64,000 bases of DNA from Luteimonas granuli. GTDB taxonomy: Bacteria > Pseudomonadota > Gammaproteobacteria > Xanthomonadales > Xanthomonadaceae. Below the pieces are notes generated by a model that was not told the DNA's origin, ran no database searches, and worked only from the letters and a program-made list of their open reading frames with translations. Location: assembly GCF_007795095.1 (NCBI RefSeq), contig NZ_CP042218.1, forward strand, positions 620,001 to 684,000, written 5' to 3'. Below, piece by piece: positions 1-64,000 of this stretch. Positions within the stretch are counted from its first letter, which is position 1. Every line of letters begins with the position of its first letter. The translations under genes and the position numbers were made by a program.

Positions 1-651
<651 letters not shown>

Positions 652-696
652 TTAGCAGGCCGCGGCCGCGCTCCGCAGCGCGGCGCGGCCCGCCCT

Positions 697-1257
697 TCAC
701 GCCTCGTCGAAGTCGAGCGCGGTGGCGGCGCGGACGGTGTCGCCCTCGAAGCCGCGCCGGAACAGGAAATCGGCGGCCTTGCGGCGCAGGGCCGGGTCCC
801 CGGCGACCCCGGGGCCGTGCCGCCGCCGCACGAGGTCGAGGGCGCTGGCCAGCCAGTCGTCGTCCCCGGACTCGGCGAGGGCCTCGAAGGCGGCCCGGAT
901 CGCGTCATCGCCAAGGCCGTGGGTGGAGAGCTCGGCGCGGATGCGGAGCGGCCCGTAACCGGACAGCGCCCGCTGCCGTGCAAGCCCGGTGGCGAAGCGC
1001 TCGTCGTCCTGCCAGCCGGCCTCGGCCAGGCGCTCGACGGTGGCCGCGGCTTCGTCGCCCTCCACGCCACGCGCCTCCAGCTTGCGCGCGAGCTCCTTGC
1101 GGGAGTGCTCGCGCCGGACCAGCAGGCCCATCGCGCGCTGCGCGGGCGTCGGCTCGGGACGACGGCGGCGCGGGGTCCCGGTGCCGGATTCCGCGGCCCC
1201 GTCGGCGGGACCGCGCGGACGACGCTCGCGGCCCCTCCCTGCCCGGCCCATCACCAT
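697..1257 (-). CDS. recX: Regulatory protein RecX, inhibitor of RecA
   Basis: RecX binds and caps RecA filaments to limit strand exchange. The 186-residue product has three-helix RecX repeats: [24 protein letters not shown], then a [29 protein letters not shown] block, and a C-terminal [19 protein letters not shown] block. The first ~38 residues are Gly/Arg/Pro-rich and probably disordered. ATG at 1257 lies 2 bp after the recA stop; a second in-frame ATG at 1251 is equally possible, and neither has a clear ribosome binding site, so coupling to recA translation is likely. Confidence 0.93.
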
Positions 1258-1259
1258 CG

Positions 1260-2363
<1,104 letters not shown>

Positions 2364-2422
2364 CGTGGTGGTCCTCAGCTCGTAGTGCGGAATTCGGGAA
2401 TGGGTGCAGTGTGGAGGTGCGC

Positions 2423-2441
2423 GGTCGCAGGGGCTGCGACC
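2423..2441. other. Perfect 8-bp hairpin in the lexA-recA gap
   Basis: GGTCGCAG and CTGCGACC flank a GGG loop between the lexA stop and the recA start. There is no T-tract on either strand, so it is not a typical intrinsic terminator. It may be a stem-loop in the recA leader or in a lexA-recA readthrough transcript. Confidence 0.45.
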
Positions 2442-2580
2442 TGCGGGCGCCGGTCCAAGTTATGGCCTGCACCGGAGTCCGGGCAGCGGGCCATGCCGCG
2501 CGCGCCGGTGAGGGAAAGGAGATCGCGGCCGTCGCCGCTCCCGCATGAGCCTCGGTGCGCAGTTCCCGGCAGGCCTGCGT

Positions 2581-3225
2581 TCACCGGTTCGGCCTCACCA
2601 GGCCGCAGTACAGGCCCTCGATGGCGAAGTCCTGACCGGGCGCGACCTCGATCGGCTCGTAGTCCGGATTGCGCGGCAGCAGGCGGATCCGGTCCCTGCC
2701 GACCTTGAGCAGCTTGACGGTGATCTCGTCGTCGATGCGGGCGATGACGATCTGGCCCGAGCGCGCGTCGGCGGTGCGGTGCACGCCGATCAGGTCGCCG
2801 TCGAAGATGCCCTCGTCGCGCATGGAATCGCCGCGCACGCGCAGCAGATAGTCCGGCGACGGCGAGAAGAACGCGCGATCCATCAGCACGACCTGGTCGC
2901 TGCCGATGTCGGCGCCGATGGGGACGCCGGCGGCGACCTGGCCCAGGACCGGGAGCTCCAGCACATCGGCGGCGGCAGGCACCGGAAGATCCATCGCCGC
3001 CTGCGGCGGCTCCGGTGCCCGCAGCACCCGGATCCCGCGTGCGCGTCCCGGCACCCGTTCGATTGCGCCCGCGGCTTCCAGCGCTTCCAGGTGGTACTGC
3101 GCGGCCCGCACGCCGCTGAAGCCGAATGCGCGCGCGATCTCGGCCTGCGACGGCGGCACGCCCTCGGCGGCGATGCGTTCGGCGATCAGGGCGAGGATGT
3201 CCCTCTGGGTGTCGGTGATCTCCAT
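2581..3225 (-). CDS. lexA: SOS repressor LexA
   Basis: Transcriptional repressor of DNA-damage genes, self-cleaving when stimulated by RecA filaments. The 214-residue product has an N-terminal winged helix (TDTQRDILALIAERI, then SQAEIARAFGFSGVRAAQYHLEAL), the Ala99-Gly100 cleavage bond, and the Ser134/Lys171 dyad (RGDSMRDEG; ITVKLLK) of S24 peptidases. The ATG at 3225 is chosen because MEITDTQ is the family N-terminus. The longer frame would use a TTG inside the operator. There is no Shine-Dalgarno sequence before this ATG (see promoter). Upstream ubiB is on the same strand. Confidence 0.97.
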   Translation of the reverse strand: MEITDTQRDILALIAERIAAEGVPPSQAEIARAFGFSGVRAAQYHLEALEAAGAIERVPGRARGIRVLRAPEPPQAAMDLPVPAAADVLELPVLGQVAAGVPIGADIGSDQVVLMDRAFFSPSPDYLLRVRGDSMRDEGIFDGDLIGVHRTADARSGQIVIARIDDEITVKLLKVGRDRIRLLPRNPDYEPIEVAPGQDFAIEGLYCGLVRPNR

Positions 3226-3227
3226 GG

Positions 3228-3246
3228 TTAGTAGTAATACTACCAA
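3228..3246. promoter_or_regulatory. LexA operator (Xanthomonas-type SOS box)
   Basis: TTAGTAGTAATACTACCAA is a 19-bp palindrome with one mismatched pair. From memory it matches the TTAGTAGTAATACTACTAA site described for LexA of Xanthomonas and the TTAG-N6-TTACTA motif of Xylella. It starts 2 bp upstream of the lexA start codon and covers the predicted -10 box, so binding should block the promoter directly (autorepression). Confidence 0.88.
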
Positions 3247-3262
3247 ACAGTCCGAGGATCAA
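3234..3262 (-). promoter_or_regulatory. Predicted lexA promoter, near-leaderless
   Basis: On the minus strand TTGATC (3257-3262) and TATTAC (3234-3239) are 17 bp apart. The -10 box lies inside the LexA palindrome. Only 8 bases separate the -10 box from the lexA ATG, so transcription should begin at or within a base or two of the start codon, giving a leaderless or nearly leaderless mRNA. This agrees with the missing ribosome binding site. Inferred from sequence only. Confidence 0.6.
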
Positions 3263-3272
3263 CGCCCGCGGA

Positions 3273-4961
3273 TCATCGCCGGTGGGCGCCCTTCCAGATC
3301 GAGTACACGATCCACATCCCAACGGCCGCCGCGCTGACGAAGCCGGCCACGCCCAGCGCCATCAGCCACTGGTTGCGCGCGCCGCCGCCGACGCTGTTCA
3401 TCACGATCGAGGAGCCGATGATCAGCGCCGCCGTGATCACCCCCATGGTCAGCCGGCTGGCCGCGCGGTCGATGCGGTCGCCGAATGCTTCCAGCGTGGG
3501 GATGTCGATGCGCGCGCCCAGCCGCCCGCCGCGCGCGGCGCGCATCAACCGCCTCAGGTCGCGGGGCAGTTCGGCGCCGAGTTCGAGCATCCCGGCCAGG
3601 CCGCGACGCCCGCGCCGCGCCAGGGCCGACGGCGCGTAGCGGCGCCGCATCACCCTTTCGAGCCACGGCCGCGCCTCGCTGGCCATGTCGAAGTCCGGAT
3701 CCAGCTGGCGACCGAACCCTTCCAGGGTGAGGAAGGTCTTGATCACCAGCGCCAGGTCGGGCGGCAGCACCAGGCCATGACTGCGCAGGAGGCCGGCGGC
3801 GTCGGACAGCATGGTGCCCATGCGCAGGTCCTTCAGCGCCACGCCGCGGTAGCGGTCGACGAGCACCGCGGTGTCCGCCTCCAGCCGCTCCTCGTCGGCG
3901 TCGCCGCCGATGCTCCAGTCCAGCAGGATGTCGGTCACCGCCTCGGCGTCCTGCACCACCATGCCGTGCAGCAGGCGCGCCAGCTCCATGCGTCGCCGCT
4001 CCCCCAGGTGGCCGACCATGCCGAAGTCGATGACCGCGATGCGCCCGTCGCGCAGGAAGAAGAGGTTGCCCGGATGCGGGTCGGCGTGGAACAGGCCGTC
4101 CTCGAGCACCATCTCGAGCACGATGCCGCTGCCGGTCCGGGCCAGCGCGGCGCGGTCCAGGCCGGCAGCGTCGACCGCGGCCAGGTCGCCCGCGGGGATG
4201 CCGTCGACGAAATCCTGGACGTTGATCCGCTCCGAGGTCCACTGCCAGTGCACCCGCGGCACCACGACGCACGGATCGTCGGCGAAGTTCGCGGCGATGC
4301 GCTCCGCGCTGCGGCACTCGGCGGCGAAGTCGAGCTCGCGGCGCAGGGAATCGCGGAACTGCCGCACCACCTCGACCGGGCGGTAGCGCCGCAGGTCGGG
4401 CAGCTGCGATTCGGCCGCCTCGGCCAGCCGCGCCATCAGCCGCAGGTCGGCCTCGACCACGCCGACGATGCCCGGGCGGCGCACCTTCAGGATCACCGCG
4501 GTGCCGTCGTGCAGCCAGGCACGGTGGGCCTGCGCCAGCGACGCCGCGGCGACCGGCACCGTTTCGACCCGGGCGAAGGCCACTTCGGGCTCGACGCCCA
4601 GGTCCTCCACCAGCTGCGGCCGCACCACGTCCCAGGGCAGGGCCGGGACCGCGTTCTGCAGCCGGCCCAGCTCCGCGATCCACTCCGGCGGCAGCAGGTC
4701 CACGCGCGTGCCCAGCACCTGCCCGAGCTTGACGAAGGTCGGGCCCAGTTCCTCCAGCGCACAGCGCAGGCGCTGCGGAGGCTTCATTTCCAGCCGCTCC
4801 TCGGCGTGCTCCCAGTGCAGCAGCCGTCCCGCCCGCTCCAGCACGCCGGCCATGCCGCTGCGCCGCACGAGATCGCCGAAGCCATGGCGCACGAAGACGC
4901 TGGCGATCTCCTGCAGCCGTCCCAGGTCGCGGACGCCGGCAAGGGTGTCGAACATGGTCAC
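3273..4961 (-). CDS. ubiB: ABC1/UbiB-family atypical kinase
   Basis: Membrane-associated ADCK/UbiB protein, needed for ubiquinone synthesis in its best-studied members. The 562-residue product has the family KxGQ motif in FVKLGQ (about 76-81), the Ala-rich nucleotide loop VAAASLAQAH (137-146), VILKVRRPG with the ATP-site lysine, HADPHPGNLFF and AVIDFG (metal-binding Asp). Two hydrophobic segments close the C-terminus. The start is GTG at 4961 or ATG at 4955. The gene sits between pncC (10 bp upstream) and lexA (47 bp downstream), inside a block that usually runs pncC-lexA. Whether it is the true UbiB or a paralogue cannot be settled here. Confidence 0.85.
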   Translation of the reverse strand: MTMFDTLAGVRDLGRLQEIASVFVRHGFGDLVRRSGMAGVLERAGRLLHWEHAEERLEMKPPQRLRCALEELGPTFVKLGQVLGTRVDLLPPEWIAELGRLQNAVPALPWDVVRPQLVEDLGVEPEVAFARVETVPVAAASLAQAHRAWLHDGTAVILKVRRPGIVGVVEADLRLMARLAEAAESQLPDLRRYRPVEVVRQFRDSLRRELDFAAECRSAERIAANFADDPCVVVPRVHWQWTSERINVQDFVDGIPAGDLAAVDAAGLDRAALARTGSGIVLEMVLEDGLFHADPHPGNLFFLRDGRIAVIDFGMVGHLGERRRMELARLLHGMVVQDAEAVTDILLDWSIGGDADEERLEADTAVLVDRYRGVALKDLRMGTMLSDAAGLLRSHGLVLPPDLALVIKTFLTLEGFGRQLDPDFDMASEARPWLERVMRRRYAPSALARRGRRGLAGMLELGAELPRDLRRLMRAARGGRLGARIDIPTLEAFGDRIDRAASRLTMGVITAALIIGSSIVMNSVGGGARNQWLMALGVAGFVSAAAVGMWIVYSIWKGAHRR

Positions 4962-4971
4962 CGCGCGCGCC

Positions 4972-5466
4972 TCATCGCAGCCGCTCCAGGCCGCGCAGCG
5001 CTTCGGCCACGGTGCGCCTGCGCACCGCGTCGCGGTCGCCTTCGAAATGGAAGACCTCCGCCTGCGGATAGCCGCCGCGGCGCTTCCAGGCGATCCACAC
5101 CGTGCCGACCGGCTTGTCCGCGGTGCCGCCGCCCGGGCCGGCGATGCCGGTCACCGCCACCGCCACCGTGGCGCCGGAGTGCACCAGCGCGCCCGACACC
5201 ATTTCGATCGCGGTCTCGCGGCTGACCGCACCGTGTTCCTCCAGCGTCTGCGGGCGCACGCCCAGCAGCGCCTGCTTGGCCTCGTAGCTGTAGGCGGCCA
5301 TGCCGCAGTCGAACCAGGCCGAGGAGCCGGCGACGTCGGTGACCGTCTTCGCGATCCAGCCGCCGGTGCAGCTCTCGGCAGTCACCAGCATGTCGCGGTT
5401 CGCCGCCAGCCGGGTGCCGGTGTCGTGGGCGAGCCGTGCCAGCTCCGCGTCGCCAGGTGCTTCCAT
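4972..5466 (-). CDS. pncC: Nicotinamide-nucleotide amidase (CinA C-terminal family)
   Basis: Deamidates nicotinamide mononucleotide to nicotinate mononucleotide in NAD salvage. The 164-residue stand-alone CinA C-terminal domain shows the family signature [20 protein letters not shown], then [15 protein letters not shown] and [25 protein letters not shown]. Stand-alone PncC proteins are about 160 aa, so it is complete. It is the first gene of the pncC-ubiB-lexA-recA-recX-alaS minus-strand run. Confidence 0.94.
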
Positions 5467-5540
5467 CGCGTCGTTCCGGGTCGAAAGCGCCCAGTATCGA
5501 CGCTGCGGCGGAGCTTGTCGCGTGATGAGGCCGCGGAAAG

Positions 5541-5568
5541 CCGACGGCCCGCGCGAGCGGGCCGTCGG
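5541..5568 (-). terminator. Intrinsic terminator after the TonB-dependent receptor
   Basis: A perfect 12-bp stem, CCGACGGCCCGC/GCGGGCCGTCGG with a GCGA loop, followed on the minus strand only by a short CTTT. It lies 26 bp past the receptor stop, between that gene and pncC. Confidence 0.7.
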
Positions 5569-5593
5569 GTGCCAGAGGCGTGGAGCGGGAAAC

Positions 5594-8188
5594 TCAGTAG
5601 TAGTTGAACCGGAAGGTCACGCCGTAGGTGCGCGGCGCTCCGAGGAAGGCGTTCCACGAACCGGCCTGGATCGGCGCGTCGATGCCCACCTGCTTGTAGG
5701 TCTCGTCGGTGAGGTTCTGGCCCCAGAACTCGACCATCCAGCGGCGGTCCTGCCGGCCGAAGCCGATCCGTGCGTTGAGCAGGGTGAAGCTGTCCTGCGC
5801 CTTCTGCGGATCGAGGTCCGAGCCGGTGTTGTAGTCGGACATGTACTTGGCGCCGATGTTGAAGCGACCGAGGTAGTTGCCGCCGAAATCCCACTCGTAG
5901 CTGAGCGCGGCGTTGCCGGACCATTCCGGCGCGAAGCTCATCTGGTTGCCCGGCAGCAGGACGAGGTCGGCGTCGGGCAGCAGGTCGTCGCCGTACTCGG
6001 TCTGCGCGTACGTCAGGCCGCCCTGAAGCATCAGGCCGCGCACCGGCGTCTGCCACATCAGGTCGACCTCGAAGCCCTGCGAGACCACTTCCGGGATCGA
6101 GCGCACCACGAAGCTCGTGCCCAGGAAGCTGTTGAGCTGGAAGTCCTCGTAGTCCTGGTAGAACAGCGCGGCGTTGAACAGCATGTTGCCGTCGGCCCAG
6201 GTGGTCTTCAGGCCCAGCTCGAAGCTGTTGACGAACTCGCCCGGGAACGAGGTGTCGTCGACGGGGGTGATGCCCTGCACGCCGCTGGACAGCCCGTTGG
6301 AGGACTGCACGCGATCAAGGTTGAAGCCGCCGGCCTTGTAGCCGCGCGCCAGCGAAGCGTAGGTCATGACGTCGTCGGACCAGTCGTAGGCCACCTTGAA
6401 CGTGCCCGACCATTCCTTCTCCGTGCGCGACTGGCGCACGTCGCGGCCGTGGTGGGCGATGTTGGCCCAGGGCAGGCACATGTACCCGGCCACCTGCGGG
6501 GCCACCGCGGGGACCAGCGCGCCCAGCAACTGCTGCTGCAGCGCCGCCGGCAGGCTGGTGAAGCCGTTGATGCGCTGCGCCAGCGCTCCGCCGACGCGCG
6601 CGGCCGGATTGGCCAGCGTCGAGCCACAGCCCACGCTCCCGTTGGGATTGCTGTAGACCGAATGCAGCTCCTTCTTCTCGTGGGTGTAGCGCAGGCCCAC
6701 GGTGATGTCGAGGGCGTCGGTGGCGTGGAAGGTGTTGTTGGTGAAGATCGCGGCGCTGCGCGCGTTCTGCTCGTGCCGGTCGAGCGCGGCCAGCCCCATG
6801 TAGTTGCTGCCGAACGGCCTGCCGCTGACCTGGGACAGGAAGGTCGCCGGGTTGGCCTGGTTGACCGTCAGCCCCATGGGCGCGAGCTGCGCGGCGATGC
6901 CGGCGAGCACCTGGCTGCCCACCAGGGTCGACAGGTAGGGCTCGTAGGCCGCGCCGAAGCGGTAGGAATCGTTGCGGTCCAGGTCCTCGTCCGAATAGAA
7001 GACGCCCACCATCCAGTCCAGCCGCTCGGTGGAACCGGTGAGGCGCAGCTCCTGGCTGAAGGTCTCGAAGCGGGTCAGGGACTCGTCCTCGTCGGGCGCG
7101 CGGTAGAGGATGTCCGCGGCGCTGTAGTCGAAGTCCAGCCCGTTGATCGCCTGCCAGTCGCGGAAAGCGGTGATCGAGCTCAGGGTGGCATCGCCGAACC
7201 AGGGCGAATCCCAGTCGATCTGCATCGACACGCCCTTGTCCTTGAGGTCCTGGGAGGTGGAGCGGTTGGCATAGGCCAGGCGGCGCTCCGGGTCGGCCAC
7301 CGGGATCACGCCCTCGCCGCCCGGCGTGAGCGCATTGATGATCGCCGCCGTCGGCCCGCGGTGGGTGGTGACGGTGACGCAGCAGTTCTCTTCGCGACTG
7401 GTGTAGTCGGCGGTCAGGTTGATGTCGAGCGTATCGCTGGGCTCGATCAGCAGCTGGCCGCGCACGGTGTGGTAGTTCTGGTCGCCGTCGTCGGTTTCCG
7501 TGCGCGGGCCGGCGCCGGTGCGCACATCGTCCACGCCGTCGCGCTTGCGCTTGCCGGCGTAGACGCGGAAGGCCGCGTTCTCGCCCAGGGCGTCGTTGTA
7601 GGCGCCGGAGACGCCCATCAGGCCGTAGTTGCCGGCGGTGATCTCGGCTTCGGCGGTCTGTGAGTAGCTGGGACGGCGGGTCACCACGTTGATCACGCCC
7701 GCCGATGTGTTCTTGCCGAACACCGTGCCCTGCGGACCCTTCAGCACCTCGATGCGCTCGACCTCGCCGAGGTCGCCGAAGCCGACGCTGTTGCGCGAAC
7801 GGTAGACGCCGTCGATCACCACGCCCACCGAGGACTCGAGGCCGGCGTTGTCGCCCACCGTGCCGATGCCGCGGATGCGCGCGGTGGTCTGCGCCGCCGA
7901 CTGCGTGCTGGTGACGGTCAGGCCGGGCACGAGCACCTGCATGTCCTTGATGTCGCGCACGCCGGTGTCCCTGAGCAGTTGTTCGTCAAGGACATTGACC
8001 ACGATCGGCACGTCCTGCAGTGCCTCCTCGCGCTTCTGCGCGGTGACCGTGATCGCGGACAGCGTGGTCGGCTGGTCTTCGGTCCTGGGCGCATCCTGGG
8101 CATGCGCCGGGGAAACCAGGGCCGGTGTGGCAAGGATTGCGAGAAGCGCCGTGGCGAGCGCATGGCGTTGCGGATGGTCTGAGACCAT
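5594..8188 (-). CDS. TonB-dependent outer-membrane receptor
   Basis: Gated outer-membrane beta-barrel importing an unknown ligand with TonB energy. The 864-residue product begins with a signal peptide ending around PAHAQ. It has a TonB-box-like [10 protein letters not shown], a plug with [20 protein letters not shown] and [58 protein letters not shown], and a barrel ending in TFRFNYY. ATG at 8188 is chosen because GGGGGA precedes it at good spacing and a signal peptide follows. The plug resembles receptors of Caulobacter and sphingomonads. No partner enzyme, anti-sigma factor or sigma factor lies beside it, so the substrate is not predictable. Confidence 0.95.
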
Positions 8189-8425
8189 GGTGTCCCCCCT
8201 ACGTGACGAGTCGGTTTGAGTCATCGGCATCCGGCGCGACCGCCACCATGGCGACCATGGCGGGACGCACCGGGCCCGCGTGGGGGACTGGCCCGGTGCT
8301 GCGGTTCCGCAGCCTTGCGATGGACGCTAGCACAATTCCGGACGCATGCGTATGTGGCTGCGCGGGCGACGATCCGTCGCCTCTGCCCATCCCACTTGCG
8401 CGCTGGAAAGGGCGACAATGCAACG

Positions 8426-9910
8426 ATGTCCCCGCCCCGCTCCCAGACCCAGACCCGGGCCGAAACCCAGGTCCAGACCCGACCCGCTCCCCGGCCCCTG
8501 CCCCCACCTGACGACCCGCGGCTGCTGGAGGACTGGCGCCGGCGGCTCGACGCCGTTCCGGAGGAGGTGCGGACCCTGCTCGCCGAGGTGGTCGCGGCCG
8601 GTGGTCCGGCGCTGGCCGACCATTTCTACGGGGACATGCTCGAGGACCCGCGGGCATCGCGCTACCTCAACGTCGACCAGGTGCGGGAGCGGCTCAAGCC
8701 CTCGCTGCAGCGCTGGCTGGCCGAGCTGCTGTCCGCCGGAGCGGACGGAGTCGAAGCCCTGCACGCCACCCAGGAGCACGTGGGGCACGTCCATGCCCGC
8801 ATCGGCATTCCAGTGGACCTGGTCAGCCGCGGTGCACGCAGGCTCAAGGACGACCTCCACGCCGGCATCCGCCAGCGCGCCGGCAGCGAAGGGCTCGCCC
8901 TGGAGGCCATCCTCTGCGCCGACGGCCTGGTGGACATCGCCCTGGAATCGATGACCCGCGCCTACAGCCGCTCGCGCGACGCCGCCGGACAGGTCGACGG
9001 CGCCTTCCGCCTGTTCTCGCTGATCCAGAACATCGGCACCGAGCGCGAGCGCCAGCGCGCCCTGCTGCTGACCTGGGAGAACGCCCTGCTCTACGCCCTG
9101 ACGTCGGACGCACCCGGCCCCGCGGCGCCGCTGCAGCTCTCGCGCTCGGAGTTCGGGCTGTGGTTCCTGCACAAGGGCATGGCCAGCTTCGGCGACACCG
9201 CCGAGACCCGCGAGGTCAACCTGATCGCCGCGCGCATGGACAGCACCCTGCGCGCCCGCCTGCCCGAGGCCACCACGGCCGCCGCGCGCCGCGAACTGCT
9301 GGACGAACTGCGCGCGGGCGCCGACGCCATCCGCAGTCTGGTGACGATGATGTTCGACGGCATCGGCGACCTCGAGTCCGGCCGCGACGCGCTGACCCGC
9401 CTGCTCAACCGCCGTTTCCTGCCCACCATCCTCCGCCGCGAGATCGCGCTGCAGGCCAATACCGGGCGCCAGTTCGCGGTGCTGATGCTCGACCTCGACC
9501 ACTTCAAGTCGATCAACGACACCCACGGCCACGAGGCCGGCGACCGCGCCCTCAAGCATGTCGCCGCGCTGCTGGTCGAAAACACGCGCGGCAGCGACTA
9601 CCTGTTCCGCTACGGCGGCGAGGAGTTCGTGGTGGTGCTCGGGTCCGTGTCCCTGGACGACGCCATCGCCATCGCCGAGGGCCTGCGCAACGCCATCGCG
9701 TCCTCGCCGGTGGTCCTGGCCGACGGCACATCGCTGCCGCTCACCGCCAGCATCGGCGTCGCCGTGCAGGACGGCCACCCGGACTATGAGCGCGTGCTCG
9801 CCCGCGCCGACGCGGCCATGTACCAGGCCAAGCGCGGCGGCCGCGACCGCGTGGTGGTGGACGACGGCGGGCTGCCCGATCCGCCGGGCGTTCGCGCCCT
9901 GCGCGGCTGA
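8426..9910 (+). CDS. Globin-coupled diguanylate cyclase
   Basis: Predicted heme-based gas (probably O2) sensor that makes cyclic di-GMP in the cytoplasm. The 494-residue product has a short Gln/Arg/Pro-rich start, a globin-coupled sensor domain (about 28-170), a helical linker, and a GGDEF domain (about 318-485). Tyr68 (HFYGDML) and His123 (VHARIGIP) are 55 residues apart, as are distal Tyr43 and proximal His98 of E. coli DosC. The active site is GGEEF (397-401), and an RGSD I-site (388-391) lies exactly five residues before it, so product inhibition should work. ATG 8426 begins an uninterrupted domain layout. It is divergent from the receptor gene; no phosphodiesterase is adjacent. Confidence 0.93.
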
Positions 9911-9963
9911 TCGGCCCGGCCCACCCGGCTACAATCCGGGGCCCCTGCGCGCGAGCGCGCGCC

Positions 9964-12560
<2,597 letters not shown>

Positions 12561-12564
<4 letters not shown>

Positions 12565-13313
12565 ACGGACAGCCGCCGGCGGCACCCTCCACCGGCCGCC
12601 GCACCGTCAGCGGGCCGACTGATGTGGCCGTGCGCATCGACGCGCTGCTCACCGGCGTCGCCGTGCCCTACACCCGCCCGGGCAGCCGCAGCGCCATCGC
12701 CAAGTCGCCGCGCGGCGGCCCGGTGCGGATCGGCGAGCTGGGCCTCGAGGGCGACGAACAGGGTGACACGCGCGTCCATGGCGGCGTCGACAAGGCCGTC
12801 CACCATTACCCCTTCGAGCACTACGCCGCCTGGCGCGCCGAACTTGGAGGGCCGCCGGTGCCGGAAGCGCCCGGCGCCTTCGGCGAGAACATCAGCGGCA
12901 CGGGGCTGGACGAAGGCACCGTCTGCCTCGGGGACCGGTTCACCCTGGGCGGCGCGCTGCTGGAAGTCAGCCAGGGCCGGCAGCCCTGCTGGAAGCTCAA
13001 CGACCGCTTCGGCGTGCGGGACATGGCGCGCCGCGTGCAGGACAGTGGGCGCACCGGCTGGTACTACCGGGTGCTGCGGCCCGGCGTCGCGCAGGCCGGC
13101 GACCTGCTCGCGCTCGTCGAACGCCCGTGGCCGGACTGGCCGCTGCAGCGGCTGATGCGCCTGCTGGCGACGCGCAGCACGGATCCGGAGCTGCTGCGCG
13201 CGGCGCTCGCGCTGCCGCTGGTGCCCTCGTGGCGGATGCTGATCGAGCGCCGGCTGGAATCCCGCCAGGCCGAAGACTGGACCCGCCGGATCGAAGGCCC
13301 ACCCGGTCACTGA
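12561..13313 (+). CDS. MOSC-domain protein (YiiM-like)
   Basis: MOSC proteins bind a metal-sulfur ligand. YiiM relatives are linked to molybdenum-cofactor-dependent reduction of N-hydroxylated compounds. The 250-residue product carries [39 protein letters not shown], the conserved cysteine Cys143 in [11 protein letters not shown], and a C-terminal three-helix extension ([14 protein letters not shown]..) of YiiM type. ATGA overlap with mutS indicates co-transcription and coupled translation. It lies about 5 kb from a moa operon, but no direct link is shown. Confidence 0.88.
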
Positions 13314-13342
13314 GGACACGCAAAGGGGGGAGCCCGGGCGCC

Positions 13343-13759
13343 CTAGGACGCGTCGATGTCCCCCAGCGCCCGGATCAGCCGCCGCGCGCGCTTGTCCGGC
13401 CTTCCCTCCGGCGGCCTGAAACCGTCGCGAGCCGCCTTGCGCAGCTCCAGCGCCTCCTCGCGCGCTGTGCGCGAAGCCTCCGATTCCCTGTACAGCGCCT
13501 GCGCGACGGGTGCCGGACCACGATCGTCCGACAGTCCCAGCACCTCGACCTCGAACACATCGTCGCCGCGGACCACGCGCAGGGCGTCTCCCACGCGCAC
13601 GGCGCGCGAGGGCTTCGGCCGCTGGCCACCCAGCTCGACCTTGCCGGTTTCCACCGCCTGTCTGGCCAGCGTCCGCGTCCGGAAGAAACGCGCCGCCCAG
13701 AGCCAGACATCGATGCGCACGGAGACCCCGGCGGCCTGTCCGCTGTGTGCTGCAGTCAT
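13343..13759 (-). CDS. hslR: S4-domain RNA-binding heat shock protein 15 (HslR)
   Basis: Hsp15 binds 50S subunits carrying a stalled nascent chain and helps recycle them. The 138-residue product has an S4 domain (SVRIDVWLWAARFFRTRTLARQAVETGKVELGG) followed by a basic C-terminal tail (RPDKRARRLIRALGDI), matching E. coli Hsp15 (133 aa). It is convergent with the MOSC gene (29 bp between stops) and upstream of rplS on the same strand, with the rplS terminator beyond its start. Confidence 0.9.
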   Translation of the reverse strand: MTAAHSGQAAGVSVRIDVWLWAARFFRTRTLARQAVETGKVELGGQRPKPSRAVRVGDALRVVRGDDVFEVEVLGLSDDRGPAPVAQALYRESEASRTAREEALELRKAARDGFRPPEGRPDKRARRLIRALGDIDAS

Positions 13760-13890
13760 CGTGGGATTCTAACGCCGTCGTCCTCGCACCTGACGCGATC
13801 CCACCCAGGCCATCGGGGCGCAAGCGATCCCCTGCGGAGAGTCACGCACTCCCGCGCGACGTCGCAGACGTTCGCGATCCCGCAACGAAA

Positions 13891-13913
13891 ACGGCCGCCC
13901 GATGGGCGGCCGT
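13891..13913 (-). terminator. Intrinsic terminator of the rpsP-rimM-trmD-rplS operon
   Basis: A perfect 10-bp stem ACGGCCGCCC/GGGCGGCCGT with a 3-base loop, followed on the minus strand by TTTCGTTGCG. It lies 24 bp past the rplS stop. Confidence 0.88.
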
Positions 13914-13937
13914 CAGTGACGCGTCGAAGCGGCCGGC

Positions 13938-14366
13938 TTACTTGGCAGCCGACTCCGCGGCGGCGGCGGCTTCGGCAGCGGCCTTCGCGCGCGCCTTGGC
14001 GTTGCCCGCCAGGTCTTCCTTGATGCGCGCCTTGCGGCCTTCCAGCTCGCGCAGGTAGTACAGCTTGCCGGCGCGCACGGCGCCGCGGCGCTTGACCTCG
14101 ACCGAGTCGATCGCGGCGCTGTGGCTCTGGAACACGCGCTCCACGCCGTAGCCGTGGGAGATCTTGCGCACGGTGAACGAGGAGTTCAGGCCGGCGTTCT
14201 TCTTGGCGATGACCACGCCCTCGTAGGCCTGGACGCGCTCGCGGTTGCCCTCCTTCACCTTGACGTTGACGATCACGGTGTCGCCCGGGCCGAAGACCGG
14301 AAGCTCGCGGGTCGCCTGCTCGGTCTCGAAGTTCTGGAGCAGCGTGTTGAGGGAGGGCTTGTTCAT
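13938..14366 (-). CDS. rplS: 50S ribosomal protein L19
   Basis: L19 sits at the 30S-50S interface. The 142-residue product has the core [26 protein letters not shown] and [20 protein letters not shown], with [17 protein letters not shown] at the end. It carries an Ala/Lys-rich tail of about 25 residues that E. coli L19 (115 aa) lacks. It is the last gene of the rpsP-rimM-trmD-rplS operon, 126 bp after trmD. A TACAAT-like box (minus strand, 14458-14463) in that gap could provide an extra promoter, but no good -35 was found. Confidence 0.98.
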
Positions 14367-14492
14367 GGTGGTGGGTGCCTGTTGGTAGTGCCCTGTGGGC
14401 TGTTCTAGCGCGAGTGCACGTGGACCCGCGTCTTGGCGTGGTTACAGCTAGCCGCGCATTGTAACCCGGTTTTCCCCTTCGGTGCCAGCGGC

Positions 14493-15311
14493 CTAGCCTG
14501 CGTCCGGGGGCAGCACGGCCGGTGGCAGGCCGGCCTCGGCCAGGGCCTCGTCGAGCAGGCGGCAGTCGGCTTTCGACAGCGCACCGGGGTCGATCAGGTC
14601 CGGTCGCCGCTGCCAGGTGCGCAGCAGCGACTGCTGCCGGCGCCAGCGGGCGATGCCGGCGTGGTTGCCCGACAGCAGCACCGGCGGAACGGCACCCAGC
14701 GGGTGCTCGACCGGGCGGGTGTAGTGCGGGCAGTCCAGCAGCAGCGGCCCGCCCGCTTCGCCCTCCGGCGCCTCGAAGCTGTCCTGGGCGGCGGACTCGG
14801 CGTCGTTCAGCGCGCCCGGCAGCAGCCGCGCCACCGCGTCGACCACCACCGCCGCGGCGAGCTCGCCCCCGGACAGCACGTAGTCGCCGATCGAGAGTTC
14901 CTCATCCACCTCGGCCGCCAGCAGGCGCTCGTCGACACCCTCGTAGCGCCCGCACAGCAGCACCAGCCGCGGCAGGCCGGCCAGTTCGCGGACCTTCGCC
15001 TGGTCGAGCGGCCGGCCCTGCGGGCTCATGTAGACCACGCGAGCGGGCGCGGGATCGGCGGCACGGGCCGCGGCCAGCGCAGCGCGCAGCGGGTCGATCA
15101 GCATCACCATGCCCGGTCCGCCGCCGAAGGGGCGGTCATCGACGCGGCGATAGTTGCCTTCGGCGTAGTCGCGCGGATTCCAGCCGTGCAGCGACAGCAG
15201 GCCGCGCTCGCCGGCGCGGCCGACCACGCCGTGCCCGGCCACCTGGGCGACGAAATCGGGGAAGAGGCTGACGACGTCGATGCGCATCGGCGCCGTGGCG
15301 TCGGCCGCCAT
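14493..15311 (-). CDS. trmD: tRNA (guanine-N1)-methyltransferase TrmD
   Basis: Makes m1G37 next to the anticodon with S-adenosylmethionine, preventing +1 frameshifting. The 272-residue product has the SPOUT trefoil-knot sequences [34 protein letters not shown] and [14 protein letters not shown], plus [11 protein letters not shown] in the C-terminal domain. Start ATG 15311 lies 2 bp after the rimM stop. An internal ATG ([10 protein letters not shown], eight codons in) matches the usual family start and may be the true one. Confidence 0.97.
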
Positions 15312-15313
15312 GG

Positions 15314-15826
15314 CTAGAACTCCGGATCCCAGTCGACCGTGACCAGGCCGGCCTCGAAGTCGACCGAGACCACGTAGTCGGGCGTGACGAAGGGGATCAT
15401 CCGCTCGCGGTCGCCCTGCGCCACCAGCACGTCGTTGGCGCCGGTGGAGAACAGGTGCGAGACCGTGCCGAAGTCGACGCCCTCGACGTTGGCCACGCGC
15501 AGGCCCTCGAGATCGACCCAGTAGTACTCGCCCGGGGCCGGCGGGGGCAACGCCGAGCGCGGCACCCAGACCTCGGTGCCGCGCATGGCCTCGGCGGCGT
15601 CGCGGTCCTCGATGCCGGGCAGCGTCGCCACAAGGCCTTTGCCGCCTTCGCGGCCCCGCGCGCCCGCGAGCTCGCGTTCGCGGCCCTGGGCGTCGCGCAG
15701 GATCCAGGGCTGGTAGCGGAAGATCGCCCGCTCCGGATCGGTGAACGACTCCAGCTTCAGCTCCCCACGCACGCCGAAGGCGCCGTGGACCCTGCCCAGC
15801 AGGATGCGGCGCCCTTGGGTGTCCAT
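15314..15826 (-). CDS. rimM: 16S rRNA processing protein RimM
   Basis: Assembly factor for the 30S head that binds S19. The 170-residue product has the N-terminal barrel ([25 protein letters not shown]) and the PRC-like C-terminal barrel ([16 protein letters not shown], ending in VTVDWDPEF). Normal length. Between rpsP (40 bp upstream) and trmD. Confidence 0.97.
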
Positions 15827-15866
15827 GATGCAGGATGCGGCCGCGCCCGGAGGCGCGGCCCGGGCA

Positions 15867-16130
15867 TCAGGCGGCGGCTGCCGCCGACGCCTTGGCCGCT
15901 TCCTTGTACAGGTCGCTGACCTTGTCGGTCAGCTGCGCGCCCTGCGCGACCCAGTGGTCCACGCGGGCGGTGTCGAGCACCACGCGCTGCTCGGCGCCCT
16001 GGGCGACGGGGTTGTAGTAGCCCACGCGCTCGATGTTGCGGCCGTCCCGCGCGCTGCGCGAGTCGGTGACGATGATGTGGTAGAAGGGGCGCTTCTTGGC
16101 GCCGCCGCGGGTGAGGCGGATCTTGACCAT
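15867..16130 (-). CDS. rpsP: 30S ribosomal protein S16
   Basis: Primary-binding protein of the 30S body. The 87-residue product starts [19 protein letters not shown] and contains [19 protein letters not shown], with an Ala-rich end. ATG 16130 is the family start; the open frame upstream is leader. The leader holds a small TCGCCA/TGGCGA hairpin (16152-16166) and a TACAAT -10-like box on the minus strand (16179-16184). First gene of the rpsP-rimM-trmD-rplS operon. Confidence 0.98.
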
Positions 16131-16248
16131 GGTGATTTCCGTGTTGCCCAGTCGCCAGGATGGCGAGGTAAGCCGCGAATTGTAGCGCAGGGCGTTGCCA
16201 TGTGCGACATCCTGCCGGCAGGGCGCAGGACCGCCCCCGGGCGGTGGT

Positions 16249-16979
16249 TCAGAAGGGCTCCCAGGGCGATGCCGCCAGCAGCGCACGCAGCCATGCGCCG
16301 AAGCGTGCGTCGCCGCCGAACACATGGCCGTCGATGGCCGCGATGTCCTGGATGCCCGTCGAGTTCAGCGCGAAGGCGGCACGGTACGCGCCGATCGCGT
16401 CGAGTCTCACGGGAATACTGCGCTGCGGGATCGCGGCCTGTGCCAGCGCCTGCCGGAGCAGGGACAGGGTCACGCCCGCAAGCACGGGGCCTTCCGGCCA
16501 GGTCGCGGTCTCGCCATCCCAGAGCGCGATGTTCCAGAACGTGCCTTCGGCGATGGACCCGTCGGCGGTGACGAACAGCGCATCGTCGCAGCCCCCTCCT
16601 GCGCCGCCCGGCGCGCTTCGAGCTGGTGGTCGAGGGCGAGGTGCTTGACCTCGGGCAGCGCGCGCGGCCCCGGGTGCGCACGCACCCGCAGCGGCTGCGG
16701 CGACGCATGCCGCGGCGGTTCGATGTCGACGTCGACCTGCAGCGCATCGCCCACGGACTGGATGCGGATGCGGAGGGTGCAGTCGCCTTCATCCATGCCC
16801 GCGGCGGCGAGGGCCCCGCGGGCACGCGAGCGCAGCGCGTCCGGTCCCGGTGCGGTTCCGTACATCCGCAGCGAGGCCTGCCGCAGCCGGTCGACGTGCA
16901 GGTCGCGCCCCTGCACGCAGCCCCCGCGCACCTGCAGGGTGGTGAAGTGGCCGGCCGCCGCCGGATCCCGTCCGGCCAT
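16249..16979 (-). pseudogene. pabC: Class IV aminotransferase / aminodeoxychorismate lyase-like gene, frameshifted
   Basis: PLP-dependent fold-type IV enzyme; PabC forms 4-aminobenzoate for folate. The first frame (16979 downward) gives GHFTTLQVRGGCVQGRDLHVDRL and a probable PLP-lysine segment VKHLALDHQLEARRAAQEG. The frame then changes at a run of five C on the plus strand (16592-16596). The next frame continues with CDDALFVTADGSIAEGTFWNIALWDG and ends ..[10 protein letters not shown]. The span is 731 bp, one base short of 244 codons, so one missing G (minus strand) restores a ~243-residue protein. It follows ffh by 5 bp. The PabC assignment is tentative; a branched-chain or D-amino acid transaminase is possible. 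Confidence 0.75.
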
Positions 16980-16984
16980 CGGGC

Positions 16985-18352
16985 TCAGCGGAACGGCATC
17001 GCGCCGCGCCCGCCCATCATCCCCTGCAGGCCGCGCATCATGCCCTTCATGCCGCCGCGGCCCAGCTTGCCCATCATCTTTTCCATCTGCTGGTACTGCT
17101 TCATCAGCTTGTTGACGTCGGCCGGAGTGACACCGGAGCCGGCGGCAATGCGCTTGCGCCGCGAGCCGTTGAGCAGCGCCGGGTTGCGGCGCTCCTTCTT
17201 CGTCATCGAGTTGATGATGGCGACCATGCGCGGCACTTCCTTGCCGGTGACCTGGTTCTTCACCGCATCGGGGATCTGGCCCATGCCCGGCAGCTTGTCC
17301 ATCAGGCCGTGGATGCCGCCCATGTTCTGCATCTGCTCGAGCTGGTCGCGCATGTCGTTCAAGTCGAACTTCTTGCCCTTGGCGACCTTCTCGGCGAGCT
17401 TCTGCGCCTTGTCCCTGTCGACCTGGCTCTCGACCTGCTCGACCAGCGACAGCACGTCGCCCATGTCGAGGATGCGGCTGGCGATGCGGTCGGGGTGGAA
17501 GACGTCCAGCCCGTCGACCTTCTCGCCGGTGCCGATGAACTTGATCGGCCGGCCGGTGATGTAGCGCACGCTGAGCGCGGCACCGCCGCGGGCGTCGCCG
17601 TCGGTCTTGGTCAGCACCACGCCGGTCAGCGGCAGCGCCTCGCTGAAGGCCTTGGCGGTGTTGGCCGCGTCCTGGCCGGTCATGGCGTCGACCACGAACA
17701 GGGTCTCGACCGGCTTGACCGCGGCGTGCAGCTCCTTGATCTCGGCCATCATCGCTTCGTCGATGGCGAGGCGGCCGGCGGTGTCGACCAGCAGCACGTC
17801 GATGAAGGACTTCCTCGCGTCCTCGACCGCGGCCCGGACGATGTCGGCCGGCTTCTGCGAGGCGTCCGACGGGAAGAAGCGCACGTCGACCTGGTCGGCC
17901 AGGGTCTTCAGCTGCTCGATGGCGGCCGGACGATAGACGTCCGCGCTGACCACCATCACCTTTTTCTTCCGCTTCTCCTTCAGGAGCTTGGCGAGCTTGC
18001 CGACGGTGGTGGTCTTGCCCGCGCCCTGAAGGCCGGCCATAAGGATCACCGCCGGGGCCGGCACGTTGAGGTTGAGGTCGGAGGCGGCCGCGCCCATGAC
18101 CGCGGTCAGCTCGTCGCGCACGACCTTGATCAGGGCCTGCCCGGGCGTCAGCGACTTCAGCACTTCCTGGCCGACGGCGCGCACCTTGATGCGCTCGATC
18201 AGGGCCTGCACCACCGGCAGCGCGACGTCGGCCTCGAGCAGCGCGATGCGGACCTCGCGGGTGGCCTCGCGGATGTTCTCCTCGGTCAGCCGGCCGCGGC
18301 CGCGCAGGCGCTCGATGGTGCCGGAGAGGCGCTGGGTGAGGGATTCGAACAT
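16985..18352 (-). CDS. ffh: Signal recognition particle protein Ffh (SRP54)
   Basis: GTPase that binds signal sequences and, with 4.5S RNA and FtsY, targets membrane proteins. The 455-residue product has the N helical bundle (MFESLTQRLSGTIERLRG), G1 GLQGAGKTTT, DTAGRLAIDE, TKTDGDARGGAAL, and a Met-rich M domain with GSRRKRIAAGSG (RNA-binding) and a Met/Gly-rich tail ending GGRGAMPFR. Complete. In many gammaproteobacteria ypjD is divergent from ffh; here the moa operon lies between them. Confidence 0.98.
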   Translation of the reverse strand: MFESLTQRLSGTIERLRGRGRLTEENIREATREVRIALLEADVALPVVQALIERIKVRAVGQEVLKSLTPGQALIKVVRDELTAVMGAAASDLNLNVPAPAVILMAGLQGAGKTTTVGKLAKLLKEKRKKKVMVVSADVYRPAAIEQLKTLADQVDVRFFPSDASQKPADIVRAAVEDARKSFIDVLLVDTAGRLAIDEAMMAEIKELHAAVKPVETLFVVDAMTGQDAANTAKAFSEALPLTGVVLTKTDGDARGGAALSVRYITGRPIKFIGTGEKVDGLDVFHPDRIASRILDMGDVLSLVEQVESQVDRDKAQKLAEKVAKGKKFDLNDMRDQLEQMQNMGGIHGLMDKLPGMGQIPDAVKNQVTGKEVPRMVAIINSMTKKERRNPALLNGSRRKRIAAGSGVTPADVNKLMKQYQQMEKMMGKLGRGGMKGMMRGLQGMMGGRGAMPFR

Positions 18353-18400
18353 GCGGGGACCCGGTGCGTGGGAATGCGGACCGGCAAGTATAGCTTTCGC

Positions 18401-18459
18401 CCCCTCGGGAGCCGTCGCGCGCCCTGTGGGAGCCGTCGCGCCCTGTGGGAGCCGTCGCG
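18401..18459. repeat. Three tandem ~19-bp degenerate REP-like units
   Basis: The core GGGAGCCGTCGCG occurs three times in tandem (units beginning at about 18402, 18422 and 18441), in the form CCCTGTGGGAGCCGTCGCG with small variations. The units read like the left half of the adjacent REP palindrome with its GCGGCTACAGCCGCG part replaced by GCCGTCGCG. They lie in the 187-bp gap between ffh and the last gene of the moa operon. Confidence 0.8.
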
Positions 18460-18464
18460 CCCCG

Positions 18465-18523
18465 TGTGGGAGCGGCTACAGCCGCGATGCCCTGGGCCGA
18501 TCGCGGCTGTAGCCGCTCCTACA
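18465..18523. repeat. REP-like inverted repeat pair
   Basis: Two 24-base arms, TGTGGGAGCGGCTACAGCCG.. (18465-18488) and its inverse ..CGGCTGTAGCCGCTCCTACA (18500-18523), face each other across 11 bases with one mismatch. Each arm has its own internal palindrome (GCGGCTACAGCCGC). GTAGGAGCGGCT..AGCCGC is a REP family familiar from Xanthomonadaceae genomes. A run of A and G follows (ACAAAAAGGG), so on the plus strand it is not a classical terminator; on the minus strand TTTTTGT precedes it. Confidence 0.87.
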
Positions 18524-18539
18524 AAAAGGGGGGGGCGGC

Positions 18540-18923
18540 TCAGTCGGCCTCGGGTTTCCGCCGCCGCGCCGGCGGACCGCGGCGGCGGACGCTGTCGCGG
18601 ACGTCGACTTCGAAGGACAGGGCCAGAGGGGCGTCGCCGTCGCCATCGCTGTCGCCGGCCGGGAGCGTGAATTCCAGGGCGTCGCGGCACGGAAGACGCG
18701 AGACGTACCCGCGCACCGCCGCCTCGGGCAGGCCGAAGTCCCAGCCCTCGTCGCCTGCACTGAAGGCCGGTGCTTCGCCGGCAACCATCCGCAGCCGCTG
18801 CCGCAGCACCGCGCCGGCGCCGGCGGCAGTCGCATTCTCGACGCGCTCCCCGGCCAGCAGTCGCGCGAGTTCGTCCTCGCCGATGCGCAGCCGCAGCGAC
18901 TGGCCCTGGAGCTGGACCTTCAT
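18540..18923 (-). CDS. Unknown small protein at the end of the moa operon
   Basis: I do not recognise this 127-residue protein. It starts MKVQLQGQSLRLRIGEDEL, contains a WDFGLPEAAV segment and a beta-rich middle (LEFTLPAGD..LALSFEVDVRDSV), and ends in a basic tail RRRGPPARRRKPEAD. There is no signal peptide or membrane segment. Its ATG overlaps the moaE stop (ATGA), which argues for coupled translation and a role tied to MoaE or cofactor synthesis, but this is inference. Confidence 0.75.
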   Translation of the reverse strand: MKVQLQGQSLRLRIGEDELARLLAGERVENATAAGAGAVLRQRLRMVAGEAPAFSAGDEGWDFGLPEAAVRGYVSRLPCRDALEFTLPAGDSDGDGDAPLALSFEVDVRDSVRRRGPPARRRKPEAD

Positions 18924-19498
18924 CGCGTCCCCGGGGCGGAGCGCTGCTCCGCGTCCGACGCTCGCCCGCCAGCATGCCCGTGCGAATGACCATCGTGCGA
19001 ATGGTCGTGGGACCCATCCGCGACTGCTGCTTCGTTCTGCCCGGCCTCATCGACGCCACACAGCGAGCAGCCTTCGCTCCAGACGCTGTCGCCGTCCTCG
19101 TAGTGCTCCTGCTTCCAGATCGGGCTGGTGTGCTTGACCCGCTCGATCAGCTCGCGGCAGGCACGGAAGGCCTCGTCGCGGTGCGGGGTGCCGGCGGCGA
19201 TCACCACCGCCAGGTCGCCCACGCCCAGCCGGCCCTTCGCGTGCGCGACGTAGAGCTTCACTTTCGGCCCGAAGCGGGTGTCCATGTCCTCGCAGATGTC
19301 GCGGAAGCCGTTCAGGGCCAGCGGCTCGAACATGTCGTAGCTGACGCCGGTCACCACGCGGCCGTGGTTCAGGTCGCGCACCCGACCGACGAACATCGTC
19401 ATGCCGCCGAAGCCCGGATCAGAGACGAATCCCATCGCCGCCGCCGGATCCAGCGGCCCCTCGGCGACGTCGGTGACCGCACAGTGGAAGCGTTCCAT
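18920..19498 (-). CDS. moaE: Molybdopterin synthase large subunit MoaE, with His-rich tail
   Basis: With MoaD converts cyclic pyranopterin monophosphate to molybdopterin. The 192-residue product has the MoaE core GGMTMFVGRVRDLNHGRVV, HAKGRLGVGDLAVVIAAGTPHRDEAF and HTSPIWKQEHYEDG (active-site lysine about 129). E. coli MoaE (150 aa) ends soon after. Here the chain goes on with a CSLC pair and then SHDHSHDGHSHGH (six His within 13 residues, about 164-176), a likely metal-binding tail. GGAGG lies directly against the upstream ATG (19504) and six bases before ATG 19498, so the latter is preferred. It overlaps or abuts moaD. Confidence 0.94.
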   Translation of the reverse strand: MERFHCAVTDVAEGPLDPAAAMGFVSDPGFGGMTMFVGRVRDLNHGRVVTGVSYDMFEPLALNGFRDICEDMDTRFGPKVKLYVAHAKGRLGVGDLAVVIAAGTPHRDEAFRACRELIERVKHTSPIWKQEHYEDGDSVWSEGCSLCGVDEAGQNEAAVADGSHDHSHDGHSHGHAGGRASDAEQRSAPGTR

Positions 19499-19500
19499 GC

Positions 19501-19761
19501 TCATCCTCCGCTCACCGGCGGCAGCACCGCCATGGCCACGCCGGGGACCAGGGCCTCGGTGTCGCGCATCACGGCTGTTTCGCTGGCGAAGGCCGAGACC
19601 TTGAGCAGCTCCGGCCGGTACGAGGGCCAGTGTTCGCGAGCATGCCGGTCCAGCGCCTCGCGCAGGTCGGCCACGCGCGCGCCCTCGGGAACCTCCAGCT
19701 CGATCCGCGCGCCGGGATCGTGCGCCTTGAATGCGCCAAACAGGCTCAGCTCGACCTTCAC
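19501..19761 (-). CDS. moaD: Molybdopterin synthase sulfur carrier subunit MoaD
   Basis: Ubiquitin-fold protein whose C-terminal Gly thiocarboxylate supplies sulfur to molybdopterin. The 86-residue product has VELSLFGAFKAHDPG and ends in the required Gly-Gly (LPPVSGG). Start is GTG at 19761, overlapping the moeA stop as GTGA. Confidence 0.95.
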   Translation of the reverse strand: MKVELSLFGAFKAHDPGARIELEVPEGARVADLREALDRHAREHWPSYRPELLKVSAFASETAVMRDTEALVPGVAMAVLPPVSGG

Positions 19762-21020
19762 TCCAGCACCTCTCCGATCATCGGGGCCTCCAGGTGCCCC
19801 GGGCCGTATACGTCGACCATCTGGCCCGCCTCCAGCGCCATCGATTCCGCAGGCACGACGATCCAGGCATTGGCCACCAGCAAGGGCAGCACCTTGAACG
19901 ACTCCTGCCCCTTCAGCACCCGTGCGCGCAGGCCGCCGTCGACCAGCTCGACCAGGCCCTTGAGGTGGAAGCGCAGCTCCGCGCGCTTGCTCCAGGCCGC
20001 GGCCAGCGGCATCCGCAGGGGGCGCTCCGGCGCCATGCCGGACATCGCGCGCAGCGCCGCCTCGGTGAAGAAGCGGAAGCCGACCGCGCCCGAGGCCGGA
20101 TTGCCGGGCAGGCCGAAGAACAGCGCACCGCTGGCCAGGCGCGCGAACAGCAGCGGCCGGCCCGGGCGGATCCGGACCTTGTGGAAGAGGATGTCGGCGC
20201 CGACGCCGCGCAGGGCGTCGGGCACGAAGTCATGCCGCCCCATGGACACCGCGCCGGTGCTCAGCACCACGTCGGCGCCCGCGGCGAGCGCGCGCTCCAG
20301 CACCGCCAGGAAGACCTCCGGCTCGTCGGTGACCGTCTCGCGCAGCACGACCTCCGCGCCCGCGGCTTCCACCCGCGCGGCGAGGTAGGGTCCGTTGCTG
20401 TTGCGGATCTCGCCGGACGCCAGCGGCTGCGCCGGATCATCGACCAGCTCGCGCCCGGTGTTGATGATCGCCACCCGGACGCGACGCCGCACGGCGATCG
20501 AAGGCACGCCCAGCGAGGCCAGCACCATCAGCTCGTTCGCGCCGATGCGGCGCCCCGCGGGGACCGCCGGCGCGCCGCTGGCGATGTCCTCGCCGCGCAG
20601 GCGCACGTTGTCGCCCGGCCGCACGTCGGCGGCCAGCCGGATGCGGCTCGGGCGAGCCTCGCCAGTGCGCGCGAGGATCTCGACGCGTTCGATCGGCACC
20701 ACGCTGTCCAGGCCGTCCGGCATTCGCGCGCCGGTCATGATTTCCCAGGCGCCCTCGCCCGCCGTCGCGGCGGCGTCGCCGGCGACCTGCGAACCGCGGA
20801 CGTCGAATTCGCGGCCCGCTGCCAGCGTCTCGCCGGCCGCGCGCAGCGCGAAACCGTCCATCGCCGAATTGTCGAACGGCGGCAGGTCGACTTCGCTCGC
20901 GACCGCCTCGGCCAGCACCAGGCCCTGCGCGTCCTGCGGGGCGCGCTGTTCGACCGCCAGCGCCCGCGCTTCGCGCAGCACGATGGCCAGCGCCTCCTCG
21001 TACGCGAGGTCGCCGCTCAC
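19758..21020 (-). CDS. moeA: Molybdopterin molybdenumtransferase MoeA
   Basis: Inserts molybdate into adenylylated molybdopterin. The 420-residue product has PPFDNSAMDGFALRA, IMTGARMPDGLDSVVPIE, NTGRELVDD, LSTGAVSMGRHDFVPDAL, FHKVRIRPGRPLLFA and GLPGNPASGAVGF, all typical of MoeA. The start is GTG at 21020, overlapping the moaCB stop (GTGA), since VSGDLAYEEAL begins the normal N-terminus. Length matches E. coli MoeA (411 aa). Confidence 0.96.
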   Translation of the reverse strand: MSGDLAYEEALAIVLREARALAVEQRAPQDAQGLVLAEAVASEVDLPPFDNSAMDGFALRAAGETLAAGREFDVRGSQVAGDAAATAGEGAWEIMTGARMPDGLDSVVPIERVEILARTGEARPSRIRLAADVRPGDNVRLRGEDIASGAPAVPAGRRIGANELMVLASLGVPSIAVRRRVRVAIINTGRELVDDPAQPLASGEIRNSNGPYLAARVEAAGAEVVLRETVTDEPEVFLAVLERALAAGADVVLSTGAVSMGRHDFVPDALRGVGADILFHKVRIRPGRPLLFARLASGALFFGLPGNPASGAVGFRFFTEAALRAMSGMAPERPLRMPLAAAWSKRAELRFHLKGLVELVDGGLRARVLKGQESFKVLPLLVANAWIVVPAESMALEAGQMVDVYGPGHLEAPMIGEVLE

Positions 21021-22014
21021 GGGTGTCCCTCGCCGTCGACCATCGCCAGCGCGTGCGCCAGCAGCGGCGCGAGGATGTCCATGCCCTGCTTCGCCGCGCG
21101 CTGGCTGCCCGGCAGGGCGAACACCAGCATGCGGCCCACCTGCACCACCTCGGCCCGGCTCAACCAGGCCATCGGCGTGTGCTTCGCGCTTTCGCTGCGG
21201 AACATCTCGGCCAGCCCGTCGACGCTGCGGTCGGCGGCCGCGCGCAGCGCTTCGGGCGTGGCGTCGTTCGGCCCCAGGCCGGTACCGCCGGTGCACAGCG
21301 CGATGCGCACGCCCTCGGCGGCCAGCGCGCGCAGGCGCCCGGCCAGCGGCTCGACGCCATCAGGCAGGAGTTCGGCATCGGCCACGCGCGCGCCCAGGCG
21401 GCGCAGGCCGTCCACCAGCACGGGGCCGGACCGGTCCTCGTACTCCCCCGGCTGGCGCGGTCGCTGAGCGTCAGCACCGCGCAGGGCACCTCGTCCAGGC
21501 GCGCGAGGTCGCGCGGCCGGTAGTGCGCGCGCTCCGCGTCGTCCATGCCTTCCGGATGCAGCCACAGTCCGCTCTTGCCGCCTTCCTTGAACAGCAGGCG
21601 GATGCCGCCGATGCCCAGCGCAGGCTCAACCGGCTTGGTCAGGTCGTAGAGCGTGAGCAGCGCGGCGTTCGCGCCGGCCAGCGCCTCCATCTCGACCCCG
21701 GTGCGGGCTTCGGTGGCGCATTCGCAGTAGACGCGGATGGCGTGGCGCTCCGGCACCGGCACGCAGCGGACCTGGACCAGTTCCAGCGGCAGCGGATGGC
21801 ACAGCGGCATCAGCACCGAGGCCATCTTGGCGCCCTGCAGGCCGGCGATCTCGGCCATCACCAGGGCATCGCCCTTGGGAAGCCGGCGCTCGACGATCAG
21901 CGGGAAGGCGTCGCGACCGGCGGCCAGTTCGCCCACCGCCACCGCGCGTCGGCGGGTGGGCCGCTTGTTGCGGATGTCGGCCATGTGGAATGCGGCCGGA
22001 CTGTCATTCGTCAT
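21017..22014 (-). pseudogene. moaCB: Fused MoaC/MoaB cofactor protein, frameshifted at the linker
   Basis: MoaC makes cyclic pyranopterin monophosphate; MoaB-type proteins adenylylate molybdopterin. The first frame encodes a full MoaC (FHMADIRNKRPTRRRAVAVG; LMPLCHPLPLELVQV; VEMEALAGANAALLTLYD; GKSGLW) and runs on into VLTLSDRASRG. At a plus-strand run of five C (21445-21449) the frame changes and MoaB continues (EYEDRSGPVLVDGLRR; CTGGTGLGPNDATPEAL; LPGSQRAAKQGMD). One missing G restores SDRASRGEYEDRSGP, which bridges the frames exactly. The span is one base short of a multiple of three. Either a sequencing error in an intact fusion or a real loss of MoaB. ATG 22014 is preferred over 22026, which directly abuts the GGAGG. 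Confidence 0.88.
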
Positions 22015-22022
22015 GCTGTGGC

Positions 22023-23003
22023 TCATCCTCCGATGGATGCCAGGTGCGGGGTCAGGCCGGTCTCCCCCTGGTGCAGGCCGTGGCCGGCAGCCTTGAGGCC
22101 GAGCTGGGTGGTGATGCGCGCCACCAGGGCGTCGAAGTCGTCGTCGGACTGCAGCAGGTGGCGCAGGCCGATGCCGAAGTCGCCGAACAGGCACAGCCGC
22201 AGGTCACCGCGCGCGGTCACGCGCAGGCGGTTGCAGCCGGCGCAGAAGTCCTTCGAGTACGGCGCGATGATGCCGATGCGGCCCTTGTAGTCCGGATGGG
22301 AGTACTCGCGCGCCGGGCCGGCGTCGGGCGCTCGCGGGCGCTGCGTCCAGCCGGCGGCGGCGATCTGCTCTTCCAGCGCCTCGGCGCGCACGTGGTGGCG
22401 TTCGAAGAACTCGAGGTTGTCGCCGGTCCGCATGAGCTCGATGAAGCGGACGGCGACGTCGCGCCCGCGCAGGTACTCGAACCAGCCGGGCAGTTCATCG
22501 TCGTTGCGGCCGCGCAAAAGGACCGCGTTGAGCTTGACCGAGTCGAAGCCCAGGCCCAGCGCCATTTCCACGCCTTCCGTCACCTCGGCGAAGCGGTCGT
22601 GGCCGGTGATCTCGCGGAAGCGCTCCGGATCCAGGCTGTCCAGGCTGACGTTGAGCGCGGTCAGCCCCGCCTCGCGCCAGGCGGCGACGTGCCGCGGCAG
22701 GTGGGTGCCGTTGGTGGTGATGGCGATGCGCCGGATCCCCGGCACCGCCGCCACGGTGGACATGATGTCGAGGAGATCCTTGCGCAGCGTCGGCTCGCCG
22801 CCGGTCAGGCGGATCTTGCTCATGCCCACCGCGGCGAAGCCGCGCACCAGGCGGCGGATCTCGTCGAGCTCGAGGAACCGCGGCCGGCCGTCGGCGTGGT
22901 AGCCGTCCGGCAGGCAATAACTGCAACGGTAGTTGCACGCCTCCGTCAGGGAGAGGCGCAGGTACGGGAACGACCGCCCGAAACGGTCGACCAGGGCAGC
23001 CAT
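22023..23003 (-). CDS. moaA: GTP 3',8-cyclase MoaA (radical SAM)
   Basis: Radical-SAM enzyme that cyclises GTP in the first step of molybdenum cofactor synthesis. The 326-residue product has the SAM cluster motif CNYRCSYC, LTGGEPTLRKDL, ITTNGT, the second cluster CAGCNRLRVTARGDLRLC, and the C-terminal Gly-Gly that MoaA needs. ATG 23003 (MAALVDRFGRSF) is the family start. First gene of the moaA-moaCB-moeA-moaD-moaE operon; the 218-bp gap upstream holds a GTGGCC/GGCCAC hairpin (23057-23074) in its leader. Confidence 0.96.
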   Translation of the reverse strand: MAALVDRFGRSFPYLRLSLTEACNYRCSYCLPDGYHADGRPRFLELDEIRRLVRGFAAVGMSKIRLTGGEPTLRKDLLDIMSTVAAVPGIRRIAITTNGTHLPRHVAAWREAGLTALNVSLDSLDPERFREITGHDRFAEVTEGVEMALGLGFDSVKLNAVLLRGRNDDELPGWFEYLRGRDVAVRFIELMRTGDNLEFFERHHVRAEALEEQIAAAGWTQRPRAPDAGPAREYSHPDYKGRIGIIAPYSKDFCAGCNRLRVTARGDLRLCLFGDFGIGLRHLLQSDDDFDALVARITTQLGLKAAGHGLHQGETGLTPHLASIGG

Positions 23004-23221
23004 GTTGTCGCTCCATTCCGATACAGGGGAAGCCGGCCCGTTTCCAGTCCGACCCGGTGGCCCGTGAAGGCCACGGCCCGGGCGCCATATCCCTGCTGGA
23101 CACAGGCGGCCGGGCTTGAGTGCCACGGGGCACGAGGCCCCGCTTGGCGACAGCATAGCGCCTCCGCCGCGAGGCGGCGTCGCGCGTTCAGGCGGAAGGT
23201 GGCGTATGCGACACTTCGCGG

Positions 23222-24004
23222 ATGATTCCCGTCCTCTTCGCGATCGCGCTCTATCTGGCGGCCGCCGGCCTGCTGGTGTCGCGGATCCGCCACGGCCGCT
23301 ATGGCGGCGCGTGGCCGGCGCTGGCCGTAGGCGCGATGCTCGCGCACGCGCTCGAGCACGTGCTGGCCTGGCGCAGCCTCGGCGGCGCCGACATGCATTT
23401 CTTCGCCGCGATTTCGCTGGTGACGCTGGGCATGGCCTTGCTGACCACGGCGGTGGCCGTGCGCGGGCGCATGGCGTCGCTGGGCGTGGTGGTCTTCCCG
23501 ATCGCGGCGCTGGCCCTGCTCCTGAACCATCTGCACGGCCACCTGCCGCCCGAGCCGCTGGACTGGCGCCTGCAGCTGCACGCCTGGCTGGCGCTGCTGG
23601 CCTACGCCACCCTCGCCGTGGCCGCCCTGCTGGCGCTGATGCTGTGGCTGCAGGAGCGCGCGCTCAGCCGCCGCGAGATACACGACTGGCTGCGGGCCCT
23701 GCCGCCGCTGGTGGAGCTCGAGAGCCTGCTGTTCCGCACCATCACCACCGGCTTCGTGCTGCTCAGCGCCACACTCCTGACCGGCGTGCTGTTCGTCGAG
23801 GACCTGCTGGCGCAGCACCTGCTGCACAAGACGGTGCTCAGCGTGATGTCGTGGCTCGTCTTCGGCGTGCTGCTGCTCGGGCGCTGGCGGCGCGGCTGGC
23901 GCGGGCGGGCGGCGGTGCACTGGACGCTGGCGGCGATGGTGCTGCTGGTGCTGGCCTTCTTCGGCAGCAAGTTCGTGCTGGAACTGGTGCTGCAGCGGGC
24001 CTGA
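23222..24004 (+). CDS. ypjD: CcsA-family inner-membrane protein YpjD
   Basis: Polytopic membrane protein of the cytochrome c assembly (CcsA/CcmC) family; YpjD itself has no proven role in heme delivery. The 260-residue product is almost all hydrophobic, with about eight membrane helices, and keeps the family-type histidines (HALEHVLAW, LNHLHGHL, LQLHAWLALLAYATL, LLHKTVLSVMSWLVFG). Divergent from the moa operon. Its usual partner ffh is about 5 kb away. Confidence 0.88.
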   Translation: MIPVLFAIALYLAAAGLLVSRIRHGRYGGAWPALAVGAMLAHALEHVLAWRSLGGADMHFFAAISLVTLGMALLTTAVAVRGRMASLGVVVFPIAALALLLNHLHGHLPPEPLDWRLQLHAWLALLAYATLAVAALLALMLWLQERALSRREIHDWLRALPPLVELESLLFRTITTGFVLLSATLLTGVLFVEDLLAQHLLHKTVLSVMSWLVFGVLLLGRWRRGWRGRAAVHWTLAAMVLLVLAFFGSKFVLELVLQRA

Positions 24005-24065
24005 AGCCACCCCGCGAGCCGACAGCGGCCCGCCTCTCCCGGTACCTTCCGGCGTGGAGGGCCGG

Positions 24066-25457
24066 CTACCCCGCGGCGTCGATGGCGTCGGCCAGGCGCT
24101 CGACCGCGACCACCTCCAGCCCCTTGTACATGCCCGACTTCGGCGCGTTGGCCTTAGGCACGATCGCGCGCACGAAGCCGTGGGTGGCCGCTTCCTTCAG
24201 CCGCTCCTCGCCATTGGGAACCGGACGGATCTCGCCTGACAGGCCGACCTCGCCGAAGGCGATGGTCTTGTCGGCCAGCGGCCGGTCCTGCAGCGAGGAC
24301 AGCACCGCCAGCAGCACCGGCAGGTCCGCCGCGGTTTCCTGCACGCGGATGCCGCCGACCACGTTGACGAAGACGTCCTGGTCGCCCACCGCGATGCCGC
24401 CGTGGCGGTGCAGCACCGCCAGCAGCATGGCCAGCCGGTTCTGCTCCATGCCCACCGCCACCCGCCGCGGGTTCGACAGCGGCGAGCTGTCGACCAGGGC
24501 CTGCACCTCCACCAGCAGCGGCCGCGTGCCCTCGCGGGTCACCATCACGCAGCTGCCCGGCTGCCGGGTGGCGCCGGACAGGAAGATGGCCGAAGGGTTG
24601 GGCACTTCCTTCAGCCCTTTGTCGCCCATGGCGAACACGCCCAGTTCGTTGACCGCGCCGAAGCGGTTCTTGAACGCCCGCAGCACGCGGAAGCGGCTGC
24701 CGGAATCGCCTTCGAAGTAGAGCACCGCGTCGACCATGTGCTCGAGCACGCGAGGACCGGCGATGCCGCCCTCCTTGGTCACGTGCCCGACCAGGAACAC
24801 CGCGGTGCCGGTCTCCTTGGCGTAGCGCACCAGGCGCGCTGCGGACTCCCGCACCTGGCTGACCGAACCGGGTGCCGCGGTCAGCGTGTCGGTCCAGAGC
24901 GTCTGTACGGAATCCGCGACGATCAGCTTCGGGCCCAGCTTCGCGGCGTGGCCGAGGATGTGCTCGACACAGGTCTCGGCCAGCGCATTCACGCCATCCA
25001 GCGCCAGGCCCAGGCGATGGCCGCGGCCGGCCACCTGCGCGAGGGATTCTTCGCCGGTCACGTACAGGCCGGGCAGCGCCGCCGACATGCTGGCCACCGC
25101 CTGCAACAGCAGGGTCGACTTGCCGATGCCCGGATCGCCGCCCACCAGCACCACCGCGCCCTCGACCAGGCCGCCGCCGAGCACGCGGTCGAACTCGCCG
25201 ATGCCGGTGGTGACGCGGATCTCGTCGGCCTGGCGCACCTCGGCAAGCGGGGTGACCTTCGGTGCCTCGGTCTTGCCCGCCCAGCCACCGCGGCGCGCGG
25301 GAGCGGCCGCCTTCATCGAGGCCGCGCTCTCGAGCACGATCTCGGACACCGTGTCCCAGGCCCCGCAGGCGCCGCACTGGCCCTGCCACTTGCTGAAATC
25401 GGCGCCGCATTCGCTGCAGACGAAGGCGGTGCGGGCCTTGACGGTCGTTTTCGCCAC
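24066..25457 (-). CDS. radA: DNA repair protein RadA
   Basis: RecA-like branch-migration ATPase. The 463-residue product has an N-terminal four-cysteine zinc finger (FVCSECGADFSKWQGQCGACGAW), Walker A GGDPGIGKST, the RadA-specific KNRFG motif (RAFKNRFGAVNELGVF), and a Lon-protease-like C-terminal domain (DVFVNVVGGIRVQETAADLPVLLAVLSS). The start is GTG at 25457, the only initiator just before the finger. Confidence 0.96.
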   Translation of the reverse strand: MAKTTVKARTAFVCSECGADFSKWQGQCGACGAWDTVSEIVLESAASMKAAAPARRGGWAGKTEAPKVTPLAEVRQADEIRVTTGIGEFDRVLGGGLVEGAVVLVGGDPGIGKSTLLLQAVASMSAALPGLYVTGEESLAQVAGRGHRLGLALDGVNALAETCVEHILGHAAKLGPKLIVADSVQTLWTDTLTAAPGSVSQVRESAARLVRYAKETGTAVFLVGHVTKEGGIAGPRVLEHMVDAVLYFEGDSGSRFRVLRAFKNRFGAVNELGVFAMGDKGLKEVPNPSAIFLSGATRQPGSCVMVTREGTRPLLVEVQALVDSSPLSNPRRVAVGMEQNRLAMLLAVLHRHGGIAVGDQDVFVNVVGGIRVQETAADLPVLLAVLSSLQDRPLADKTIAFGEVGLSGEIRPVPNGEERLKEAATHGFVRAIVPKANAPKSGMYKGLEVVAVERLADAIDAAG

Positions 25458-25580
25458 GTCGGCGGTTCCTGCTCGAGGGCCGGGCAGGATAGCGGCCGCG
25501 AGTCGCGTGGTGCGAGACCTGGCGTACGCGGAAGTCGCAGGCCCGCGCGCGGCCACATGCCGCGAAGCAGGCCCGGGAGA

Positions 25581-26649
25581 TCAGGGTTCGCGACTCGCGG
25601 ACCCCGCCGTGCCCCCGGCTTGATTCCCGTCCCGTACGATCCACGGCCGCGGAAGGCCCAGCCACCCACGCACGCGCCAACGCTCGTAAAAGGACATCAC
25701 CAGCCGGGCGCCGGGCTTCTCGACATGCCGGTAGCTCACATGCGCCAGGGCGACCATGACCACGCTCGCCACCAGGATTGCCGCGAGGTCGGACAGGCCC
25801 GTTTTGGTCAGGTACCCGATCACCGTGACCCCCAGGTTCTGGTGCAGCAGGTAGAGCGAATACCAGACCACCGACCCAGGCGAGCGCGCGGACAGCGGCA
25901 GGCTGCCAGTCCGGCGCGCGCCAGAGCAGTCCCAGGAACGCGAGGACGGCCGCCGCGAGCCCGGCATCGACCAGCCAGTCGCCCGGGCGGTGGATCACGT
26001 ACAGGATCGCCGCCATGGCTCCGAGGCAGGCCGCCGGAACGACCCGCCTTTCGAAGATCCCGTACCAGCCGGCCATCCCGGCGAGGAGGTACGGCCACCA
26101 GTTGGCGATCAGCAGATAGGTCCAGGCCGACCCGAGGGGCAGCGACGCAACCGCGGCCAGCGCCAGCACGCCGATCCAGAAGCGCTCCTTCAGGCACGCC
26201 CAGGCGATGGCCACGTACACATAGAACCTGGCCTCGACGGCCAGGCTCCAGTAGGCCCCGTCCACATAGCGCTGTCCGAACAGCTTGGCGTCCATGGTCA
26301 GGCTGGCGAGCAGATCCGCCCGGCTCCGGTGGAAGGATTCCGGACCCCAGGCATTCAGGGTGAACGTGAGGAGCGCAGCGACGAGCAGCGCCGGATACAG
26401 CCGCCCGAACCTCCGCACGCCGAAATGCAGCGCCCCACGGGAACGCAGCACCGTCATCGTGATGACCAGGCCGGACACCACGAAGAACAGGTGCACGCCG
26501 TAGGCGCCGAGCTCGAACCATCCCGGGTACACCCGGTCGAAGCCGTACAGGTCCGGCCACCGGACGGTGTAGTGGAAGGCGAGCACCATGAGGATGGCGA
26601 TGCCCCGGTAGGCGTCGATGATCTGGTTCCGGCCTGTCGGCGTGGTCAT
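25581..26649 (-). pseudogene. Acyltransferase 3 (OafA/YrhL-type) membrane protein, frameshifted
   Basis: These inner-membrane proteins O-acylate surface polysaccharides or other envelope substrates. From ATG 26649 the frame gives IIDAYRGIAILMVLAFHYTVRW (catalytic-type His), GVHLFFVVSGLVIT, RRFGRLYPALLVAALL and AYWSLAVEARFY, typical of the family. At about 25855-25885 the frame changes, and the other frame carries VVWYSLYLLHQNLGVTVIGYL, SYRHVEKPGARL and the C-terminus. The span is 1069 bp, one base more than a multiple of three. No homopolymer marks the spot, so a real mutation is as likely as an error. The neighbouring genes give no substrate. Confidence 0.8.
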
Positions 26650-26807
26650 GGCGCGCTGTTCCCGAAGAGGAGCGCGGCCCGCGCAGGGGTGCGCGGACCG
26701 CCATCCGGGGACACGGTGACGCCGCCGGCGGCCGGCCAACAGCCGCCAGGAGGCTCGCAGCGGCCACAGATGCGTCCCCGCGCGCAGCTTGCCCGGCACC
26801 CCGTGCT

Positions 26808-26837
26808 TTGACCGCGCCGCGGCCACGCCCCTACAAT
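26808..26837 (+). promoter_or_regulatory. Promoter of tRNA-Thr
   Basis: TTGACC (26808-26813) and TACAAT (26832-26837) are 18 bp apart, five of six matches to consensus in each box. The -10 box ends 9 bp before the tRNA. Confidence 0.82.
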
Positions 26838-26846
26838 GCACGGCCC

Positions 26847-26922
26847 GCCGGAATAGCTCAGTTGGTAGAGCGGCGCATTCGTAATGCGTAGGTCGTAGGT
26901 TCGATTCCTATTTCCGGCACCA
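26847..26922 (+). tRNA. tRNA-Thr, anticodon CGT
   Basis: A 76-base cloverleaf with encoded CCA. Acceptor stem GCCGGAA/TTCCGGC, D arm GCTCAGTTGGTAGAGC, anticodon loop TTCGTAA (anticodon CGT, reads ACG), T arm GTAGGTTCGATTCCTAT. It is nearly identical to E. coli thrW. Confidence 0.97.
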
Positions 26923-26930
26923 GCACCACG

Positions 26931-26960
26931 GAAAAGGCCGCCCCCTCGGGCGGCCTTTTC
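26931..26960. terminator. Bidirectional intrinsic terminator between tRNA-Thr and ispH
   Basis: A perfect 13-bp stem GAAAAGGCCGCCC/GGGCGGCCTTTTC with a CCTC loop. Runs of T end the stem on both strands, so it can serve the tRNA (plus) and ispH (minus, stop at 26994). Confidence 0.87.
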
Positions 26961-26993
26961 CGTTCGCGCGCCGGCCGCGTGGACACCGCGGAC

Positions 26994-27944
26994 TCAATCG
27001 ACCAGCCGCAGCCTGAGCTCCTTCGGCAGCGCGAACACCATGCTCTCGGGCTCGCCGTCGAGTTCGTGCACGCCGCCCGCGCCCAGCTCGCGCAGTCGCG
27101 CAAGCACGCCCTCGACCAGGACGTCCGGGGCGGAGGCACCGGCGGTCACGCCCACGTGGTGGCGGCCTTCGATCCAGCGCGGGTCGATCTCGTCGGCGCC
27201 GTCGATCAGGTAGGCCTCCACGCCCTCGCGTTCCGCCAGCTCGCGCAGGCGGTTGGAGTTGGAACTGTTGGGCGAACCCACCACCAGCACCAGGTCGCAC
27301 TCGGCGGCCAGCCGGCGCACCGCGTCCTGGCGGTTCTGGGTGGCGTAACAGATGTCGTCGTTCTTCGGCCCCTGGATCGCGGGGAAGCGCCGGCGCAGGG
27401 CCTCGATCACGCTGCGGGTGTCGTCCACCGAGAGGGTGGTCTGGGTGGTGTAGGCGAAGTTGTCGGGCTGTCCGACTTCCAGCGCCTCGACGTCGTCCAC
27501 GTCCTCGACCAGGTAGATGTTGCCGCCGCCGCCCTCGCGGCTCCACTGCCCCATCGTGCCCTCGACCTCAGGGTGCCGGGCGTGGCCGATCAGCACCACG
27601 TCGCGACCGGCGCGGCAGTGGCGCGCGACTTCGAAGTGGACCTTGGTCACCAGCGGGCAGGTGGCGTCGAACACCTTCAGCCCGCGGCGCTCGGCCTCGT
27701 CGCGCACGGCCTGGGACACGCCGTGGGCGCTGAAGATCACGGTGTTGCCGTCGGGCACTTCGTCCAGTTCCTCGACGAAGATCGCCCCGCGCTGCTTCAG
27801 GTCATCGACCACGTAGCGGTTGTGGACCACCTCGTGGCGGACGTAGATCGGCGCGCCCAGGGTCTCGATCGCGCGCTTGACGATCTCGATCGCGCGATCG
27901 ACGCCGGCGCAGAATCCGCGGGGGTTGGCGAGGATGATGTCCAT
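26994..27944 (-). CDS. ispH: 4-hydroxy-3-methylbut-2-enyl diphosphate reductase
   Basis: Iron-sulfur enzyme that makes IPP and DMAPP in the last step of the MEP isoprenoid pathway. The 316-residue product has [17 protein letters not shown] (first cluster Cys), [27 protein letters not shown] (second Cys), [10 protein letters not shown] (third Cys), [11 protein letters not shown] and [16 protein letters not shown]. Length equals E. coli IspH. It ends an apparent murJ-ribF-ileS-lspA-ispH minus-strand run. Confidence 0.97.
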
Positions 27945-27971
27945 GCCGTGATTCTACCCCCGCGGCCGGGC

Positions 27972-28469
27972 TCAGGCCCGCGGCTTCCCGGGCGCCAGGA
28001 TCCCGAACAGGGCGATGCCGATCGCCCCGCCGACGATGGCCGAGTCGGCGAGATTGAAGGCCGGCCAGTAAAGATCGCGCCAGTGCCACTGGATGAAGTC
28101 GATCACGTGCCCGTGCTGCAGGCGGTCGATGACGTTGCCGATGGCACCGCCGATCACCAGCGAGAACGGCAGGGCCGTGCGCCAGTCGGCGCGCGGAGTA
28201 CGGGCCAGCCAGGCCACCAGCAGCCCGCTGATGCCGAGGGCGAGCGCGGTGAAGAACCATTTCTGCCAGCCGCCGGCGTCGGACAGGAAGCTGAAGGCGG
28301 CCCCGGTGTTGTACGTGCGGTACCAGTTCCAGAAGCCCTCGATCACCGGGATCGGCGTGTACTCGGGCAGACTGGCCAGCACCCATTGCTTGCTGACCTG
28401 GTCGAGCACCAGCACCAGCAGCGAGACCAGCAGCCAGGGCAGCGCATTGGGCCGGGGCTTCAGAACCAC
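27972..28469 (-). CDS. lspA: Lipoprotein signal peptidase LspA
   Basis: Inner-membrane aspartyl protease that removes the signal peptide of diacylated prolipoproteins. The ~165-residue product has four membrane segments and the motifs [43 protein letters not shown] and [12 protein letters not shown] (the two catalytic Asp). The best start is GTG at 28469, overlapping the end of ileS; no ATG is available. Confidence 0.95.
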
Positions 28470-31303
28470 AGGCGTTCCTCCCCGGAACCGTCCACGTTCG
28501 AGACGCAGCGCGTGCACAGCTGCGGATGCGCCTCGACCGCGCCGACGTCGGCCCGCCGCTGCCAGCAGCGCACGCACTTGGGCTTGCCGGTGGGCGCGGC
28601 GGCGACCGTGATCTCGCGCGCCGCGTCGTCCACCACCAGGGCGACGTCGCCGCTGATGAAGAAGAAGCGCAGTTCGTCCACCAGGCCGGAAAGCCGGTTC
28701 TGGTCGGCCACGCCGCAGGCCAGCGTGATCTCCGCATCCAGGGCCGCGCCGATGGCGCCGCTGGCGCGCATCGGTTCCAGCACCCTGGCGACCTGCTCGC
28801 GCAGGCGCAGCAGCTCGTCGAACTCGCGCGCCGACAGCGGTGCGTGCTCGTCGAGCGGCGCCAGGCCCGTGTACCAGGTGGCGAAGACCACGTTGTCCTC
28901 GCGCGCGCCCGGCAGGTGCCCCCACATCTCGTCGGCGGTGAACGCCAGGATCGGCGCGATCCAGCGCACGAAGGCTTCGGCCACGTGGTACATCGCTGTC
29001 TGCGCACTGCGCCTGCCGCGCGAGTCCTCGCGCATGGTGTAGAGCCGGTCCTTGGTGACGTCGAGGTACAGCGAGCCCAGGTCCACGCTGCAGAAGTTCA
29101 TCAGCAGCTGCACCACCTCGGCGAAGTCGTAGCGTGCGCAGGCATCGACGATCTTCTGCTGCACTTCCCAGGCGCGGTGCACGATCCAGCGGTCCAGGGC
29201 GACCATGTCGCCAGGGGCCACCAGGTGCACGGCGGGATCGAAGCCGTGCAGGTTGCCGAGCAGGAAGCGCGCGGTGTTGCGGATCCGGCGGTAGGCGTCG
29301 GCGTTGCGCTTCAGGATCTCCTTCGACAGCGACATCTCGTTGCTGTAGTCGGCCGAGGCGATCCACAGGCGCAGGATATCCGCGCCCAGCGTCTTCATGA
29401 TCTCCTGCGGCTCGATGCCGTTTCCGAGCGACTTCGACATCTTGCGGCCGTGCTCGTCGACGGTGAAGCCATGGGTCAGGCACTGCCGGTACGGCGCCGC
29501 GCCGTCGATGGCGATGCCGGTCAGCAGCGACGACTGGAACCAGCCCCGGTGCTGGTCCGAACCCTCCAGGTAGAGGTCGGCCGGCTTGCCCAGGCCGCGC
29601 GCGGCGAGCACGCATTCGTGGGTGACGCCCGAGTCGAACCAGACGTCGAGGATGTCGGTGACCTTGTCGTAGTCCGCGGCCTCTTCGCCCAGCAGCTCGG
29701 CCGGATCGAGGTCGAACCAGGCGTCGATGCCGCCCTGCTCCACCCGGTCCGCCGCGGCACGCATCAGATCGCTCGAGCGCGGGTGCGGCTCGCCGGTCTC
29801 GCGGTGCACGAACAGCGCGATCGGCACGCCCCAGGTGCGCTGGCGCGAGATCGTCCAGTCCGGGCGCCCTTCGACCATGCCGGCGATGCGCGCTTCGCCC
29901 CAGGCCGGGAACCATTCAACGCCCTCGATCGCGGCCAGCGCGTCACGACGCAGCCCCGCCTTGTCCATCGAGATGAACCACTGCGGCGTGGCGCGGAACG
30001 CGACCGGCGTCCGGTGGCGCCAGCAGTGCGGGTAGCTGTGCTCGATCTTCGCCAGCGCCAGCAGCGCGCCGCTGGCGCGCAGGGCGTCGACGATGGCGTC
30101 GTTGGCCTTCCAGATGTGGATGCCGGCCAGTCCGGTCCCGTCCGCCGCGGGCGTCGAGGGCAGATACACGCCGCGAGCGTCGACCGGGTTCATCTGCGCC
30201 GCCGTGTAGCGCTCGAGGATGCCGTACTGCTGCGCGGCGGCGAAGTCCTCCTGGCCGTGGCCGGGCGCAGTGTGCACGGCGCCGGTGCCGTCGTCGTCGG
30301 TGACGTGGCCGCCAGTGATCAGGGGGATGTCGCGCTCGCCGTAGAACGGATGCGCAAGCAGCTGGCCCTCGAGCGCGATACCGGCGGCATGGCCGTGCAC
30401 CCGCACCTCGTCCACCCCGTAGCGTGCCAGCACCTTCGACGCCAGCGAGGACGCCACCACCAGCCAGCGCGCGCGGCCCGCGTGCGCCGGCCCTTCGACC
30501 AGCGCGTATCCGATCTCCGGCCCCAGGGACACCGCCAGCGAGGCCGGCAGCGTCCACGGCGTGGTGGTCCAGATCGGCACCGCGAGCTCGACGCCCCCGG
30601 GCAGGACGACGCCGAAGGCGCGCGCCAGCGCCGCGGGATCGCGCGCCGGATACGCCACGTCCACCGCCGGCGAGACCTTGTCCTGGTATTCGATCTCGGC
30701 CTCGGCCAGCGCCGAGCCGCAGTCGAAGCACCAGTACACGGGCTTCGCGCCGCGCACCAGGTGGCCGTTGTCGATCACTTTCGCCAGCGCGCGCATCTCG
30801 TCGGCTTCGAACCCCGGATCGAGCGAGAGATACGGATCCTCCCAGTCGCCGAGCACGCCCAGCCGCTTGAAGTCCTTCCGCTGCAGGTCGACCTGCGACA
30901 GCGCGTACTCGCGGCAGGCCTGGCGGAAGGCCGCCGCGTCAAGCTTCGCACCGACGCGGCCGTGCTTCTTCTCGATCGCGATCTCGATCGGCAGGCCGTG
31001 GCAGTCCCAGCCCGGGATGTAGGGCGCGTCGAAACCGGCGACCGTCTTCGAGCGGACGATGATGTCCTTCAGGATCTTGTTGACCGCGTGCCCGAGGTGG
31101 ATCGCGCCGTTGGCATAGGGCGGGCCGTCATGCAGCACGAAGCGCGGGCGACCCGCGGCATGCCTGCGCAGGCGCTGGTACAGGCCTTCGGCCTCCCAGC
31201 GCGCCAGTGTGTCCGGCTCCCGCTTCGGCAGGTCGCCGCGCATCGGGAATGCGGTCTCGGGCAGGAGGATGGTGTGCTTGTAGCGCTGGCTGTCGTCGGT
31301 CAC
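28460..31303 (-). CDS. ileS: Isoleucine-tRNA ligase
   Basis: Class I synthetase with CP1 editing domain. The 947-residue product has the HIGH-type motif ([16 protein letters not shown]), [11 protein letters not shown] and [16 protein letters not shown] of the editing domain, KMSKSLGN, and a C-terminal zinc finger ([18 protein letters not shown]). GTG 31303 overlaps the ribF stop (GTGA) and gives a normal N-terminus (E. coli 938 aa). Confidence 0.97.
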
Positions 31304-32250
31304 GCGGTCGCTCGCTGCGGGGTCTGCATCAGTATCTCGCGCGCCCGGACGGCGTCGCGCTCCATCTGCGCGACCAGGGTCGGCAGGTCGGGGTACCTCT
31401 CCTCGTCGCGCAGCCGCGCGACGAATTCCACTTCGATGCGACGACCGTACAGGTCGCCGTCGAAGTCGAACAGGTGGGCCTCCAGCAGCGGCTCGACGCC
31501 GTCCACCGTCGGCCGGGTGCCGAAACTCGACACCGAAGGCCAGGGCGCGTCGCCGACGCCGTGCACTCGGGTCGCGTAGATGCCCTGCAGGGCCGGCACC
31601 CTGCCGCCGAAGCGCAGGTTGGCGGTGGGGAAGCCGAGCGTCCGCCCGAGCTCGCGGCCGCGGACCACGCGCCCGCCGATGGCGTAGGGACGGCCGAGCA
31701 GGCGCGCCGCGGCGGTGAAGTCGCCGACGGCCAGAGCGGCACGGATGCGGGTGCTGGACACCCGCTCGCCATCGAGCCGCACCGGCTCGATTTCCCCGGC
31801 CGTGAAGCCCAGGCGCGCGCCCGCGGCCTGCAGGGTGCCGAGGTCTCCGGCGCGGCGGTTGCCATAGCGGAAGCCGGGGCCGACCCAGACCTCGCGCGGG
31901 CGAAGGCGACCGGCCAGCACGCGCTCGGCGAAGTCGTCCGGCGTCATGGCTGCGAACGCGCGGTTGAAGCGCAGCAGGCCCACCAGGTCGGCACCGAGGC
32001 CGCACAGGCCTTCGACGCGCGCCCGCGGCAGCATCAGCCGCGGTGGCGGCGCTGCGGGCGAGAAGAACTCCCTGGGCAGAGGCTCGAAGCTCAGCGCCAC
32101 CAGCGGCAGGCCGAGGTCGCGCGCGCGCCCGGCGGCATGGCGCACCAGCGCCTGGTGGCCCAGATGCAGGCCGTCGAAGGCGCCGATGCAGGCCACGCTG
32201 CCTTCGGGGCACAGGGGCCCGCCGTCGACGTCGCGGAACAGCTGCTTCAT
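31300..32250 (-). CDS. ribF: Bifunctional riboflavin kinase / FAD synthetase
   Basis: Phosphorylates riboflavin to FMN and adenylates it to FAD. The 316-residue product has the adenylyltransferase nucleotide site [33 protein letters not shown] and [14 protein letters not shown], then the kinase part [29 protein letters not shown] and [21 protein letters not shown] 32250 is the normal start. The gene is followed directly by ileS. Confidence 0.96.
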
Positions 32251-32372
32251 GGGATCCAGGATGGTGTGGCGCTGCCGCCGGCGGCAGCAGGCCCGACCGG
32301 GGTCGGCCTGCAAGTATACCGGCGGCGGCGCGGCGCCCCCTGCCCGCGACGGAGGTCCGACAGGGCGCTGAC

Positions 32373-34085
32373 TCAGTGGCGCAGGTCCCGCGGCCGCAGC
32401 CCCAGCGCCAGCATCGCGGCGGCGTAGGCCAGGGCGCCCGCGGCGACCACCGCCAGCAGCAGTGCCGCCCGCAGCAGCAGGCTCTCGATCGCCGTCCAGT
32501 CCCCGATCCAGATGCGCAGGGCCACCACCGCCGCGGCCATCGTCATGCAGGCCACGGCCAGCCGCAGCCAGAACACGCCCCAGCCCGGCTGCGGCCGCAT
32601 GAGGCCGGCGCGCTTCAGGTAGCGCCACAGCAGCCAGGCATTGACGATTCCCGCCAGCCCCGTGGCCAGGGCGATGCCGCCGTGCGCGCCGGGCACCTGC
32701 CACAACCAGAGCGGCGTGGTGAAGGCGATGGTCATGAGTACGTTGGCGACGACGGTGATGATCGCCGCGCGCATCGGCGTCTTCGTGTCCTGCCGGGCAT
32801 AGAACGCCGGGGCCAGAACCTTGGTCAGCATGAACGCCGGGACGCCGATGCTCATCGCCGCCAGGCTGATGGCCGCCATGCGGGTGTCGTGCGGGGTGAA
32901 GCGGCCCCCCTGGTAGACCACCGCGGTCAGCGGCTCCGCCAGCAGCAGCAGGCCGATCGCCGCGGGCACGCCGGCGAGCAGCGCCATGCGCAGCGCCCAG
33001 TCGAGCGCGGCGCCATAGCCCTCGCCGTCCTCCGCCGCGTGGCGGCGCGACAGGTGCGGCAGGATCACCGTACCGATGGCCACGCCGAACAGGCCCAGCG
33101 GGAACTCCACCAGGCGGTCGGACAGGTACAGCCAGGTCTGGCTGCCGGTGACCAGCAGCGACGCGAACACCGTGCCCACGAGCAGGTTGAGCTGTGCCAC
33201 CGAGGACGAGAACAGCGTCGGCACCATCAGCTTCGCCACCCGCCGCACGTCGGGGTGCCTGAAGCCCGGCCTGAAGCGCGGCCGCAGCCCCAGCCGGCCC
33301 AGCGCCGGCCACAGCACCGCCAGCTGCAGCACACCGGCCACCAGCACGCCCCAGGCCAGGGCCATCACCGGCTCCTCGAAGTATCGCGACACCCAGACGA
33401 TGGCCGCGATCATCACCAGGTTGTGCAGCACCGGCGTCGCCGCCGGCAGCGCGAAGCGGCCGAAGCTGTTGAGTACCGAGGCCACCAGCGCCATCAGCGA
33501 GATGAAGACGAGGTAGGGGAAGGTGATGCGCAGCATGTCCGCGATCAGCTCCAGCTTCGCGGGATCATCGATCGCACCCGGGGCGAACAGCCGCGCAAGC
33601 AGCGGCGCCGCCAGCATCCCGACCGCCGCGAACACCAGTACGGTGGCCAGCAGTGCGCCGGCCATCGCATCCAGGAACTCCTTGAGCGCGCGCTGGTCGC
33701 CGCGTTCGCGCAGTTCGTTGAACACGGGCACGAAGGCCATCTGCACCGAACCCTCGGCGAAGATCCGCCGCAGGTAGTTCGGGATGCGGTAGGCGATGAC
33801 GAAGGCGTCCATGGCCACCGAGACGCCGAACACGCGCGACTGCAGCGCGTCCCGCAGGAACCCGGCGATCCGCGACAGCAGGGTCATCGCGCTGAACACC
33901 GCGGTCGAGCGCAGCAGCCCGCCACCGCGACGACCGCCGCCACCCGGAGGACCGGCGGCCTGCCCGGCCGGGGCACCGGCGGCGGGCATCGTCGCCGCCG
34001 GATCGAGCCCTGCGCAGGACGCGTCCGGAGGCGTCCGCCCGCCCTCGCCCGGCCCCTCCGAGCTGTCCCGGACGGTCCCGTTCAT
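32373..34085 (-). CDS. murJ: Lipid II flippase MurJ
   Basis: MOP-family flippase that moves peptidoglycan precursor lipid II across the inner membrane. The 570-residue product has the usual core from [23 protein letters not shown] onward (about fourteen helices; [45 protein letters not shown]). It carries an unusual ~45-residue Gly/Pro/Ala-rich N-terminal extension if ATG 34085 is used. The true start may be further in, but no better ATG is seen. Divergent from rpsT. Confidence 0.94.
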
Positions 34086-34112
34086 GCCCGCCACTCGCCT
34101 TGGACCCGATTC

Positions 34113-34141
34113 TTGACGCAAGCCCCTGATTCCCCCATAAT
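34113..34141 (+). promoter_or_regulatory. Promoter of rpsT
   Basis: TTGACG (34113-34118) and CATAAT (34136-34141) are exactly 17 bp apart, five of six matches to consensus in each. The leader to the rpsT start is about 48 bases. Confidence 0.82.
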
Positions 34142-34195
34142 TTCCGGCTCGCTCGACCCGAATTCCAACTTTACACCCGTTTCCAGGATCCCATC

Positions 34196-34465
34196 GTGGC
34201 CAACATCAAGTCCTCCAAGAAGCGCGCCAAGCAGGCCGTCGTGCGCAACCTGCGCAACAACAGCCAGCGTTCGCAGATGCGCACCGCCGTCAAGAAAGTG
34301 CTGAAGGCGCTCGACGCCAACGACGCAGCGGGCGCGCAGGAGGCCTTCAACGCCGCGCAGCCGCTGCTCGACCGCTTCAGCGCCCGCGGCCTGATCCACA
34401 GGAACAAGGCCGCCCGCCACAAGAGCCGCCTGATCGCGCGTATCAAGGCGATCAAGGCCGCCTGA
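34196..34465 (+). CDS. rpsT: 30S ribosomal protein S20
   Basis: Primary 16S rRNA-binding protein. The 89-residue product ([18 protein letters not shown].., [19 protein letters not shown]) is a normal S20. It starts with GTG rather than ATG, with AGGA a few bases before it. E. coli rpsT starts with UUG and is autogenously controlled at translation, so the weak start may serve the same purpose here (inference). Confidence 0.97.
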
Positions 34466-34492
34466 GGCAGCAGCCCGCTCCGCGACGCCCGG

Positions 34493-34520
34493 AAGCCCGG
34501 CCCAAGCCGGGCTTTTCGTT
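34493..34520 (+). terminator. Intrinsic terminator of rpsT
   Basis: A perfect 9-bp stem AAGCCCGGC/GCCGGGCTT with a CCAA loop, then TTCGTTTG, 27 bp after the rpsT stop. Confidence 0.88.
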
Positions 34521-34544
34521 TGCGCGCGAGAAGCATGAAAAGCA

Positions 34545-34668
34545 TTTGCCACGGATTCACGCGGAAAAACGCGGATCCACGCGGATAGGGCAAAAGCCCT
34601 TGAAGATGCGTTTTGCTCCGGCCTCATCCGCGTAGATTTGCTTTTGTCCGCGTTCATCCGTGGCAAAA
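34545..34668. repeat. Intergenic imperfect palindrome with internal ACGCGGAT repeats
   Basis: TTTGCCACGGATTCACGCGG.. at the left is mirrored by ..CCGCGTTCATCCGTGGCAAA at the right. Inside the left arm, ACGCGGA occurs three times about 11-13 bp apart, and the right arm has matching TCCGCGT copies. It fills the gap between the rpsT terminator and the end of obgE, both of which point into it. It is clearly AT-richer than its surroundings. Similar 'ccacggat..cgcgga' intergenic repeats occur in many proteobacteria; a folded RNA is possible on either strand. Confidence 0.75.
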
Positions 34669-34687
34669 AAGCTTTGCGCGGCCGGGC

Positions 34688-36084
<1,397 letters not shown>

Positions 36085-36096
36085 GGCTGCTGCTCC

Positions 36097-36414
36097 TTAC
36101 TTGCTGCCACCGGCAATGCCGGTGATCTCGATTTCGGTGTAGTGCTGCCGGTGGCCCATCTGCTTGCGATGGTGCTTGCGGCGGCGGAACTTCACGATGC
36201 GCACCTTGTCGGCGCGACCGTGGCCCTTGACGGTGGCGGTGACGGTGGCGCCCTTGAGCGCGTCGCCGACCTTGATGCCATCGGAATCGCCGAGCATGAG
36301 CACGTTGTCGAACGTGATCTCCTTGCCGGCCTCGACGTCAAGCAGCTCGACGCGCAGGGTCTCGCCCTGCATCACGCGGTACTGCTTGCCGCCCGTTACC
36401 AGGACTGCGTACAT
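36097..36414 (-). CDS. rplU: 50S ribosomal protein L21
   Basis: 23S rRNA-binding protein. The 105-residue product has [18 protein letters not shown], and the C-terminal signature [21 protein letters not shown]. First gene of rplU-rpmA(-obgE). Confidence 0.98.
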
Positions 36415-36477
36415 GACCAGACTTCCTCTGTAGTTATTGTGGTCGCCTGCCCGCCATCGAGGGCGGACAGAAGCGGA

Positions 36478-36507
36478 ATTCTAGCTGGGCCAATGACTTG
36501 GAGTCAA
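36478..36507 (-). promoter_or_regulatory. Promoter of rplU-rpmA
   Basis: On the minus strand TTGACT (36502-36507) and TAGAAT (36478-36483) are 18 bp apart, five of six matches in each. The rest of the 268-bp rplU-uvrA gap is GC-rich, and I found no confident uvrA promoter or LexA box in it. Confidence 0.8.
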
Positions 36508-36682
36508 TCCGGGTCCAGGCCGCGGCGGACGTGGCCCGACTGGACCGGGCCGCGCGTTCGCTGCCCCCCGCGGACGGGCCACGACGGGCCACGCTTCTGG
36601 AGATCGGGGCCGATTGCCCCCATCCAAGGGGCTCGGTAGGCTGGCTGATCGCCTTCCTCCCCCCTTTTCCCCCGGACACCCG

Positions 36683-39639
<2,957 letters not shown>

Positions 39640-39643
<4 letters not shown>

Positions 39644-40059
39644 ACCGGACTCCCGACGAACACGGAAACGTGCTGCACCGACTGCCCATCGAACTGCGCT
39701 GGCGCGACCTCGACGCCTTCAACCACGTCAACAACGCCACCTTCATGACCTACCTGGAGGAGGCGCGGATCCGCTGGTTCGAGTCGCTGGACGAGGACTG
39801 GGTGACCGATGCCACCGCGCCGCTGCTGGCCGCGGTGCAGATGAACTACCGCAGCCCGATCGCCTACCCCGGATCGATCGTGGTCGAACTCACCGCCGAC
39901 CGCATCGGGACCAGCAGCGTCACCCTCGGCCACCGCATCATCGGCGCCGACAGCGCCACGTTGCACGCCGACGGGCACGTGGTCATGGTCTGGATCGATC
40001 GCGCCAGCGGCCGCCCGGTGCCGCTGCCGGAGGCCGTGCGCCGGATGGCCGCCGGCTGA
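39640..40059 (+). CDS. Acyl-CoA thioesterase, hotdog fold (4HBT/YbgC type)
   Basis: Hydrolyses acyl-CoA thioesters; exact substrate unknown. The 139-residue product has the 4HBT signature [28 protein letters not shown] with the catalytic-type Asp, then [18 protein letters not shown]. No signal peptide. ATGA overlap with uvrA suggests co-transcription. Confidence 0.9.
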
Positions 40060-40065
40060 CCGCGG

Positions 40066-40542
40066 TCAGCGCGAGCCGGGAGCGCGGACCTCGAAGTCGG
40101 CGCCGATATGGCGCCCGTCCCCCAGTTCCAGCTCGACCCGCACCGTGTCGCCCGCCGCCAGCGGCGAGGCGGGGCGCATCAGCATCAGATGCAGGCCGCC
40201 GGGGCGCAGCACGGCTTCGGAGCCCGCGGCCACTGGCAGTTCCAGCACCGCCCGCATCCGGCTGACGCCGTCGACCACCCGCGTCTCGTGCAGCTCGACG
40301 CGTTCGAACGCATCGCTGCGCGCGCCGGTGACGGTGACGTCGCCCGCGCACGGATTCTCGATGCGGGCGAAGCCGGCCATCATCGGCATCGGCATCGGCG
40401 GCGGACGCAGCCAGCCGTCGACGACGCGCGGCGTGCAGGCGGCATCGGCCGGCGCGCCGCCTCGCCCCTCGTCCGCGGCGGAAGCGGTCGTCGCGGCGCA
40501 CAGCAGCGCCAAGGAAAGCACGATGCGAAGGAGATCGGCCAT
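40066..40542 (-). CDS. Periplasmic copper chaperone, PCuAC family
   Basis: PCuAC proteins bind Cu(I) in the periplasm and help deliver it to cytochrome oxidase. The 158-residue product has a signal peptide (LLRIVLSLALLCAATTASA) and the exact H-x10-M-x21-H-x-M copper site: His85, Met96, His118, Met120. A Met/Pro-rich PPPMPMPMM stretch near residue 50 might also bind copper. Only 37 bp separate it from the divergent crotonase gene, so the promoters must overlap. No SCO or oxidase gene is nearby. Confidence 0.92.
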   Translation of the reverse strand: MADLLRIVLSLALLCAATTASAADEGRGGAPADAACTPRVVDGWLRPPPMPMPMMAGFARIENPCAGDVTVTGARSDAFERVELHETRVVDGVSRMRAVLELPVAAGSEAVLRPGGLHLMLMRPASPLAAGDTVRVELELGDGRHIGADFEVRAPGSR

Positions 40543-40579
40543 GCGCCCTATGATAGGCCTCCCCGGCACGCAGGACCGC

Positions 40580-41344
40580 ATGCGCATGACCACCCTCATC
40601 GAGACCATCGACCACGGCCGGATCACCGAGCTCAGGCTGGCGCGCCCACCGGTCAACGCGCTCGATCCCGCGCTGTGCCGGGCGCTGGCCGACGCCGTCC
40701 CGGCCGCGATCGCCGCCGGCGCCGACGGCCTGGTGCTGTCGGGAGGCGAGAAGGTGTTCTCCGCCGGACTCGACGTGCCCCACCTGCTGTCGCTGGATTC
40801 ACGCGAGGCGCTGGGCGCGGCCTGGACCGGGTTTCTCGATGCGGCACGCGCGCTGGCGACCTCGGAGGTGCCGGTGGCGGCCGCGATCACCGGCCATTCG
40901 CCGGCCGGCGGCTGCGTGCTCGCGCTGTGCTGCGATTACCGGGTGATGGCCGAAGGCGCGTTCCGCATCGGCCTCAACGAGACCCAGGTCGGCCTGGTCG
41001 CGCCGGAAGGCATCCAGCACCTGATGCGCCGCGTGGTCGGCCCCCATCGCGCCGAGCGGCTGCTGGTCGGCGGCGAGCTGGTGGAAAGCGCGCGCGCGCT
41101 CGAACTCGGGCTGGTCGACGCGCTCGCCGGACCCGGGCAGGTGGTGGAGGCCGCCTGCGCCTGGCTGGAGGCGCTGCTGGCGCTGCCGCGCACGCCGGTG
41201 CTGCGCACGCGCCTGATCGCACGCGCCGACCTGCATGCCGCACTGGATCCGGCGCGCATCGACATCGACACCTTCATCGATGCCTGGAACGATCCCGACA
41301 CCCAGGCCGGCCTGCGCGCTCTGGTCGCGCGCCTCGGCAAATAG
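40580..41344 (+). CDS. Crotonase-fold enzyme resembling delta3,delta2-enoyl-CoA isomerase
   Basis: The 254-residue product has the crotonase oxyanion-hole segments (FSAGLDVPHLL; GHSPAGGCVLALCCDYRVM). It keeps the single acid Glu134 in RIGLNETQVGLVAPEG; mitochondrial isomerase ECI1 has nearly the same GLNETQLGIIAP. A hydratase would need a second Glu, which here is replaced in the GHSPAGG segment. That favours double-bond isomerisation of unsaturated fatty acyl-CoA. The start is ATG 40580 (CAGGA just upstream) or 40586. Confidence 0.85.
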   Translation: MRMTTLIETIDHGRITELRLARPPVNALDPALCRALADAVPAAIAAGADGLVLSGGEKVFSAGLDVPHLLSLDSREALGAAWTGFLDAARALATSEVPVAAAITGHSPAGGCVLALCCDYRVMAEGAFRIGLNETQVGLVAPEGIQHLMRRVVGPHRAERLLVGGELVESARALELGLVDALAGPGQVVEAACAWLEALLALPRTPVLRTRLIARADLHAALDPARIDIDTFIDAWNDPDTQAGLRALVARLGK

Positions 41345-41354
41345 CGCCGCCCGG

Positions 41355-42215
41355 TCAGTCCTGCCCGGTGGCGACCGGGCGCGCCGGATCCTCGATCCAG
41401 CCGCTCCAGGAGCCCGTGTACAGCCCGGCACCTTCCAGCCCTGCATGCGCCATCGCCAGCAGGTGGTGGCAGGCGGTGACGCCGGAGCCGCACATCGCCA
41501 CCGTCCGCAAGGGGTTCCCCCCTCCGGGCAGCGCGGCGAACTCCTCCGCAAGCTCGCTGCGCGGCTTGAAGCGCCCGTCGGCGAGGTTCTCCGCATAGGG
41601 GCGCGAGGTCGCGCCCGGGACGTGGCCGGCGCGTGCATCGATCGGCTCGGCATCGCCACGGAAGCGTTCGGCGCCGCGTGCGTCCAGCAGCAGACCGCCG
41701 GCGTCGAGGTGCGCCTGCACGCGCGCCGCGTCGAAGAGCCGCGTCTGGTCGAACGTCACCGGATACGGCGGCGCCGGCTCCGCCTCCGGGACCGTTCCAT
41801 CCACGGGATGGCCTTCCGCCCGCCAGGCGGCGAAGCCGCCGTCCAGCACCGCCACCCGCCTGTGGCCGGCCATGCGCAGCAGGCACCAGGCGCGCGCGGC
41901 GAAGGCGCCGTCGGCGGCGTCGTACGCCACCACCTGGTGTCCGGGCGTGATGCCCAGCGCGCCCAGGCTGCGGCCGAAGGCGCGGGCGTCGGGCCAGGGA
42001 TGGCGCCCCGCGCCCGGGACGTGCGCGCCGGAGAGGTCGCGATCCAGGTGCACGTAGCGCGCGCCCGGGACATGGCCTTCGCGCCACGCCGCCTCGCCGG
42101 CGCCCGGGTCGCCCAGGGAGAAGCGCGCATCGAGGACGACCAGCATCGGGTCGTCCAGGGCCGCGGCCAGCTGCGCGGGCGACACCAGGGTGGTCCACGG
42201 GGGCGATGGGTTCAT
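41355..42215 (-). CDS. sseA: Two-domain rhodanese / 3-mercaptopyruvate sulfurtransferase
   Basis: Transfers sulfane sulfur to thiol acceptors. The 286-residue product has tandem rhodanese domains: VVLDARFSLGDP, GHVPGARYVHLDRDLSG and GAGRHPWPDARAFG in the first; LLLDARGAERFRGDAEPIDA and the active-site loop CGSGVTA (Cys242) in the second. CG[S/T]GVTA is typical of the SseA group. No signal peptide. Its ATG overlaps the Nudix stop once that gene's frameshift is corrected. Confidence 0.92.
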   Translation of the reverse strand: MNPSPPWTTLVSPAQLAAALDDPMLVVLDARFSLGDPGAGEAAWREGHVPGARYVHLDRDLSGAHVPGAGRHPWPDARAFGRSLGALGITPGHQVVAYDAADGAFAARAWCLLRMAGHRRVAVLDGGFAAWRAEGHPVDGTVPEAEPAPPYPVTFDQTRLFDAARVQAHLDAGGLLLDARGAERFRGDAEPIDARAGHVPGATSRPYAENLADGRFKPRSELAEEFAALPGGGNPLRTVAMCGSGVTACHHLLAMAHAGLEGAGLYTGSWSGWIEDPARPVATGQD

Positions 42216-42848
42216 GGCAGTCCTCCGGCCGCGAGCAGGCGCTGGCGCAGGTTGTACAGGATCGAGGCGGTGGCGCCCCAGACGCGCTGCCGGGGGGGCC
42301 GCGGCATGGCGGCGGTATTCCAGCACATGGCGCTCGCGGCCGCCGAAGCGGATCGCGATCCGTGCCAGGTTCTCGGGCGCCATCAGCCAGGCCAGGGGCA
42401 GGCTGAAGACCTCGGCCACCTCGCCCGGCCGCGGCCGCGGCTCGAAATCCGCCGGTATCCGCGCCACCACCGGCAGCACGCGGAAACCGGACACGGTCGC
42501 GAGCGGGTCGAGATAGCCCAGCACGCTCACGTCCACGGGACGCAGCCCGATCTCCTCGTCGGCTTCGCGCAGGGCAGCGGCCAGGGGACCGGCGTCGCCG
42601 GGATCCACGCGCCCGCCGGGGAAGCTCACCTGTCCGCCGTGGTTGCGCAGGCCGTCGTCGCGGCGGGTCAGGATGACGCTGGTCTCGCGCTCCCCGACCA
42701 GTGGCACCAGCACCGCGGCATCCGCGAGCGCGGCGCGCGGCGGCAGCAGGCCGCGCAGTTCGTCCAGGTTCCAGGCCGGTCCCACCGGAACCGCGTTCGG
42801 CGGATCCAGCGCGGCCTGCAGCGCGGCGTCGGCAGGCATGGGCGCCAT
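42212..42848 (-). pseudogene. Nudix hydrolase, CoA-pyrophosphatase type, frameshifted near its end
   Basis: Predicted to cleave CoA or related pyrophosphates. The product has the CoA-type signature VSFPGGRVDPGD..AALREADEEIGL and continues to RERHVLEYRRHA. At a run of seven G on the plus strand (42292-42298) the frame is lost. The displaced frame then encodes the expected end RQRVWGATASILYNLRQRLL and stops in an ATGA overlapping the sulfurtransferase start. The span is one base more than a multiple of three, so six G would give an intact ~211-residue protein. As read, the frame fuses in-frame into the sulfurtransferase, giving one 497-residue chain. Confidence 0.88.
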
Positions 42849-43033
42849 CAGCCGCGCCGCAGCTCGCGCGCGGGCAGCACGCTGTCCATCAGGTGCGCGC
42901 GCCGCGCGTCGTCCATCCCCAGCCAGCCGGCGATCTCATCGCGCGTCCGCAGGCAGCCGTCGCACAGGCCGTCGTCGTTGATGGTGCAGACGCCGATGCA
43001 GGGACTCTGCACGGCACGGAAGGCGGTCTCCAT
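42848..43033 (-). CDS. DUF1289 small cysteine-motif protein
   Basis: A 61-residue protein with the DUF1289 pattern SPCIGVCTINDDGLCDGCLRTRDEI: four cysteines that could hold a metal or iron-sulfur centre. Function unknown. ATG 43033 is chosen because METAFRAVQSPC matches the family length. Its stop overlaps the Nudix start by one base (TGATG), forming a DUF1289-Nudix-sulfurtransferase operon. Confidence 0.88.
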   Translation of the reverse strand: METAFRAVQSPCIGVCTINDDGLCDGCLRTRDEIAGWLGMDDARRAHLMDSVLPARELRRG

Positions 43034-43066
43034 CCTCGTTCCCGGATCGCGGGCCTCCAAACGAAA

Positions 43067-43090
43067 ACGCGCCGGCATGGGCCGGCGCGT
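43067..43090 (-). terminator. Intrinsic terminator of the FKBP gene
   Basis: A perfect 10-bp stem ACGCGCCGGC/GCCGGCGCGT with an ATGG loop; on the minus strand it is followed by TTTCGTTTGG. Confidence 0.85.
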
Positions 43091-43166
43091 CCTTGAACAC
43101 GGGCGGGCGTCTGTCCTCGGACATGCGGCCCACCACCATGGCCGGGCGCCCTTCGGCGCCCCGCGG

Positions 43167-43877
43167 TCACTTGACGCTGACCAGCTTGACGTCGAACACC
43201 ACCGCCTGGTTGGCCATGCGGCCGGCGCGGATGTCGGTGCCGTAGGCCTTGTCGCCCGGGAGCACGATCTCCCAGCGCGAACCGGCCGGCATCTGCAGCA
43301 GCGCTTCGCGCAGGCCGGTGAGCGGCACCTGGCTGACCTTCAGCTCGACCGGCGCCGGCGTCTGGCCCTCCGGCACCTGGTTGGTGTCGATCAGCACGGT
43401 GCCGTCCGGCAGCGAGCCCTTGTAGGTCAGGGCGACGTCGCTGGCCTGGGTCGGCTTGGCGCCCTTGCCGGCCTCGATCACGCGGTACTGCACGCCGCCG
43501 GGCAGCGTCTGCACGCCGGGCTTGCTCTTGTTCTGGGCCAGGAAGCTGTCGCTGGCCGCCTTGTTGGCGTCGGAGAGCTTCTTGAACTCGGCCTCCATCT
43601 TGGCCTGCTGGCGCTTCTGCATGTTCTCGACCGCGGTGCGCAGCTGGTCGACAGGCACCGCCGGCTCCTTCTTGCCGTAGGCGTCCTGCAGGGCCTTGAC
43701 GACGGTGTCGATGTCGACCGCCTCGCCGCGCGCGGTCAGCTCGGCGAGCTCGGCGCCGGTGTTGTAGCCGATCGCATAGCTGAGCTTCCCCTTCTCGGAG
43801 GTGGTGTCCTGGGCGGCGGCGGTGCCGGCGACCAGCATGGTGGCCGCGACGGCGGCGGCGAGCAGGCGCAACTTCAT
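43167..43877 (-). CDS. Periplasmic FKBP-type peptidyl-prolyl isomerase (FkpA/Mip type)
   Basis: Folding helper in the periplasm or on the outer membrane. The 236-residue product has a signal peptide (LLAAAVAATMLVAGTAAA), an N-terminal helical dimerisation domain (KLSYAIGYNTGAELAEL..), a long connecting helix rich in Gln/Lys, and an FKBP domain (GGVQYRVIEAGKGAKP; LTYKGSLPDGTVLIDTN; REALLQMPAGSRWEIVLPGDKAYG). ATG 43877 starts the signal peptide. Normal length for FkpA relatives. Confidence 0.93.
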   Translation of the reverse strand: MKLRLLAAAVAATMLVAGTAAAQDTTSEKGKLSYAIGYNTGAELAELTARGEAVDIDTVVKALQDAYGKKEPAVPVDQLRTAVENMQKRQQAKMEAEFKKLSDANKAASDSFLAQNKSKPGVQTLPGGVQYRVIEAGKGAKPTQASDVALTYKGSLPDGTVLIDTNQVPEGQTPAPVELKVSQVPLTGLREALLQMPAGSRWEIVLPGDKAYGTDIRAGRMANQAVVFDVKLVSVK

Positions 43878-44053
43878 TCGTGGGACTCTCCGGAAAGACG
43901 GATTGTTTGGGTCCGAACGCGGCGGGGCGGCCTGGCCGCCCCGTCTGGACACGCTAGGATACTGGCCCCAGTGCTTAACCGCCACTGACACCGCTGCTTC
44001 CGACACATACCGGCCCGGGAAGTTCCCCTGCCGGCTCCGACCGCGAGAATTTC

Positions 44054-44833
44054 ATGTCCGAACTCATCCTGGCCGCCGACCACGGCGCCGTCCGCGTCCT
44101 CACCGTCAATCGCCCGGACAAGCTGAACGCGCTGAACCGGGCGACGCTCGAGGCCCTGCAGGCCGCCTTCGACGCCGCGGCGGACGATGATGGCGTGCGT
44201 GCGGTCGTCCTCACCGGCAGCGGCACCCGGGCCTTCGTCGCCGGCGCCGACATCGCCGCGATGTCGTCGCTGAGCGCGGTGCAGGCGCGCGATTTCTCCC
44301 TGCTCGGCCAGCGCCTGATGCGGCGCATGGAACGCATGCCCAAGCCGGTCGTGGCGATGGTCAACGGTTTCGCCCTGGGCGGCGGGCTCGAGCTGGCGAT
44401 GTGCTGCCACCTGCGCATCGCCGCCGACACCGCGAAGCTCGGCCTGCCCGAGGTCACCCTGGGCCTGCTGCCGGGCTTCGGCGGCACCCAGCGCCTGCTT
44501 CGCCTCGTGGGCCGCGCGGCCGCCCTGGAGCTGACCCTGCTCGGCGCGCCGGTCGATGCCGCGCGCGCGCTCGAGCTCGGCCTCGTCAACCGCGTGGTGT
44601 CCGCCGCGGAACTCGAGGCGGAGACCATGGCTCTGGCGGCGAAGCTGGCGGGCAACGCGCCGCTGGCGATGCGGGGCATCCTCGACGCCATCCACGTCGG
44701 CGGCGAGTGTGGCCTGGACGACGGCCTCGAGTATGAAAGCGCACAGTTCGGCCTGGCCTTCGCCACCGAGGACGCGCGCGAAGGCATGACCGCCTTCATC
44801 GAGCGCCGCAAACCGGCATTCAACGGCCGCTGA
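44054..44833 (+). CDS. Enoyl-CoA hydratase/isomerase family protein
   Basis: Probable hydration of trans-2-enoyl-CoA in beta-oxidation. The 259-residue product has RPDKLNALNRATLEAL, FVAGADIAAM, NGFALGGGLELAMCCHLRIAADTAKLGLPEVTLGLLPGFGGTQRL. Both hydratase glutamates are present (Glu113 and Glu133, 20 apart as in rat crotonase), unlike the other crotonase-fold gene at 40580. Chain length preference unknown. Confidence 0.92.
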   Translation: MSELILAADHGAVRVLTVNRPDKLNALNRATLEALQAAFDAAADDDGVRAVVLTGSGTRAFVAGADIAAMSSLSAVQARDFSLLGQRLMRRMERMPKPVVAMVNGFALGGGLELAMCCHLRIAADTAKLGLPEVTLGLLPGFGGTQRLLRLVGRAAALELTLLGAPVDAARALELGLVNRVVSAAELEAETMALAAKLAGNAPLAMRGILDAIHVGGECGLDDGLEYESAQFGLAFATEDAREGMTAFIERRKPAFNGR

Positions 44834-44835
44834 GC

Positions 44836-45291
44836 ATGTCCCGGCCCGACGTGCCCGATGCCGCGACGGCGCGGCGCATGCTGGCGCTGCTGCGCGAGGA
44901 CGAGCTAGACGCCGCGATCGAAGCCGGCCTGACGCGCTTCGAACCGCTGGACGCCCTGGATGACGCGGACAACCAAACGCTCGCCGGCGCGCGCGACCGG
45001 CTGCTCGCCGCCTGGGCCGCGCGTGACCGCCACCGGACCCGCGCAGCCCGGCTGCAGCGAAACGCAGACGAACGCGTACGCGCGGCGCGACCGGCGCGCC
45101 CTCAGGCGCTCGCCGGAACCACTGCCGGCAGTGCGGGAACGGATACGGAGACGGTGGACGTCGACGCCGATACACCGCCCGCGACCGATTCCGCCGGCAT
45201 GCATCCGGTCCCGCCGCGCCCCGCCCTGCCCGCCACGGCCGCCGCGGCGCTCGCCCGCGCCAGGGCGCGCGCATCGGGAAAGTCCCCGTGA
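44836..45291 (+). CDS. Hypothetical Ala/Arg-rich protein upstream of nth
   Basis: I do not recognise this 151-residue protein. Its first ~65 residues (ARRMLALLREDELDAAIEAG..) look helical; the rest is a low-complexity Ala/Pro/Arg/Thr tail. No signal peptide, membrane segment or cysteine motif. It starts 2 bp after the enoyl-CoA hydratase stop, and its own stop overlaps the GTG of nth, so it is probably translated in that unit. Confidence 0.65.
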   Translation: MSRPDVPDAATARRMLALLREDELDAAIEAGLTRFEPLDALDDADNQTLAGARDRLLAAWAARDRHRTRAARLQRNADERVRAARPARPQALAGTTAGSAGTDTETVDVDADTPPATDSAGMHPVPPRPALPATAAAALARARARASGKSP

Positions 45292-45962
45292 GCGCCGCGC
45301 GCGAACGGCGCGGGCGCGTGATGCCCACCGCGCATGTGCACGAAATGTTCAGGCGCCTGCGCGAGCTCGATCCGAAGCCGGCCACCGAGCTCGAGTACTC
45401 GACGCCCTATGAGCTGCTGGTGGCGGTGACGCTGTCGGCGCAGGCGACCGATGTCGGCGTCAACAAGGCCACGCGGCGGCTGTTCCCGGTGGCGAACACG
45501 CCCGCGGCGATCGCCGCGCTCGGCGAGGAAGGGCTCAAGCCTTACATCAACACGATCGGCCTCTACAACGCCAAGGCCGCCAACGTGGCCGCCATGGCCA
45601 GGCTGTTGCTGGAACGGCATGGCGGCGAAGTCCCGCGCACGCGCGAGGAGCTCGAAGCCTTGCCGGGCGTGGGTCGCAAGACCGCGAACGTGGTGCTCAA
45701 CACCGCCTTCGGACAGCCGACCATGGCGGTGGACACGCATATCTTCCGCGTCTCCAACCGCACCGGCCTGGCCCATGGCAAGGACGTGCGCGCCGTCGAG
45801 GACCGCCTGCTGAAACGAGTGCCGGAGGAATTCCTGAAGGACGCCCATCACTGGCTGATCCTGCACGGCCGTTATGTCTGCAAGGCGCGCCGTCCGGAGT
45901 GCGGACCCTGTGTGATCCGCGACCTCTGCACCTACCCGGACAAGACACCGGCCGGCGCCTGA
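45288..45962 (+). CDS. nth: Endonuclease III (base-excision repair)
   Basis: DNA glycosylase/AP lyase for oxidised pyrimidines. The 224-residue product has the helix-hairpin-helix LPGVGRKTANVV with catalytic Lys131, VDTHIFRVSNR with Asp149, and the cluster C-x6-C-x2-C-x5-C (VCKARRPECGPCVIRDLC). The GTG at 45288 overlaps the previous stop. ATG 45321 would give 213 residues, matching E. coli Nth (211) almost exactly, and may be the real start. Confidence 0.96.
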   Translation: MSAARERRGRVMPTAHVHEMFRRLRELDPKPATELEYSTPYELLVAVTLSAQATDVGVNKATRRLFPVANTPAAIAALGEEGLKPYINTIGLYNAKAANVAAMARLLLERHGGEVPRTREELEALPGVGRKTANVVLNTAFGQPTMAVDTHIFRVSNRTGLAHGKDVRAVEDRLLKRVPEEFLKDAHHWLILHGRYVCKARRPECGPCVIRDLCTYPDKTPAGA

Positions 45963-45984
45963 GCGCCCGCCGGCAGGGGCGCGA

Positions 45985-46671
45985 TCAGCGCGCCGCGGTC
46001 CAGCTCACGGTGACAGTGGGGTCCAGCGGCAGCACGCTCTTGCTGGAGAAGCGCTGGGCGTCCGGCCCGGTCCAGCTGCAGGCCGAAGGCGACGACCACG
46101 GACCGAGGTAGCAGACCGGCCACAGCAGGGTGGACGGCACCGCCTGCCCGGCGACCTGCTCGCTGGCGAACCGCCAGTCGCGCGAGGCCTTCGCCGCCGC
46201 GCTGGCCATCGCACGCGAGACGGTGCCGGTGGCCGCGTGGACGTCGGACCGGCGCACCGAACCATCGGGCGCGACCTCGAGGCGCAGCACCACCATGCCT
46301 TCGTTGCCGGCGAGCTGGTCGCGCATGGGGTATTCGGGCGGGGTCATCGACGCCAGCGCCGGCCCGGTGGTCGCCGAGATCACCTCATAGCCGCCGCCGA
46401 CCGCCTCCTCGACCACGACGCGGAGATAGGTCCGCGATGCCGCCCCCACGTCGCCCGGGCTGAACACCCAGCCGCGGATCCCGGCGAGCAGGGCGTCGTT
46501 GGCGGCGCCGGGCACGGCGCCGTGCGGCTCCAGGCTGGCGATGCGGCCGTCGGCGTCAAGCGCCACGGCGTAGGTGTAGACCTGCTGCGTCGCCTGCGGC
46601 GGGGCGTCGGATGCCACCGCCGAGAAAGGCAGCGCCAGGGAAAGGAGAAGGGGGATCGCGATCCGCTGCAT
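45985..46671 (-). CDS. Periplasmic protein with TonB C-terminal-like domains
   Basis: The 228-residue product has a signal peptide (IAIPLLLSLALPFSAVAS) and a C-terminal part typical of TonB-C domains (PPEYPMRDQLAGNEGMVVLRLEVAPDGSV.. ASRDWRF). The N-terminal half (YTYAVALDADGRIASLEP..) looks like a diverged copy. It lacks the membrane anchor and Pro-rich spacer of true TonB, so it is unlikely to be an energy transducer on its own. Role unknown; convergent with nth. Confidence 0.8.
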   Translation of the reverse strand: MQRIAIPLLLSLALPFSAVASDAPPQATQQVYTYAVALDADGRIASLEPHGAVPGAANDALLAGIRGWVFSPGDVGAASRTYLRVVVEEAVGGGYEVISATTGPALASMTPPEYPMRDQLAGNEGMVVLRLEVAPDGSVRRSDVHAATGTVSRAMASAAAKASRDWRFASEQVAGQAVPSTLLWPVCYLGPWSSPSACSWTGPDAQRFSSKSVLPLDPTVTVSWTAAR

Positions 46672-46741
46672 GTCAGTGCTCCCGCGCACGAGGCGCCTTC
46701 AGGTGATGGAGCGATCACACTACGTGCGCACATTGCGTGGG

Positions 46742-47566
46742 TTACACCTCGATGACAAAGCGGGTCCGCATGGATGAACGGCATGCAATGACCGACGAGC
46801 GGTCCAGGTGCGGGCGGTCGTAGGCGAAGAACACCGCATTGCCCTTCACCGCCGCCACCTCGAAGCGGGCGTCGGGGAACGTGGTCGCACCGCCGCGGGC
46901 GGGCGTGTTGAGGTACATCACGATCGACGCCACCCGCTGACCGCCGCGCGACAGCGCCACATGGGCGCCCGGGCGGTCCGGATCGAAGTAGTCATGGTGT
47001 GGCCGGTACTCCGCACCCGGGCCATAGCGGAGCAGCTGCAGACCCTCTCCGTTCTCGAGCGGCCAGTCGGCCAGGGCCGCCAGGCGACGCTCGATGCGGG
47101 CGCAGAGCGCGTTCTCGCCCCTGCGGAAGAACATGCCCTCGCTGCTGCGGGCCACGTGCGCCTCGTCGGCGCCGGTGTCCGGGTTGAACACCGCAGAAGG
47201 GCGCAGGCGCTGGCGCCCCATCTCCACCAGGGCGTCGCACTCTTCGTCCGACAGCACGCCGCCGAAGACCACCACCCGCGGATGCAGCATGTTCGCCAGC
47301 ACCGCGACCCGACGGTCGCCCGCGTCGATCATCGACGGGCCGTTCATCACCACCGGTGCCGGCACCTTCTCCGGCAGGGGCAGGTCGTGCTCGCGCGCGT
47401 GCGCCGCCAGATGTCCGCGCATGGCGTCCTCCAGTGCGGTGACCGCGGCCTCTTCCTCCCAGCCCCGGTCGACCAGCGCCGCCACCACGTCCTCGGGCGA
47501 CGCACCGGCGCGCACCTGTCCCAGCAGCCATTGCAGGAGCGCGTCGTCGATCACCGGTGTGTCCAT
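46742..47566 (-). CDS. 2OG-Fe(II) oxygenase, prolyl 4-hydroxylase-like, unusual C-terminus
   Basis: Fe(II)/2-oxoglutarate hydroxylase fold. The 274-residue product has an N-terminal UBA-like helical part (DDALLQWLLGQVRAGASPEDVVAAL..), then VVVFGGVLSDEECDAL, SEGMFFRRGENALCARIERRLA, and the double-stranded helix with H-x-D in YRPHHDYFDP and VAAVKGNAVFFAYDRPH. Relatives usually end LHAG..GEKWVATKW, which supplies the last iron-binding His and a Lys/Arg for 2-oxoglutarate. Here the end is LDRSSVIACRSSMRTRFVIEV. The His is missing at the expected place, although another frame reads SLHAVHPCG there. ATG 47566 fits the family start. Divergent from the lipoprotein gene. Confidence 0.85.
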   Translation of the reverse strand: MDTPVIDDALLQWLLGQVRAGASPEDVVAALVDRGWEEEAAVTALEDAMRGHLAAHAREHDLPLPEKVPAPVVMNGPSMIDAGDRRVAVLANMLHPRVVVFGGVLSDEECDALVEMGRQRLRPSAVFNPDTGADEAHVARSSEGMFFRRGENALCARIERRLAALADWPLENGEGLQLLRYGPGAEYRPHHDYFDPDRPGAHVALSRGGQRVASIVMYLNTPARGGATTFPDARFEVAAVKGNAVFFAYDRPHLDRSSVIACRSSMRTRFVIEV

Positions 47567-47614
47567 GGGTCCGCCCTGGAAGGAGTCGTGCGACCGCCAG
47601 CAAGCATGCGCGAG

Positions 47615-47632
47615 ATGACAGCCGGATGACAT
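47615..47632 (-). promoter_or_regulatory. Pho-box-like site
   Basis: On the minus strand ATGTCAT-CCGG-CTGTCAT, two direct 7-base repeats with a 4-base spacer, as in the enterobacterial PhoB box (CTGTCAT-N4-CTGTCAT): 13 of 14 conserved bases. ATGACAGCCGG recurs at 47664-47674, and a CTGTCAC half-site lies on the plus strand at 47703-47709. It sits between the oxygenase (minus) and the lipoprotein (plus). By orientation it faces the oxygenase, but it may act on both. Confidence 0.6.
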
Positions 47633-47829
47633 CCGACGCATTCCGGTCATCGGACCGCCACAAATGACAGCCGGGCGAACAATTCATTTCGATGAAAGAA
47701 AGCTGTCACGGGGGGTCTCTAGGCTTCGTCGCCGAACCATCGGAACGCAGCGGTCGTCGCCCCGCAGGGCGCGCATGGCCGCGGTTCCACCGCTGCGTCC
47801 GCAGTCCATTCCTCCCGGAGACCCAACCG

Positions 47830-49338
47830 ATGTCCACGCGCCACAGTTCCAAGGCCCTCCTCACGACCTTCGGCGCGGTACTCGCGCTCAGCGCCTGCGG
47901 CGGCGGTGCCGACCGCGTCGCCTCGCCCGGCGAGGGTGCGTTCCCGCCGCCGCCGTCCACCACGCCTCCGCCGCCGACCACGCCTCCGCCGCCGACCAGC
48001 CCGCCGCCGACCAGCGGTCCCGCCGAGGGCTGCCCCGCGAACTTCAGGAACATCGGCACCATCGCCGACTTCCGCGCCTGCGAACTTCCGGCGCGCATCA
48101 TCGGCGAGCTCACCGTCCCGAAGCGCGCCGGCACCGTCTACGCCATCAATGGCGCCGTGCACGTCGGCGAGGACATGGGTGGCGATGCCTCCGCTCCGCG
48201 GCCCGGCGCCCGCGAGGGCATCCTCAACATCGAGCCCGGCGTGACCCTGTACGCCTCGGCCGGTCCCGACGCGCTGATCGTCAACCGTGGTTCGAAGATC
48301 TACGCGCTCGGCACCAGGGCGGAGCCGATCATCATGACCGCCAAGATCGACATCGAAGGCGGCGCGGGACCGGAAACCGAAGGGCGCTGGGGCGGCCTGG
48401 TGCTCGCCGGCCGCGCGCCGGTGAACACCTGCATCGGCAACTTCCAGCCCGGCACCGCGCAGTGCGAGACCCGGATCGAGGGCGGTGACCTCGGCATGTA
48501 CGGCGGCAACTCGGAGACCGACAACTCGGGCACCGTCCAGTACATGCAGATCCGCTACTCGGGCTTCGCCTTCTCCGGCGGCAACGAGCTCCAGGGCCTG
48601 ACCATGGGCGGCGTCGGCAACGGCACCACCATCGAGTACGTTCAGGTCCACAACAGCTCCGACGACGGCATCGAGATCTTCGGTGGTTCGGTCAACGGCC
48701 GTTACATCGTGGTCACCGGCGCCAGCGACGACAGTCTCGACATCGACTCCATGTGGAACGGTGCCGTGCAGTTCGGCATCGCGGTCCAGCGCGACAGCAC
48801 GGGCGACAACCTGAACGAGTGGTCCGGCACCAACAGCAGCAATCCCATCCCGCTGACCGCCGCGCAGTACTCGAACCCGCACGTCGCCAACTTCACCTAC
48901 GTCGGTCGCGCCGGCGGCACCAGCGGCAACGGCTCGGGCTTCACCGTCAACCTGGGCACCCGCGCCGAGATCTACAACACCGTGGTCACCCGCAAGGCCG
49001 GCGGCACGGGCAAGGGCCTGACCTGCCTGAGCATCGAGCATCCGGATCGCGGCAGCGCGGCCGTCCTCGAGTCGGTCTTCTTCGCCTGCCCGAACAACTT
49101 CAACAACGCCGCCGCGGAAGCCGCCTTCACCGCCGGCACCAACACCGTCGCGGGCACCTCGACGCTCACCGACGTGTTCGTCAACGGGGCCAATGAGCGT
49201 GCCGTCCCGGCCGCGGCGAACCTGCCGGCCAAGCACAGCTTCTTCCGGCAGGTCGACTACATCGGCGGCGTGAAGGACGCGAACGACACCTGGTGGCAGG
49301 GCTGGACCTGTGGCCTGACGGCCGACACGCCCTGCTGA
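47830..49338 (+). CDS. Surface/extracellular lipoprotein, ElpS-like
   Basis: The 502-residue product has a lipoprotein signal with lipobox LALSAC (Cys23, followed by Gly, so not retained in the inner membrane). Next comes a Pro/Thr spacer of PPPPT repeats (about 39-62), then a Gly/Asn/Ser-rich body that looks like a parallel beta-helix (GTVQYMQIRYSGFAF; GTTIEYVQVHNSSDDGIEIFGG; RYIVVTGASDDSLDID). The place before a TonB receptor and gspC-N matches Caulobacter elpS, a phosphate-starvation lipoprotein secreted by type II. Homology is inferred from context. ATG 47830 has GGAG ten bases upstream. Confidence 0.82.
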   Translation: MSTRHSSKALLTTFGAVLALSACGGGADRVASPGEGAFPPPPSTTPPPPTTPPPPTSPPPTSGPAEGCPANFRNIGTIADFRACELPARIIGELTVPKRAGTVYAINGAVHVGEDMGGDASAPRPGAREGILNIEPGVTLYASAGPDALIVNRGSKIYALGTRAEPIIMTAKIDIEGGAGPETEGRWGGLVLAGRAPVNTCIGNFQPGTAQCETRIEGGDLGMYGGNSETDNSGTVQYMQIRYSGFAFSGGNELQGLTMGGVGNGTTIEYVQVHNSSDDGIEIFGGSVNGRYIVVTGASDDSLDIDSMWNGAVQFGIAVQRDSTGDNLNEWSGTNSSNPIPLTAAQYSNPHVANFTYVGRAGGTSGNGSGFTVNLGTRAEIYNTVVTRKAGGTGKGLTCLSIEHPDRGSAAVLESVFFACPNNFNNAAAEAAFTAGTNTVAGTSTLTDVFVNGANERAVPAAANLPAKHSFFRQVDYIGGVKDANDTWWQGWTCGLTADTPC

Positions 49339-49360
49339 TCCGGGCCTGACGCTCCAAGCA

Positions 49361-49385
49361 GGGGGCGGCCGGAGCGGCCGCCCCC
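49361..49385. other. Strong hairpin between lipoprotein and receptor genes
   Basis: A perfect 11-bp stem GGGGGCGGCCG/CGGCCGCCCCC with a GAG loop, 22 bp past the lipoprotein stop and 43 bp before the receptor start. No T-run follows. It could protect the 3' end of the lipoprotein mRNA or reduce readthrough so that the lipoprotein is made in excess. Confidence 0.7.
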
Positions 49386-49428
49386 ACACCTATGCCCGGT
49401 CCCGTATCCGCATACCCAAGGTCCCACT

Positions 49429-52161
49429 ATGAAGCGCACTCCGTCACGCAGCGGCCTGTCCGTCGCGATCACCACCCTCATCGCTTGCCAGGGCGCGTGG
49501 GCCCAGCAGCCTGAAAGCCCCGGCGGCCAGGTCCCGGTGCCGCCCCAGGCCACGATCGTGCAGGCCACGATGGCCCAGTCGGCCGCAGCGGCCGCGCAGC
49601 CGGCGCCGGAACAGGCGACCCGGCTCGATGCCGTCGAAGTGCGTGGCGAATACATTCCGGAGCCGATGCTGCAGACGGCCGAGGTCTCGTCGTTCGTGAC
49701 CCAGGCCGACCTGCAGCGCACCGGCGACGCCGATGCCGCCGCCGCGCTCGCGCGCGTATCCGGCGTGAGCATCGTCGGCGACAAGTTCGTCTACGTCCGC
49801 GGCCTGGGCGAGCGCTATTCCTCCGCCCTGCTCAACGGCTCCCCCCTGCCCAGCCCGGAGCCCATGCAGCGCGTGGTGCCGCTGGACCTGTTCCCGTCCG
49901 AGGCACTGGAAGGCATGACCGTGCAGAAGACCTACTCGGTCAGGTATCCCGGCGAGTTCGGCGGCGGCGTGATCGACCTGCAGTCGCTGAGCATCCCGGA
50001 AAAATCCTTCTTCAAGCTCAGCGTCGGCGGCGGCGTCAACGACGTCACCACCGGCGAGAAGGGCCTGACCTACTACGGCGGCGGCGACGACGACTGGTGG
50101 GGCTACGACGACGGTACCCGCAAGATGCCGCACGAGCTCCGCAGCGCGATCGCCACCGGCAGGCGCATCGACCGCAACAATTTCAGCAACGAAGAGCTCG
50201 CGAGGATCGGCCGCAGCCTGGAGAACGCCAGCGTCAACGTCCTCCAGGAGAACGACAGCATCGATCCGGACGTCAATTTCGGCTTCAGCGCCGGCTACTC
50301 CGCCGACCTGGGCGACGACGCCCGCATCGGCTTCATCGCCGCCGCCGGCTTCGACAACCAGTGGCGCACGATCTTCGGGGACCAGGAACAGGGCGTGTTC
50401 CTCGGCGCGAACGAGGAGACGCTCTCGTACGCGAAGGACTACGAGTTCCTCTCCACCCGCAACAACGCCCGCGTCAACGCCCTGCTCGGCGCCGGCTACG
50501 CATGGGGCTCGCACAGGATCGACCTGACGACCCTGTACGTGCACGACACCCTGAAGGAAGCGCGCAGCCGCGCCGGCATGGACTACGTCAGCGGCTACGG
50601 CTACCGCGAGGACGACACCCGCTGGTTCGAGCGCGAGATGCTCAACAACCAGATCAGCGGTTCGCACGCCTTCGGCGAGTACGACGACCTGAAGATCGAG
50701 TGGCGCGCCGCCTGGGCCCGCGCGACCCGTGACGTGCCCTACGAGAAGCAGATCGGCTTCCGCGACGAGGGCGACGGCTACTGGGCGTACTCGGTGCGCA
50801 ACCAGGAGAACTTCACGCGCTTCAGCCAGGTCGAGGACGATGTCGCCAGCGGCGGCGTCGACGTCACCTGGCGCCTGCCCGTCGAGCGCGACCTGACGCT
50901 CAGCGCGGGCGCCTCGTACATGGACAACGACCGCAACGCCTGGTCGCGCGAGTTCCGCTTCTTCGCCGGCGACGGCCCCGGCAACGGCGCCCAGCTGCCG
51001 TTCCATTTCCCCTACCAGCGCCCCGACTACCTGTTCTCCGACTACAACCTGAGCCAGGGCTGGCTGAGGCTGGAAGAGACCACGGGCCTGGGCGGCCAGG
51101 CGGCCTACGACGCCACGCTCAAGGTGCTCGGCACCTACGTGCAGGTCGAAGGCGAGATCACGCCCAACCTGCGCGGCACCCTGGGCGTCCGTTACGAGGA
51201 CGCCACCCAGGCCGTGCACCCGTACGACATCTATACCGGCGCCCGCGTGGGCAGCCTGGTCCCGCTCGAGAACGACTATTTCCTGCCTGCGCTCACCCTG
51301 ACCTGGAACGTCGCGGAGAACCAGCAGATCCGCTTCGGCGCCTCTCAGACCATCGCCAGGCCGCAGTTCCGCGAAATGTCGCCGCAGCTGTACACCGACC
51401 CGGACAAGGATCGCCAGATGTACGGCAATCCCTGGCTGGTCGACAGCGAGCTGACCAACTTCGACGCCCGCTACGAATGGTTCTTCGGCTCGGGCGAGTA
51501 CCTCACCGCGGGCGTGTTCCACAAGCAGATCGACAAGCCGATCGAAGCCATCATGTTCACCGGCGGTGGCGACGTGCTCTGGCAGACCTTCGTCAACGCC
51601 CCCGAGGCCACGGTCTACGGTGCGGAGCTGGAGTTCAAGAAGTACTTCGACCTCGGCATCACAGCGGACTGGTGGGGCGACAACCGCCTCTACTTCGCGA
51701 CCAACTACACCTGGTCGCAGTCCGAGGTAAACGCGGACGAGCAGGACACGGTCGCCCTGGACAGCGGCACCGGCCCCACCCAGCCCGCCCGCAGCCTGAT
51801 CCTGGACGGCAGCGAGCTGCAGGGACAGTCGGAGCACATCGCCAACCTGCAGTTCGGCGTCGAGGACACCGAGAAGGACCTGCAGGCCACGCTGATCGCC
51901 AACTACGTCAGCGAGCGCATCTCGGCCCGCGGCAACAACCTGCGCCAGGACCTCATGGAGGAGCCCGGCCTGACCCTGGACTTCGTGCTGCGCAAGACCA
52001 TGCGCTTCGGCCGGACCCCGGTGACCCTGGGCTTCGCGGCGCGCAACATCCTCGACACCGAATACGACGAGTACATCGAGGGCGGCGGCGGCCAGAAGAT
52101 CCACGTGCTGCGCTACGACCCGGGCGTGTCCTACTCGTTCAGCATCTCGACCGAGTTCTGA
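49429..52161 (+). CDS. TonB-dependent receptor paired with the lipoprotein
   Basis: Outer-membrane transporter of 910 residues. It has a signal peptide (ending ACQGAWAQ), an Ala/Gln/Pro-rich stretch, a TonB-box-like LDAVEVRGEY, a plug (VSSFVTQADLQRTGDADAAAALARV; KFVYVRGLGERYSSALLNGSPLPSPEP; GGGVIDLQS) and a barrel ending SYSFSISTEF. A periplasmic-side insert reads GGGDDDWWGYDDG (about 216-228), an acidic/aromatic patch. The VRGLGERYSSALLNG plug is typical of large receptors in Xanthomonadaceae and Caulobacter. With the lipoprotein before it and gsp genes after it, it may import a product released by secreted enzymes. Confidence 0.94.
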   Translation: MKRTPSRSGLSVAITTLIACQGAWAQQPESPGGQVPVPPQATIVQATMAQSAAAAAQPAPEQATRLDAVEVRGEYIPEPMLQTAEVSSFVTQADLQRTGDADAAAALARVSGVSIVGDKFVYVRGLGERYSSALLNGSPLPSPEPMQRVVPLDLFPSEALEGMTVQKTYSVRYPGEFGGGVIDLQSLSIPEKSFFKLSVGGGVNDVTTGEKGLTYYGGGDDDWWGYDDGTRKMPHELRSAIATGRRIDRNNFSNEELARIGRSLENASVNVLQENDSIDPDVNFGFSAGYSADLGDDARIGFIAAAGFDNQWRTIFGDQEQGVFLGANEETLSYAKDYEFLSTRNNARVNALLGAGYAWGSHRIDLTTLYVHDTLKEARSRAGMDYVSGYGYREDDTRWFEREMLNNQISGSHAFGEYDDLKIEWRAAWARATRDVPYEKQIGFRDEGDGYWAYSVRNQENFTRFSQVEDDVASGGVDVTWRLPVERDLTLSAGASYMDNDRNAWSREFRFFAGDGPGNGAQLPFHFPYQRPDYLFSDYNLSQGWLRLEETTGLGGQAAYDATLKVLGTYVQVEGEITPNLRGTLGVRYEDATQAVHPYDIYTGARVGSLVPLENDYFLPALTLTWNVAENQQIRFGASQTIARPQFREMSPQLYTDPDKDRQMYGNPWLVDSELTNFDARYEWFFGSGEYLTAGVFHKQIDKPIEAIMFTGGGDVLWQTFVNAPEATVYGAELEFKKYFDLGITADWWGDNRLYFATNYTWSQSEVNADEQDTVALDSGTGPTQPARSLILDGSELQGQSEHIANLQFGVEDTEKDLQATLIANYVSERISARGNNLRQDLMEEPGLTLDFVLRKTMRFGRTPVTLGFAARNILDTEYDEYIEGGGGQKIHVLRYDPGVSYSFSISTEF

Positions 52162-52203
52162 CGCCCCCGCTTCCCCGCCTCCGGGGAAGCGCGAACACGG
52201 AAG

Positions 52204-52240
52204 AACAGCCGCGCCGGATCCGTCCGGCGCGGCTGTTTCC
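52204..52240 (+). terminator. Intrinsic terminator after the TonB-dependent receptor
   Basis: A perfect 15-bp stem AACAGCCGCGCCGGA/TCCGGCGCGGCTGTT with a TCCG loop, followed by TCC. A second perfect 10-bp hairpin CGCTTCCCCG/CGGGGAAGCG lies just before it (52168-52191). Together they separate the lipoprotein-receptor unit from the gsp operon. Confidence 0.83.
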
Positions 52241-52263
52241 GCGATGCGACCGGAATGTGTCAG

Positions 52264-52302
52264 CTGCAACGAGGCTGTCACGAAAGCTTCGCATGCTGTC
52301 GC
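52264..52302 (+). promoter_or_regulatory. Degenerate Pho-box-like repeats before gspC
   Basis: CTGCAAC-GAGG-CTGTCAC (52264-52281) has 7-4-7 spacing: four of seven bases match in the first repeat and six of seven in the second. A further CTGTCGC follows at 52296-52302, out of exact 11-bp phase. It lies between the receptor terminator and the gspC start, where the gsp promoter must be. Confidence 0.4.
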
Positions 52303-52344
52303 ATCGGCGCGAGCCCCGCGCCAGGACGATCCGCGCACGTGCCC

Positions 52345-53181
52345 ATGTTTCCCGCTTTCCGAGATCCCCACGCGATGCCGGCCTGGCCGGGCGGCCGTGA
52401 CGGGCTCCGGCGCGGCCTCGAGGTCACCATCGTGGTCCTGCTCGCCGTGCAGGCCGCGCGCCTGGCCTGGCTGCTGCTTCCGCCCGCCACCCTGGGCACC
52501 CTTCCCCGCGATGCGGCTCCGCTCGTCCGGCCGCAGCCGGAGCGTCTCGCCATCGACGCCTTCCATCCCGTCCGCAGCCACGTCGCCGCCGCCGATGCGT
52601 CCGGCCTGCGCCTGTTCGCGGTCCGGCCCGACGCCGCCGGCGGCAGCGCCATCCTGGCCCTGCGCGACGGGCCCCAGCGTTCCCACGCGGTCGGCGACGA
52701 AGTGGCGCCGGGCGTGGACCTGGTCGCGGTCGAAGCCGACCACGTGGTGCTCGACAGCGGCGGCCGGCGGAGCGAACTGCGCTTCGCCCGGCCGGATGCG
52801 ACGGCCACGCGCACGGCTGCGATCGCCAGGGCCACGGCTCCCGCCCCGGCGCTCCCACCGTCTCCGTCTCCGTCGCGGGCTGCCGATGCGCCCGGCGCCG
52901 CGATCGACCCGGCGGAGCTCCTCGCCGGAATGGGCCTCAGCCCGGAACGGATCGACGGCCGGATCACCGGCTACACCGTGATTCCCCGCGGCGACGGCGC
53001 CGTCCTGCGCCAGGCCGGGCTGCAGGCGGGCGACGTACTGCTTTCGGTGAACAACGAGGCGCTGGACCCGGAGCGCCACGCCGCGCTCGCCGGAATCCTC
53101 GCCGGCGCATCGACCATCACCCTCACCTATCGGCGCGACGGCCAGGTCCGCAGCGCGACCCTGCAGGCCAAGACACCGTGA
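52345..53181 (+). CDS. gspC: Type II secretion protein GspC (XcsC-like)
   Basis: Inner-membrane clamp that links the secretin to the pump. The 278-residue product has a membrane segment (LEVTIVVLLAVQAARLAWLLL), a periplasmic HR domain (LRLFAVRPDAAGGSAILAL.. VDLVAVEADHVVLDSGGRR), a Pro/Ala/Ser linker, and a C-terminal PDZ domain (YTVIPRGDGAVLRQAGLQAGDVLLSVNNEAL). Starts at 52345 or 52375 are possible. Having a gspC at the head of the operon marks an Xcs-type rather than Xps-type system. Confidence 0.9.
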   Translation: MFPAFRDPHAMPAWPGGRDGLRRGLEVTIVVLLAVQAARLAWLLLPPATLGTLPRDAAPLVRPQPERLAIDAFHPVRSHVAAADASGLRLFAVRPDAAGGSAILALRDGPQRSHAVGDEVAPGVDLVAVEADHVVLDSGGRRSELRFARPDATATRTAAIARATAPAPALPPSPSPSRAADAPGAAIDPAELLAGMGLSPERIDGRITGYTVIPRGDGAVLRQAGLQAGDVLLSVNNEALDPERHAALAGILAGASTITLTYRRDGQVRSATLQAKTP

Positions 53182-55247
53182 ACCAGCGACTCCTCGCCAC
53201 CGCCACCGCCCTCGCCCTCGCGCTGGCGATCCAGCCCGCGCCCTTCGCCTTCGCCCAGGCTCCGGCCGGCGTGACCGCCCAGGACGCCGACATCCGCGCC
53301 TTCATCCAGGACGTGGCGCGCGCCACCGGCATCACCTTCATCATCGATCCCGCCGTGCAGGGCAGCGTCAGCATCACCCGCGACGTGGCCATGGACGAGG
53401 CCGAGCTGCTGGGCGTGCTGCTGGCGGTGCTCCGCGCCAACGGTCTGGTGGCGGTGAGCGCCGGACCCGGCGCCTATCGCGTGGTGCCCGACACGGCCGC
53501 GGCACAGGCGCCGGGCGCCGGGAGGGGCGATTCGGCGTTCACCACCCAGGTGATCCCGCTGGCCACGGTCGATGCGCGCATCGCCGCGGAGACGCTCAAG
53601 CCGCTGGTCGGCCGCGGTGGCGTGGTGACGCCGACGCCACAGGGCAACGCGCTGCTGATCGTCGATTACGCCGACAACATCCGCCGCATCCGCGGCCTCG
53701 TGGCGCAGATCGACAGCGACACCGCCGGCATCGACACCGTGACCCTGCGCAACAGCTCGGCGCGCGAGGTCGCGGCCACGGTCAACCAGCTGTTCGGCGG
53801 CGGCGAGGGCCGCGGCGGCCAGCTCTCGATCCAGCCGGTGGAGGGCAGCAATTCGATCGTGGTCCGCGGCGCGCCCAGCGCCGTGCAGCGCGTGGTCCAG
53901 ACCATCCTCGAGCTCGACCGCCGTGCCGAGCGCACCGGCGGCGTGCGCGTGGTCCGCCTGCAGCACGCCAGCGCCGAGCAGCTGCTGCCGGTCCTGCAGC
54001 GACTGGTGGGCCAGTCGCCCGACGCAGGGGACGACGCCGGCGCGGTGGGCGCCCCGGCCGCCGTTCCCGGAGCAGCCGAGGCGCAGGTGATCACCGCCGT
54101 GCCCGGCAAGCGCCCGACCATCGTCCGCTATCCGGGCGCGAACTCGCTGATCATCAACGCCGACCCCGAAACCCAGCGCCTGCTGGTGGACGTGATCACC
54201 CAGCTCGACGTGCGCCGCGAGCAGGTGCTGGTCGAGGCGATCGTGGTCGAGATCTCGGACAACGCCGCGCGCCGCCTCGGCGCCCAGCTGCTGGTGGCGG
54301 GCAAGGAGGGCAGCAACGTGCCCTTCCTCGCCACCCAGCATCCCGGCGCGGGCACCGGGATCATGCCGCTGGCCGGCGGCTGGTATGCGGAACAGCAGCG
54401 TCGCCGCGACGGCGGGGACGGCGGCGACGACGCCGTCCTGGACGTCGCGCGCCGCGCCGCGGTGCAGTCGCTGCTGGGCATCAACGGCGCGCTCGGCGGC
54501 ATCGCCGGCAGCAACGACAACGCCACCTTCGGCCTGATCATCGACGCGGTGAACAGCGACACCGCCTCGAACCTGCTGTCCACCCCCTCGATCCTGACCC
54601 TCGACAACGAAGAGGCGCGGATCCTGGTCGGCCAGGAAGTGCCGACCACCACCGGCGAGGTTCTGGGCGACAGCAACAGCAACCCCTTCCGCACCATCCA
54701 GCGCCAGGACGTGGGCATCCAGCTCGAGGTCACGCCGCAGATCAACGCCGGCGGCGGGATCACGCTGACCCTGCGCCAGGAGGTGTCGTCGATCGCGGGG
54801 CCGGTGAGCGAGGACTTCTCCGAGCTCGTGCTCAACAAGCGCGAGGTCGAGACCCGGGTCCTGGTGGACGACGGCGAGATCGTCGCGCTCGGCGGCCTGC
54901 TCGACCAGAACGACCGCAACACCGTGTCCAAGGTGCCACTGCTGGGCGACATCCCGATCGTCGGCCAGCTGTTCCGCCACACGTCGCGCTCGCGCGACAG
55001 GACCAACCTCATGGTGTTCATCCGCCCGACCATCGTGCGCAGCACGGCCGACGCGCGGGCGATGAGCGCCGGCCGCTACGGGCACATCCGCAGCCAGCTG
55101 CCGGTGATGGGCGAGCGCGAGAACGCGCTGGACGAGCTGGTGCGCGACTACCTGCGGACTTCGCCGCCGACGATGCCGGCGCCGACCGCCGTCCCGCCGT
55201 CGGTGGAGGCCGCCATCTCCCCTTCCGGCAGCGACGCCGCGCGATGA
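53178..55247 (+). CDS. gspD: Type II secretion secretin GspD
   Basis: Outer-membrane channel of the system. The 689-residue product has a signal peptide (LALALAIQPAPFAFA), the N0-N3 domains (VTAQDADIRAFIQDVARATGITF; LLIVDYADNIRRIRGLVAQID; EGSNSIVVRG), and the secretin barrel (SNLLSTPSILTLDNEEARILVGQEVP; VGIQLEVTPQIN; VPLLGDIPIVGQLFR). GTG 53178 overlaps the gspC stop. No pilotin gene (gspS) is in the window. Confidence 0.96.
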   Translation: MNQRLLATATALALALAIQPAPFAFAQAPAGVTAQDADIRAFIQDVARATGITFIIDPAVQGSVSITRDVAMDEAELLGVLLAVLRANGLVAVSAGPGAYRVVPDTAAAQAPGAGRGDSAFTTQVIPLATVDARIAAETLKPLVGRGGVVTPTPQGNALLIVDYADNIRRIRGLVAQIDSDTAGIDTVTLRNSSAREVAATVNQLFGGGEGRGGQLSIQPVEGSNSIVVRGAPSAVQRVVQTILELDRRAERTGGVRVVRLQHASAEQLLPVLQRLVGQSPDAGDDAGAVGAPAAVPGAAEAQVITAVPGKRPTIVRYPGANSLIINADPETQRLLVDVITQLDVRREQVLVEAIVVEISDNAARRLGAQLLVAGKEGSNVPFLATQHPGAGTGIMPLAGGWYAEQQRRRDGGDGGDDAVLDVARRAAVQSLLGINGALGGIAGSNDNATFGLIIDAVNSDTASNLLSTPSILTLDNEEARILVGQEVPTTTGEVLGDSNSNPFRTIQRQDVGIQLEVTPQINAGGGITLTLRQEVSSIAGPVSEDFSELVLNKREVETRVLVDDGEIVALGGLLDQNDRNTVSKVPLLGDIPIVGQLFRHTSRSRDRTNLMVFIRPTIVRSTADARAMSAGRYGHIRSQLPVMGERENALDELVRDYLRTSPPTMPAPTAVPPSVEAAISPSGSDAAR

Positions 55248-56740
55248 GCGGGTCCCTGCCCGCCTTCGCCTACGGCTTCGCCAAGCACCAGGGCGTGGTG
55301 CTGCTGGGCCTCGACGACGATGGCGGTCGTGCGCGCGTGGGCCTGCGCGAGGACGCCGACCCGGCCGCGCTGCTGGAGGCGCGCCGCAGCCTCGGCATCG
55401 AACTCGACGTCGAGGTCCTGCCGCGCGCCGCCTTCGACCGCCGCCTGTCGGAGCTCTACGCCGACGCCGCGCTGGCGGGCGGCGCGGGCGAACTCGACCT
55501 GCCCGGCGACCTGGACGCGCTCGCCGGCGACATTCCCGCCACCGAGGACCTCCTCGACGCCCGGGACGATGCGCCGGTGATCCGCCTGATCAACGGCCTG
55601 ATCGCCGAGGCCGCGCGCATCGGCGCCTCCGACGTGCACATCGAGCCCTTCGAGTCCGCGCTGGTGGTGCGCCTGCGCGTGGACGGAGTGATGCGCGAGG
55701 CGCTGCGCCTGCCGGGGCGCATCGCACCGCTGCTGGTCTCGCGCGTCAAGGTCATGGCGCGCCTGGACATCGCCGAGAAGCGCCTGCCGCAGGACGGCCG
55801 CATCGGTCTGGCGATGGGCAGCAAAGCCCTGGACGTGCGCGTCTCGACCCTGCCCGCCCGCGGCGGCGAGCGCGTGGTGCTGCGCATCCTCGACAAGGAC
55901 CAGGGCACGCTCTCGCTCGACGGCCTGGGCATGGAGCCCCCCGTACGCGCGGCGCTGGAACGCGCGCTGCGGGTCCCCAACGGCATCGTGCTGGTCACCG
56001 GTCCCACCGGCGCCGGCAAGACCACGACGCTCTACGCCGCGCTGGCCGCGCTCAACGACGGCCGCCGCAACATCCTCACCGTCGAGGATCCCGTCGAGTA
56101 CGCCATCGACGGCGTCGGCCAGACCCAGGTCAACGCGCGCGTGGGCATGACCTTCGCCGCGGGGCTGCGCGCGATCCTGCGCCAGGACCCGGACGTGGTG
56201 ATGGTCGGCGAGGTGCGCGACCCCGAGACGGCGCAGATCGCCGTCCAGGCGAGCCTCACCGGCCACCTGGTGCTGTCGACGGTGCACACCAACGACGCGC
56301 CCGGCGCGGTGACCCGCCTGCGCGACATGGGCATCGAATCCTTCCTGCTCGCCTCCAGCCTGCGCCTGGTGCTCGCGCAGCGCCTGCTGCGGCGGCTGTG
56401 CACCGCCTGCCGGCAACCCCTGCCAGGCGATGCCGCCGCGCAGCGTCTGCTCGGCCCCGCCGCCGCCGGTTCGACCCTGTACCGCGCCGCGGGCTGCGCA
56501 CGCTGCAGTCATACAGGCTATGCCGGCCGCCTGGGCATCCACGAAGCGCTCGAGGTCGACGAGGCGATGCGCCAGCTGATCGGCGCCGGCGCCGACGAGG
56601 ACGCGATCGCGGCCCATGCCTTCGCCCGCGGCGGCCGCCTCGGCGACGCCGCGCGCGCCGCCGTGCTGCGCGGCGAGACCACGCTCGAGGAAGCCATGCG
56701 CGTCACCCGCCAGGAGCTGCAGGACCATGGCGGCGTTTGA
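55244..56740 (+). CDS. gspE: Type II secretion ATPase GspE
   Basis: Cytoplasmic hexameric ATPase that powers the pseudopilus. The 498-residue product has ASDVHIEPFESALVVRLRVDG, Walker A GPTGAGKTTT (from about 253), VEDPVEYAIDGVGQTQVN, Walker B region DPDVVMVGEVRDPETAQIA, TVHTNDAPGA and a zinc tetracysteine (CTAC..CARC). Starts in an ATGA overlap with gspD. Complete. Confidence 0.96.
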   Translation: MSGSLPAFAYGFAKHQGVVLLGLDDDGGRARVGLREDADPAALLEARRSLGIELDVEVLPRAAFDRRLSELYADAALAGGAGELDLPGDLDALAGDIPATEDLLDARDDAPVIRLINGLIAEAARIGASDVHIEPFESALVVRLRVDGVMREALRLPGRIAPLLVSRVKVMARLDIAEKRLPQDGRIGLAMGSKALDVRVSTLPARGGERVVLRILDKDQGTLSLDGLGMEPPVRAALERALRVPNGIVLVTGPTGAGKTTTLYAALAALNDGRRNILTVEDPVEYAIDGVGQTQVNARVGMTFAAGLRAILRQDPDVVMVGEVRDPETAQIAVQASLTGHLVLSTVHTNDAPGAVTRLRDMGIESFLLASSLRLVLAQRLLRRLCTACRQPLPGDAAAQRLLGPAAAGSTLYRAAGCARCSHTGYAGRLGIHEALEVDEAMRQLIGAGADEDAIAAHAFARGGRLGDAARAAVLRGETTLEEAMRVTRQELQDHGGV

Positions 56741-57932
56741 GTACTCGGCGCTCGACGTCCAGGGCCGGAGCCGCGAAGGCGTGCTCGATGCCCCCAGCGC
56801 CGGCGAGGCCCGGCGCCTGCTGGAACGCCGGCGCCTGGTGCCGGTCCGGGTCGAGCCCGCGACCGTGCAGGGCGACGGGACGAAGCTCCTGTCCGGCCGC
56901 TTCGGCGCCCGGGACCTGACCCTCCTCACCCGCCAGCTCGCCACCCTGGTGGCGGTCGCGCCGCTGGAGGAAGCGCTGCGCACCATCGGCGGGCAGTCCG
57001 AGCGCGCGCCGGTGCGGCGCGTGGTGATGGCCACGCACGCGCGCGTGGTGGAGGGCTTCCGGCTGTCCGATGCCATGGCGCGCGAACCGCGCGCCTTCCC
57101 GCCGCTGTACCGCGCCATGGTCGCCGCCGGCGAAGGCACCGGCGCGCTGCCGCAGATCCTCGAACGCCTGGCCGACCTGCACGAGCGCGAACAGCAGGTG
57201 CGCGGCAAGCTGGTCTCCGCCCTGGTGTACCCCGCGGCGCTCGCCGTCACCGCGGTGCTGGTGGTGATCGCGCTGATGATGTTCGTGGTGCCGAAGGTCG
57301 TCGAGCAGTTCGAATCCATGGGACGCGAACTGCCGCTGCTCACCCGCATCGTCATCGGCGTTTCGGACGCCTTGGCGACCGGCTGGCTGCCGATGCTGGC
57401 GCTGCTGGCGACCGCCGCCTTCGCCGCCGCGCGCCTGCTGCGCCGGCCCGCGGTGCGCCGCCGCGTCGACGCCGCCCTGCTGCGCCTGCCGGTACTCGGC
57501 CGGATCCTGCGCGACGTCCACGCCGCGCGCATGGCGCGCACGCTCGCCACGATGTCCGAGAGCGGCCTGCCGCTGATCGAGGGCCTGGCGATCACCGCGC
57601 GCACGGTCGGCAACACCGTGCTGCGCGAGGCCACGGAATCGATGGTGGAGGTCATCCGCGAGGGCGGCAGCCTGTCCCGTGCCATGAAGCGGGCGGCGGT
57701 GTTTCCGCCGACGCTGCTCTACATGGCCACCAGCGGCGAGGACAGCGGGCGCCTGGCGCCGATGCTCGATCGCGCCGCCGACTACCTCGAACGCGAGTTC
57801 AACACCTTCACCACGGCGGCGATGAGCCTGCTCGAACCCCTGATCATCATCGTGCTGGGCGCGGCGGTGGCGGTGATCGTGCTCGCCATCCTGCTGCCGA
57901 TCCTGCAATTCAACGCCCTCGTGGCCGGCTGA
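56727..57932 (+). CDS. gspF: Type II secretion inner-membrane protein GspF
   Basis: Platform protein beneath the pseudopilus. The 401-residue product has AFEYSALDVQGRSREGVLDA, DLTLLTRQLATLVAVAPLEEAL, two cytoplasmic GspF domains (YRAMVAAGEGTGALPQILERLA; YMATSGEDSGRLAPMLDRAA) and three membrane segments, the last at AVAVIVLAILLPIL. ATG 56727 lies 14 bp inside the end of gspE. Confidence 0.95.
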   Translation: MAAFEYSALDVQGRSREGVLDAPSAGEARRLLERRRLVPVRVEPATVQGDGTKLLSGRFGARDLTLLTRQLATLVAVAPLEEALRTIGGQSERAPVRRVVMATHARVVEGFRLSDAMAREPRAFPPLYRAMVAAGEGTGALPQILERLADLHEREQQVRGKLVSALVYPAALAVTAVLVVIALMMFVVPKVVEQFESMGRELPLLTRIVIGVSDALATGWLPMLALLATAAFAAARLLRRPAVRRRVDAALLRLPVLGRILRDVHAARMARTLATMSESGLPLIEGLAITARTVGNTVLREATESMVEVIREGGSLSRAMKRAAVFPPTLLYMATSGEDSGRLAPMLDRAADYLEREFNTFTTAAMSLLEPLIIIVLGAAVAVIVLAILLPILQFNALVAG

Positions 57933-58426
57933 TGGAGGCCCCCATGCACCACCGTACCCACCCCTTCTCTCCCTCCCGCCCCGCGCTCCGCGGCGGTGCG
58001 ACCGGACGGCGCCCCTCCGCCGGCTTCACCCTGGTCGAGCTGATGGTCGCGATCGTCATCATCGGCCTGCTGTCGACGGTGGTGATGATCAACGTCATGC
58101 CCAGCCAGGACCGCGCCATGGCCGAGAAGGCGCGCGCCGACATCTCGGTGCTGGAGCAGGCGATGGAAACCTACCGCCTCGACAACATGGCCTACCCCAC
58201 CACCGCGCAGGGGCTTGGCGCGCTGCTCGATCCTCCGGCGGGCCTGGCGCGGCCCGAGCGCTACCGCAAGGGAGGCTACATCCGCCGTCTGCCCGAGGAT
58301 CCATGGGGCAACGCGTACCAGTACCGCCAGCCGGGCCGCGGCGGCGGATTCGACGTGTTCTCCTTCGGGGCCGATGGCGCCGAAGGCGGCGAAGGCGACA
58401 ACGCCGACATCGGCAACTGGCGCTGA
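57932..58426 (+). CDS. gspG: Major pseudopilin GspG
   Basis: Main subunit of the pseudopilus. The 164-residue product has a prepilin site Gly31/Phe32 (SAGFTLVELMVAIVIIGLL) with the mature Glu5, and the GspG pattern YRLDNMAYPTTAQGLGAL, GGYIRRLPEDPWGNAYQY, FSFGADGAEGGEGDNADI. A rather long leader (31 residues) if ATG 57932 is used; ATG 57944 would shorten it by four. Overlaps the gspF stop. Confidence 0.95.
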   Translation: MEAPMHHRTHPFSPSRPALRGGATGRRPSAGFTLVELMVAIVIIGLLSTVVMINVMPSQDRAMAEKARADISVLEQAMETYRLDNMAYPTTAQGLGALLDPPAGLARPERYRKGGYIRRLPEDPWGNAYQYRQPGRGGGFDVFSFGADGAEGGEGDNADIGNWR

Positions 58427-58435
58427 GGCGGGGAC

Positions 58436-58888
58436 ATGCGGCGCGCGCGCGGGTTCACCCTGGTCGAGCTGATGGTGGCGCTGGTCGTCGTCGGCCTGGC
58501 CGGTGCCGCCGTGGCGCTCACGCTGCCGGGGGAGGACGATGCGCTGGCGAAGGAAGCGGGAACCTTCGCCGGCCGCCTGGGCCATGCGCGCGACGAGGCC
58601 ATCCTGGGCATGCGCACCGTGGAGGTGCGGGTGACCGCGGGCGGCTACACCTTCGCGCGCCGCCGCTTCGACGGATGGCAGGCGCTGGACGGCCGCGCCT
58701 TCGCCGCCGTGGACTGGGCGCCGGGGACACGGCCGGAGCTGCCGCGCAACGACGCCGGCATCGCGTTCCGTTTCGACCCCACCGGCGCGACCGGGCCGGC
58801 CAGCCTGGTCCTGGTGCGCGAGGGACAACGGGTGCGGGTGTCGGTGGCCGACGGCGGCGAGGTGGACGTCGATGGCGACCTGCGCTGA
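58436..58888 (+). CDS. gspH: Minor pseudopilin GspH
   Basis: The 150-residue product has a short prepilin leader (MRRARG then FTLVELMVALVVVGLAG), Glu at mature position 5, and a GspH-like beta domain (RDEAILGMRTVEVRVTAGGYTFARRRFDGW). Lies 9 bp after gspG. Confidence 0.9.
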   Translation: MRRARGFTLVELMVALVVVGLAGAAVALTLPGEDDALAKEAGTFAGRLGHARDEAILGMRTVEVRVTAGGYTFARRRFDGWQALDGRAFAAVDWAPGTRPELPRNDAGIAFRFDPTGATGPASLVLVREGQRVRVSVADGGEVDVDGDLR

Positions 58889-59276
58889 GCCGCGCCGGAG
58901 CATGGCCTCCGCGTCATCCGCCGCGGGCTTCTCGCTGATCGAGATGCTGGTCGCGCTGGCGGTATTCGCGCTTGCGGTCCTCGGCCTGCTCAACCTTGCC
59001 GGCGAGAGCACGCGCACCGCCGTGGCGATCGAGGAACGGATGCTGGCGGCGGTGGTCGCGGACAACGTCGCGGTGGACGCCGCCACCCTCGACGTGCGCG
59101 CCCTTGCCGACGACGCGCGCGGCAGCGAGGTGGCCGGCGGCGTCGCGTGGCACTGGACCCGCAGCACCACGCCCACGGCCGACCCGTCGCTGCTGCGCGT
59201 GGACATCGCGGTGTCGCCCGCGGGCGAGGCGCGCGTGGCCGCCGAGGTGTCGCTGTTCCGGAGCCTGCCGCGATGA
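58872..59276 (+). CDS. gspI: Minor pseudopilin GspI
   Basis: The 134-residue product has a prepilin site Gly19/Phe20 (AAGFSLIEMLVALAVFALAVLG) and the short soluble domain of GspI (VADNVAVDAATLDV.. VAWHWTRSTTPT). Part of the pseudopilus tip. Overlaps gspH by 17 bp. Confidence 0.9.
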   Translation: MATCAEPRRSMASASSAAGFSLIEMLVALAVFALAVLGLLNLAGESTRTAVAIEERMLAAVVADNVAVDAATLDVRALADDARGSEVAGGVAWHWTRSTTPTADPSLLRVDIAVSPAGEARVAAEVSLFRSLPR

Positions 59277-59899
59277 GCGCCATCCCCGGGTTCCGAGGCG
59301 CGGCCGCCGGTGGCCAGCACGGCTTCACCCTGCTCGAGGTGCTGGCCTCGCTGGCGATCTTCGGCCTGATCGCCGCCGCCGGCGTCACCGTCATGGCCCA
59401 TGCCGCGGACAGCCAGGGCGTCCTGCGCGAACGCATGGACCGCCTGGGCGAGTTCCAGCGCGCGCGCGCCCTGCTGCGCGCCGACCTGTCGCAGGCCGCG
59501 GTGCGGCTGGTGCGCGGCGCCGACGGCGGCAGCACGCGCCACGCCTTCGTCGGCAACCGCCCGGGCGAGGCCGGTCCGCTGTTCGCCTTCGTCCGCCGCG
59601 GCCTGGACAACCCCGATGGCCTGCCCCGCGCCTCGCTGGAGTACGTCGAGTACCGCATCGTCGACGGCCGCCTGGAGCGCAGCGCGCGCGCGTCCGTGGA
59701 CGCCGCCGTGCCACCGTCGGCGCGTGTGCTGATCGACGGCGTCGGCGATGCGCGCGTCGCCTATCTCACCGGCGACCACTGGAACGACGGCTGGCCCGGA
59801 GGCGCCACGGAACTGCCCGCGGCGATCGAGCTGACCATGGAACTCGACGCGATCGGACAGGTGCGCCAGCGCTTCCTGCTGCCGGGGACCGGGCGATGA
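59273..59899 (+). CDS. gspJ: Minor pseudopilin GspJ
   Basis: The 208-residue product has the prepilin site Gly17/Phe18 (QHGFTLLEVLASLAIFGLIAA) and GspJ features (RMDRLGEFQRARALLRADLSQ; RRGLDNPDGLPRASLEYVEYRI; IELTMELDAIGQVRQRFLL). Tip complex with GspI and GspK. ATGA overlap with gspI. Confidence 0.93.
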   Translation: MSAIPGFRGAAAGGQHGFTLLEVLASLAIFGLIAAAGVTVMAHAADSQGVLRERMDRLGEFQRARALLRADLSQAAVRLVRGADGGSTRHAFVGNRPGEAGPLFAFVRRGLDNPDGLPRASLEYVEYRIVDGRLERSARASVDAAVPPSARVLIDGVGDARVAYLTGDHWNDGWPGGATELPAAIELTMELDAIGQVRQRFLLPGTGR

Positions 59900-60909
59900 G
59901 CCCCGTCCCGACCGGCGCCTGGCCCCTCGTGCGCGACGCGCGCGCCGAACGCGGCGCGGCCCTGCTCACCGTGCTGCTGCTGGTGGCGGTGATGACCGTG
60001 CTGCTGGTGGCGGTGCTCGACGACATCCGCTTCGGCCTGCGCCGCACCGGCAATGCACAGGCGCTGACGCAGGCGCAGTGGTACGCGCTCGGCAGCGAGG
60101 AGCTGGCGCGCGCGCGCATCGCCCGGCTCGACGCCGGGAACGGCCGCACCACGCTCGAGGGCGGCTGGAACGGCCGCCCCTTCGTGTTCCCGATCGACGG
60201 CGGCGCCATGCGCGTTCGGGTGGACGATGGCACCGCCTGCTTCAACCTCAACAGCGTGGTCGAGGGCGCCCCGAACCACTGGACACGGCGCGAGGCCGGC
60301 GTGCGCCAGTACCTGGCCCTCCTGCGCGCCCTGGAGTTCACGCCCGCGCAGGCGGCGACGATGGCCGATGCCCTGGTCGACTGGATCGACAGCGATCAGT
60401 TGCCGGGGCCCGCTGGCGCCGAGGACGCCGCCTACGCCGACCGCGGCCCCGGGCTCCGCACCTCCGGCGCCCTGCTCGCCGAAGCCAGCGAGCTGCGCGC
60501 GGTCGCCGGCCACGACGCCGCCGCCTACGCCCGCCTGCGCCCGCACGTCTGCGCGCTGCCCGATGCCGCGCTGTCGCCGGTGAACGTCAACACCCTGGAG
60601 GCGCACGACGCCGTGTTGCTGACCATGCTCAGCGACGGCGCGCTCGACACCGGGGCGGCCCGGCGCGTGCTCGCCTCGCGTCCGGCCGGCGGCTGGCGCG
60701 ACGTGCCCGCGTTCGCGAGCCAGCCGCTGGTACTCGCCGCCGGCCTGTCCGATCCCGTGCTCGAGCAACTGCGGGTGCGCACGCGCTACTTCAACCTGCG
60801 CACCGAAGTGGAATACGACGGCGCGGAAGTGGTGCTGAGCGCCCTGCTCGACGACGACTCCCAAGGTCCCATGCGCCTGGTGGCGCGACGATGGACACAC
60901 GACGAATGA
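59896..60909 (+). CDS. gspK: Minor pseudopilin GspK
   Basis: Largest tip pseudopilin. The 337-residue product has GAALLTVLLLVAVMTVLLV, with Thr instead of Glu at mature position 5, as usual for GspK/XcpX. The Ca-binding alpha/beta domain follows (FNLNSVVEG; ALVDWIDSDQLPGPAGAEDAAY; LSPVNVNTLEAHDAVLL). ATGA overlap with gspJ. Confidence 0.94.
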   Translation: MSPVPTGAWPLVRDARAERGAALLTVLLLVAVMTVLLVAVLDDIRFGLRRTGNAQALTQAQWYALGSEELARARIARLDAGNGRTTLEGGWNGRPFVFPIDGGAMRVRVDDGTACFNLNSVVEGAPNHWTRREAGVRQYLALLRALEFTPAQAATMADALVDWIDSDQLPGPAGAEDAAYADRGPGLRTSGALLAEASELRAVAGHDAAAYARLRPHVCALPDAALSPVNVNTLEAHDAVLLTMLSDGALDTGAARRVLASRPAGGWRDVPAFASQPLVLAAGLSDPVLEQLRVRTRYFNLRTEVEYDGAEVVLSALLDDDSQGPMRLVARRWTHDE

Positions 60910-62000
60910 ACCACCGCATCCTGTTCCTGCCCGCCGACCCGGCGACGGCGGCCACCTGCCTGGACGTGGACGACGACGGCCGCGTGCTCGCGCGCACTCC
61001 GCTCGCGCCCGGAGCGACCATGCCACCGGTGCCGGCCATGGGGCGCACGGTGCTGGTCGTGGCCGGCGATGCGGTGCGCATCGAGCGCATCGAACTGCGC
61101 GCGCACAGCGCGGCACAGGCGCGGGCGGCGGCGAAGGCCCTGCTCTCCGCACGGCTCGCACGCCCCGCCGAGCTGCACGTCGCCCTCGATGCCGATGCCA
61201 CCGCCGCCGAACGCACCGTGGCTTCGCTGGAGCCGGCGCTGTTGCGCGGATGGCTCGCGCGCGCCGAAGCCTTCGGCCTGCGGGCCGGAGCGGTAGTGCC
61301 GGAGCCGCTGCTGCTGCCGCGCCCTGCCGACGACACGGATCCGGTGCAGGTGCTCGACGCCGGCGACCGCTGGCTGGTGCGCGGCCCGCGGCTCGCCTTC
61401 AGCGCCGCACCGGCGCTGGCCTCGCAGGTGCTGGGCGATCGCCCGCGGACGTTCGTCGAGGGCGGCATCGAAGCCCTGGCCGCGGGCGCCCTGCGCCCCG
61501 AAGTGGATCTGCTGCAGGAGGCCTTCGCCCTCGACTCGGCCCGCGCGCGTCCGATCGCGCGGCGGCGCCTGGCCTGGCTGGCGCTCGCCCTGCTCGCCTC
61601 ACCGCTGGTGCTGGAGGGGGCCCAGACGCTGCGGCTGGAGCTGGCCGCCCGCAGCCTGGACTCCCGCGCCCGGGCGGTGCTGCGCGACGCCCTGCCCGGC
61701 GCGGCGGGCGATGCCGGCGCGCTCGCCCGGCGGCTGCGGGAGGTACGCGAGCCGCAGGTCTTCGCCGCCGCGACCGGTGCCCTGTTCGCCGCCGTCGCCG
61801 CGCGCGCCGGCACCCACCTGGTGGAACTGGAGTACCAGCGCGGCGACCGCGTGCGCGCGGTCGTGTTCCACCCCGGCCCCGACGACATCGAGGCCCTGCG
61901 CGCCGCGCTTGCCGCCGATGGCTGGACCCTCGTCGAAGGCGGCAGCACCGAGACCCCTGGCGGCCTCCGCACCGGCCTGGTCCTGGAGCCCTCGGCATGA
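60906..62000 (+). CDS. gspL: Type II secretion protein GspL
   Basis: Inner-membrane protein that holds GspE at the membrane. The 364-residue product has an actin-like cytoplasmic domain (VLARTPLAPG.. VLVVAGDAVRIERIEL; SLEPALLRGWLARAEAFGL), one membrane segment (RRLAWLALALLASPLVL) and a short periplasmic ferredoxin-like domain. Stop-start overlaps on both sides. Confidence 0.9.
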   Translation: MNHRILFLPADPATAATCLDVDDDGRVLARTPLAPGATMPPVPAMGRTVLVVAGDAVRIERIELRAHSAAQARAAAKALLSARLARPAELHVALDADATAAERTVASLEPALLRGWLARAEAFGLRAGAVVPEPLLLPRPADDTDPVQVLDAGDRWLVRGPRLAFSAAPALASQVLGDRPRTFVEGGIEALAAGALRPEVDLLQEAFALDSARARPIARRRLAWLALALLASPLVLEGAQTLRLELAARSLDSRARAVLRDALPGAAGDAGALARRLREVREPQVFAAATGALFAAVAARAGTHLVELEYQRGDRVRAVVFHPGPDDIEALRAALAADGWTLVEGGSTETPGGLRTGLVLEPSA

Positions 62001-62482
62001 GCGCCCTCGGACGCATCCTCGCGTGGTACCGCGGCCGCGGATCCCGCGAGCGCGCGATGCTGGCAACGATGGCCCTGCTGCTGGCGGCCTTCGCCTGGTG
62101 GTATGGCCTGCTGTGGCCGCTGCGGGCGCTGCGCGACGGCACCGAGGCCCGCCATGACCGCGCCGCCGCGGCGCTGCAGGCGATCGAGGCCGAGGTCGCC
62201 GCGCTGACCGCTTCGGGAGCGGCGGTTCCGCCTCCCTCCGGCGGCGAAGCGCTGCAGCGGCGGATCCTCGACGACGTCCGCGATGCCGGGCTCGCCCCCA
62301 GCCGCCAGCGCAGCGCCGCCGACGGTGCCTTCGTGCTCGAATTCGAGCGCGTTGGCTCTGCGGAACTGTTCGGATGGCTGGGCGGACTGGCCGGACACGG
62401 CCTGGCGCCTTCCTCCCTGCGCGTGGAACGCGCCGACGGCCAGCTGCGCGCCGAGGTCGGCTTCGGCGGGGTGGCGCCGTGA
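61997..62482 (+). CDS. gspM: Type II secretion protein GspM
   Basis: Partner of GspL. The 161-residue product has a cytoplasmic start, one membrane helix (MLATMALLLAAFAWWYGLLW), a coiled segment (ALRDGTEARHDRAAAALQAIEAEVAAL) and a ferredoxin-like end (FGWLGGLAGHGLAPSSLRVER). ATGA overlap with gspL. Confidence 0.88.
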   Translation: MSALGRILAWYRGRGSRERAMLATMALLLAAFAWWYGLLWPLRALRDGTEARHDRAAAALQAIEAEVAALTASGAAVPPPSGGEALQRRILDDVRDAGLAPSRQRSAADGAFVLEFERVGSAELFGWLGGLAGHGLAPSSLRVERADGQLRAEVGFGGVAP

Positions 62483-63178
62483 GCGGCCGGAACCTGGCCG
62501 GGTGGTTCGCGGGCGCGTTCGCGCTCGCACTGCTGCTGGCCGCGCCGCTGCAACTGGTCCTGCCGCGGCTGCCCTTGCCCGCCGGCCTCTCGGCGGCCGA
62601 GGTCGGAGGCAGCCTGGGGCGCGGCCGGCTGCGCGCGGTGCACTGGCACGGCGTCGACCATGGCGATGTCGATGCCGGACTGTCCCCGTTGCCGCTGCTC
62701 ACCGGCCGGCAGCGGCTGTGGCTGCGTGGCGACGACGCGCGACTGGCGCTTGCCGGCGGCCGGCTGCGCGGCCTCGACGGGGGCGACGGCGTGCTGCCTC
62801 TGCCACCGCTGGCCGGCCTGGCCCTGCGCGTCTCGCTCGAGGACGCGCGCCTGCTGTTCGACGACAGCGGCTGCCGCCAGGCCGGTGGCCGGGTCCGGAT
62901 CGAGATCACCCTGCCGGGAGACACGCTGCCACCGCAGCTCCTCACCGGCACGCCGGCATGCGAAGGCCGCACCGGCAGCCTGGTCCTGGTCACGGAGGGC
63001 GCCGGCGGTCCGCTGTGGCTGGGAAGCGACGCTCGGGGTCGAAGCCGACGGCCGCTACACGCTGCAGACCACGGCCCGCAGCGACGACCCCGCGGTGCGT
63101 GCGGCGCTGGTCGCCGCGGGCTTCCAGGAGGCTCCCGGCGGCCTCAGCCGCGTGGACGGCGGACGGCTGGGCGGCTGA
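62479..63178 (+). pseudogene. gspN: Type II secretion protein GspN, frameshifted near its end
   Basis: GspN is an accessory inner-membrane component of uncertain role. From the GTG at 62479 (overlapping the gspM stop) the frame gives LAGWFAGAFALALLLAAPLQLVL, LPAGLSAAEVGGSLGRGRLRAVHW and GGPLWLG. At about 63021-63024 (GGGAAGCG) the frame is lost. The displaced frame gives EATLGVEADGRYTLQTTARS and AGGFQ-like GFQEAPGGLSRVDGGRLGG, then stops at 63178. The span is one base over a multiple of three; GG instead of GGG would give an intact ~232-residue protein. Confidence 0.85.
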
Positions 63179-63232
63179 TTGCAGGAGGTCGCGGGAGCCC
63201 ACCGGGGGCGCGCTACACTGCGCCCCCCGAAT

Positions 63233-63250
63233 GTGACAGGACCGCGACAT
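63233..63250 (-). promoter_or_regulatory. Degenerate Pho-box-like repeat before the porin gene
   Basis: On the minus strand ATGTCGC-GGTC-CTGTCAC, with 7-4-7 spacing; six of seven bases match in one repeat and four of seven in the other. It lies directly before the porin ATG and downstream of a TACACT box (63214-63219), an awkward place for activation. Weak evidence alone. Confidence 0.3.
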
Positions 63251-63254
63251 CCCC

Positions 63255-64000
63255 ATGAAACTTTTCATGCTCCCCGTCATCCTGGGTGCGGCCTGCTGCC
63301 TGCCTGCGCGCGCCGAGATTCCGCTCGGAACGGTGGCCGGCTCGGACCTGGCGTTCGAGGGGATGTTCCAGGTCGACGGCTACCGGTTCGACAACGACGT
63401 CCTCGATCTTGACGGCCGCGCCGACGGCCGCGACCGCGCCACCGGCGTCCGTCGCCTCGAACTCGTGCTCAAGGGCAGCGGGCCCCGCGGACTGTCCTGG
63501 GTGCTGGGCTACGACGCCGAGAACGAGAGCTATCTCGACAACAACCTGTCCTGGAGCTTCGGCGGCGACGGCGCGGCGACCCATACGCTGCTGGTCGGCC
63601 AGTCGAAGCAGCCCAACAGCATGGAAGAGCTGTCCTCGAGCAGGAACAACGACTTCATCGCCAAGGCGGCCGCCACCGGCACCTATGCCGTCGGGCGCCG
63701 CCTGGGTGCGTCCTGGAGCTACGACGCCGGCAGCCACGGAGCCACGGCGGGATGGTTCGGCCGCAACCTCGACAATGAGGTGCACGGAGCAGGCTACGGC
63801 CTGCGCACCTGGTGGGCGCCGGTGAAGGGCGACGGCCGTGTGCTCCACCTGGGCCTGAGCCACGTCGGCCGTGACACCGAGGACGACCGGCTGCGCCTGC
63901 GCGCGCGCCCCAACGCCGACTTCGCGCAGCGCCTGGTCGACAGCGGCACCCTGTCCGACGTCGACCGCCTGGCGACCACGGGCGTCGAAGCACTGTGGAT
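63255..64000 (+). CDS. OprP/OprO-type porin, N-terminal part (runs off the window)
   Basis: The 248 codons seen encode a signal peptide (LFMLPVILGAACCLPARA) and the start of a beta-barrel. The pattern GVRRLELVLKGSGPRGLSWVLGYDAENESYLDNNLSW followed by LLVGQSKQPNSMEELSSSRNNDFIAKA resembles the phosphate-selective porin O and P family (there GQ.K.P...EEL.SS). The family includes pyrophosphate/phosphate channels, but members also carry other ligands. It begins 76 bp after gspN. No stop is reached before base 64000. Confidence 0.8.
   Translation, partial: MKLFMLPVILGAACCLPARAEIPLGTVAGSDLAFEGMFQVDGYRFDNDVLDLDGRADGRDRATGVRRLELVLKGSGPRGLSWVLGYDAENESYLDNNLSWSFGGDGAATHTLLVGQSKQPNSMEELSSSRNNDFIAKAAATGTYAVGRRLGASWSYDAGSHGATAGWFGRNLDNEVHGAGYGLRTWWAPVKGDGRVLHLGLSHVGRDTEDDRLRLRARPNADFAQRLVDSGTLSDVDRLATTGVEALW

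Follow-up and report, generated by a model that had tools for sequence, protein, structure and literature searches.

A putative PhoB-controlled phosphate-acquisition island with an ElpS-family lipoprotein, a TonB-dependent receptor and an Xcs-type secretion system in Luteimonas granuli

At the 3′ end of a 64,000-nucleotide stretch of the Luteimonas granuli genome (contig NZ_CP042218.1, positions 620,001 to 684,000; hereafter the window) is a block of genes that we read, with a probability of roughly 0.7, as an island for phosphate acquisition under PhoB control in Luteimonas and its relatives, based on the ElpS–TonB-dependent receptor (TBDR)–type II secretion system (T2SS) core of the Caulobacter type. 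On the sequence comparisons described below, the phosphate reading of the block is strongly supported, and that the block is regulated by PhoB and has a phosphate function appears very probable; the detailed division of labour within it is close to an even bet.

The components named in a preliminary description of this DNA, a lipoprotein with a β-helix-like body, a large TBDR, a complete gspC–N set and an OprP/OprO-type porin, are all present and all on the forward strand (Table 1). The gsp genes overlap tightly as had been described, and each of the twelve from gspC through gspN scores above the cut-off of its own Pfam family. The true start of gspC is probably near position 52375, a start that we prefer because the PhoB-box-like repeat lies upstream of it, and that of gspN is probably near 62479. 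The preliminary description had also suggested looking past position 64000 for phosphatase, pst or phoBR genes. The gene order 3′ of the porin is GT4 glycosyltransferase, PAP2 phosphatase and rlmJ; the pst operon and phoBR are elsewhere in the genome, far from the block.

Table 1. Features of the block, in window numbering.
Feature	Position	Strand	Basis
2OG-Fe(II) oxygenase, prolyl-4-hydroxylase-like, divergent to lipoprotein, C-terminus truncated	46742..47566	-	PF13640
PhoB-box-like direct repeat, 13/14, pointing at 2OG gene, in common 2OG/lipoprotein promoter region	47615..47632	-	motif scan
Half-site CTGTCAC, 127 bp 5′ of lipoprotein start	47703..47709	+	motif scan
ElpS-family lipoprotein	47830..49338	+	lipobox, core model, fold search
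TonB-dependent receptor	49429..52161	+	Plug and barrel domains over cut-off
PhoB-box-like repeat, 12/14, TBDR–gspC gap, conserved slot	52264..52281	+	motif scan
gspC (ORF open from 52255; scanned as 52255-53181)	52375..53181	+	PF11356
gspD secretin	53178..55247	+	TIGR02517 over cut-off
gspE ATPase with N1E domain	55244..56740	+	TIGR02533 over cut-off
gspF (scanned as 56616-57932)	56727..57932	+	TIGR02120 over cut-off
gspG major pseudopilin (scanned as 57932-58426)	57944..58426	+	TIGR01710 over cut-off
gspH	58436..58888	+	PF12019
gspI	58872..59276	+	TIGR01707 over cut-off
gspJ	59273..59899	+	PF11612
gspK	59896..60909	+	NF037980 over cut-off
gspL	60906..62000	+	TIGR01709 over cut-off
gspM	61997..62482	+	PF04612
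gspN	62374..63258	+	PF01203
PhoB-box-like repeat, 12/14, just 5′ of porin, opposite strand, within gspN end	63233..63250	-	motif scan
OprP/OprO-family porin, gene to 64397 (beyond window end)	63255..64000	+	PF07396
PhoB-box-like repeat, beyond window end	64407-64424	+	motif scan
GT4 glycosyltransferase, beyond window end	64484-65635		profile match
PAP2 phosphatase, beyond window end	65613-66164		profile match

To locate PhoB boxes we used a motif of two 7-bp repeats with a spacing of 4, which we take to be the PhoB consensus, and scored sites by the number of matches out of its 14 positions. The L. granuli genome (2917 kb) contains 18 sites with at most two mismatches, compared with 11 for a backward control motif, and four of the 18 are in the 17-kb block, at the starts of the lipoprotein, gspC, porin and glycosyltransferase genes. 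The Poisson probability of at least four sites in the block is 5e-6, uncorrected for the choice of the block on the strength of one such site. By these counts the Pho-box-like site of the preliminary description (47615-47632) is more than a chance match. It is also one of just six sites in the genome with at most one mismatch. The scan picks out genes expected of the regulon: sites of this quality precede pstS by 78 and 673 bp (the latter with no clear gene in between), a DUF47/PHO4 transporter pair by 46 bp and phoB by 50 bp; the sixth site is unexplained.

The boxes recur at the same places in relatives. In the window and 22 relatives, 33 of the 52 matches of at least 12/14 are within four promoter slots that make up 3.9% of the bases, whereas 200 permuted motifs gave a mean of 0.7 and a maximum of 10 in the same slots. 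The slot at 47615..47632 is conserved, the half-site nearer the lipoprotein has the same position as the site of close relatives, and the TBDR–gspC slot contains a box of at least 12/14 in 8/23 loci. Upstream of the lipoprotein such a box is seen in 24 of 77 named loci (100 permuted motifs: mean 0.9, maximum 7). For GT4 a box of at least 11/14 is found within 160 bp upstream in 23/30 loci, 15 of them as an 11-bp tandem, against a background of 42/750 windows. There are exceptions. In six of the closest loci (G003, G007, G013, G018, G044 and G050) GT4 lacks a box of at least 11/14, and the 20 kb of each of five relatives (L044, L046, L048, L050 and L054) contains no 12/14 box at all. In the two Xanthomonas loci the sites 5′ of the lipoprotein and within the TBDR–gspC gap reach only 10–11/14, and their 12–13/14 sites overlap the end of the TBDR. 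With these exceptions, the conservation of the putative boxes across relatives is as expected of a PhoB regulon.

Homologues of the cluster that were never near phosphate genes in other genomes would, by the preliminary description, have spoken against the island. This is not what is seen: the pst operon follows the cluster in 9/22 relatives, and pst/pho/pit-like genes are within 10 kb in 11/80 named loci and in 4/18 order-level loci without the T2SS (L059, L061, L074 and L075). A GT4 glycosyltransferase follows the cluster in 12/22 relatives, and one of the 22, L046, has neither pst nor GT4 downstream. The lipoprotein–TBDR–gspC order is retained in all 22 fetched relatives. Lipoprotein and TBDR co-occur in 77/80 named loci, while gspD is within 10 kb in only 29/80, some of which are cut by contig ends; this suggests that the pair can also function apart from the secretion machinery.

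The lipoprotein frame is open from position 47692, and the start at 47830, followed by a lipobox (LSAC), gives a protein of 502 residues with a signal peptide, a Pro-rich linker that would hold it away from the lipid anchor and a right-handed β-helix core. It is a member of the ElpS family, having a lipobox, a mass of about 50 kDa and a position directly upstream of a TBDR and gspC (PMC2996285). The family is further characterised by induction under phosphate starvation and by T2SS-assisted release; for the present protein such induction is suggested by the predicted PhoB boxes. The core was modelled with AlphaFold2 with a mean pLDDT of 93.4, and in fold searches the model belongs among the right-handed parallel β-helices, as had been proposed. 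The best Foldseek match had an E-value of 9e-4 with low TM-scores, and a second fold comparison gave Z of ~23 to phage tailspikes and carbohydrate enzymes; neither identified a specific relative beyond the general β-helix, and for that reason we draw no function from the fold. No family in Pfam or NCBIfam matched the protein. The lone PDB sequence match in a search to E 1 was a weak one (E 0.26) to an unrelated protein. The core contains a near-invariant acidic motif, DDG(I/F/V)E(I/F/W)FG ... DD..D, and its two parts hold six conserved acidic residues, Asp219, Asp220 and Glu223 together with Asp241, Asp242 and Asp245 (core numbering). The TBDR has Plug and barrel domains above their cut-offs and resembles the TonB-Xanth-Caul model, though it scores below that model's cut-off, and a PDB sequence search at E 0.001 returned no relative. 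Among the papers listed by a literature search on phosphate-limited TBDRs and β-helix proteins, none added to the ElpS paper.

The T2SS is of the Xcs type, as judged by its GspE, which is nearer to those of Xanthomonas and Caulobacteraceae systems with the same gene order than to its own paralogues. It is 67–73% identical to those of L107, L115 and four Caulobacteraceae loci (L108, L111, L114 and L128), with 72–73% for two Xanthomonas loci, compared with at most 52% for the further GspE-like ATPases of the L. granuli genome. GspE has 498 residues, with N1E at 9–72 and T2SSE from 106 in the profile scan. Lack of an N0 domain is given as a feature of Xcs-type GspE in the accessible part of a 2008 comparison (PMC2585010). 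The same part of that paper describes the Xanthomonas Xcs as twelve genes, C to N, in one block with a TBDR and hypothetical genes upstream, much as here, and considers it perhaps unconnected with disease or even non-functional. Xcs was dispensable for leaf degradation and virulence according to the portion available of a 2024 study (PMC10769872).

The porin matches the Porin_O_P family (E 1.6e-64) and is of the OprP/OprO type that had been claimed; a PDB sequence search relates it to Porin P and Porin O, with a match spanning residues 179–377 of 380. OprP and OprO of Pseudomonas are selective for phosphate or polyphosphate through an arginine/lysine ladder, and the phosphate selectivity of the porin here is putative. 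An OprP-type match is beside the T2SS end in 18/22 relatives, in two orientations and two sequence types, the second type having been checked in one example. As GT4 searches gave matches in 100/101 genomes, GT4 is not specific to the cluster. We also considered a secreted phosphatase as the T2SS cargo. The PhoX and PhoD families were not found in the L. granuli genome, which is ~90% complete. Of its two alkaline-phosphatase-family genes one has a lipobox-like start and the other is an open frame of ordinary length; neither has a box of at least 12/14 in the fetched stretch, the best being one 11/14 site (L190). We therefore name no cargo.

The divergent gene encodes a prolyl-4-hydroxylase (P4H)-like protein whose best PDB relatives (E 1e-29 and 1e-28) we take to be the Chlamydomonas and Bacillus P4H, respectively. 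Compared with two close relatives ~95 bp are missing in the window; the distal His/Lys part of the protein is absent and a C-terminal stretch is replaced. The window copy consequently lacks the full set of HxD, distal His and following Lys/Arg that is present in aligned relatives, and 79/98 positions of the Pfam profile are matched as against 98/98 in two relatives. The gene tracks the cluster among relatives, being truncated in the L. granuli strain. A box is found in 11/40 copies linked to the lipoprotein, often in the region common to the lipoprotein promoter, and in only 1/17 of those unlinked to the lipoprotein. It is conceivable, if unlikely, that in intact relatives the enzyme hydroxylates the Pro-rich linker of the lipoprotein, giving a phosphate-starvation-linked hydroxyproline recently lost in this strain. 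Against this, besides the truncation and these box counts, G044 keeps a Pro-rich linker without a P4H ortholog, L143 and L154 have a strong P4H and no such linker, and the linker occurs without P4H in L119, L181 and L186 and beside only a weaker P4H match in L155, in a comparison whose lineages are not independent. Among the papers listed by literature searches for a prolyl hydroxylase link, none was relevant.

In the mechanism we favour, low phosphate would lead PhoB to turn on the lipoprotein, the dedicated Xcs-type T2SS, the porin and the GT4–PAP2 pair. The lipid-anchored lipoprotein would be placed on the cell surface or released by the T2SS, possibly with secreted hydrolases, and its β-helix may bind or process a phosphate-bearing ligand through the acidic motif. 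The TBDR, its constant partner, would take in this ligand or its product, while the porin would admit freed phosphate to the periplasm for PstSCAB and the GT4 and PAP2 proteins may spare phosphate by way of sugar lipids. Against the island we count the distance of the strain's own pst and phoB, its alkaline-phosphatase-family genes without a 12/14 box, the failure to find PhoX or PhoD, the five relatives without 12/14 boxes, the GT4 genes without a box, the weaker sites of the Xanthomonas loci and the L046 exception, as well as the published finding that the TBDR beside ElpS is constitutive and that ElpS arrives at the surface in the absence of the T2SS (PMC2996285).

It would seem somewhat unlikely that the lipoprotein acts in its own right as a hydrolase, secreted and of phosphatase or nuclease type. 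The six acidic residues could then be catalytic, but the protein lacks a Pfam or NCBIfam family and a convincing PDB sequence relative. We consider it quite improbable that lipoprotein and TBDR are a glycan or metal (e.g. iron) uptake pair that phosphate stress merely co-regulates. The nearest folds, carbohydrate-active β-helices and phage tailspikes, and the likeness of the receptor to the broad TonB-Xanth-Caul group would fit such a pair, but the β-helix is common to many unrelated functions and, in neighbour counts that covered phosphate genes, pst, phoBR, phoU, pit and ppk turn up repeatedly beside the pair. Nor is it probable that the T2SS is a general second system for degradative enzymes located among phosphate genes, with boxes that serve its neighbours. 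L046 has the T2SS without boxes, pst or GT4, the genome has other GspE-like ATPases and the Caulobacter T2SS has been called constitutive (PMC2996285); however, the box in the TBDR–gspC gap of the window and of other loci, the invariant gene order in the fetched relatives and the placing of the Caulobacter T2SS within the PhoB regulon in the part available of a 2024 study (PMC11208175) all argue against this.

Pseudomonas aeruginosa Hxc is a dedicated phosphate-regulated T2SS, as proposed here, with cargo and gene order unlike those of this block. The core itself is already known. In Caulobacter crescentus elpS (CC0170), the TBDR gene CC0171 and gspC–N have the same order and a link to phosphate; ElpS is phosphate-induced, its TBDR was found constitutive, ElpS is reported at the surface without the T2SS and an organisation similar to the elpS locus was noted in Xanthomonas campestris in 2010 (PMC2996285). 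Various TBDRs are in the Caulobacter PhoB regulon along with the T2SS, again in the accessible text (PMC11208175). The preliminary description, whose phosphate reading is partly supported, by the putative boxes and the recurrent bond with phosphate genes, thus overstated the novelty of the joint regulon. The same order is kept within the Caulobacteraceae at loci from Phenylobacterium and Brevundimonas (L108, L111, L114 and L128), with lipoproteins 46–49% identical to that of the window, and CC0170 is likened to it by gene order. Unlike in Caulobacter, where gspN is followed by gspO in the opposite orientation, here there is a Pro-rich linker, a divergent P4H-like gene and, after gspN, an OprP-type porin with GT4–PAP2. 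What is new is this extension of the core by a porin and lipid genes, the P4H-like gene that tracks the cluster and, as predicted from the boxes, a PhoB link for an Xcs-type system in the Xanthomonadaceae.

The ElpS-like β-helix protein and its receptor are a recurrent pair across Alpha- and Gammaproteobacteria. No role is reported for the Xanthomonas Xcs in the available part of its description (PMC2585010), whereas putative PhoB boxes accompany the system here and pst genes follow it in some relatives. These suggest a direct and testable role for Xcs in phosphate acquisition, by which a secretion machine of related plant bacteria would be tied to phosphate scavenging.

Every gene from gspC to gspN matches its own family profile, which bears out the complete set claimed in the preliminary description. 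Past 64000, where the preliminary description proposed to look for phosphatase, pst or phoBR genes, the adjoining genes are GT4, a PAP2 phosphatase and rlmJ. The GspE protein is 72-73% identical to those of two Xanthomonas loci and 67-69% identical to those of four Caulobacteraceae loci, while identity to the paralogues in its own genome (a single contig of 2.92 Mb, on which the window occupies G000:C1:620001-684000) is at most 52%. Since GspE is nearer to the former than to the latter, the secretion system is judged from sequence to be of the Xcs type and additional to the other systems of the genome.

Features of the island, predicted PhoB boxes and other loci (plain coordinates in window numbering)
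Feature	Location	Strand	Remark
2OG oxygenase gene	46742-47566	minus	divergent to lipoprotein
Lipoprotein, TonB-dependent receptor (TBDR), gspC-N, OprP/O porin	after 2OG oxygenase	plus	in this order
GT4 glycosyltransferase, PAP2 phosphatase (L004)	64407-66164		beyond window end, after porin and followed by rlmJ; PhoB-like repeats upstream
Best box	47615-47632		directed at 2OG gene
Weaker site	~127-139 bp upstream of lipoprotein		also in close relatives
Box, at most one mismatch	78 bp before pstS
Box, at most one mismatch	673 bp before pstS		not counted as clear phosphate promoter owing to distance
Box, at most one mismatch	before DUF47/PHO4 transporter pair
Box, at most one mismatch	before phoB
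Box, one mismatch	L102:6906 (G000:C1:1816905)		near start of DUF3106 protein; without explanation
Two very large genes (2672 and 1836 aa)	G000:C1:600984-614572 (L005)		upstream of window; starts look by eye like non-ribosomal peptide synthetases
Alkaline phosphatase family protein	L190:5723-7408		own genome; lipobox-like signal peptide
Tandem pair of pstS-like genes	L055:17705-19998		relative, downstream of cluster; second by tblastn, first by eye
Xanthomonas arboricola lipoprotein	L107:10001-10660		frame broken at 219 aa; open in the other Xanthomonas locus, L115

Control of the island by PhoB was assessed with a motif of two CTGTCA(T/C) repeats at spacing 4, which we take to be the PhoB box; all boxes are consensus matches and hence predicted sites. 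By itself the motif is weak, because 18 sites with up to two mismatches occur genome-wide against 11 for the backward control. Four of the 18 lie inside the island, at the starts of the lipoprotein, gspC, porin and GT4 genes, where ~0.1 would be expected (Poisson 5e-6, uncorrected for the selection of the region). At up to one mismatch six sites remain, including the best box at 47615-47632, and Pfam matches confirm the names of the PHO4 transporter, phoU, phoR, ppk and ppx. Matches are also enriched among relatives: when the window is taken together with 22 of them, 33 of the 52 matches lie inside the four conserved promoter positions, which make up 3.9% of the bases, while 200 permuted motifs gave a mean of 0.7 and a maximum of 10. 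No 12/14 match at all was found in five of the 22 (L044, L046, L048, L050 and L054). The weaker upstream site seems to be the lipoprotein's own putative box. Upstream of GT4 a box of at least 11/14 is present in 23 of 30 loci (background 42 of 750 windows), in 15 of the 30 as an 11-bp tandem near -76 and -65; six of the GT4 loci closest to the window have no such upstream box.

Of 100 relatives, 25 carry a near homologue of the lipoprotein (E <1e-100). Context was sampled over 20 kb each in 22 of the 25, the other three lying too near contig ends; relatives within one genus are non-independent. The order lipoprotein, TBDR, gspC-gspM is kept in all 22, with gspL not detected in L054. In 11 the porin stands after gspN and on its strand, in seven another OprP-type match lies on the opposite strand, and in four no porin was found. 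The preliminary description had tied its phosphate reading to homologues lying near phosphate genes, and pst does follow the cluster in nine of the 22; GT4 does so in 12 and neither in one. In genomes G062, G069, G074 and G090, too, GT4 and the lipoprotein are no more than 3 kb apart. Matches to GT4 were seen in 100 of 101 genomes, and it is possibly part of a general phosphate-sparing lipid pathway.

A wider set comprised the best 80 of 550 named loci, retrieved with one conserved peptide pattern and so biased towards proteins carrying it. Of these 80 loci, 77 have a TBDR, 29 gspD, 19 a P4H-like gene and 11 pst/pho/pit-like genes (L124 by a PhoB-like regulator alone, L143 by pit-, ppk- and ppx-like genes); four further loci have a ppk match alone. 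In 18 order-level loci the lipoprotein-TBDR pair is mostly reversed and none has a T2SS match; four have phoR, pst/phoU, ppk-ppx or an OprP-type porin near the pair, and eight have a box of at least 12/14 at 587-776 bp upstream of where the match begins. In the two Xanthomonas loci sites of at least 12/14 occur only where they overlap the TBDR end, and it is therefore mostly gene order that supports extending the reading to Xanthomonas.

The lipoprotein core (443 aa, 50-row alignment) is modelled with a mean pLDDT of 93.4 as a right-handed parallel beta-helix. In core numbering D219, D220, E223, D241 and D245 are invariant in the 50 sequences and D242 is kept in 48; this conservation partly reflects how the loci were chosen, because part of the motif served as the search pattern. 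The motif is also kept in the relatives of alignment A2, retrieved without that pattern, and we infer that the acidic residues form a ligand or metal site. A C..SPG motif just after the cysteine occurs in 60 of 74 sequences. The alkaline phosphatase family protein at L190 is possibly a surface protein or a cargo of the T2SS, and the stretch examined around its gene showed no good PhoB box.

The divergent 2OG gene is prolyl-4-hydroxylase (P4H)-like by sequence, and its ortholog (E <1e-90) goes with the near homologue of the lipoprotein: 24 of those 25 relatives have it, against 0 of the remaining 75. Among the 74 of the 80 named loci with a usable N-terminus, a linker rich in Pro (7 or more in 25) is present in 19 of 19 with a linked P4H and 27 of 55 without (Fisher 2e-5, kinship ignored). 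Of the 61 genomes in which no P4H is linked, 33 were chosen for comparison; P4H was matched strongly (>200 bits) in 9 of 13 with the linker versus 2 of 20 without (Fisher 7e-4). Against this link, however, unlinked P4H copies have a box in only 1 of 17 cases, the groups compared share ancestry, and the copy in the window itself has lost the C-terminal catalytic part. The association suggested by these sequences is a lead, not a result. Compared with close relatives ~95 bp are absent near the 3' end of the window's gene, and the relative G044 is without an ortholog; the gene was apparently lost recently in this sub-lineage.

The core of the island is already known, Caulobacter having the same one. 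The Caulobacter T2SS and various TBDRs belong to the PhoB regulon (PMC11208175). The elpS organisation is described as shared by X. campestris, Sphingomonas alaskensis and Hyphomonas neptunium, and ElpS is reported to be surface-exposed without the T2SS and released T2SS-dependently, probably by a protease (PMC2996285). Xcs is without an assigned role in the excerpts of PMC2585010 and PMC10769872, and no phosphate link of Xcs was found in the portions of open-licence literature covered, including these two and PMC11981180. What is new is the predicted PhoB link of the Xanthomonadaceae system, together with the porin and GT4-PAP2 extension of the core, its adjacency to pst and the suggested association with P4H.
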